Part shown: positions 1 through 64,000 of the stretch, piece after piece
Layout of the letters: every line of letters begins with the position of its first letter
Position numbering within the stretch: the first letter of the stretch is position 1
Assembly (NCBI GenBank): GCA_949152475.1
Contig: OX424570.1
Span: forward strand, 28,392,694-28,456,693
Reading direction: 5' to 3'
Source: Terebella lapidaria
Lineage: Eukaryota > Annelida > Polychaeta > Terebellida > Terebellidae
DNA: 64,000 bases
Made by a program: the position numbers and the translations under genes
The notes under the pieces: model-generated
The model's input: the letters and a program-made list of their open reading frames with translations, nothing else
What the model was told of the DNA's origin: nothing
Database searches by the model: none

Positions 1-266
1 GGGAAGGTACAGCAGCATATATTGTTAAGATAGTTCTGTTTCCAGTTCTTGGATTCCTGTTGTGTTTGATTGTCATCATTGTTATACATATGTAGTCAAA
101 AACAATTGAAAGCTGAGATAAACTTCATCAATTTTTGCTGACATGTTTAATATTTGTCATTGGCTAGAAACACTATTTTACACACTCCTGGTTCCCGTGT
201 GAAGATTTGACTGTATCCCACATAATCATGATAATAACCATGAATATTCCCTATCTCCCTGCACAG

Positions 267-455
267 AAAACCTACCAGTCTGCAGTGAAGGTGACTCACA
301 AAGCCGAGCAGATGATCACGAATCACTACAACGTGGAGCGAATACACAACATCGGGGAAAACGTGACAGGACGCTGGCAGCAACTCATCTTCCTGGCCGA
401 GGAGAGGATGAAACTCATCATGGCCTCCATGAACTGGTTCAAAACCGCTGAACAG
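267..455 (+). CDS. trio: trio exon 1 of window, spectrin-repeat segment
   Basis: 63 codons, phase 0 to 0, acceptor CTGCACAG, donor CAG|GTACAC. Contains the helix [20 protein letters not shown] and the motif [12 protein letters not shown], matching the late spectrin repeats of Trio. A G-run microsatellite (about 493-510) follows in the intron. Confidence 0.93.
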
Positions 456-3400
456 GTACACGTCATAAAAGTCAAAGACTCAATGGCGGGCTGGGGGGGG
501 GGGGGGGGGTCAGAGGGGGGGAGGGAGAAAAAGTCTGTGTGGACAGGGGAATACAGCGGGTAGAACTAGAGAAAAAAGTGAAAGTCAACCTCTATAAGAA
601 ACACTTTGGAAGTCCTTACCATTACTTTCAGATGCGGTAGATCATGTTATTGTTGCCTTTGAGATATCCTGCTATGATAACAGCCAGTGTTGTGTTTGTT
701 GCGGCAGGTGTGCTCTGTTCTGGAGACCCTGGAACGCGAGTACCGTCGAGATGAGGACTGGTGCACAACCGAGCGAGCGAACTCCTCCGACAAGTCTTCG
801 TACATGCAACAACTAGTCAGTAAACATCAGGAGCAGAAAGAAGCCTTCCTCAAGGTGATGCAGGGAGATTATGTGTCCAATCATGTCAGCAGTAGAATTT
901 AGCTCTGAGCTAACACCCAGAAATTGTCATGAAGTTAATGGATACTGTATCTTGACCTGGTTTACATGTATGGTTATTATCTGTTTTATACACAAGGATA
1001 TTCAGTATGATTCAATGTTTAATTTGTTGGTTACCAGGCGTGCACTCTTGCCAGAAGAACCGCTGAGACGTTCCTGAAGTATGTCCACCGGAATGTTCAC
1101 ACCCTCGGGATGAAGATCACTCGGAATCCTGAGGTCCAAGTCAAAGGTAGGAAGTCACTCAGGACAACTTGTCATGTCAAAGATTTAGTCCCAAGACAAA
1201 TCGAACACAAGACAGGGAATCCATTTGAAAAATTATTCTTTCAAGTGTATTCTTTCATCAACATGATTACCAGAATATTTGAGAAAAAAATGTTTACTCA
1301 TTTACGAAAACATGAATTTCCGGTTTTCTAAACACAAGTTTGAATGATTTTATGATTTGTTTCTAGCAACGTTAGACCACCTGCTAAAACAAGAAAACAT
1401 GGTTCTGGAATACTGGACACATCGTAAGAAACGACTCGACCACTGCCAACAGTTTGTACTCTTTGAGGACAGCGCGAAACAGGTGAGTCGATGCAAAACT
1501 GTCTTAAAAACATCATCCCAACAGCACTGTTAATATAACGAATTCCTGTTCCATCCACTAATATAGATGTAATAGATTTCTATCAGTGAATGTCCATCAC
1601 TAAAACCTTAGAGACAGAGTTCATGATCCTTCAAAGATATTATCAGTTTGACTCTGACTTGGTTTTGTTGGTGACCATGTAGTAATCCTGTAATGAAAAC
1701 TGCGAAAATTAAATCAACACAAAACAAATGTTATTCAAGTTTGATCAAGTGTTAGAAGCTCATATATGCAAGCACATGGTGTTCATATTCATCCCATCCG
1801 TGACACTGTAATATTTCCCTGTGTTGCTATGATAAAACCTTAACCCTTTGTTTGCCAGGCGCTGGAGTGGATCCACGACACGGGGGAGTTTTATCTGTCG
1901 ACTCACACAAACGTCGGAGAGAATCTGGAGGAAACACAGTCTCTACTGGACGAACACCGTGACTTCAAGTCAAGCGCCAAGGTACAGTCAACCATACCTA
2001 GAGTGGTGTTTGTGGAACACAATGCCTGTATCATGTTTGAAATTATTATTTGGAACTTTTGTGTGAAAGTTACAAGTGTACCTCAAATTTTTAGGTTACC
2101 GGACCTTTGGTCCGATAACCTATTGGCATGGCGTTGCGTCCGTCGTCCGTCCGTCCGTCCGTCTGTCCGTCCGTCCGTCCGTCCGTCCGTCCGGCGTTAA
2201 CATTTTTATCTTTAAAGTTAACGATCGAATCTTTCTGAAATTTTGCACAAAAATGCCTAAAAATATTTTGAGAAGGAAGTATTTTTTTGTTTTTTGATTT
2301 TCGCATTTTTTTCAAAATGGCGGCCGTTTTTGTCGAAAAACGCTCAATTTTGGACTTTGACGGCCATTTTCTCATAAACTGTCTAATCAGTTTTGAGTTT
2401 TTGGTTTCAAAAGATTCCCCTCATATACCTCTGTGATATGTATAAGTTTGGTTGCCCTAAATCTGCCGGTTTTCGTGTGGCGGCCATTTTGAATTTTTGG
2501 CGGGTCGGCGAAAACAATTTTTTTCGCCCCAGATCGCATTACTATCCATTTTGGGCCATTTCTAGAGCAAAAAAAAATTTTCACCCTTTGAAAAAAATTT
2601 TGGAGTTTTGATATTTTTGCTTAAAAAGATTCCTCTTATATACCTCTGCGACGTGTATAAGTTTTGTTGCCCTTGAATCGCCGATCTCAGTGTGGCGGCC
2701 ATTTTGAATTTTTGACGAGTCGGCGAAAAAAAAATTTTTCGCCCCAAATAACATTACTATCCATTTTGGGCCATTTCTAGGCAAAAAAAAATTTTCACCC
2801 TTTGAAAAAAATTTTGGACTTAGAAAATTTTCGGCACTTTTTTCCTTCATAATTGGAGCTGTCAGGACTGTACTCATAGAACGCTTGAAGATAGAGCTTA
2901 GAAATTGGCACTTTCAAATCGGAAGTCATATATGGCGACTTGTGTGGTGACCTTGAATTTGACCTTGGATGACCTTGAAAGGTCAAAACAGCCATTTTGG
3001 GGTCAAAAAATGCCCAGATTTGCCTTTGTAGATGAAATGCTTGCAGATAGAGCTCCTGTTTGCATTATGAACATATAGGAAGACATATATGGCACAACTA
3101 ATGATGACCTTGAACTTGACGTCAGATGACCTTGAGTGCCAAATGCCTGACTTGGAATGTGTAAATTGACCTGAGCGGCCTAAACGATTCCACCCAACAT
3201 ATAGAATATCAAATGCCGCACACATACATGTAATGGTTACATCGAAGTTCATACGGATGACCTTGATTGGTAAATCCCAAGGTCATATGTTTACACTGCG
3301 AACCTTGATTGGTAAATCTCAAGGTCTGTTACATGCCAATGCTGCCATGGCCAAACCAAAATTGTCCGGTAACCTATCTTAGCCTTTGGGCTAATTTTTC

Positions 3401-6400
3401 AGTGTACTCAACTCTAAATTACATGCAATACTTTTCAAGTACATTTAGTGGACCAATTTTCAAGATTCTACAGTGAAAATGTGCCCTGAATTCGAGCACA
3501 CATTTCATTGTATCGGTTGCTAGGAGACGAAGGAGAAGGTTCGGTTGCTGATCCAGCTTGCTGACAGTCTCGTGGACAAAGGACACATGCACGCCGCCGA
3601 GATCCGATCCTGGGTCGTCGCAGTCGACAAACGTTACAAGGACTTCTCGTCTCGCATGGAGAAATACCGCATCAAACTGGAGTCAACGCTCGGAGTCAAA
3701 CACGACACCGCAGTGTGTATCTATCCATGTGGGACGATACTTATACAGGGTGGGAAAGTCATGTGGGGATAGGTTATGAATCTGGCTACAAACAAACCTT
3801 TACATGAGCTATTCCACTCTGAACAACTCAGTGTGGATGGAGTTGCATGCATATACATTGTAATGCCTTAACATTATTTTCTTGCACCCAAATCAAACAA
3901 TATTGTCGGTTTACTGTTCTATATATGGGAATTTACCTTGTCTCGATGGACTCTTGAATGGACTGTTCTTATAGTTTCTGTTTGCAATGGTTACTGTTAT
4001 TATGGTTACTGTTGCTATGGTTGCTGTTGCTATGGCTACAGTTCCTATGGTTACTGTTGCTATGGTTACTGTTGCTATGGCTACAGTTCCTATGGTTACT
4101 GTTGCTGTGGTTCCTGTTATTATGGTCACTGTTGTTATGGTTACAGTCGGAGCCGGAGGAGAGCAGTAGGCAGAGTGACGCGAGTCTCGAGGAGAAGCTC
4201 CAGCAGACCGCCAAGGAGCTGACAGAGGAAAAGCGCAAGTCTGCTCGGCGGAAAGAGTACGTAAAAAACACAAACGCAAGAAATATCAATGTATGATGCC
4301 AGAATCTGTATTCTGGTATGCAGATGTTTGTATGTCAGTTGTGCAATGTTATTTATGTTTTGGGGAACACAAATATTATGTTGTATACAAATCATACAGA
4401 TCCCTAATGAGCAAATATCTGTGTACCTCAAGGTTCATCATGGCGGAGCTACTGCAGACTGAGAGAACTTACGTCGCCGATCTGGAAACTTGTCTCAAGG
4501 TGAGTGCAAAATACCTTTAGTGTCGATAGAGGATCGATAGAAATGTCTAAATGTCAGTGAAAATGTTTCAATGGCGATAAGGTATCTCAAGATCGAAAAA
4601 AATGTCTCAAGGCCGATAGAAACATTTCAAGGTCGTTAAAAATATCTCAATTTCAATAAAGATGTCTCGCGTTGTTAGAAATGTCTCAAGGTTGATAAAA
4701 ATGTCTCGAGGTCATTGTCTCAAGGCCCATAAAAACTTCTTGAGGTCCTTAGAAATGTCTCAAGGTCGATATAAAAATGTCTCAAGATCGATATAAAAAT
4801 GTCTCAAGGTCGAAATAAAAATTTCTCAAAGGCGTTAGAAATGTCTCAAGGGCCATATAAAAAATATCTAGAGGTCATTATAAATATCTTGAGGTTGATA
4901 TAAAAATGTCTTGAGGCTGGTAGAGAAGTCTCAAGATTGTTGGAAAAGTCATATCCTGATCATATGTCATAATATTATCTGTCATGTATTGGTTCAGTGT
5001 TGCAAAATTAGTGTCTGTTATTTTCTGATGAATAACTTCACCTGAAGCCAAGTTGAATAATGTTTGATAAAACTGATGATTGGTGTCAATGTTGTTGGCT
5101 TATCTCTATCATAAAGGATATCACACATGATCTGTCATGTTTTTAGGTTACCGGACCTTTGGTCCGATAACGTATTGGCATGGCGTTGCGTCCGTCCGTC
5201 CGTCCGTCCGTCCGTCCGTCCGTCCGGCGTTAACATTTTTATCTTTAAAGTTAACGATCGAATCTTTCTGAAATTTAGCACAAAAATGCCTAAAAATATT
5301 TTGAGAAGGAGGTATTTTTTTGTTTTTTGATTTTCGCATTTTTTTTCAAAATGGCGGCCGTTTTTGTCGAAAAACGCTCAATTTTGGACTTTGACGGCCA
5401 TTTTCTCATAAACTGTCTGATCAGTTTTGAGTTTTTGGTTTCAAAAGATTACCCTCATATACCTCTGTGATATGTATAAGTTTGGTTGCCCTAAATCTGC
5501 CGGTTTCCGTGTGGCGGCCATTTTGAATTTTTGGCGGGTCGGCGAAAAAAATTTTTTCGCCCCAAATCGCATTACTATCCATTTTGGACCATTTCTAGGG
5601 CAAAAAAAAATTTTCACCCTTTGAAAAAAATTTTGGACTTAGAAAATTTTCGGCACTTTTTCCCTTCATGATGGGAGCTGTCCGGACTGTACTCATAGAA
5701 CGCTTGAAGACAGAGCTTAGAAATTGGCACTTTCAAATGGGAAGTCATATATGGCGACTCGTGTGGTGACCTTGAATTTGACCTTGGATGACCTTGAAAG
5801 GTCAAAACAGCCATTTTTGGGTCGAAAAACGCTCAAATTTGCACCTGGTCTGTATTTTCTCAAAAACTCTCTGATCAGTTTTGAGATTTTTGCTTAAAAA
5901 GATTCCTCTTATATACGTCTGTGACGTGTATAAGTTTTGTTGCCCTTGAATCGCCGATCTCAGTGTGGCGGCCATTTTGAATTTTTGACGAGTCGGCGAA
6001 AAAAATTTTTTTTGCCCCAAATAACATTACTATCCATTTTGGGCCATTTCTAGGCAAAAAAAAATTTTCACCCTTTGAAAAAAATTTTGGACTTGGAAAA
6101 TTTTCGGCACTTTTTTCCTTCATAATGGGAGCTGTCAGGACTGTACTCATAGAACGCTTGAAGATAGAGCTTAGAAATTGGCACTTTCAAATGGGAAGTC
6201 ATATATGGCGACTTGTGTGGTGACCTTGAATTTGACCTTCAATGACCTTGAAAGGTCAAAACAGCCATTTTGGGGTCAAAAAATGCCCAGATTTGCCTCT
6301 ATAGATGAAATGCTTGCAGATAGAGCTCATGTTTGCATTATCATGATTATGAACATATAGGAAGACATATATGACACAACTAATGATGACCTTGAACTTG

Positions 6401-9400
6401 ACGTCAGATGACCTTGAGTGCCGAATGTCTGACTCGGAATGTGTAAATTGACCTGAGTGGCCTAAACTATTCCACCCAGATATATCTTTGTATTATGAAC
6501 ATATAGAATATCAAATGCCGCACACATACATGTAATGGTGACATCGAAGTTCACACGGATGACCTTGATTGGTAAATCTCAAGGTCTGTTACCTGTCAAT
6601 GCTGCCATGGCCAAACCAAAATTGTCCGGTAACCTATCTTAGCCTTTGGGCTAATTTTCTGTGTTACAGACTTATTACAACGAGATGGTCCACCCTAAGA
6701 GTTCCCCGCCAGCCGGTATTGCTGGAAAACACGATGTCATCTTTGGCAACCTGCAAGAAATATACAATTTCCACGATAAGTATGTACAAAGATAACTTCC
6801 CATATACATGAGTGCAATCAAAATCAAACCATGCACTTGTTCTCAGCGGATGAGATAATTATATCAAATTCAAACTAAAAGTTCAGCACAGATGTTTTAC
6901 GGATTCACACAAACATTGAATTTTTTGTTCTGTTTCCAATCATTGTTTCAATCACAATTATTTCCTGATGACAACCCTCCTACCCTCACAGAGTGTTCCT
7001 GAAGGAGTTGGAGAAGTACGAAGTATTACCTGAGGATGTTGGTCACTGTTTTGTCACGTGGGCCGAGCATTTCTCTATCTATGTCACATACTGCACAAAC
7101 AAACCAGAGTCTCAGAATCTCGTCGAACATCACAGTGCCTCGTTCTTCGAGGTAGGCGCTCAGCTTTGGTCTAAAACCTCAGCCAAATGGTAGTTAATGT
7201 GGAAAAGATCATAGAATTTATAAGTGTGACATCTTTGTGAAGATGTAATTTTTTTTTTTCATTTCAAAAAGACAAACCAACAAAATGATATTCAGTATTG
7301 AAATCTGATTATGTGTTCAATATATTTTGGTGTTAAAGTGAAAAACCCTACACAAATTCAATTTTTCTTGGCAATGTACCTGCACAGTGGTGATGTACTA
7401 TCTCCCAAACCACCCCCTATGTGTCACACTGCTCCATAAACCTTACAGGACGTACAGAAGCGGTACGACCTGAGCAGCTCTCTTCCCTCTTACCTGATCA
7501 AACCCGTACAGCGGATCACAAAGTATCAGCTGCTGCTCCGGGACTTGCTGGCGTGTTGTGAGGAGGGTCGTGGGGAACTCAAGGTACGTGCCCGGGGGCA
7601 AATGGGGGTCTGATCTTATGCCAAAAACACAAGAAATTTTGCTTTCGGTCGGTGAATAAATTTCCTTGAAATTTGGACCAAATTTCTGATGGCAGTTGTC
7701 TCTGATAAAATTTGTAGCTGGCTTCAATGATTAGTATGCTGAATACCTCTCTTCCTCCCTCTCCCCAGGATGGTCTCGACGTGATGCTGAACGTCCCCAA
7801 GAAAGCCAATGATGCCCTCCACCTGTCACTACTGGAGGGCTGTGATGTAAGTCACACGGACTTCCGTCGTCTGCTGTATAACAACCCGAAGAAACAGATC
7901 TTTGCATCAAAATTACATCAAAGATTTGTATCACCCAGATTCAAGGATAGACTTTTATCGTTATTATGGCTACTGTGTTTGTCCTGGTTGCAATGTTTGT
8001 TCTGACCTGGTTACCATGTTGGTTGCCCTGGTTACCATGTTTCTTGCCCTAGTTACTATGCTGTTGCCATGGTTACCATGTTGGTTGCCCTGGTTACCAT
8101 GTTCCTTGCCCTAGTTACTATGCTATTGCCATGGTTACCATGTTGGTTGCCCTGGTTACCATGTCATTGCCCTGGTTACCATGTTTCTTGCCCTAGTTAC
8201 TATGCTGTAGCCATTGTTACCATGTATGTGGCCCTAGTTACTATGCTTTTGCCATGGTTACCATGTCTGTGGCCCTAGTTACTATGCTGTTGCCATGGTT
8301 ACAGGAGGAGCCGACCGCTCTAGGGGAGGTGATCCTACAAGACACATTCACCGTGTGGGACCCGAAGCAGTTAATCAAGAAAGGCCGCGAGCGACACTTG
8401 TTCCTGTTTGAGGTGTGTCTGCTGTTCGCCAAGGAGACGAAGGAGAGCACCGGCAAGTCCAAGTACCTGTACAAGTCCAAGCTGCTGGTATGTACAACTC
8501 ACTGACAGAACACGCCGTTTGTCTGAAGTCCTGCTCGTTCGCTAGTCTCTGATGTTTTATGCCTGTTGTATTGCAGACGAACCAGATCGGTGTGACGGAG
8601 CACATAGAGGGTGACGAGTGCAAGTTTGCGCTATGGACTGGGACTGTAGCGCCGATCTCCGACTACAAGATCATCCTCCGGGTAGGTGGACTTCTAATGT
8701 CTGATGAGGTAGATTGCCCTGTTCATTTGCTTGCTCTGCCAAGCCTTTAGTCAAGTTGCTGATGCTTCTCTCTGTGTTTAGGCGTCGTCCCTGGAGACGA
8801 AGCAGGTTTGGGTGAAGCACCTTCGAGAGTTGATACAGGCGCGACTGATGTACATCAGCCCTGCCCTCAACGCATCTGTCAGCAAATCACAGCTCTTCAA
8901 ACCACCACCGCCCAAAATATTCAGTCAACAACGTGCAAGCAGGTCAGTGTCTTAATGACATCAGATGTCAGTGTCATCTCAGTGGTGTCAGATATCAGTG
9001 TCATCTCTAGTGTCCGATGTCAGTGTCGTGTCAATGATGCATTTCAGTCTCGTGTGTCAAATGTCAGTGTCATCTCAGTAGTGTCAGATATCATGCAGTG
9101 TCATGTGTCAAGTGTCTCAGTAATGTCAGTTGTCAGTAACTAGTCAGATGTCAGAAAAGTCATGTTTTTGGGTTTATACATCTGACAGTAGACCATTGAC
9201 AGTTTTAGTATTAGCAGAAACCCATTCTCTTATTGCTTTGTGGTGTTAGTCCTCAGTAGAGTCCAAATCAGTCAGTGCGTCATCAGCATTGATGAATATA
9301 GTTTGATGCAAGTCTGAGGTATCCCCTGCACATACAGACTCAGTATAAACCTCAGATACAGCTTTTGGTGCTGTATTTCAAGAGGCAGATGAGCAGTTTT

Positions 9401-12400
9401 CTACGTATATTGTTCTGAACAATGCCACTGCAGACTTTTCTCTAACTCTTCCCCATCACGTGCCTTGCTCACACACCCGCTTCAGCAGTTAACTTAAGTG
9501 CCCTGCTGGAATACTGCAGTTTTCTATGGGTGTATATTAACCCAGAAATGATACAACACGGAACATCCCGTGTGTGGAACTCTGCTGCCGCTCTCCGCTC
9601 TCCGAAACAACAATATCTGGGATCAGTCTACCACTGATACCCCCCCCCTCCCCACTCCCCCTGTCCCCACCACCCAGGAGTCAGTTATCAGCACCTCTGT
9701 CTCACTCACTAGTGTTTTATCAGCAAAATCTGCCTTTACTCTGAACTCATTCAAGTTTTATGCCTGAACTAATGTGAATGCTTCAAAGGATTCCTCTGAC
9801 TGGATGCTTCTCTCCGCATGTTCTGGATACAGAAAGTGAAAGGATCTGTCCGTCCAGGATAAAGACTGGAAAAACTACAACTTCCCTTCCTTGGAGATAA
9901 CCCCACAATCTCTCCCTTGTACCAATTATAAATTATTAGGCACTGATATCACATGTAGTGTCTGTGCATGGAGCATATGTATCCGAGTTCTGTGAGAGAT
10001 AATGGGGTGCACGGCATGGTTCAGTCTGTTTGTATCCATCATGCTCATGTGACGGAATGGAGGATATGTTGTGGCGAGGATTAGAAAATATCTGATATTG
10101 GTCAAATGATGCTAGCAAGAAAGCTCATGCAGAATTTGACGAATAACATGTCAATCTAGAGGCACATCACAGTTTGACAATTGTACAACCAGGGATGGCC
10201 TTGCTCGCATGGTTACAAAAACTATGTGGATCGATGATACTCTGGTTGCCATGGGGACCTGACAGTAGTTTATCATGGTCACCATGGCTACAGGATGTGT
10301 GGGGGGTGGCGGAGGACCTAGTGTATTATTTCCTGGCGTGTGCGGGGAGCATGGTACTTGTTAAAGTTCTCGTGGACACGGTCATCAGACTTGGCTTCTA
10401 CAGGTGCAGGCTCATGAGTGTGCACTAGCTGAACATTAAACAGTAGTTGTTGGAAATCCTGAAATGTAACCAAATATGTGGTCTCAGTAGGGAACTGTCT
10501 ACTAGCTCATTACAAATCCAATTGTGTCTAGAATCACCGCAATATTAATTTCTTTTATTTGATGATAATGTTGCTCATAAAAAGCTGCAAAACAATTTTT
10601 TGAAAGTGAATGAGTACTAGTATCAGTTTTGACTGTTACTATGCGAGGTTGCACATCACTAAGCCAGCTATGTTTGTTACAGAGAACTGGATGAGACAAT
10701 GTCGTTAGACGATATGTCACTGGACAGAATTCTGCCAGAGCGAGGCTCCATGACCTCTGTCAACTCAGCTGCTACGACCTGTACAACAGACTCCAGTGGC
10801 AGCGGCTGCTCATACACAGGCAACAAGGTCAGTACTTTACTGGGGTGTGTCCTGAACCACCGAATAGGGCAATACTTTACTTACTGGGGTGTGTCTTGAA
10901 CCACCGAATAGGGCAGTACTTTACTGGGTTGTGTCCTGAACCACCGAATAGGGCAGTACTTTACTGGGTGTGTCCTGAAATACCAAGTTAGGGCAGTACT
11001 TTACTGGGTTGTGTCCTGAGGTGCGTCCTGAACCACCGAATAGGGCAGTGCTTTACTGGGGTGTGTTCTGAACCACGGAATAGGGCAGTACTTTACTGGG
11101 GTGTGTCCTGAAATACCAAATTAGGGCAGTACTTTACTGGGGTGTGTCCTGAACCACCGAATAGGGCAGTACTTTACATACTAGGGTGTGTCCTGAAATA
11201 CCAAATAGGGCAGTACTTTACTGGGGTGTGTCCTGAACCACAGAATAGGGCAGTACTTTACTGGGTGTGTCCTGAAGTACCATATAGGGCAATACTTTAC
11301 TGGGTGTGTCCTGAAATACCAAATTAGGGCAGTACTTTACTGAATGTTTCCTGACCAACAGAATAGGGCAGTACTTTACTTACTGGGGTGTGTCCTGAAC
11401 CACCGAATAGGGCAGTACTTTACTGGGTGTGTCCTGAAATACCAAATAGGGCAGTACTTTACTGGGTTGTGTCTTGAACCACAGAATAGGGCAATACTTT
11501 ACTTACTGGGGTGTGTCCTGAACCACCGAATAGGGCAGTACTTTACTGGGTTGTGTCCTGAACCATCGAATAGGGCAGTACTTTACTTACTGGGGTGTGT
11601 CCTGAACCACCGAATAGGGCAGTACTTTACTGGGTTGTGTCCTGAACCATCGAATAGGGCAGTACTTTACTTACTGGGTTGTGTCCTGAACTACCGAATA
11701 GGGCAATACTTTACTGGGTTGTGTCCTGAACCACAGAATAGGGCAGTACTTTACTTACTGAACCATCAAATAGGGCAGAACTTCACTAAATTGTGTCCTG
11801 AACCACCGAATAGGGCAGTACTTTACTGGGTTGTATCCTGAACCACCGAATAGGGCAATACTTTACTGGAGTGTGTCCTGAACCACCGAATAGGGCAGTC
11901 CTTTACTGGGGTGTGTCCTGAAGCACAGAGTAGGGCAGTACTTTACTGGGTTGTGTCCTGAACCACAGAATAGGGCAGTACTTTACTTACTGGGGTGTGT
12001 CCTGAACCACCGAATAGGGCAGTACTTTACTGGGTTGTGTCCTGAACCACAAAATAGGGCAGTACTTTACTGGGTTGTGTCCTGAACCACAGAATAGGGC
12101 AGTACTTTACTGGGTTGTGTCCTGAACCACAGAATAGGGCAGTACTTTACTTACTGGGGTGTGTCCTGAACAACCGAATAGTTTTGCTTTACGTTGTCAT
12201 CGATATCACGGAAACTGTGCGGCTTAGAGCAGAACAGACATTGGACAGATAGTCTTTGGGGTATCAAGTTTGTCCTTCACATACATGTAATTGCATAAAT
12301 GTCTTATAGATCTCATTGGGAGCTTCGTCATGTTTTCCTGAGTCAGCTGTTTGTTCCTTTCATGCTTCACCCTGAAATGCCTCCAAGGCCTTTAGGCCTT

Positions 12401-15400
12401 GACGTCTAGTTTTTATAGAAATCGGTTCTTGTCTGCAATTGTGTGTATCTATTTCCCATGAGGTTTCGGTAGTTCAATGTTCACAGAGCTCCTGTGAAAA
12501 GCATTGCATGTGCAGAAATACTGAGTATACTTGTAAACACGGACAACACCTTTCTCTTGGAACTTGAAACATGGAACTTGAAATTCGTTTTCGGGTGTCC
12601 CTGTCATTTGTTGGTGCGGTGTGTCCACAGTCAAACCATGGATTGGTTGACTTGCTGGAGTGTCTCGCGTAGGATGCTGAGAATGAAAACCTAGGTTCAT
12701 CACGACTCAAATTCTCACATGACTCACATTTTATGTGTTGAAATTTATTTTGCTTCTTTAGACTATCAGTACAGAAGTTTACTTGTAAATGTAATGTGTG
12801 GGCTGTGATAAATACTTATATATGAGTCACCCCAGCAAGATTGACAGATGATTATGAAAAAGAAAAAGGTTTCACCCTGTCACAGAATTGTGAAAGCCTG
12901 TGGCTGCGATCAGAAATACCTGTGTAAGATATTCTTAACCTGCTTAAAATGATTACAGAAAGGATGTGAATATTGCAAGTCAGGATTAATTTCTCAATTT
13001 ATGAGCTTTGTTATATCATCCCTCTGCCCAGAATATTGATGTAGGTGAGTTTGTTAATTTAGCAGCACTGGACCGTCTCGAAGGTTCGTTCGTATCAGAG
13101 ACCTGCAATAATGGTTGTTCCTGCTAGTTTGGCTAGTTGCCTATATTTGGGCAATATTGTCCAGGACATCACTAGAGACTGGTAGCATTAATGGTGTATC
13201 CCATGGCACGTTTAGAGCCGGACTGATCGCTGTTTGTTTAGTGCTGTTTGCCCTATATCTATCGTATCCCGCATCCCTTGGGACCTCATGGCCTATCGGA
13301 GTGTGTATGTACGCTGTATATGTAAGCCGTGTGCCGTACTCGCTGCCAGGTCTCTTCCTATCTCTCCCCTCGGGAACAGATTCCACTCAGTCTTGTCCTC
13401 CGGTATATATTGTCTGTAAACGGCTATACTGCAAGCTAGCGACTGTAAAATGCTTTTATTTTATTGCATCAAAATGCAGCATTTTTCTGGACTGTTTAAG
13501 CTGATTTGGGCTCCTGATTCCTGTTCAGTTACTCCGTGCTGTGTTAGACCCTGGGTATGCTTGCATAATATCGAATCTCGCACCCTCCAGATCGTTCTAG
13601 TTGTGGATTTGAACATCTGTGGACTAAATGCGATGGTTTACAGTGTGACTGCGGAATGCCTGTGTTATGTTATATACGTTTGTGCCGGCCCGCAGGAGGG
13701 CTGGTGGGGGAACCACTGCTAGGGATGCGGCAGGAAGATTATTGATTTATCCCGGCTCTGACTGTTTCCTTGGGTTTCCCTGTTCCCTGGGACCGATGTA
13801 TACAATCTAGCCCCCTCCCCCACCTCACATAGCTCTCCCTGGCACTGCCAAGCTTACAGCCAGAGACANNNNNNNNNNNNNNNNNNNNNNNNNNNNNNNN
13901 NNNNNNNNNNNNNNNNNNNNNNNNNNNNNNNNNNNNNNNNNNNNNNNNNNNNNNNNNNNNNNNNNNNNNNNNNNNNNNNNNNNNNNNNNNNNNNNNNNNN
14001 NNNNNNNNNNNNNNNNNNNNNNNNNNNNNNNNNNNNNNNNNNNNNNNNNNNNNNNNNNNNNNNNNNNNTGGGACATTGCCTGTACAACCCACCAACCAAC
14101 AACAGACCCACGGACGGACGGACGAGGGTTTGACAGGACACACAGACAGACAGACAGGCTGTGTATGTGAGGGGTCGCACAGCCACGGACGGACGGACAG
14201 ATATATCCAGGATAGCCTGCTGATGGTCACTGGATAAACACACAGACAAGGATATAGCAGTGCTGGATATATATCTGTGTGAGTCACCAAGGAATGGATG
14301 GCAGGATGCAAACATGAGACAACAAGGACAGCCAAGAAAAGAGAGAGATCACTGTATTTATTGCTGTGTCCTGACTGGTGATATCCCCATACCCTGCCTG
14401 CCCCCCCCCCCCCCTTCCCTCCCTCAACCCCAGGCCATGTCAACAGTCATAGCACATGGGTCACCTATAGCAGGAAGGCAGCAGGGGGTCTGTGCTGCAG
14501 GCTTGGAAGCAATGGTGGATAAATTTGTCAGGAATTTGGAAAAATCAATGTGGCAGTCGGTGGAGTGTCCTGTGATGTTGTTGTGACGGGATGATGTCAG
14601 CTGTTCACCGTGTGTAAATGTCCATCTTCCCCGGGTGTAAATGTCCATCTTCCCGTGTTTGGATATCTAAGACTAGACATTACATGTGCTGTCTCAGGCA
14701 GGGTTTTCGTATAGAAGGTCATTATTCCTGACCTGTGAGTTGACATGGTGTGGGATTTGTTTGCTCTTTGCACCTGTGTGAATGTGCATGAGATCGGACA
14801 GCTGTCGATGTATTCATCGCGATGTGTTATCATGGTTATAGGTCAGGAAAGGATTTCACCCTTAGAAATCAAACATGAAATGTTGAATCACTGACTGCAG
14901 GCAGAAATCAATATAGAGTGATCAGCGCACTCTGCTATTATAATATAGTCAATGCAGCAGAAACCCCACTCCTGAAGCACTTTGAGGTGTACACCTGAAT
15001 CTGTAGAATTTTTTTCTCTTGGAGCCTGTTATGGTTATCCATGGTGATCTCAGCGTTGTACGTGTCCGGGGCGGGATTATCCCTGTCTTTGAATCTGTCG
15101 CTGCCCCGTGACAATAGCAGGAAATGAGCCGGGAGTAGGTGTGAATTGTTCCTTGGATGACGTACTTACATGTTACGTAATCTTGCCAATGACCAAGTGT
15201 TGAGTAACTGTATCCATGGCGATACAGCCTGGTACCACACCCTCACCCTCATTGTCCTCTGAACTAAACCTACTGTCCCTTTACGTAACAGTACAGGACT
15301 ATTCTTGATCGATGGAGGTGGTTGGCAAAGATTTAATGTCCATAAACCCCACAACACTTCCTCCAAGACACTGCCTGGAAAAAAAGCAGGTGTCTGTCTT

Positions 15401-18400
15401 GATCACATGAATGTCCACAGTCAGGACACAGCCAGGATACATGTATGTAATCAAAACACACTTGTTATACATCCAGCTAAGTGATTTATCCTGTATTGGG
15501 AACTGAGTAGGATTTTGTGATCATCTGGCCTGATTGGAGCTTGGCTTGCTGTGGAGGATTCTGATTGTTAACAGTCGCTGGAAGAAATGCCAAAATCCAT
15601 GAGATAAAGTATCAATTGGAAATATCAATTTGGGCATTGGTTTTGGGATATTTTTTCGGATACAAACACGGATACTGTTGTCATCTGGTGATCTGGAGGA
15701 AAGGCGACTCTAACCAGCAGACTGGGGAAGGTTCCCTGCGGCAGTCAGATCTGCCAGGTCACACGGAGATCGAGGTCACACGCCTCGCCCCTGATGGCCG
15801 CAGGACGGCCCCCGCCCGATGTTCTCCAACCCGTCCCTTGTTGTATTACTCTCTGTATCCAGACTGCTCCGCAAAACCATGGGCAAGACACGCAAGCGTA
15901 GAAAGTTCTTCAAGTTTTTCTCATGTCTCAGTCGCTCGGACGATGTGGAGGTCGTGGGTCTGTCGTCCCCCATCGCCTCCTCTACAGCACACACACATGA
16001 GGGGGACAGTGTTGCCCTGGCAACCACACAGGATGGCAACAATGGTGCCATGGCCACCACACAGGACGGCACTAGTATTGCCATGGCAACCAACCATGAA
16101 GGATCCCACCCATTGGGTCGAGCCGTGGACAACAATGCTCAGACTTGTGGTGAGTTAGAACCAGGATTGACAGTTGACACAGCACTGTTACAGTCTGACC
16201 ACCGCTTGGTGTCGCCCGAGAGCTCAGCTCACGGTCATGGGACGGTCTCCCCGCAAGTATCCATGTCGAGCTCTCCAGGCTCTGCCCTTCATGAGCCGCT
16301 CAGTGCACAGGTTTCCATGACGATAAGCCCAGCCCTTCATGAGCCACTCAGTGCCCAGGTTTCCACGACAACCAGCTGTCACGAGCCGCTCAGTGCCCAG
16401 GTTTCCACGACAACCAGCTGTCACGAGCCGCTCAGCGCACGAGTCTCTGCTACGTCGTCGGTTCCCGAACCTCACCTATCTGTTGACGACGACGGCAGCG
16501 TCGCGGAGCGTCACCAGCGTCCGTCGTGGAGGATCCGACATCGCTACCACTCACCCAGACAAGTGAGACAGGCCACCTGGTGGGGGGGGGAGTCAAATCG
16601 CTACCACTCGCCCAGATAAGTGAGACAGGCCACCTGGTGGGGGGGGGGGGGGTCAAATCGCTACCACTCGCCCAGACAAGTGAGACAGGCCACCTGATTC
16701 GGGAGGGGGGGGGGGGGTGGTCAGTTCGCTACTACTCGCCCAGACAAGTGAGACAGGCCACCTGGTGGGGGGGGGGGGGGGATCAGATCGCTACCACTCG
16801 CCCAGACAAGTGAGACAGGCCACCTGGTGGGGGGGGGGGGGGGTCAGATCGCTACCACTCGCCCTGACAAGTGAGACAGGCCACCTGGTGGTGGGGGGGG
16901 GGGGGGGGGTCAGATCGCTACCACTCGCCCAGACAAGTGAGACAGGCCACCTGGTGGGGGAGGGGGGTCAGATCGTTACCACTCGCCCAGACAAGTGAGA
17001 CAGGCGACCTGGTGAGGGGAGGATTAGATCGCTACGAATCGCCCAGACAAGTGAAACAGGACACCTGGTGGGGGGGGGGGTGGTCAGATCGCTACCACTC
17101 GTAAGTGAGACAGGCCACCTGGTGGGGGGAGGGGGTCAGATCGCTACCATTCGCCCAGACAAGTGAGACAGGCCACCTGGTGAGGGGAGGATTAGATCGC
17201 TACGAATCGCCCAGACAAGTGAGACAGGCCACCTGGTGGGGGTTGGGGGTCAGATCGCTACCACTCCCCCAGACAAGTGAGACAGGCCACCTGGTGGGGG
17301 GGGGGGGGGGATCAGATCGCTACCACTCGCCCAGATAAGTGAGACAGGCCACCTGGGGGGGGGGGGGGGGGTCAGATCGCTACCACTCCCCCAGACAAGT
17401 GAGACAGGCCACCTGGTGGGGGCGGGGTCAGATCGGTACCACTCGCCCAGACAAGTGAGACAGGCCACCTGATGGGGGGGGGGGGGTGTCAGATCGCTAT
17501 GAGACAGGCCACCTGGTGGGAGGGGTCAGATCGCTACCACTCGCCCAGACAAGTGAGACAGGCCACCTGGTGGGGGGGGGGGGGGTCAGATCGCTATCAC
17601 TCGCCCAGACAAGTGGGACAGGCCACCTGGTGGGGGGGGGGGTCAAATCATTACCACTCCCCCAGACAAGTGAGACAGGCCACCTGGTGGTGGGGGGGGG
17701 GGGGGTCCGATCGCTACCACTCGCCCAGACAAGTGAGACAGGCCACCTGGTGGGGGGGGGGGGGGGGGGTCAGATCACTATCACTCGCCCAGACAAGTGA
17801 GACAGGCCACCTGGTGGGGGGGGGGGGGGGGGTCAGTTCGTTACCAATCGCCCAGACAAGTGAGACAGGCCACCTGGTGGGGGGGGGGGGGGATCAGATC
17901 GCTACCACTCCCCCAGACAAGTGAGACAGGCCATCTGGTGGGGGGGGGGGGGGTCAGATCGCTACCACTCGCCCAGACAAGTGAGACAGGCCACCTGGTG
18001 GTGGGGGGGGGGGGGTCAGATCGATACCACTCCCCCAGACAAGTGAGACAGGCCACCTGGTGGTGGGAGGGGGTCAGTTCGCTACCAATCGCCCAGACAA
18101 GTGAGACAGGCCACCTGGTGGGGGGGGGGGGGGGATCAGATTGCTGCCACTCGCCCAGACAATTGAGACAGGCCACCTGGGGGGGGGGGGGTCAGATCGC
18201 TATGAGACAGGCCACCTGGTGGAGGGGTGGTCAGATCGCTACCACTCGCCCAGACAAGTGAGACAGGCCACCTTGTGGGAGGGGTCAGATCGCTACCACT
18301 CGCCCAGACAAGTGAGACAGGCCACCTGATGGGGAGGGGGGGGGGGGGCAGATCGCTACCACTCGCCCCGACAAGTGAGACAGGCCACCTGGTGGGGGGG

Positions 18401-21400
18401 GGGTGTCAGATCGCTACCACTCGCCGAGACAAGTGAGACAGGCCACCTGGTGGGGGGGGGGGGTCAGATCGCTACCAATCGCCCAGACAAGTGAGACAGG
18501 CGACCTGGTGGGCTGGGGGGTCAGATCGCTACCACTCGCCCAGACAAGTGAGACAGGCCACCTGGTGGGGACGGGGTCAGATCGGTACCACTCGCCCAGA
18601 CAAGTGAGACAGGCCACCTGGTGGGGGGGGGGGGGGAGGTGTCAGATCGCTACCACTCGCCCAGACAAGTGAGACAGGCGACCTGGTGACGGGGGGGGGG
18701 GGGGGGGGGTTAGAGTGTTTACACAGTTACCATGGTTACTGGAAGTTATACAAGGTCAAGGTCATTCTATATGTTTTGTTAATAGTTTTACAGATACATG
18801 TAGTATGGATTAGCGATTGTCATCCTGAATCCGCCACTGCATCTGTTGACTTTCTTGAGAAATCTGGACAGGTCACATTTCTCAATGAATTTTAATAGTA
18901 CATGTATTTTGTATGCACATAATGATGAAACTGATGACAACAAGGTAGAACATCCAAATTGACTGTGGTAATCTGTGATAATTACATGAAGAAACAGATA
19001 TTTATCGATGAAGTCAAAGCTCATATCAGGCCAGAAGCTTTTGTTCAACAGAGACAACTTATAAACAGTTTGGAAATGATGACAATATTAAATTTTAGCA
19101 TCCAAAAACAAAAAATCTATTTTTTGAAACATTCATTCATGGATCTGATGAAAGATATGGTGACAGGGATGATGGGGCTTCTGGGAGATACACCCGTATG
19201 GTCATCAGTGACCGGGGTTGTCCAGTTCAAGTATGCTGGTGACCGTGACTATACTGACCTTGAATATACACTTATTGTGCAGTGAACAATACTGTGTGGT
19301 CTGCAGGACCATTGATCCTAATGTGCTGACCATGTCAAGGGTTTAGTCATGAGATGTTGCACCGGCAGTATGGTTCTATGGGTACACCAGCCTCATATAC
19401 CAGCCCAAAAACTGTGGTCTGTGGTCCGGTCCCTGTCACTCTCCCGAAATCTCTGGCTTCTCTGGCAGTTGGGCTCGCCTCTCCTGCTTTTTGTAGTTCA
19501 ACACAATTTGATCTTTGCCAAGCTAACAATCGTCGGCAGTCTATGTCCTATCTGTTGGCACAGTTCCGAAGGGAATCGTTGAGATTTTTGTGAGGTTACT
19601 TGTGTGTGGAGTTCAGTATTTATCTTGTTTATTGCTGCTAGACTTGTACTAGATATATTGAGTAAGCTACAGCATAATGGAAATACAACTTGTCCTAATA
19701 AAACAGAACCAGTGTGGTATACTGTACAGGCACTAGGAGAGGACAGAGGGGGGTGGGCTAGAGCTATTACTGAGGCTTGCTGGTTGATTTCTAGTAATAA
19801 GCAGCATGAGTAATGAGGCCTCATCAAATACTGAAACATGCCCAGTTCCTGTTAGTCCGGTGGGGAGGGGGGGGGGGGGTCTAGTATACATGGAGGTGGT
19901 GTTTTGATGACATTTCTGTTGTGTATACGGATTGGGAATACATGCAAGATGGCTTTACATTGTTGGCGTTTGACCACAGAGACGTTGTTGTTGGGAGTGT
20001 AGAGTAGTGACTGGAGTTCGTGAGTTTGGTGTTGTCTGGACTGAGCTTGTTGAGTTATTGTTGTCTGCGCTCTCGTAATCATGGCGGAGGAGTTGTGGGC
20101 TTATATAATGAAGTCGACGGGAGTTCAAAGCGTAAGTTCAGGCTCGGAATGTCGAGAGTGCTCGAGTTCTGTAGTCATTCCTGACTCTGTAAGCAGTATG
20201 ACAACACAAGAAATTACTGCTGTGACTAACTGCAAACTAGCATGTACCAGTCTAGTGTGTAAGAAATTCACACAAGAATGTGTGGATTCGTGCATTCTAA
20301 AGATACAGATCATAGCTGTGGCTGATATACATGTATTCTGATTTAATGCTGCATGCGTCACAGAAATGTAACTTTCTGGGTCACTGAACACAATTATTTA
20401 TCGGCTTACGGTATCTGCTGATATACGATGTACAACAAGTTTGGAATATTTCAGGGTAATCTTGTCTTGCAAGTGAATGAATTGGAGGAACATTTTGGTA
20501 TAAAAAAATTTGTTAAAAATATTCTTCAGCAGCTTTCTCATTCCACTTTGTTATTTTTTCCTATCAGAATTTACACGTATCATAAATAATTGATGACCAA
20601 TTTACATATATGTCTTTGTGTTTTGATCCGATTCCAGTAGTGAAAATTTGTCCCACATATTTGCTACAAAAAGTCTGCCTGAACATGGAGTCATTTAACA
20701 TGATTAATGCCACGAATGTCAGTGCAGTCACAGAATGAGTCTGTATTTTACAGACTGTGGCTATTTAGTACCTTCGGTCTTGTATTTCTTGTGGGTGTTG
20801 ATATTTTACAGACTGTGGATATTTAATACCTTCCATCCCGTATTTCTAGCGAGTGTTGATATTTTGCAGACTGTCGATATTTAGTGCCTTCCATCCTGTA
20901 TTTCCAGTGGGCATCGATATTTTAAAGACTGCATATTTAGTACCTTTCATCCTGTATTTCTAGCGAGTGTTGATATTTCGCAGACTGTCGATATTTAGTA
21001 CCTTCCGTCCTGTATTTCTAGCGAGTGTTGATATTTTACAGGCTGTAGACATTTAGTACCTTTCATCCTGTATTTCTAGCGAGTGTTGATATTTCACAGC
21101 CTGTGGTTATTTTGTACCATGTGTCCTGTATTTCTAGTGGTCATCGAAATTCTACAAACTGTGGATATTTAGTACCTTCCTTCCTGTATTTCTAGTGGGT
21201 ATCGATATTTTACAGACTGGATATTTAGTACCTTTCGTCCTAAATTTATAGTGGGCATCAATATTTTACAGACTGTGGGTATTTAGTACCTTTCATCCTG
21301 TATTTCTAGTGGGCATTGATATTTTACAGACTGTGGATATTTAGTACCTTCCATGCTCTATTTCTAGTGGGCATCGATATTTTACAGACTGTGGCTATTT

Positions 21401-24400
21401 AGTACCTTCCATCCTGTATTTCTAGTGGGCATCAATATTTTACAGACTGTGGATATTTAGTACCTTCCATCCTCTATTTGTAGTGGGCATTGATATTTTA
21501 CTGACTGTGGATATTTAGTACCTTCCGTCCTCTATTTGTAGTGGGCATTGATATTTTTACTGACTGTGGATATTTAGTACCTTTCATCCTGTATTTCTAG
21601 CGAGTGTTGATATTTCACAGAATGTGGTTATTTAGTACCTTCCGTCCTGTATTTCTAGTGGGCATCGATATTTTACAGACTGTGGCTATTTAGTACCTTC
21701 CGTCCTGTATTTCTAGTGGGCATCGATATTTTACAGACTGTGGATATTTAGTACCTTCCGTCCTCTATTTGTAGTGGGCATTGATATTTTTACTGACTGT
21801 GGATATTTAGTACCTTTCATCCTGTATTTCTAGCGAGTGTTCCACAGACTGTGGTTATTTAGTACCTTCCATCCTGTATTTCTAGTGGGCATCGATATTT
21901 TACAGACTGTGGAAATTTAGTACCTTCCGTACTGTATTTCTAGTGGGCATCGATATTTTACAGACTGTGGAAATTTAGTACCTTCCGTACTGTATTTCTA
22001 GTGGGCATCGATATTTTACAAACTGTGGATATTTAGTACCTTCCGTACTGTATTTCTAGTGGGCATCGATATTTTACAAACTGTGGATATTTAGTATTTT
22101 CCGTCCTATATTTCTAGTGGGCATCGATATTTTACAGACTGTGGAAATTTAGTACCTTCCGTACTGTATTTCTAGTGGGCATCGATATTTTACAGACTGT
22201 GGAAATTTAGTACCTTCCGTACTGTATTTCTAGTGGGCATCGATATTTTACAGACTGTGGAAATTTAGTACCTTCCGTCCTATATTTCTAGTGGGCATCG
22301 ATATTTTACAGACTGTGGAAATTTAGTACCTTCCGTACTGTATTTCTAGTGGGCATCGATATTTTACAAACTGTGGATATTTAGTATTTTCCGTCCTATA
22401 TTTCTAGTGGGCATCGATATTTTACAGACTGTGGAAATTTAGTACCTTCCGTACTGTATTTCTAGTGGGCATCGATATTTTACAGACTGTGGAAATTTAG
22501 TACCTTCCGTACTGTATTTCTAGTGGGCATCGATATTTTACAGACTGTGGAAATTTAGTACCTTCCGTACTGTATTTCTAGTGGGCATCGATATTTTACA
22601 AACTGTGGATATTTAGTATTTTCCGTCCTATATTTCTAGTGGGCATCGATATTTTACAGACTGTGGAAATTTAGTACCTTCCGTACTGTATTTCTAGTGG
22701 GCATCGATATTTTACAGACTGTGGAAATTTAGTACCTTCCGTACTGTATTTCTAGTGGGCATCGATATTTTACAGACTGTGGAAATTTAGTACCTTCCGT
22801 ACTGTATTTCTAGTGGGCATCGATATTTTACAAACTGTGGATATTTAGTATTTTCCGTCCTATATTTCTAGTGGGCATCGATATTTTACAGACTGTGGAA
22901 ATTTAGTACCTTCCGTACTGTATTTCTAGTGGGCATCGATATTTTACAGACTGTGGAAATTTAGTACCTTCCGTACTGTATTTCTAGTGGGCATCGATAT
23001 TTTACAGACTGTGGAAATTTAGTACCTTCCGTACTGTATTTCTAGTGGGCATCGATATTTTACAGACTGTGGAAATTTAGTACCTTCCGTACTGTATTTC
23101 TAGTGGGCATCGATATTTTACAAACTGTGGATATTTAGTATTTTCCGTCCTATATTTCTAGTGGGCATCGATATTTTACAGACTGTGGAAATTTAGTACC
23201 TTCCGTACTGTATTTCTAGTGGGCATCGATATTTTACAGACTGTGGAAATTTAGTACCTTCCGTACTGTATTTCTAGTGGGCATCGATATTTTACAGACT
23301 GTGGAAATTTAGTACCTTCCGTACTGTATTTCTAGTGGGCATCGATATTTTACAAACTGTGGATATTTAGTATTTTCCGTCCTATATTTTTAGTGGGCAT
23401 CGATATTTTACAGACTGTGGAAATTTAGTACCTTCCGTACTGTATTTCTAGTGGGCATCGATATTTTACAGACTGTGGAAATTTAGTACCTTCCGTACTG
23501 TATTTCTAGTGGGCATCGATATTTTACAGACTGTGGAAATTTAGTACCTTCCGTACTGTATTTCTAGTGGGCATCGATATTTTACAAACTGTGGATATTT
23601 AGTATTTTCCGTCCTATATTTCTAGTGGGCATCGATATTTTACAGACTGTGGAAATTTAGTATTTTCCGTCCTATATTTCTAGTGGGCATCGATATTTTA
23701 CAGACTGTGGAAATTTAGTACCTTCCGTACTGTATTTCTAGTGGGCATCGATATTTTACAGACTGTGGAAATTTAGTACCTTCCGTACTGTATTTCTAGT
23801 GGGCATCGATATTTTACAGACTGTGGAAATTTAGTACCTTCCGTACTGTATTTCTAGTGGGCATCGATATTTTACAGACTGTGGAAATTTAGTACCTTCC
23901 GTACTGTATTTCTAGTGGGCATCGATATTTTACAAACTGTGGATATTTAGTATTTTCCGTCCTATATTTCTAGTGGGCATCGATATTTTACAGACTGTGG
24001 AAATTTAGTACCTTCCGTACTGTATTTCTAGTGGGCATCGATATTTTACAGACTGTGGAAATTTAGTACCTTCCGTACTGTATTTCTAGTGGGCATCGAT
24101 ATTTTACAGACTGTGGAAATTTAGTACCTTCCGTACTGTATTTCTAGTGGGCATCGATATTTTACAAACTGTGGATATTTAGTATTTTCCGTCCTATATT
24201 TCTAGTGGGCATCGATATTTTACAGACTGTGGAAATTTAGTACCTTCCGTACTGTATTTCTAGTGGGCATCGATATTTTACAGACTGTGGAAATTTAGTA
24301 CCTTCCGTACTGTATTTCTAGTGGGCATCGATATTTTACAGACTGTGGAAATTTAGTACCTTCCGTACTGTATTTCTAGTGGGCATCGATATTTTACAGA

Positions 24401-27400
24401 CTGTGGAAATTTAGTATTTTCCGTCCTATATTTCTAGTGGGCATCAATATTTTACAGACTGTGGGTATTCAGTATCTTTCGTCCTTTATTTCTAGTGGGC
24501 ATCGATGTTTTACAGACTGTGGATATTTAGTACCTTCCGTCCTGTATATATTGTGGGCATCGATATTTCACACACTGTGGATATTTAGTACCTTAAATCC
24601 TGTATTTCTAGTCCGGTGTTGATATTTTACAGACTGTGGGTATTTCATACTTTCCGTCTTGTATTTCTAGCAAGTGTTGATATTTCACAGACTGTGGCTA
24701 TTTAGTACCTTTCGTCCTGTATTTCTACATGTTCTAGTGGACATCGATTTTTTACAGACTGTGGATATTTAGTACCTTCTGTCCTCTATTTCTAGTGGGC
24801 ATTGATATTTTACAGACTGTGGATGTTTAGTACCTTCCATCTTGTATTTCTAGTGGCCGTTGATATTTTACAGACTGTGGATAGACAAGAGACACCTCCG
24901 TTGGCACAACCAGAAGATCTCCACGTTGAGGTACAACTCAACCTCACAACATCGTAGTTCTGTTGTACAAAATTCCTGTCTACTATTCCTGCCCAGATAT
25001 ATTTTGATTCTGTCATCTTGGTCCATCGGGATCATACTCATTACCTCCCACACGATATTCACTACTCCAATATGTGTTAGTGATGTACTTTCACTGTTCC
25101 GCCAAAACCCATAGTTATATATATTTACATGTACGTCTGCGTATCCTCACTGGTTTCTTCGTCTGATTGTTGTGTACAATGTCAGACACATAGTTTATAT
25201 ATATTTACATGTACGTCTGCGTATCCTCACTGGTTTCTTCGTCTGATTGTTGTGTACAATGTCAGACACATAGTTATATATATTTACATGTACGTCTGCG
25301 TATCCTCACTGGTTTCTTCGTCTGATTGTTGTGTACAATGTCAGACACATAGTTATATATATTTACATGTACGTCTGCGTATCCTCACTGGTTTCTTCGT
25401 CTGATTGTTGTGTACAATGTCAGACCCATAGTTATATATATTTACATGTACGTCTGCGTATCCTCACTGGTTTCTTCGTCTGATTGTTGTGTACAATGTC
25501 AGACACATAGTTTATATATATTTACATGTACGTCTGCGTATCCTCACTGGTTTCTTCGTCTGATTGTTGTGTACAATGTCAGACTGGACGTAGTACGCAG
25601 CTCGAGGTCTGTAAGTCTCCCTGTGTATTTTGTTACCTGCCTGTTTCACTTCCCTTTTCAGTTATGCATCAAGAATTTTATTTAGTTTCTCTGAACCTCT
25701 GTGTGTGTTATTCTTCCATATATATCTGCACCACATTACTGTACCAAAAATCAGGCCCATTACCACTGTGTACCCATCTCCACCAATGTTCACCGTCAGT
25801 TACTACTAATGTCTAAAGTAACATGTTAATACCGTGCCCACAGGAGCAGTTGGAGGCCGAGTCGGCATCACACACAGAGGCAGCGCCACTGGACCACGCA
25901 CTGCCGGACCACGCCCCCGTGCCGGACGAGACGGATGACGACATCGCCCCCGTCGAGATGCCGCCTCCCATGAAACAACTCAACCTGCAACAGCCGCCCC
26001 CGCCCGCAGCTGAGGAGGTAACTATGGCGATTGTGCCTCCACATTCAAGGGGGCTCACAATCTATCGAGAATTTGTTGAATCTATCATCAATCACATCGT
26101 TACCTGTTTGACATTATTGTAAAAAAAATCAAGAATGTTGCTCAGTATGTAAAAGTTAAGTACACTACTACAAGCTCTCTGTGTTTGCTTACAGGCTCCC
26201 TCGGACACTTCCAGTCAGGCTGCTCTTACACAACAACTCGAGACTATCGTCAAACAACGTATCGGCTCGGTAAGTACACCTCCACACTCAACCGTGTACT
26301 CACTTAGTGACGTCAGCCTGCCAGCTAGATCTATCATAATATAATGAATGGTTGTGACCTGGGTACCTTGCTGCCATGGCAACTGAAGGTGTGTGTATAT
26401 TGTTCTCTACTGAAGTGTTACTGTTGCCATGGTTACAGGAACCTGAGGGTGGCGGTACGGGGGAAGAGGGTGGTGAGGGCGATGGGCGACAGACGCTGCG
26501 ACCCGAGGCGTCAGTGGACGGCGACGTGACGGACGGACCGCGGCAAGAGGATCAGATGTCCGAACAGGAGGCCAACCGTGAAAAATACCGCCGCAAACGC
26601 GAGTGAGTAGACTAGAAGACACTGTGTTCTACTTTAGGATGATTGTCAAGTTTAGAGGCTTAGTGTGTTACATTGATATTGGTTTGTTAATCAAGCCCCA
26701 TCAAGAGTGTTGAAGTCATACAATATGTAGGACTGGAATTGTTTGTTTTTTGCAGATTTGTGATAACTGAGCTGATCGAGACTGAGAGAGATTACGTCCG
26801 AGATCTGGGACTCATCGTCGAGGTCAGTAACCATGACAACAGGACAGCTGTCCAACCTGTCGCTTGTGCATAGAGATAAAATGTACATGTCAAGCTGGAG
26901 AAATATAGACAAAACATGTAAATTAAGAAACATATATCAGTTGAGCAAATGGAAACATATTCATCGAAAATTTTATGAATGAACTGACTGATATCTCATC
27001 AAAAATAACCATTGCACATATACATGTACATATGTCTATGGGCCAATGGACTCATTGAATGAATGAAATACTCAACATACCTTCACCTGATGTGTGTCTG
27101 TTTGCCAAAGCTGCTCAATGCTGGGTACTTGTAGTGGTGTCAGTTTCAGATCGGCATGTTTGTGTTTTATGCAGGGTTACATGCAGATGATTCAGGACAA
27201 TGGGCACCCGATGCCAGAGGGGATGGAGGGCAAAGACAAAATCGTCTTCGGCAACATTCACCAGATCTACGACTGGCACAGAGAGTGAGTTGTCATGGTT
27301 ACATGTGGGAATGAGCGGTAGTGTGTTGTTCTGATACGTACTCAGGGAACATTTTACTTTCTAGCAGATGCATAGCAATTGCTTGGAAAATAATGCTATG

Positions 27401-30400
27401 CAAAATCAATTTCGTATAGCAGTTTTGAAAAATGTATAGCAATTTTTGTTGTTGTTGAAATGTGTGTAAATATTCGTGTAAAAACTGCTTATATGCTCAG
27501 ATTCTGCTCCATTATCGCTCATAACAACAACTTCGTTGCCGCCAGAAAACTGGCGGGCATAAGACACAATTTCGAGTTACATTCACTCCCCATGTTAAAC
27601 CTACCTTACGATGAACGATGTACAGCATTCCCTGCGATACTTGGGGCTTAGCGATAAAATCCCACAAATGCCCCACCAATGTGCCTAACAAAAAATGTAC
27701 ATTTCATTATGGATCGACAGATTCAGTTTTTCGCTACAGTTTGTTGGAAATTACCTAATATATTGGTCAACCACTACCTCGTGTGCCAGTTCTCACAGGA
27801 CATTTTTTCTAGTGCAGTACGAATATATCGCTTACATTTCAAGTTTACATCGTCCATTCACACATATACTATACATTACTCATTGATATTGGCAAAGCGT
27901 ATCCTCACCGTGACCATGCGGAAGCCACGTGTTTTTGTTTATTTACAAAATCGTGTGTTACCGGATGTGACCCATTTGCGCATGTGTGGTCTTCAATAGG
28001 ACAACTTTTTAAAATCTTCTAATGCAACTGCATATTATCAAACTACCTGTATATGATACTCTGTATGTGAAGTTGTAACTCTCTCAGAGCTATCCTGAAC
28101 TCTCAGTACAACTTTGAAATTGGCCCTCCCACATGCACTAAATGCACATGTGAACTGCACAAGCACCCACAATGGATATATTTAGAAGTTCTTATTTACA
28201 GATTGGTGGTAAACATGACTATAAATACCTTTTTGTATTATATTCCATCTAAATTTAGTGATATATCAGTGATCAGTGACCTTAGTATGATTAATTTAAG
28301 GTAAGATTGATTAATAATTGAAAAACGCAAATTCAATTACAGTCTGATCATGTATGAAAACACTCACAAAATTTAGTTGAATTTCAACAAAAACGTATTT
28401 TTTGGCTAATTTGATATCTATGGAGCAATATGAAACAGAATAATGTCAATGACGATTGGATACTGACAGGATCAAGGGTCGTTAATTGCAATACACCACC
28501 CAATACTCAAACGAGGCGTGAAAAATCAGCACCTTGCCACTGCAGCTTTCATCCAATAAAGGAGAAATTCTGATTTGTTTTGGTGATATTTTGAATGAAA
28601 CTATAATAAAATGAATCCATGAGGTAATTCTGATATATTTTAGATGGCAAACCCCACACTATATTGCCTAATGAAATATTTCATCGCTAACTATAGCTCT
28701 TTTCATATACGTTTAATCATATTCCCAAGTTAGCACCCTGATCACAGTAAAATGATTTATTATTCATCTCAGATATCAAATAACTACTGTACCATGAAAA
28801 CTAAATCATATTTATGTTAAAAATGTACAAAATGGGGAAAATAAATTTCTGCATTGAGGGCATAAGACACAATTTCGAGTTACATTCACTCCCCATGTTA
28901 AACCTACCTTACGATGAACGATGTACAGCATTCCCTGCGATACTTGGGGCTTAGCGATAAAATCCCACAAATGCCCCACCAATGTGCCTAACAAAAAATG
29001 TACATTTCATTATGGATCGACAGATTCAGTTTTTCGCTACAGTTTGTTGGAAATTACCTAATATATTGGTCAACCACTACCTCGTGTGCCAGTTCTCACA
29101 GGACATTTTTTCTAGTGCAGTACGAATATATCGCTTACATTTCAAGTTTACATCGTCCATTCACACATATACTATACATTACTCATTGATATTGGCAAAG
29201 CGTATCCTCACCGTGACCATGCGGAAGCCACGTGTTTTTGTTTATTTACAAAATCGTGTGTTACCGGATGTGACCCATTTGCGCATGTGTGGTCTGGCTG
29301 TTCGCGCATCCCCATTCCCCATGGCCAAAACCCCAACGGAAATTTCGAACTTACAAATCAAATTTAATGGCACTTATCGATATACACCAAGCTGAATTAG
29401 ACTGAGAGTTGTATGAAAACAAGAATTTACACATACATAAAAGCTCAGGAGTCAAAAATCATCAGTTATGACCCGTATTTGTCACAAAAACAGCGGGTAT
29501 AAATCCAGCGAATGAAATGGCAGAGTGATTGGCTTGTATGTATTTGCGGACTGTGGTTTTTGAATGATCATTAGTTCGTGGATGATGTATCGAAGGTCTT
29601 TGAAATTTACTGTTACACACTTTCAACAACGTATCGCATTTGCGTAAATATGCATCGCAAATTGCGATGCGATACTGGTTAAAATGTTCCCTGTACGTAC
29701 TATGTATTGTCATTGTCTTGTATGATGCACGATGTTGTATACAAGTAAACAAATTTTCAAATAAGAGGTCAAGTATTAACTCATTATCAGGCAATGTTAT
29801 GACGCGTTAACTGGCCATGTTTTCTGTCCGCAGCACATTCATTCACGAGGTGGAGAAGTGTGCGGATGAACCCGCTCGTGTCGCCAGTCTCTTCATCAGA
29901 TATGTGAGTCCATGGTCCGCGGGGAACATCAATTGGTTTATTGAACTCATATTGCTGTACTTGTTGTGTTTTTCAAATAAATGATGACTGTAGAAAGTGG
30001 AAGGCAGTGTGTTTTTGAATGCCGACACAAATTCATCAATCTCTTTATGTAGATCTATCATACTTTGGAGAGAAATAAATGTTCGCCTTTCGATATTTTG
30101 TGCATTTCTGTTACAGGAACGGAAGCTCAAAATGTATATCAAATACTGTGAAAACAAGCCCAAGTCCGAGTATATAGTGGCGGAATATATCGAATACTTC
30201 GAAGTAAGTCCAGCTGCAGGCCTCTGTTAATGAAAATGGAACGATTCTTCTCAAAATATGTATGAAAAAACATGAACAAGTTCTTGAAAAAACTTATGAT
30301 GAATGTTGTATCTGGAAAATATATACATTGAAAATGTTGAGTCATAATGTACCTGTGTGTGTGTGTGGTACTTGCATGATGTAACCATGTGATTCTCAAT

Positions 30401-33400
30401 AACACAGGAGCTACGGCGAGAATTAGGTCACAAACTTCAGCTGCCAGACCTATTAATCAAACCAGTTCAGCGGATAATGAAATATCAACTCTTGCTAAAG
30501 GTTAGTATTCTAACATCGATACATCCATCTCTTGTATAGCGATGTGTTGCCAGTACACGTAAACCATACACGTATGAGAAGTGTCGATGTAATGTTGTTA
30601 CTGGCTAATCACTGTTTCCTTGCTTGCTGTCTCCCCTGCAGGATATCCTGAAGCACACTGACCGGATGGGAGATGACACGAAGGAGCTACAACAAGCCGT
30701 ACAAGTCATGTGTGTCGTACCGAAGGCTGCCAACGACATGATGAACGTCGGCCGACTACAGGGATTCGATGTGAGTAGATTGATAGAGTAGGAGCGGTCC
30801 ACCCAGTGTCAAAGGCATCTTTTGTTGGCTGGATGAGCTGTACACATGGTAAAGATTGGAGCAATCTATCTACTGAGAACCTGTGCCTGTATTAGACCAT
30901 ATTTCCCCACGTGTTTTAGGGTAAGATCACGGCCCAGGGGAACCTGCTGCTGCAGGAGACGCTGATGGTGATGGAAGTCGCGCCCAAGTCCCAGAAACCC
31001 GAGCAGGCCAAGTACAAGGAGCGTCGAGTCTTCCTCTTCGACCAGATCATCATCTTTAGCGAGGAGATCGAGAAGAAGAAAAACAACCTCTCAAACCCCG
31101 GCTACATCTACAAAAACAGCCTCATGGTTTGTAGGATCACTTGTACTTCTACAAAAATTAGTCCAAGGGCTAAGAAAGGTTACCGGACAATATATATTTT
31201 AGATATCAGTATTTTGTCCCGTGACCTTGAAAATAAGGTCATTGGTCAATTCAAGGACTCGATAATATTCGGCATATGTCATTTCTAGTATGTCCACAAT
31301 TGATTTGCTAAGCTGTAAAGTCAATAATAAGCGAGATATTAGCCAAATGTCCTGTGACCTTGAAAATGAGGTCAAAGGTCGAATTCAAGGTCATAGCAAT
31401 AATCAGCGTATATCATCTCCTATATGTTCATAATTGATTCCTAAGCTGTAAAGTCAATAATAAGCGAGCTATTAGCCATTTTGTCCTCTGACCTTGAAAA
31501 CTAGGTCAAAGGTGAAGTTCAAGGTCATGACAATTTTCAGAATATATCATTTTCTATATGCCCACAATTGATTGCTAAGCTGTAAAGTCGATGAAAAGCG
31601 AGATATTAGCCATTTCGTTCTCTGACCTTGAAAATGAAGTCAAAGGTCAAATTCAAGGTCATAGCAATATTCAGCATATATCAATTCCTATATGTTCATA
31701 ATTGATTCTTGAGCTGTAAAGTCGATAATAAGCGAGGTATTAGCCATTTTGTCCTGCGACCTTGAAAATGAGGTCAAAGGTCAAGTTCAAGGTCATGACA
31801 AAGTTCAGAATATATCATTTTCTATATGCTCACAGTTGATTGCTAAGCTGTAAAGTCGATGAAAAGCTAGATATTATCCATTTTGTCCTTTGATCCTGAA
31901 AATGAGGTCAACGGTCAAATTTAATGTCATGGCAATAATCTGCATATATCATTTCCTATATGTCCACAATTGATTCCTAAGCTGTAAAGTCAATAATAAC
32001 TGTGATATTAGCCATTTTGTGCTCTGACCTTGAAACTGAGGTCAGAGGTCAAATTCAAGGTTACGATAATATTCAGCATATATCATTTCCTATATGACCA
32101 CAATTGATCCCTAAGCTGTGAAATTGATAATATGTGAGATATTAGCCATTTTGTCCTGTGACCTTGAAAATGAGGTCAAAGGTCAAAATCAACGTCATCA
32201 GAATATTTGGCATATATCATTTCCTGTATGTCCACAATTGATTCCTAAGCTGTAAATTCGATAATAAGCGCGATATTAGACAGTTTGTATTCTGACCTTG
32301 AAACCGAGGTCAGAGGTCGAATTCAAGGTCACGAGATATTCAGCGTATATCCATTCCTTTATGTCCACAGTTAATTCCTAAGCTGTAAAATCGATAATAA
32401 GTGAGATATCAGCCATTTTGTTCTGTGACCTTGAAAATGAGGTCAAAGGTCAAATTCAAGGTCATCAGAATATTCGGCATATATCATTTACTATATGTCC
32501 ACAATTGATTCTCAAGCTGTAAAGTCGATAATAAGTGAGATATTAGCCATTTTGTCCTGTGACCTTGGAAATGAGGTCAAAGGTCAAATTCAAGGTCATC
32601 AGAATATTCGGCATATATCATTTCCTATATGTCCACAATTGATTCTCAAGGTGTAAAGTCGATAATAAGCGAGATATTAGACATTTTGTGCTTTGACATT
32701 GAACCCGAGGTCAGAGGTCAAAATCAAGGTCACGAAAATAATCAGCATATATCATTTCCTTTATGTCCACAATTGATCTCTAAGCTGTAAAATCGATAAT
32801 AAGTGAGATATTAGCCATTTTGTTCTGTGACCTTGAAAATGAGGTCAAAGGTCATTAGACAGTTTGTATTCTGACCTTGACAGTTTGTATTCACCCATTC
32901 AAGGTCATCGGAATATTCGGCATATATCATTTCCTATATGTCCACAATTGATTCCTAAGCTGTAAAGTCGATAATAAGCGAGATATTAGCCATTTTGTGC
33001 TCTGACCTAAACCGAGGTCAGAGGTCAACCTCAAGGTCAAAAAAATTTCCGCCTATATATTTTCCTATATGTCCACAATTGATTCCTGGTCTCTAATCTC
33101 AATATTAAGTGAGATATTAGGCTTAATGTGTCCCATTGTAAAGCATAGAAGAATTTACCATGGGAAAGTCCCATTTGGACTGTGTTTGGGCCCAAATTGG
33201 CCCACTTTGAGCGATTCAAGGGCAACGGAATTTATACATGTCACAGGGGTACATATGAGGAGTGTTTTTCATCAATAAGAAAAAAAGTTACTGAACAGAT
33301 TTTGAGTAAAGGACCGTCAAACTCCAAAATTGGCCATTTTTCGACTAAAATGGCCGCCTTGACCTTGAAACCGAGGTCAGAGGTCAAATTCAAGGTCACG

Positions 33401-35362
33401 AGAATATTCAGCATATATCATTTCCTATAGGTCCACAATTGATTCCTAGTCTCTAATCTCAATATTAAGTGAGATATTAGGCTTAATGTGTCCCAATATA
33501 AAGCATAGGAGAATTTAAGATGGGAAAGTCCCATTTGGGCCGAGTTTGGGCCCAAAATGGCCCACTTCGAGCGATTCAAGGGCAACGAAACTTATACACA
33601 TCGTAGGGGTACATATGAAGAGTGTTGTGCATGAGTAAGAAAAAAAGTTATCGAACAGACTTTGAGAGAATGGCCGCCATAGTCCAAAATCAGGCATTTT
33701 TCGTCAAAAATGGCCGCCATTTTGAAAAAAATGCGGAAATCAGAAAACTAAAAAAAACCTTACCTGGAAATATTTTTAGGCATTTTTGTGCAAAATTTCA
33801 GGAAGATTTGACCATATACTTTAAAGATAAAAATGTGAAAGGACGGACGACGGACGCAACGCCATGCCGATAGGTTATCGGACCATAGGTCCGGTAACCT
33901 AAAAACAGCCTCATGGTTTGTAGGATCACTTGTACATCTATAAAAACAGTCTCATGGTTAGTAGGATCACTTGTACATCTACAAAAACAGCCTCATGGTT
34001 TGTAGGATACATCTACAAAAACAGCCTCATGGTTTGTAGGATGTTGTCAAAGTCTTGATGCTGTTCTTAAAGCTATAATCACTTTTAGAATTGACAAAAT
34101 TGATTCATTCTGAGATTTTGTCTATAGAATGAGAAATCGTACAAATTTGAGTCTGAAAATGTGTATTACGTGCCTAAATTGAGTTTCCAAATCAAGATTT
34201 GCATAATTTTTTTCCTAAAAGCGGCCCGCCTTTTGGGCGAGTTCTATACACAGTCTGAGGACCTCATTGGTATTTGTCTAGATACTGTGGCAACCGGCAA
34301 TGTAGGCAAGCGTATCATTCTCTATCCACTGTTTTCATGCACGATTAACGGCAATTTTCTGAGTATTTGTTGTCGAACTGTGCATATTTCCTATATATTC
34401 CCGACTATCTCGAGATGTACTTTCAAGTTCGCGAGACAAACAAGAATGCTAAAGCCATAACCTCATGTCATCGTTGAATCACACACAAATTTATGTACAT
34501 GTTTCTGGAAAAATTATGGGTCTTGAGGTTGACATTTACAAATGTGTAAATTGGTCTTTGCAGACAAAACACTTGAAGATAGAGCTTAGCATTGTATTGT
34601 GAGCACATAGCAATTCATATATTTTGGATCTTTAGGTTGCCTTGAACGAGATATCCTGGAGGAGTATTTATCATGATCACATTGTAGCCGAAATATTTTG
34701 CCTCTGTAGATAAAAGGATTTACAGATATACAGGTATGGTAGGAGAATCGTATTATGATGTATCAGTTGGTGACCTTCCACTTGACCTATGATGATTGCG
34801 TTTTACTCTTTTAGACAAAACACTTGTCGGTAAAGGATGGGATTGTATTATAAGCATATAGTAAGTCGTATGGGGCATCTTGTGGTGACCTTCAAATTGA
34901 CCTCAGATGACTTTGGCCTGTGTATATTGCCATTAAAGACAAAAAGCTAGAGGAGAGGTGGGTTTGAGTACCTAATATCAGAAACCCAAAGTCGTATATA
35001 CCACATTTTTGCGTGACCTATAACTGGATCTCAGTTGACCTGATTGTTTACACTTGACTAAGCCATGTTGCTCCTCACCCCCCCCCCCCCCCCCCATGCG
35101 AACTTTAATCAATACTGCTCTTGTTTTGGTTTTTCAGGTGAACAAGATGGAGCTTGATGAGAAAGGGACGAGCGATGCTCTGACGTTCTCGCTGATTGAC
35201 AAGCGCCATCGCTCGGACCTCAAGCTGGTCTGTCAGGCCCCCAGCGACCAGGTCAAACAGAACTGGGTCTCCCAAATCAACTCCATACTCAAGATGCAGG
35301 GAGATTTTCTGCTGGCGCTGACGAACCCAACAAAGTACAGCGGGCTCACCAAAGACTCCTGA
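267..35362 (+). CDS. trio: Trio/Kalirin-family double Rho GEF (5' part lies outside the window), exons joined
   Basis: The product loads GTP onto Rho-family GTPases at the membrane and cytoskeleton. In known Trio/Kalirin proteins GEF1 acts on Rac1/RhoG and GEF2 on RhoA. The visible exons encode, in order, spectrin-like helices (residues 1 to about 290 of the visible part), a basic [10 protein letters not shown] junction, DH1 (about 329-510), PH1 (about 515-640), a Ser/Thr-rich linker, an acidic Pro-rich linker, DH2 and PH2, then a stop 13 residues after the PH2 helix. Both DH domains keep the family signatures: [11 protein letters not shown] and [10 protein letters not shown] in DH1, [11 protein letters not shown] and [10 protein letters not shown] in DH2. 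The first visible exon begins mid-protein, so the Sec14 and early spectrin part lies upstream. No Ig or kinase domain follows GEF2, as in insect Trio. The SH3 that normally follows PH1 is not found; it could lie in the N gap. One exon carries a one-base frameshift. Identity to the family is very secure; Trio versus Kalirin naming is not meaningful outside vertebrates. Confidence 0.95.
708..854 (+). CDS. trio: trio exon 2, spectrin-repeat segment
   Basis: 49 codons, phase 0 to 0, acceptor TTGCGGCAG, donor AAG|GTGATG. Encodes [18 protein letters not shown] and a helix ending [10 protein letters not shown], as in Trio/Kalirin. Confidence 0.93.
1038..1146 (+). CDS. trio: trio exon 3, spectrin-repeat segment
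   Basis: 36 codons plus one base, ending in phase 1. [19 protein letters not shown] is strongly Trio-like. Acceptor TTACCAG, donor AAAG|GTAGGA. Confidence 0.93.
1367..1482 (+). CDS. trio: trio exon 4, spectrin-repeat segment
   Basis: Starts with two bases that complete the split codon of exon 3 and ends in phase 0 at CAG|GTGAGT. Encodes [20 protein letters not shown], a diagnostic Trio stretch. Confidence 0.94.
1859..1981 (+). CDS. trio: trio exon 5, spectrin-repeat segment
   Basis: 41 codons, phase 0 to 0. [20 protein letters not shown] is a family hallmark. Acceptor TTTGCCAG, donor AAG|GTACAG. The following intron carries a 1.3-kb transposon. Confidence 0.94.
2093..3394 (+). mobile_element. 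Helentron-like non-autonomous element, copy 1
   Basis: The left end folds as GGTTACCGGACC / GGTCCGATAACC and is followed by a (CCGT)n tract. The right end carries GTCCGGTAACC, an inverted match to the left end, then a terminal hairpin TTAGCCTTTGGGCTAA. Runs of T flank both ends. Inside are blocks with GGCGGCCATTTTGAATTTTTG and GACCTTGA words. No transposase frame is visible. Short inverted termini, a 3' hairpin, CTAA-3' and insertion in T-runs fit Helentron-derived elements; this assignment is inference. Lies in the intron between trio exons 5 and 6. Confidence 0.7.
3524..3712 (+). CDS. trio: trio exon 6, last spectrin helices before DH1
   Basis: 63 codons, phase 0 to 0. Encodes [24 protein letters not shown] and [16 protein letters not shown]. 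The donor is taken as GCA|GTGTGT, a non-AG exon end, because it alone keeps phase with the next exon. Confidence 0.9.
3975..4146 (+). repeat. Short tandem array forming the 3' splice site of trio exon 7
   Basis: Degenerate 15-bp units of the type GGTTACTGTTGCTAT, some ending CTACAG, run directly into the real acceptor GGTTACAG|TCG. The array supplies the whole pyrimidine-rich tract and several decoy AG sites. Confidence 0.8.
4147..4256 (+). CDS. trio: trio exon 7, linker into DH1
   Basis: 36 codons plus two bases. Encodes an acidic Ser-rich stretch, then [20 protein letters not shown], as in Trio just before DH1. Donor AAAGA|GTACGT splits the Glu codon of RRKEF, which exon 8 completes. Confidence 0.93.
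4433..4499 (+). CDS. trio: trio exon 8, DH1 start (CR1)
   Basis: One base plus 22 codons: [20 protein letters not shown]. This is conserved region 1 of the first Dbl-homology domain, with the key Glu in AELLQTE. Donor CTCAAG|GTGAGT is followed by an array that copies it. Confidence 0.95.
4530..4945 (+). repeat. Degenerate minisatellite copying the trio exon 8 donor
   Basis: About 20 diverged units of about 21 bp built around TGTCTCAAGGTCGATA. The core matches the exon 8 end plus intron start, TGTCTCAAG|GTGAG. The units are old, with many substitutions. Confidence 0.75.
5145..6654 (+). mobile_element. Helentron-like non-autonomous element, copy 2
   Basis: Same family and orientation as the element at 2093, with the same end hairpins (GGTTACCGGACC.. 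and TTAGCCTTTGGGCTAA), the (CCGT)n tract and T-run flanks. It is longer because an internal block around 5640-6100 is duplicated. No coding frame. Sits in the intron between trio exons 8 and 9 and ends only about 15 bp before the exon 9 acceptor. Confidence 0.7.
6670..6779 (+). CDS. trio: trio exon 9, DH1
   Basis: 36 codons plus two bases. Encodes [16 protein letters not shown], conserved in Rho GEF DH domains. Acceptor GTGTTACAG, donor TAA|GTATGT. The transposon ahead of it ends inside the acceptor tract region. Confidence 0.95.
6992..7151 (+). CDS. trio: trio exon 10, DH1 core
   Basis: One base plus 53 codons: [20 protein letters not shown], then [17 protein letters not shown]. Acceptor CCCTCACAG, donor GAG|GTAGGC, ends in phase 0. 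Confidence 0.95.
7449..7583 (+). CDS. trio: trio exon 11, DH1 CR3 helix
   Basis: 45 codons, phase 0. Carries [20 protein letters not shown], the conserved region 3 helix that contacts the GTPase switch regions. Donor AAG|GTACGT. Confidence 0.96.
7769..7846 (+). CDS. trio: trio exon 12, DH1 end
   Basis: 26 codons, phase 0: [20 protein letters not shown]. The Asn-Asp pair needed for exchange is intact. Acceptor TCTCCCCAG, donor GAT|GTAAGT. Confidence 0.96.
7985..8304 (+). repeat. Tandem array forming the 3' splice site of trio exon 13
   Basis: Units of about 50 bp made of GGTTACCATGTTGGTTGCCC and TTACTATGCTGTTGCCAT words run up to the real acceptor CCATGGTTACAG|GAG. Six or so imperfect units. 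Confidence 0.8.
8305..8487 (+). CDS. trio: trio exon 13, PH1 start
   Basis: 61 codons, phase 0: [20 protein letters not shown], then [19 protein letters not shown] and [10 protein letters not shown]. Matches the DH1-associated PH domain of Trio. Confidence 0.95.
8577..8681 (+). CDS. trio: trio exon 14, PH1
   Basis: 35 codons, phase 0: [19 protein letters not shown]. Acceptor TGTATTGCAG, donor CGG|GTAGGT. Confidence 0.95.
8782..8942 (+). CDS. trio: trio exon 15, PH1 C-terminal helix and linker
   Basis: 53 codons plus two bases. [17 protein letters not shown] is the PH1 C-terminal helix; a Lys/Pro-rich linker ([11 protein letters not shown]) follows. Donor AGCAG|GTCAGT. Confidence 0.94.
8943..9143 (+). 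repeat. Short degenerate array starting at the trio exon 15 donor
   Basis: The intron begins GTCAGTGTC and the same word recurs in about eight diverged units, such as ATGTCAGTGTCATCTCAGT, over 200 bp. Confidence 0.7.
9144..10682 (+). other. Intron without recognised feature
   Basis: Intron between trio exons 15 and 16. It holds a C-rich stretch near 9640 and a short hydrophobic frame (10174-10428) that does not fit the splice phase. No SH3 motif and no transposon ends were seen. Confidence 0.5.
10683..10827 (+). CDS. trio: trio exon 16, Ser/Thr-rich post-PH1 linker
   Basis: One base plus 48 codons: [20 protein letters not shown], then a Ser/Thr/Gly tail ending GCSYTGNK. The phase joins exon 15 exactly (AG+A gives Arg). 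Ends in phase 0 at AAG|GTCAGT. It corresponds to the Ser-rich stretch ahead of the SH3 in other Trio proteins. Confidence 0.88.
10828..12185 (+). repeat. 40-45 bp minisatellite starting at the trio exon 16 donor
   Basis: About 32 units of GGGCAGTACTTTACTGGG plus TGTGTCCTGAACCACCGAATA. The first unit begins at the donor itself (GTCAGTACTTTACTGGGG); later units have GGCAGT in place of GTCAGT, so they are not themselves GT donors. Confidence 0.9.
12186..15878 (+). other. Long intron with assembly gap; no gene recognised
   Basis: No conserved exon was found. (GGAC)n and (ACAG)n simple repeats lie next to the gap at 14107-14200. A promoter for the alternative first exon at 15879 could lie in the last kilobase, but I see no firm core element. 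Confidence 0.4.
13869..14068. other. Assembly gap (200 Ns)
   Basis: A run of exactly 200 N, most likely a placeholder of arbitrary size. The missing trio SH3 exon could lie here. Confidence 1.
15879..16562 (+). CDS. trio: Candidate alternative first coding exon of trio (GEF2-only isoform)
   Basis: An open frame of 228 codons starts at a strong Kozak ATG (AAAACCATGG) and ends in phase 0 at ACAA|GTGAGA, which matches the phase-0 start of exons 17 and 18. The N-terminus [16 protein letters not shown] is polybasic and aromatic with one Cys. Vertebrate Kalirin has a GEF2-only isoform with its own short Cys-rich N-terminus, so the layout is plausible. The rest is low-complexity Ser/Thr/Ala with a coding tandem repeat (HEPLSAQVS four times, about 16278-16445) and ATTQDG twice. 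A weaker in-frame ATG lies at 15819, after a stop at 15792. It might instead be an internal exon (acceptor TATCCAG at 15862), but exon 16 does not supply the right phase. Confidence 0.5.
16563..18712 (+). repeat. G-rich minisatellite copying exon end plus splice donor
   Basis: About 37 units of 54-64 bp. Each has GATCGCTACCACTCGCCCAG, then ACAA|GTGAGACAGG, CCACCTGGTG and a G-run of 5-20. The first 21 bases of this unit are the last codons of the preceding exon (RYHSPRQ), so most units carry a copy of the exon end and its 5' splice site. The G-runs lie on the transcribed-RNA sense strand. Confidence 0.92.
18713..20080 (+). other. Intron without recognised feature
   Basis: No conserved exon or transposon end was found. 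A 108-codon frame at 18959-19285 has no splice context or family motif and is not called. A G-run of about 14 lies near 19866. The last 150 bp are T/G-rich and could be the leader of the short exon at 20081. Confidence 0.4.
20081..20131 (+). CDS. trio: Second candidate alternative first exon of trio
   Basis: ATG in strong context (AATCATGG) opens 17 codons, [17 protein letters not shown], ending exactly in phase 0 at AGC|GTAAGT, a consensus donor. This phase fits trio exons 17 and 18. No homology is recognised. Short coding leaders of this kind start GEF2-only isoforms in other animals, but here the call rests on start context, donor and phase only. Confidence 0.42.
20743..24873 (+). repeat. 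58-bp minisatellite copying the 3' splice site of trio exon 17
   Basis: About 71 units of CTGTATTTCTAGTGGGCATC, GATATTTTACAGACTGTGG and AAATTTAGTACCTTCCGTA. Each holds two acceptor-like words, TTTCTAG and ATTTTACAG. The last unit runs straight into the exon 17 acceptor (GATATTTTACAG|ACTGTGG). A variant unit with TATTTTCCGTCCTATA recurs every 4 or 5 units between 22090 and 24420, giving a higher-order pattern. Confidence 0.92.
24874..24930 (+). CDS. trio: Candidate trio exon 17, acidic/Pro linker (19 codons)
   Basis: Reads [19 protein letters not shown] in phase 0 to 0 between acceptor ATTTTACAG and donor GAG|GTACAA. Composition matches the acidic Pro-rich linker encoded next. No homologue is recognised, so it may be a lineage-specific or skipped exon. 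Confidence 0.5.
25106..25585 (+). repeat. 79-bp tandem repeat, six copies
   Basis: Six nearly identical units with TTACATGTACGTCTGCGTAT, CCTCACTGGTTTCTTCG and TGTGTACAATGTCAGACA. Lies within the intron between exons 17 and 18 and touches neither splice site. Confidence 0.92.
25844..26017 (+). CDS. trio: trio exon 18, acidic and Pro-rich linker
   Basis: 58 codons, phase 0 to 0, acceptor GTGCCCACAG, donor GAG|GTAACT. Contains [20 protein letters not shown], comparable to the acidic and PLPPPM stretch in vertebrate Trio before DH2. Confidence 0.88.
26195..26269 (+). CDS. trio: trio exon 19, linker helix
   Basis: 25 codons, phase 0: [16 protein letters not shown], similar to the short helix before DH2 in Trio. 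Donor TCG|GTAAGT. Confidence 0.85.
26439..26602 (+). CDS. trio: trio exon 20, charged linker into DH2
   Basis: 54 codons plus two bases. Gly/Glu-rich, then [13 protein letters not shown], which leads into DH2. Acceptor CCATGGTTACAG, donor GCGA|GTGAGT. Confidence 0.9.
26756..26822 (+). CDS. trio: trio exon 21, DH2 start (CR1)
   Basis: One base plus 22 codons: [20 protein letters not shown]. It has the same length and phase as DH1 exon 8, which shows the ancient duplication of the GEF unit. Confidence 0.96.
27175..27284 (+). CDS. trio: trio exon 22, DH2
   Basis: 36 codons plus two bases: [19 protein letters not shown]. Same length (110 nt) and phase as its DH1 counterpart, exon 9. Donor AGA|GTGAGT. 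Confidence 0.96.
27343..29693. mobile_element. Non-autonomous hAT-type transposon with 8-bp target duplication
   Basis: The ends are an inverted repeat starting CAGGGAACATTTTA, typical of hAT elements, and both flanks carry the identical 8-bp duplication TACGTACT (27335-27342 and 29694-29701). No transposase frame is visible in 2351 bp. Inside is a perfect or near-perfect 438-bp direct repeat (27555-27992 and 28858-29295). Located in the trio intron between exons 22 and 23. Confidence 0.88.
29834..29903 (+). CDS. trio: trio exon 23, DH2
   Basis: One base plus 23 codons: [20 protein letters not shown]. Acceptor TGTCCGCAG, donor TAT|GTGAGT. Confidence 0.95.
30117..30203 (+). CDS. trio: trio exon 24, DH2
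   Basis: 29 codons, phase 0: [20 protein letters not shown]. Strong match to the DH2 of Trio. Donor GAA|GTAAGT. Confidence 0.96.
30408..30501 (+). CDS. trio: trio exon 25, DH2 CR3 helix, with one-base frameshift
   Basis: Reads [20 protein letters not shown] then QRIM in phase 0. After that the sequence has four A's at 30480-30483 where the conserved MKYQLLLK needs three, so the exon is 94 nt rather than 93 and the frame is lost. The downstream exon starts in phase 0, so splicing cannot repair it. A base-calling error in the A-run or a null allele are both possible; intact conservation on both sides favours an error. Confidence 0.9.
30642..30770 (+). CDS. trio: trio exon 26, DH2 end
   Basis: 43 codons, phase 0: [20 protein letters not shown]. 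The catalytic Asn-Asp pair is intact. Donor GAT|GTGAGT. Confidence 0.96.
30920..31126 (+). CDS. trio: trio exon 27, PH2
   Basis: 69 codons, phase 0: [34 protein letters not shown] and [10 protein letters not shown]. Donor ATG|GTTTGT, a weak donor that is duplicated downstream. Confidence 0.95.
31109..34045 (+). repeat. About five tandem copies of the trio exon 27 end plus donor, split by a transposon
   Basis: Unit of about 41 bp: CTACAAAAACAGCCTCATGG followed by TTTGTAGGATCACTTGTACA. The first copy is the genuine exon end; the second is cut after ACAAAAA by the element at 31158-33900; the rest follow at 33901-34045. One unit reads GTTAGT. Confidence 0.85.
31158..33900 (-). mobile_element. 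Helentron-like element, copy 3, with nuclear-receptor-motif array
   Basis: Reverse orientation relative to copies 1 and 2, with the same ends: its 3' end on the + strand is the GGTTATCGGACC / GGTCCGGTAACC hairpin, and its other end is TTAGTCCAAGGGCTAA plus GGTTACCGGAC. Flanked on both sides by AAAAA (31153-31157 and 33901-33905). The middle (31220-33430) is about 15 units of about 134 bp, each with TGACCTTGA, AGGTCAAAGGTCA-type and TTCAAGGTCA words. No coding frame. Confidence 0.72.
34046..35137 (+). other. Intron remainder, possible decayed transposon
   Basis: No exon. Phrases such as CTTGAAGATAGAGCTTAG and TGGTGACCTTC recall the inside of the Helentron-like elements, so this may be a decayed relative without recognisable ends. 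A C-run of about 17 lies at 35079-35096, just upstream of the last exon. Confidence 0.4.
35138..35362 (+). CDS. trio: trio exon 28, PH2 C-terminus and stop
   Basis: 74 codons plus TGA, phase 0. Encodes [20 protein letters not shown] and the PH2 helix [13 protein letters not shown], then a short tail [10 protein letters not shown]. The protein stops here, with no second SH3, Ig or kinase module. Confidence 0.95.
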   Translation: MNKMELDEKGTSDALTFSLIDKRHRSDLKLVCQAPSDQVKQNWVSQINSILKMQGDFLLALTNPTKYSGLTKDS

Positions 35363-36640
35363 GAACTGTAAGATTCCACTCCCACGGCATAAAGAATGTA
35401 GAGTTTACATGGTCACTGTGGCTGGCAGCTTCTGTATGGTGTAATCTATAATTCATAGTTGCACTAAAAATGTTTTAGTTTTGTACCGAGCTCAACCAAT
35501 TAATTGACCAATGTGTTTCTCTGTTACCGCCGTGGACTTCCCTCACCCGATTGTGGCTTGTGGACATCTCTGCTTCCTTGGACGTCATTCTCGTACTGTG
35601 GATCACATTATGTAGTTGTCGCTGTGACAGGGCTGTTACGTCGGGTGTACACCCTCCCTCCTAGTATACTGCTGCGTGATTGTCGGACTTTGTTGTCATG
35701 GCGACAGGCGTTGGTCATGTGACTCAGACACTCTGGATACTAGTCAACAGTGGCGCCGCACACACGGACTAACGGACGCACTTGCTGATGGACAATTATG
35801 CAAACTTGGTTATGTACTGACTTCACCCCTGCCTGTACAGACCCTGCCCATGTCTGTAAAATCCCCCACCCCTTGATTGTAGAAGCCCTGTTCTGTGTGT
35901 ACCCCCCACAGGCTCCTGTCTGTAGAAGCTCTGCCCCCTGTCCGGATGTAAACAGTGCCCTCTCGGACTCCCAGTCTTGATATTGTACATAACTACAGTA
36001 TGCAAGCTTTTATAATAAGTCTCTTGCATTTATTGTGTACAAAAATCACACTGCCCCTGTGCGAGTAGTGTAAATAAATCTGTAATATAGGATTTTTATT
36101 CTCAGTGTGCGAGTAAGAATAACCGGTTACAAGTGAGCCAGGGTCAGTTTTCGATGTAACTTTGTGAGCGACAGCCACTTTCCTTACTTCGTCTGTTAAC
36201 GTTTATCAAAGTCACTGGAATTCTTGTAAAGCAATGCTATCGAAATCGAATGGTGACAGCAACTTGAGCAAGGTCTGATGTTGTTTCTGTAAAATAGCGC
36301 TGCTTTTGCATAAAGTTTAACATTTACATCTGTGAGGTTTTGTGTATTTAACCAGCCTTACACATGATCCGTGTTGTATATAACGTGGACAGCAGTTCGC
36401 TCCACAGACCTCTAGGTAAAATTATTTGTACAGTGTTGTAATTTATTCTTGTAGATAATATTTGTATGTACATTGTACGAGTCCCTGACAATGTTTGGGC
36501 GGTGGGTTGGGGTCAGATGGGGGTCAAGTGGCCCTCGTCGCCCGACCTTCACCCTCCCATCTCGCCTGTGTTCTGGCTTCACTTGTATCCTGTGCATTGA
36601 AACTGGAAACAAATAAAACTGATCGTATACTCGTGTTGTC
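35363..36640 (+). other. trio: trio 3' UTR with two poly(A) signals
   Basis: AATAAA occurs at 36073-36078 and at 36612-36617. The second is followed by GT-rich sequence (GTGTTGTCTTC), typical of a cleavage downstream element. The transcript end is inferred to lie near 36635. Confidence 0.65.
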
Positions 36641-36829
36641 TTCAGTCATGTAAGACAGGTGCCAAGAGCATCAGATGTTAAAGTTCTAGGTCGCCAAAAC
36701 TGGTGCAATGCATGCTATCCCATTCGTTCATTCATACAATTTTAAGCTGTACCTTAACCGTTTTGATGACAAAACATTCAATTCATTTGTGGAATGATTT
36801 GCTGTATGTATGCAAAGAGACTACACGGA

Positions 36830-37107
36830 TTTCATTCCCTCATAAAATCACTTTATTCGTCACAGGAATGAACACATTTACTCGACCAGCAACAATGAAC
36901 AGTGATAGCGAATTGAATTGACCACACTGGTCCTAATCGAGCCAGTCTATCCAAATATAGCATTTTTGTGGAGGAAAATGTATTCCTCTCAGCTTTAATA
37001 CAGTATCTATACGGATACAATGTAGTTGTTTGGAGAAAAATGCCATTCATTCAATCGTCAGAGACTTCCTGATGTGAAAACCTCCAGCAATGTCCAACAT
37101 ATCACAC
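36830..37107 (-). other. EZH2: EZH2 3' UTR
   Basis: Minus-strand AATAAA lies at 36852-36857, about 250 bp past the stop codon. The two convergent genes therefore leave roughly 200 bp between their transcript ends. Confidence 0.6.
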
Positions 37108-52986
<15,879 letters not shown>

Positions 52987-53299
52987 CCTCTACTTTTTGT
53001 TCTTCGTTTAGTTATTTCTGCAAACAGGGAAATTACATTCAAATATCAATCAATAACTAGACATAAAAGCCCATAGGCTTTGTGATATCCCCTTTTCTAA
53101 TTGTGAAATTAGACTGATAAAACAATACATAGGATTATCATGATTATTGAACACAGTTGAGAGTGAGAGTTCAACGAGCAGTTGCTCACTAGACAAATGC
53201 ATGTATCCAACTAGGGCTGGATCCATATAACATGTCACCCTGGATTAAACTGTTGTTTACATCATTTGTGTGGGTTAACAAATCATAGATGATATTTTA

Positions 53300-53420
53300 T
53301 GTCAGTGGCCAAGAGGGTCACACGCGTCAGCAAACATCCAGATATATCCGTTGCAACGAACGAAAGATGGCCGCGTCCGAGTGTTGAATTTTGGTGATTC
53401 CAGAAATGTACCTCATGGAA
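53300..53420 (-). promoter_or_regulatory. Possible EZH2 promoter region
   Basis: CpG-containing stretch upstream of the inferred EZH2 leader with a YY1-like AAAGATGGCCGC word on the + strand. No TATA box or initiator is certain. Placement is inference from distance to coding exon 1. Confidence 0.25.
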
Positions 53421-53575
53421 GGCGAAATCTATAGTTAATTGGTGTTTTTAGGGGTAAGGCTTGTGGATAAATGTTGATAGATTGCCGTGATGTCACTACT
53501 TGATGTTGTCAAGCGATCGTTTTGGATATTATCAGAGGCGAAGTTGAACTAGCATGCGGAGGGAGCATTAGATTT

Positions 53576-54300
53576 ATGACTGGCTATTCGCGCCTTCGGC
53601 GCTCATAGAGAATAAGCCAGTCATTGTTATGGCTAGCTAATATTGAAAGCCTGGAGTTTTACACACTAAAATCATAACGTACGAAATAAGAGGGACCTAT
53701 TTCACGATAAGGCCAGTAAGACTACCCGGGCGATAATAGGAGAATGTTAATATACACTGTAATGCAAGCCATTACACAAAAAGATTTCATATTCATATCA
53801 AATCACAATAATCAAGCATAGATCGAGATATTCCTCACATGAATATAATGGATATGAGTTGTTTTATCTCATAAATTTGGCATGATACCACAAAGAAAAT
53901 TCGCCGCTAAACTTCTATAACTGTACAAAACACTGACTTCTTGTTTTAATCCCTGTTTGTTCCCCTGTTGGGAATATAACAGCCGTGCTTAATTGTTGTG
54001 GTTTTCAATACGTTTCCTTCCTGTTTGCGAAGAGTTGGTTGTTTTTACTATATATTTTATATTTCCATTGTGGTCTTAATATACGTTGTATGGGAACGAT
54101 GAACAGACATACGTATCAGTACCGTACTGTAACTCTGATGGGATTCTTGTGCACATGGACTTCTGGGATGGGTGTAAAGTGGGGATCATCACATGATGGC
54201 AACTGCAAATTTGGACCCAGTCGGGAATGATATAAATTTCGATTTTTTGACATTAGAGCGTGGGGGCGAAGCCCCCAACCCTCTACATGTCTATGTGCTG
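53576..54300. other. Intergenic stretch with two strong hairpins
   Basis: ATGACTGGCTATTC pairs with GAATAAGCCAGTCAT around a GCGCC/GGCGC inner stem (53576-53625). GGGGGCGAAGCCCCC forms a perfect stem near 54262. They may be transposon ends, but no partner ends were found. Nothing coding was seen from 53420 to 55190. Confidence 0.45.
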
Positions 54301-55189
54301 ACTTTTTTTATGGAGGTTTCATGCCAACCTATCGACGCACGTTTTGGCATGTAAACGTTTAGATACCTACTTCAAATGAGGATTTCCTTCGTCCTTGACA
54401 TAAAATATCTCGAGTTGATGGGAAACTATTCCACAGATATATCAGGCATGAATCGATGTGCTAGGTTTGAGAAAATTACGTAAAATGTTCAAATTATCTA
54501 AAAACGTCCCAAAATGGCGGAGCCGATGGAAATTGACGTTCCCAGAATGCAAAGCGAATTTTACCACAATCACGCGTATTTTGGAACACAATTTCTGTTC
54601 AGCAATTCGTGCATGCATACATTTTTTTTCAAATAGTTCATTTCACCACCAATCAAAGTACATGTAACAATTTACATGCATGCATGTGGGCATCTGCGTG
54701 TGGACATTTTTGGCGTTATGAAGTAAACACAACGATTCGTCTGCGATGCCACGGCTACATTTACCGTAATTTGACGTATTTCATAAAATGACAATTAAGC
54801 AGGTGTCTTTTTATTCTTAACTAGTATTTTGATTTGCCCAGTAAAGGCATGTGTTTGGCTATTTCTGATGATATCAGATGCAGATATTCCTCATAATTTC
54901 CAATGTTTTGAGGATATTTTAATGAGGTTCCATATCATTTTAGCAGGCGTATCTGTTCAATTGATCGATTTTAAAAAGAATTTTTATTTATTAGTAATAT
55001 GAATGAAGTAGGCCATGTTTTTCATCCTAGTATACGGAAATGAATTGGAATTATGTAGGGGATAAAATTATGGCTTCTTTTTTTTTTTTGGGAGGGGGGG
55101 GGGGAAGGGTAACATTTTGTAAGATACATTCAGCTGTCGTGGTGCTGATGTGCTCAAGCTCTCATGTCGTCTTCCGCAGTTTGCTGCAT

Positions 55190-55905
55190 TTTCTTGTCTA
55201 AACTATGATAACAATGATGTCGAAGCTGAGGAGTACCAAAACTAACGCCAAAATCAAATTCCTCTATAGGCAGACCAGACGTTTGGATATCAAAACTAAA
55301 AAGCTGCTGAACTCATCACTGGTCCAATGTCATTTCGACTATGCGAGTGCCTCTTGATATTCTGGTCTTACCAAGAAATATAAGGATCGTCTGCAGACCA
55401 CCCAGAACAGGGTGGTTCGATATATCCTAAACGCCCCACCCAGAACCCACATAGGGTTCACCGAATTTGAGCAGGTCCGAATGTTGCCTGTGGAAGCCCG
55501 TGTTCAACAACTCAAGCTAAATCACATCCACAATATCATACACGGTACAGCCCCCACTTATCTAACTTCTCTCTTTCACATAAATTCTTCCCGCCACAAT
55601 ACCCGCTCTGGCCCCCTGTCTTTGGTTATTCCTTCAGTTAAATCTTTCAAGTTTTTTCAAGTTTATTATTTACAAACCAGTATTATAAATATCCACATTT
55701 AATATATTATCTACTAGTAGTAATATCTTAGTCATTTCTCCATTTATCCCCATTGTTGCTATCGGTTGTTTACATCAAAGGACCACAACGGAAATAAGTG
55801 AATTTTTCACTTTCTTGTGTCATCCTTGTATTTTTTTAATGTTTACAATTTTATGTATACATTGAAATTTTACTGAATAAATTCAATCAATTCAATCAAT
55901 CAACC
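55190..55905 (+). mobile_element. LINE 3' fragment (reverse-transcriptase ORF C-terminus), broken
   Basis: The frame KIKFLYRQTRRLDIKTKKLL, then RVVRYILNAPPRTHIG and LPVEARVQQLKLNHIHNII is the C-terminal region of non-LTR retrotransposon polymerase proteins. It carries an internal TGA at about 55353. A tail of ATTCAATCA repeats ends at about 55905. The catalytic part is absent. Confidence 0.8.
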
Positions 55906-55984
55906 AAGAATCACCGACCTTTATTTTTTCTATTTGAGTGCTTGTAAATACATTGACCCAACTGATTTTTCCAGCCTAACTGAA

Positions 55985-57160
55985 AACCTACAAAAAAGTA
56001 AATGTCTTTCTTTCATATAAATTGCTGTGGGTTGTCATCCAAATGGGAGAACTTCAATGATTTAGTTGGCATGATGTACGAAAATAACAAATTTGCGTTT
56101 GATATAATAGGAATGAGTGAAATATTTGATTGTGATAAAAACTCTCGTATCGATTTGCCAAGCTATCACAAATTAATAACTCGAAATCGACCTTACAACA
56201 ACAGAGGTGGCGTTGGATTATTTATTAAATCAGAAATCAATTACAAGCCACGAGATTATCTAGATTTCTTTATACCGCATACATATGAGTCTCTATTTAT
56301 AGAAATCATTTCCAACAGTAAACATTCAAATAAAATTATGGGAGTAGTTTTACAGACCCAACACTCAAACTCAAGCAGATCTCGAAATATTCTCGACCAC
56401 TTTACAAGAAACAATAGATAAATTTAATTTAGAGAAAAAGGCTCGCACAATTATGGGTGACATGTATATTGATTTACTGGAATACAATACTCATATTAAA
56501 ACAAATAAATATATTGATGAATTATTTTCGCGAGGTTTCATTCCCACAATTACAAAACCTACACGTGTTACTCATTCTTGCGCCACCTTAATTGATCATA
56601 TTTATACCATATAACATCAGGAATTATATATAACATCAGGAATAATAGTCACCGACATGTCTGATCACTTTGGTGTATTTTTACTGTAAGTATTGAACAA
56701 ACCCACAAAATCTAATGATGATACATCCATCCAAAGAATAATTTCACAGGAAAATATACTCAATCTCGAACGTCAACTAAATAGTCTAGACTATAGCTCT
56801 ATTCTGCAATGAAACTCTGCAAATGAAGCATATGACACTTTTTCCACAATGTATAAAAATGAGTTTAATGAATCATTTCCTTTAGTTCCAATTAGAAAAG
56901 AATGAAAAGTACTTTAAACGAGAACCTTATATTTCTATGCTTGGATGACTGAAGTGATTATGAAATCAATGCGACATAAAACTAAACTACTGAAAAAAAT
57001 TAAATAATCCCACTCAGGTCATAATCAATCAGTATAAGATCTATGTAAACAACCCCTATATAATTATCCCATAATATGGAATAAATGGCTCCCGAAATTG
57101 GTATCTGATCAATCTAGGTATACCGTGAAAAAAACTTTAAGAAACAATTTCTTTCATCAT
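55985..57160 (+). mobile_element. LINE 5' fragment (endonuclease domain), broken
   Basis: SFFHINCCGLSSKWENFNDL, then NNRGGVGLFIKSEINY is an APE-type endonuclease of a non-LTR retrotransposon. A frameshift near 56350 moves the frame to a second part with IMGDMYIDLLEYNTH, and a third part has MSDHFGVFL. The GDxN motif has Tyr in place of Asn. The following linker is full of stops, and no reverse transcriptase is present. Confidence 0.82.
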
Positions 57161-57340
57161 ACTCTGAATCTATAAAATGTTCAAACAAACAGTGTCAAAA
57201 TTGCAATAAATAAAACATTTATATATTCCTGTTTATTCTTGGTCTTTAAGTACCCAATATTGATACCCCTCACCGCTCCCTCCTCTGCCCCTCCTTGATT
57301 TCCGTGTGCACTACCCTTTAGCTTCTTCAGTACCCAATAG

Positions 57341-58349
57341 CACGGTGGCTAGGCGTTACGCGTTATTCAGGGAGTGCCGCGTAAAATCGTGAGTATTAGT
57401 TATTCGTGAGGAAATGACACCGGAAACGACATAGGTCCCCATTTCAAATGAGGAAAATCAATGAAAAAGTTCAGTTCAGTGGAGTGGAGCTGATAATGCA
57501 TACACATAGATTTTTAAAGTATGATTTGAGGCTGCACAATGTCCAGTACTGACGATACTTCTCACTTATCATTATCCTCCATATGTTCCTCCCAATCTTC
57601 ATAAATCTGAATTTGGCAATACTAAGAGTTTTTCGTGTCTTTTACACACAAGCTCACCAAGTGAAAACATTATCTTTTGAACGTGAATTCATTCCATCAA
57701 TTGAGCAGTAAACTGCAGAAAAATTCGCATTAAAAAAAGAAATATCCCAACCTCAACAATAAAATATCCCAACCTCAACAAAATATTCCATCAATTGAGC
57801 AGTAAACTGCAGAAAAATTCGCATTAAAAAAAGAAATATCCCAACCTCAACAAAATATTCACTCATGCACATACGCGTAAATGCCCTCACGCAAATCGCG
57901 TAAAGTATAGCAAATAAACAAATGATACATTCAACCTAGATTCGTGCCGCTTGCGACCATTGTGAAACATTTTGAAGAGAGGCACAGGGGAAGCCCATAC
58001 TTTCAATATCACAAACCTGTCATACTATCTACATTAATGCCGATACATAATATTTTCAACCCCAAAACCGAGGAGAGCGGCTGTCGAAGCAACATTGACA
58101 GATATTGTGCAGCCGAAGGTCTCACTACACTGGCTTATTTCTTTGATTTAAATTCTCAACAAAAATCATGAATATGTGTAATGTTCCGTGCAAACCCAAA
58201 TCCGACATTTTAAAACGGTATAGTTAGCGAAATTGTATGTATTTCCTGCTAGGGATCAACCACAGGCTGCCATTTCCTCACGAATAACGCGTAATACTCA
58301 CGATTTTACGCGGCACTCCCTGAATAACGCGTAACGCCTAGCCACCATG
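57341..58349. mobile_element. CACGGTG-ended DNA transposon copy B (Transib/RAG-like ends)
   Basis: Same family as copy A, with about 80-bp inverted ends, left CACGGTGGCT, right AGCCACCATG, and a 5-bp duplication AATAG (57336-57340 and 58350-58354). An internal frame of 75 codons (57944-58171, starting MPLATIVKHFEER) is shared in degraded form with copy A. Its function is unknown. Confidence 0.78.
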
Positions 58350-59401
58350 AATAGCATCTGTCTCACTCTGCCCACTATGGTTTATACATAAATATATATT
58401 TTTCTATTTAATGTACATATACACTTTTCGCTATTTATATCCAATCATAGTAATAACATCATTGTTAGGTATATACCAATTGTATACTCCTTATTTTATC
58501 TAATACATGTAGTTTTTTATGTTAATGTTTTGTATCGTCATAGGCCTATGTACATAATTGCTACGTGTGGTGACCAGGACTTTAGGGGTCTCACGATCGG
58601 GAGATAGTACCAACCATGACAGATCGTAATGTCACGAAATATACAAATATATCGTTTGATCACGTAATGGGTTCGAAACAACTATATGGTCCTTAAATTT
58701 TACTCAGTCCATAATAATGCAAGTTATTTTCATAATATTACTTGTACTTGTGGGGCCAAATGAAAGACAGCTTTTAGCTAATTTGGTCCCTCACTTTTCT
58801 TTCATTCTTCCATTCATTCAATATTTTATACTGCCAGCGACTGGAAATCAGGGAGCTTTGTCTTTCTTATTGCCAAAGAGACGGTGAGCGCAACTAACAG
58901 CTCCGGTTCTTGTTACGGCTGGGGAGGAACATACTCCTGGGGACAACCAATTTGTAGGCAGCCTCGGAGGAAGGGCCTTTGTGAACCATGCTTGCATGCG
59001 TTGGGCTACCTGGGGTTTTACTCCCGTGGTGGACCGTCGTTGAGGCCGCCCATCAAAGCTCCCACGCGCCCCCGTTCGTTGTGCCGCTCCCATGGCCTTG
59101 GTTCCCGGGCACACCGGGTTACATGACGGTGATGAAACTCTTCTGAGTCATGTCGCGCATAGTTATGTATCAGTCGGATCTTGTCCAGTGAACTAGTTAC
59201 CTGGGTTACGGGCGCCAGCAAGGACCATATGCCGAATGGCGGGGCACATGCCTCCTAGAGAGCCGGCGTCAAACTTTACATTATTATAGTTTTACAGATA
59301 TTATAGTTCCATTATCTCAAGTGAGCAAGAAAATTCGGCCCATGTAGCGTATCTTACTCCACACATTTTAAAATTGTAATATATATATAAATATAATCTA
59401 T

Positions 59402-59406
<5 letters not shown>

Positions 59407-59497
<91 letters not shown>
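59407..59497. repeat. (TA)n microsatellite
   Basis: About 45 uninterrupted TA dinucleotides. Confidence 0.98.
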
Positions 59498-59500
<3 letters not shown>

Positions 59501-59559
59501 TTTATTATTATTATGATTATGATTATTATTATTATTAATACTGAAGGGTGCATTTACAT

Positions 59560-60910
59560 GTATTTCCTTCCGCGACCACTCCGACTGCAGACATCTCATA
59601 ACTAAAAGGTACATTGATTTCGTTGAGACCATCCGACTGCAGACAATGATATAGTACATGATGGGGGTATGTTTTCTGACCGCCCGATAGTCCGACTGCA
59701 GACATCTCATAACTACAAGGTACATTGATTTCGTTCAGACCATCCGACTGCAGACAATGATATAGTACCTGATGGGAGCATGTTTTCTGACCGTCCGACC
59801 ATCCGACAGCAGACATCGTAAAACTAAAAGGCACATTGATTTTGTTCAAACCACCCGACTGCAGACAATGATATAGTACATTATGAGGGCATATTTTCTG
59901 ACCGTCCGACAGTCCGACTGCAGACATCTCAATACTAAACTTACGGGTACATGGATTTCGTTCGACCATCCGACTGCAGACAATGATATAGTACATTATG
60001 AGGGCATGTTTTCTGACCGTCCGACAGTAGACAGCTCAATACTAAAGGGTGCATTGATTTCGTTCAGACCATCCGACTGCAGACAATGATATAGAACATG
60101 ATGGGGGTATGTTTTCTGACCGCCCGACAGTCCGACTGCAGACATCTCATAACTAAAAAGTACTTTAATCTTGTTCAGACCGTCCGACTGCAGACAATGA
60201 TATTGTACATGATGGGGGTATGTTTTCTGACCGTCCGACTGCAGATATCTCAATACTAAAGGGTGCATTTAGTTCATTCCGCGACCATCCGACTGCAGAC
60301 AATGATATAGTACATTATGAGGGCATGTTTTCTGACCGTCCGACAGTCCGACTGCAGACAGCTTAATGCTGAAGGGTGCATCGATTTCGTTCAGACCATC
60401 CGACTGCAGACAAAGACATATTACATGATGTTGATATGTCTTCTGACCGTCCGACAGTCCGACTGCAGACAGCTTATTACTAAAGGGTGCATCGATTTCG
60501 TTCAGACCATCCGACTGCAGACAAAGATATATTACATGATGGGGATATGTCTTCTGACCGTCCGACAGTCCGACTGCAGACAGCTTAATGCTAAAGGGTG
60601 CATTGATTTCGTTCAGACCATCCGACTGCAGACAAAGATATATTACATGATGGGGATATGTCTTCTGACCGCCCGACAGTCCGACTGCAGACAGCTTAAT
60701 ACTAAACGGTGCATTGATTTCGTTCAGACCATCCGACTGCAGACAATGATATAGAACATGATGGGGCATGTTTTCTGATCGTCCGACAGTCCGACTGCAG
60801 ACATCTCATAACTAACAGGTACATTGATTTCGTTCAGACCATCCGACTACAGACAAAGATATAATGCATGATGGAGATATGTTTTCATACAGTCCGACAG
60901 TCCGACAGCC
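59560..60910. repeat. Minisatellite core of the inverted-repeat element, about 12 units
   Basis: Units of about 110 bp, each with two CCGACTGCAGACA words, TTGATTTCGTTCAGACCATC, a variable GATATAGTACATGATG part and TTTTCTGACCGTCCGACAG. Confidence 0.9.
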
Positions 60911-61178
60911 CAATACTCACCATCTATCCCACAGTGCGATAGTACAGTTTGTGCCACATGGTCAGTTGGACTATCGGATGTTCACAACCGAGTGTTATTC
61001 CCTGGTGTCATTATGCATTATTATGGACTGAGTAAAATTTAAGGACCATATAGTTGTTTCGAACCCATTACGTGATCAAACGATATATTTGTATATTTCG
61101 TGACATTACGATCTGTCATGGTTGGTACTATCTCCCGATCGTGAGACCCCTAAAGTCCTGGTCACCACACGTAGCAAT

Positions 61179-64000
61179 ATTAACAATGGACGCAGCAACT
61201 GTGTGGCACAACAGTGGACTTCTATACTCCATGTCCCCATTTTCTTATTTGTGCTGTGCAAACAGAATTTTAATTCATACTTTCTGTGTTCTATGATGTA
61301 TTATTAACGGTATTCATAATATCTCTGGAGTTGAAAGGAGGCATAATATTTAGTTTGGGGAATGTGAAATTGTAAGCATGCGCCATCGAGCTTGAATTGG
61401 TTTTAATTCATTTACCCAGTATAATAATGGAACAACTGTTGCCTGTTGTCCTGGACAACAAACCAAATGTGCTAGTGTGAGCGAAATATTTCCCGAGGGC
61501 GTAGCTTCAATATTCATTGACACTGTCACATCCCGATGCTTTAGGAAGGTTGTATACTATAACAGTACCATAATGATGTGAACTATAAGGCTCTCACTGA
61601 TTATGGAGGCAAAAATTTATCAGGGCTGCGTGACGTGACATTCCAGTACATGCATGACGTTTTGTTCATTTTTGTGTAAACGCAAATACATGTAATTAAG
61701 GCATGTGCGCAGACTGGCGAGGTTGTTTTCTGGCACATAATCTGGATTGGTCTATTGCAAACTGTGTGATTAGAGATGTGGAACGGAGTTTGCAGAAATG
61801 TCCAGTCAATCAAGTAAGACAAATGTGCTTGACGTGACCCCACGGCCCGAAAACAACCAATTGACATTCTGATATTTAGCATGTTTTTTTTAAGAATCTT
61901 TAAGAAACATACTATTGTTATATTATTGTCTGCACTTTGAAAGACGGACAGTCAGAAAATATGCCCATCATATTTCATCCGCTCTATCCATATGACGCGG
62001 GATTTACTTTCAGGCATTATTTCGTTACGTCTGTGTAAAATGCGTGCCATTTTGTTATTTACAACACAGATTATCTTGATTCAGTTTCTGACAATGTAAA
62101 AAAAAATATTGGGATATAACTTCCCATGCTTATTAATAAAATTGTCGAGGCATATGAAAAAAAAACGTCATAAGACCTAGGAAATTTATAGGACAATGGC
62201 TATTTTTTTTCGTGTCTTTTCAATAGTGCCTTCCTTCAGGCTTTGTTCAATAAGACTTATGTAGCAGTGTAGACATACTTTTTCAAAAACACATGACTCA
62301 AGGAGTGATAAACAATTTTGTTTTCGAGGTAATATTTACACGTGAATAGTTTTCAATATAAAATTTAGATATTATTTGCCAATGTGTAAGACGTAACGCT
62401 TCGTGTCCTTCGTGTTACGTCTGACAATTGCATCAAAACAGACGATTTAAATGGAAATATAAATAAGTTCAAATCCACTGAAAAGAAATATAGGGGATAT
62501 TGATCACTTATACACAAAATATGGCCAGACAGATCTTTACACATTCACATAAGTTCATATTATTTCTAAGCCGTGTCCAAAACGTTACGCCTCAGACTAT
62601 GGTGTTTAAATGGTTCACCACAAACACTACTGAACTTTTTATTATTATCATCAATGTATTTTACAACTGTTCCGACTGCCAGCAATGGGTTTGAATACAC
62701 GCGACCCACTTGCCTTCTTTCCTCTGCGAACTACGAGCACATCGACCCGGTGAGGGTGCCCTCCAAACGGGCCAAAATAGGATTGTTACATCTGACCAAA
62801 ATAGCTTGAAATAACGATGGGTTGTGCAGTTGTTTGCGTCCGTGTTACATCTAGCCATATTCATCATTATATCCCAGCATCCGATTGTGTGTTATGCGCA
62901 TTCAGAATAACATCACGCTATATGAATTAAATGGATCCCATTGCCAGTAACTAGTCATCGGGCATAGGAAGTGTTCACGCCACTATGTGAAATCAGCCAC
63001 AAGACGTAACAGAGACACGATGTTGGTGTCCTTGTTATATCTCGACTTTCTGAATGTGTATAATATGAGACGTATTCTCTGTTCTGCCTGCATGTTTTGT
63101 TATGCGAAGACGTAACATGGAATATTTCATTTTCGACGTAACATGGACACAACGAGTCATGGTTACATCTGGACAATTTATTTATTTTATTGTATTTTCA
63201 ACATTCCACGCTCTATTCACTTCTTCTTTACACCTTCTGACTTTTTGTTTTGTGAATCTTACATATCTCACTGTTATATTCATGATAAATGATCAAAGAA
63301 TCATAAACTGGTGTGATATTTGCAGATGTAACGAAGACACCAAAATGTGTTATCTTCGTTATGTCGTCCCCATCATTAGACGTAACGTGGACGCGAATTT
63401 CTTTATGGGTCTTTTCCCTGAAATTCATTTGAAATATAATTGCCATATGTGTTTGAAAATAATATTACGCTTGATTTCGTCAAGAAAAACCATCATAGCC
63501 TTTTGGGTTGTGATTAGGTACTTATGTACTTGTCATATATCTATTCCATGGGGTTTGTTTCGGATTTCCAAATTATATTCATAGGTTGTTGGGCAGTTGT
63601 ATACTAATTCCATCAGAGGTACAGTCGAAACAACTACATTTACCACACTGTCTGCCCCTGATGACACCAGTGTGTCTTTTGATAAAGTATTTAGGTCGGG
63701 CTTTGTTTCTATTGCAAAATGTTGTGTTTTGCGTTTGTTATTGGAATCATCAAAATTTGGCTGTATTTTGGTGGTAATAGATTGAAACTTACATTTCATG
63801 GTTAAAAAGATTTTGTATGCACATATATTTACTTTAAAAAGTATTTTAGCGTCCTGTTACATCTGTCACTCATTTTGATGTACTTCACCTGTGTACATAA
63901 CGAAAAATGTTTTCATTATGCATATTTTCACAGAATATGTAGCGGAGATATAGAAAGAGTTATAACTGAATTTAGAATAGGTACATAATTCTTCAAATAA
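61179..64000. other. Intergenic; no gene recognised; recurrent GACGTAAC hairpins
   Basis: No conserved coding exon. From 62388 to 63860 a motif close to GACGTAACANGGACAC recurs on both strands, often as inverted pairs that form hairpins, for example 62388-62422 and 63001-63045. Confidence 0.5.

What the first reader, a model, noticed from the sequence alone, without database searches (positions are those of the whole stretch)
4433..52522. Splice boundaries as seeds of tandem arrays in both genes
Eight 5' splice sites start tandem arrays whose units match the boundary: trio exons 8, 15, 16, alternative exon 15879 and 27; EZH2 exons 2, 5 and 13. Three 3' splice sites (trio exons 7, 13, 17) end arrays in the same way. 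In five of the donor cases the unit clearly includes exon nucleotides before GT. Units differ entirely in sequence between loci (21 to 82 bp), so this is not one mobile family. A shared process seems needed, such as repair or replication slippage at spliced or R-loop-forming borders, or selection for redundant splice signals. Tandem duplication of AGGT-containing exon ends has been proposed as a route to intron gain, but long arrays at so many borders of two neighbouring genes would be a distinct phenomenon.
Basis: partly seen in the sequence, partly recalled or inferred. Interest (0 to 1): 0.9.

Follow-up and report, generated by a model that had tools for sequence, protein, structure and literature searches.

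The report
Splice-border tandem arrays near chromosome ends
Near the chromosome ends of a worm-like animal, short stretches spanning the end of an exon and its splice signal have been copied head to tail up to about 157 times, a known oddity of lancelet genes turning up in another phylum, and a natural test of how cells choose the right splice site.

Summary
Rebuilt gene models (TRIO plus strand, EZH2 minus strand) show arrays at 10 of the 11 borders named; TRIO exon 15 is not above chance. In six the unit clearly carries exon bases (EZH2 exon 13: 71 exonic + 11 intronic, ~65 copies). It recurs outside the window: five more donors in the 40 kb upstream, and four donors plus one acceptor in a MYO1D gene near another chromosome end (up to 157 copies). 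Of 32 locus-specific arrays in three genes, 18 sit at a splice border; a generous random-seeding model expects 6.7 (P=7e-8), or 8.4 after GC weighting. Dispersed arrays, three of them inside inverted-repeat elements, are never at borders (0 of 10). It is not seen genome-wide: the window is subtelomeric; CLTC, XPO1 and 29 RhoGEF loci are nearly array-free. The structure matches lancelet "mirages", but the animal is annelid-like. Most likely ordinary subtelomeric minisatellite turnover is tolerated at donors because the exon-proximal donor still works, and persists because the exon keeps a selected master copy. Donor columns lean towards extra conservation (8 of 12 arrays, P=0.05), so a part for selection is not excluded. 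The cause of the excess is open.

The parts
3962..4146 (+). 15-bp array (~12 copies) running into the acceptor of TRIO exon 7 (exon starts 4147); unit shares only intronic ...GGTTACAG, no exon bases
4488..4911 (+). degenerate 20-22-bp array after TRIO exon 8 donor (4499); unit core TGTCTCAAGGT includes exon end
   Evidence: exonic 12 nt P=0.007
8006..8304 (+). 41/62/82-bp array running into the acceptor of TRIO exon 13 (8305); no exon bases in unit; weakest of the accepted borders (P=0.030)
8961..9162 (+). short degenerate arrays after TRIO exon 15 donor (8942); not shown to be a border array
   Evidence: P=0.19
10824..12181 (+). 40-bp array (~33 copies) from TRIO exon 16 donor (10827); GT absent from 32 of 32 decoy copies
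15879..16562 (+). inferred alternative exon of TRIO (open from ATG, phase 0 into exon 17)
   Evidence: inference, no RNA
16540..18714 (+). ~58-bp array from the alternative exon donor (16562), 23 exonic nt in unit; GT kept in 33 of 35 decoy copies
20744..24883 (+). 58-bp array (71 copies, 4.1 kb) ending 10 nt inside TRIO exon 17 (24874-24930); AG kept in 56 of 71 copies
30920..31126 (+). TRIO exon 27; its last ~24 nt plus GTTTGTAGGATC is the unit found again at 33901-34042
   Evidence: 24/24 identity
31178..33899 (+). element with terminal inverted repeat GGTTACCGGAC/GGTCCGGTAACC, carrying a 134-bp array, lying between exon 27 and the rest of its border array
33901..34042 (+). 34/41-bp array of exon 27 end + donor (3.6 copies), displaced by the element
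40788..46084 (-).
48653..49402 (-).
52136..52310 (-).
2094..3374 (+). inverted-repeat element carrying a 215-bp array in TRIO intron 5 (dispersed family, not at a border)
5146..6634 (+). inverted-repeat element carrying a 454-bp array in TRIO intron 8 (dispersed family, not at a border)

Best explanation
These are 'mirage'-type minisatellites: tandem duplications of short segments that straddle an exon/intron border, expanded by the usual minisatellite processes (slippage, unequal exchange) in a subtelomeric zone where such turnover is high. A duplication across a 5' splice site leaves the exon and its own donor intact, so the transcript can still be spliced at the exon-proximal donor while further copies lie in the intron as silent decoys; a duplication inside an exon is removed by selection. 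Because the exon end and its donor are kept by selection, a border array always has one unspoiled master copy and can re-expand, whereas interior arrays decay and drop out. SHOWN: border-straddling units; excess over a seeding null in the window, in the upstream half of the same gene (local arrays) and in a second subtelomeric gene; array richness near chromosome ends among the stretches sampled; more donors than acceptors. INFERRED: slippage/unequal exchange as the engine, use of the exon-proximal donor in RNA, and the master-copy reason for the excess.
For: Units spanning borders with exon bases. 18 of 32 local arrays at borders in three genes against 6.7 expected (P=7e-8); independent of the window 10 of 16 against 3.9 (P=3e-5); 8.4 expected after GC weighting, P=8e-6. 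Arrays of >=12 copies are at borders in 11 of 13 cases, smaller ones in 7 of 19 (P=0.012), as a kept master copy predicts. Dispersed arrays 0 of 10 at borders. Donors 14, acceptors 4 (p=0.03): donor copies fall behind the authentic site, acceptor copies in front of it. The exonic part of the EZH2 array shows no clear coding constraint in the 42 units examined (normalised N/S 0.71). The same structure is described in lancelet globin, Adh3, TnC and PGBD5 genes, with regular splicing reported (passages).
Against: No RNA: decoys as strong as the authentic donor (EZH2 array 61 of 62 within 1 bit; MYO1D 155 of 156 identical CAT|GTGAGT) might be used. Donor columns lean towards extra conservation (8 of 12 arrays, P=0.05; in the 157-copy MYO1D array no other window is as conserved), which passive decoys do not predict. 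The master-copy idea rests on a size difference at P=0.012 and is post hoc. Two arrays abut a donor without exon bases (TRIO 16, upstream 15202). The upstream 40 kb over all 16 arrays is not significant against the seeding null (5 against 3.5, P=0.22). One interior gene (C15 myosin) has a two-copy 20-bp repeat overlapping its exon end and donor. A stretch 0.85 Mb from a chromosome end and the C15 myosin locus also reach 19-20% arrays, mainly from dispersed families. Only two chromosome ends were read at gene level.
Confidence: 0.56

Rival explanations
1. A border-specific mutational process: tandem duplications arise preferentially at transcribed 5' splice sites (R-loops, transcription-replication conflict, or slippage between AGGT-like microhomologies), so arrays are seeded there more often than elsewhere.
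For: Excess at borders survives a unit-length null and GC weighting up to threefold (P=0.0017); donors outnumber acceptors 14 to 4.
Against: Genes away from chromosome ends with many introns, e.g. CLTC (17 introns modelled), lack arrays at the standard score, so any such process would have to act mainly near chromosome ends; no direct sign of R-loops or of a shared breakpoint motif was tested.
Confidence: 0.22
2. Selection for redundancy or regulation: extra donor copies protect or tune splicing, so border arrays are kept.
For: Leaving out the authentic copy, GT is kept in 350 of 363 copies over 11 donor arrays and the donor hexamer is above the mean of other windows in 8 of 12 arrays (P=0.05; mean mid-rank 0.33 where 0.5 is expected); in MYO1D's 157-copy array 156 of 156 keep GT and no other window is as conserved.
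Against: The lean is P=0.10 without TRIO 16 (7 of 11); the two longest-exon-part arrays do not show it (EZH2 13: 0.971 against 0.975) and MYO1D donors 664 and 16447 are below the mean; TRIO 16 copies have GG instead of GT in 32 of 32; reading past the authentic donor meets an in-frame stop after 2-53 codons at 6 of 7 donors, so decoy use would mostly be harmful.
Confidence: 0.11
3. Chance plus ascertainment: introns full of arrays in a subtelomere will have some that touch exons, and the reader chose the striking ones.
Against: The upstream half of TRIO restricted to local arrays (5 of 9, P=0.02) and MYO1D (5 of 7, P=5e-4), neither chosen for arrays, show it; dispersed arrays 0 of 10.
Confidence: 0.08
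4. Mobile arrays: transposons carrying internal tandem repeats insert at borders.
For: The genome has such elements (GGTTACCGGACC inverted repeats around 134-, 215- and 454-bp arrays, three in the window).
Against: None of the 10 dispersed arrays is at a border; the EZH2 unit occurs only at its locus (65 of 65 matches); no border array has a match elsewhere in held sequence except the displaced exon-27 one, whose match is exon 27 itself.
Confidence: 0.03

Closest known systems
Lancelet 'mirages' (minisatellite-like tandem duplications of exon/intron boundaries; globin BflGb6/BflGb9, Adh3, TnC, PGBD5)
   Same: Unit spans an exon/intron border; unit differs from gene to gene; both 5' and 3' borders; many copies retain splice signals (passages of PMC3087553 and PMC3902484).
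   Different: Reported there in cephalochordates; here in an annelid-like animal, up to ~157 copies (MYO1D) against 6 and 3 in the two BflGb6 haplotypes, several per gene, and near chromosome ends. Chromosomal position of the lancelet cases was not looked up.
Human subtelomeric VNTRs
   Same: Tandem repeats concentrated near chromosome ends (abstract of PMC7608644: VNTRs of GC >60% and unit >15 bp 21-fold enriched within 5 Mb of ends).
   Different: The abstract and section list, all that I saw, state no splice-border excess; local arrays here average GC 0.47.
Intron gain by tandem duplication of proto-splice sites
   Same: Duplicates a segment containing a splice signal (passages of PMC2891723; Figure 7 model in PMC3087553).
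   Different: Here the duplicated signals lie inside existing introns; no new intron was shown and intron positions were not compared with orthologues.

Membership tests
Mirage (exon/intron border minisatellite) | Tandem repeat unit straddles an exon/intron border | tested here: met
   array edge 5-75 nt inside the exon at EZH2 (3 donors), TRIO alt and 17, upstream TRIO (4 donors), MYO1D (4 donors, 1 acceptor); exon 27 by sequence match
Mirage (exon/intron border minisatellite) | Occurs at both 5' and 3' borders | tested here: met
   14 donors, 4 acceptors (two of the acceptor arrays, TRIO 7 and 13, only abut)
Mirage (exon/intron border minisatellite) | Unit sequence private to the locus | tested here: met
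   EZH2 unit 65 of 65 genome matches at the locus; other units only against held sequence; the genome search with the exon-17 unit did not complete
Mirage (exon/intron border minisatellite) | Normal mRNA despite extra splice signals | not testable with these tools
   no RNA of this animal is held
Mirage (exon/intron border minisatellite) | Length polymorphism or somatic instability | not testable with these tools
   one assembly only
Mirage (exon/intron border minisatellite) | Reported host range: cephalochordates | tested here: not met
   best CLTC match Paralvinella palmiformis 90%, Branchiostoma lanceolatum 82%; EZH2 groups with annelid Ridgeia and two unnamed rows (98/93). A range, not a structural criterion
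Subtelomeric VNTR | Concentrated near chromosome ends | tested here: met
   18-53% in seven stretches within 0.4 Mb of ends, 0.8-11% in four random interior stretches; one search gives contig lengths
Transposon-borne satellite | Copies at many loci, bounded by inverted repeats | tested here: not met
   dispersed copies seen for 10 arrays (inverted repeats shown for three), none at a border; not met by the border arrays
Intron gain by tandem duplication | New intron position created | not tested
   intron positions were not compared with orthologues

The most novel reading that the evidence does not exclude
In subtelomeric genes, 5' splice sites are hotspots of array birth: a process tied to transcription or splicing (R-loop, paused polymerase or repair at the exon/intron border) seeds tandem duplications there, and the spliceosome ignores up to ~157 nearly identical donors in a single intron by strict preference for the exon-proximal one. 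Mirages would then be a general animal phenomenon tied to chromosome ends, with independent origins in lancelets and annelids.
Probability: 0.25. Interest if true: 0.85.

Novelty: new member of a known kind. Interest (0 to 1): 0.62.

Why it matters
It appears to extend a curiosity known from a handful of lancelet genes to another phylum: ten literature searches (two of them with the word annelid) listed no annelid report of border-straddling arrays, in a library that holds open-licence papers only. It adds a measured excess over a seeding null, a donor bias and a link to chromosome ends, and supplies natural constructs with 20 to 157 nearly identical donors behind one exon, a direct test of how the first donor is chosen. 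It also suggests that automatic gene prediction and short-read assembly may stumble at such introns (inference).

Tried and rejected
Amphioxus as the source: suspected from the likeness to mirages, rejected by the EZH2 tree and CLTC matches.

Seed-null caution: naive placement of whole arrays gives P about 1e-17 to 1e-25, but long units are bound to touch borders of short introns, so I used a null in which one unit is dropped at random on the array-collapsed intron; the excess shrinks to about 2.7-fold.

I raised that rival's odds a little and lowered the best explanation's for this reason.

Reading frames past the donor: one search used a wrong phase for TRIO exons 8, 16 and 27; one search replaces those three (stops after 6, 23 and 53 codons). 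Its EZH2 and alternative-exon values stand.

Coding constraint in EZH2 array copies: none clear (42 units; its anchors span the splice site, so its splice-site conservation figures are biased and are not used).

Pfam hits in subtelomeric stretch L035 came from a 107-bp array matched in several frames and were rejected as artefacts. Pfam on the TRIO middle region found no SH3 domain.

Controls are thin: CLTC, XPO1 (no exon model built), one C15 myosin and 29 RhoGEF loci of ~3.2 kb (29 of the 50 other matches; some overlap, one on a small unplaced contig) whose exon borders were not modelled. Of 20 subtelomeric and 20 interior stretches drawn at random, four and four were read; the four subtelomeric ones were picked by me from the list.
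Full report
WHAT WAS CHECKED. TRF finds 59 repeat rows in the window, 26 merged arrays of period >=10, 22.2 kb or 34.6% of the window. I rebuilt both genes with recalled human proteins as tblastn probes and a GT/AG junction search. TRIO's 27 joined exons read with no stop and so do EZH2's 17 exons, so the borders are firm; PDB EZH2 and EZH1 chains match part of EZH2. Middle TRIO exons 16-20 rest on open reading and splice signals rather than on homology.

ANATOMY. EZH2: 30-bp unit with 6 exonic nt, 35-bp unit with 24 exonic nt, and 82-bp unit with 71 exonic plus 11 intronic nt in ~65 copies over 5.3 kb. TRIO: alternative exon donor (~58 bp, 23 exonic nt), exon 17 acceptor (58 bp, 71 copies, 10 exonic nt), exon 16 donor (40 bp, no exon bases beyond AG), exon 7 and 13 acceptors (the arrays run into ...GGTTACAG, no exon bases), exon 8 donor (degenerate) and exon 27, whose copies at 33901-34042 match the exon end 24 of 24 but are parted from it by a 2.7-kb element with inverted terminal repeats. 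Exon 15 is not above chance (P=0.19) and exon 13 only just (P=0.030). Leaving the authentic copy out, GT is kept in 350 of 363 copies over 11 donor arrays of three genes and in 0 of 32 at TRIO exon 16 (one further donor array had too few copies and two upstream ones were not examined). At acceptors AG is kept in 56 of 71 (exon 17), 3 of 12 (exon 7) and 0 of 7 (exon 13) copies.

REPLICATION OUTSIDE THE WINDOW. The window is C17:28392694-28456693 of a 761.6-Mb assembly; C17 is 28,561,639 long, so the window ends 105 kb from the end of its contig. A myosin-family search gave one gene within 0.4 Mb of a chromosome end, a MYO1D relative at C6:374-392 kb; of 12 introns modelled, four donors and one acceptor carry arrays, one with 157 copies of 44 bp, 156 of 156 anchored copies with GT in place and 155 identical CAT|GTGAGT.

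STATISTICS. Null 1 places whole arrays at random in their intron; null 2 drops one repeat unit at random on the intron with arrays collapsed. Window plus upstream: 36 arrays in 63 introns, 13 at a border; expected 0.54 (null 1) and 7.2 (null 2, P=0.006); window alone 8 of 20 (3.7 expected, P=0.01); upstream alone, all 16 arrays, 5 against 3.5, P=0.22. Splitting by whether the unit matches other held sequence: local arrays 13 of 25 (5.2 expected, P=2e-5); dispersed 0 of 11, one of the 11 being the exon-27 array, which matches exon 27 itself, hence 0 of 10. MYO1D: 5 of 7 (1.5 expected, P=5e-4); two arrays upstream of its first modelled exon were left out. Three genes: 18 of 32 local arrays (6.7 expected, P=7e-8); without the window 10 of 16 (3.9 expected, P=3e-5); donors 14, acceptors 4, p=0.03 (one MYO1D exon end was off by one base there, without effect on the class). 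Borders are GC-richer than introns and so are arrays; weighting for that raises the expectation to 8.4 (P=8e-6), an arbitrary threefold weight to 11.2 (P=0.002). Arrays of 12 or more copies lie at borders in 11 of 13 cases, smaller ones in 7 of 19 (P=0.012).

WHERE IN THE GENOME. Array fraction: seven stretches within 0.4 Mb of chromosome ends 18-53% (three of them the window, its upstream neighbour and the MYO1D locus; four drawn at random); C17 at 0.85 Mb from the end 20% (a dispersed family); four random interior 10-kb stretches 11.1, 1.1, 1.8 and 0.8%; a myosin on C15, 6.4 Mb from the end, 18.6%, of which 1.6 of 2.0 kb is the dispersed 134-bp family. 29 RhoGEF loci other than TRIO hold 13 short arrays, 611 bp in 96 kb, none above 3.6 copies. 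CLTC has none at the standard score; at a lower score four weak ones, three of them inside the 17 modelled introns and none within 60 bp of a border. XPO1's locus has none even at the lower score. Against me: the C15 myosin has a two-copy 20-bp repeat across its exon end and donor.

WHICH ANIMAL. The likeness to lancelet mirages made me expect amphioxus; the data say annelid-like. CLTC's best match is Paralvinella palmiformis (90%), Branchiostoma lanceolatum 82%; EZH2's best-scoring match is a chiton, 62% over 92% of the query, but its tree groups it with annelid Ridgeia and two unnamed rows (98/93).

HOW IT LIKELY WORKS. Tandem duplication across a donor leaves exon and authentic donor intact and puts the copies behind it; across an acceptor the copies come to lie in front of it, where a scanning spliceosome meets them first, which may explain why donors prevail (inference). 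The exonic part of the EZH2 copies shows no clear coding constraint. Reading past the authentic donor meets an in-frame stop after 2-53 codons at 6 of 7 donors tested; EZH2 exon 2 stays open through the three copies tested, in steps of 10 residues. Donor hexamers of decoys are somewhat better conserved than other windows: above their mean in 8 of 12 arrays, P=0.05, most plainly in the 157-copy MYO1D array and the TRIO alternative exon, not in EZH2 exon 13; so a part for selection is open. The excess over random seeding remains to be explained: a selected master copy at the exon (my preference), border-specific seeding, or selection.

KNOWN OR NEW. Passages read in PMC3087553 and PMC3902484 describe this structure in lancelet globin, Adh3, TnC and PGBD5 genes, with regular splicing reported or inferred; PMC3087553 cites Canestro et al. 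2002 for the name (reference seen; paper not held). The abstract of PMC7608644 reports VNTR enrichment in human subtelomeres. Passages of PMC12783039 describe minisatellites in the first intron of earthworm metallothionein genes and exon-4 duplications not seen in transcripts; border-straddling units are not mentioned in them. No annelid case was listed in ten searches of the open-licence library. I therefore call it a new member of a known kind, with new facts: another phylum, position near chromosome ends, copy numbers up to ~157, and a measured excess.

Noticed in passing
window 4135-4146, 8290-8304, 26424-26438; L051 reverse strand, before the MYO1D exon that ends at the 63-bp array: Four acceptors end in the same ...CATGGTTACAG or TATGGTTACAG motif (RFX/X-box-like palindrome GTTGCCATGG by recall); a recurring short element doubling as a 3' splice site.
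   Followed up: partly
window 2094-3374, 5146-6634, 31178-33899; 134-bp family also in the upstream 40 kb and at the C15 myosin locus: Elements with inverted terminal repeats GGTTACCGGACC...(G/T)GTCCGGTAACC carrying 134-, 215- or 454-bp tandem arrays; one lies inside the exon 27 border array. The inverted repeat was searched for in the window only.
   Followed up: partly
window 15879-16562: Possible alternative first exon of TRIO starting [18 protein letters not shown], phase 0 into exon 17, which would give a GEF2-only isoform; contains coding repeats at 15992-16092 and 16289-16435.
   Followed up: partly
window 52136-52310 (minus strand): EZH2 first border array is in frame and open; decoy use would insert 10-residue steps ([10 protein letters not shown]) after RRADEVK.
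   Followed up: no
window 37500-39187: 30/60-bp array of near-palindromic ACCAGTCT...AAGACTGGT units in the last EZH2 intron, not at a border.
   Followed up: no
assembly contigs such as C150, C186, C363, C235: Small contigs with kinase or myosin domains read through in-frame TAA and TAG with no TGA in these four: look like ciliate-type contamination or symbionts.
   Followed up: no
window 13869-14068: 200-N assembly gap within TRIO intron 16.
   Followed up: no
window 55358-56614: Open frames resembling fragments of a LINE (by eye, no search run).
   Followed up: no
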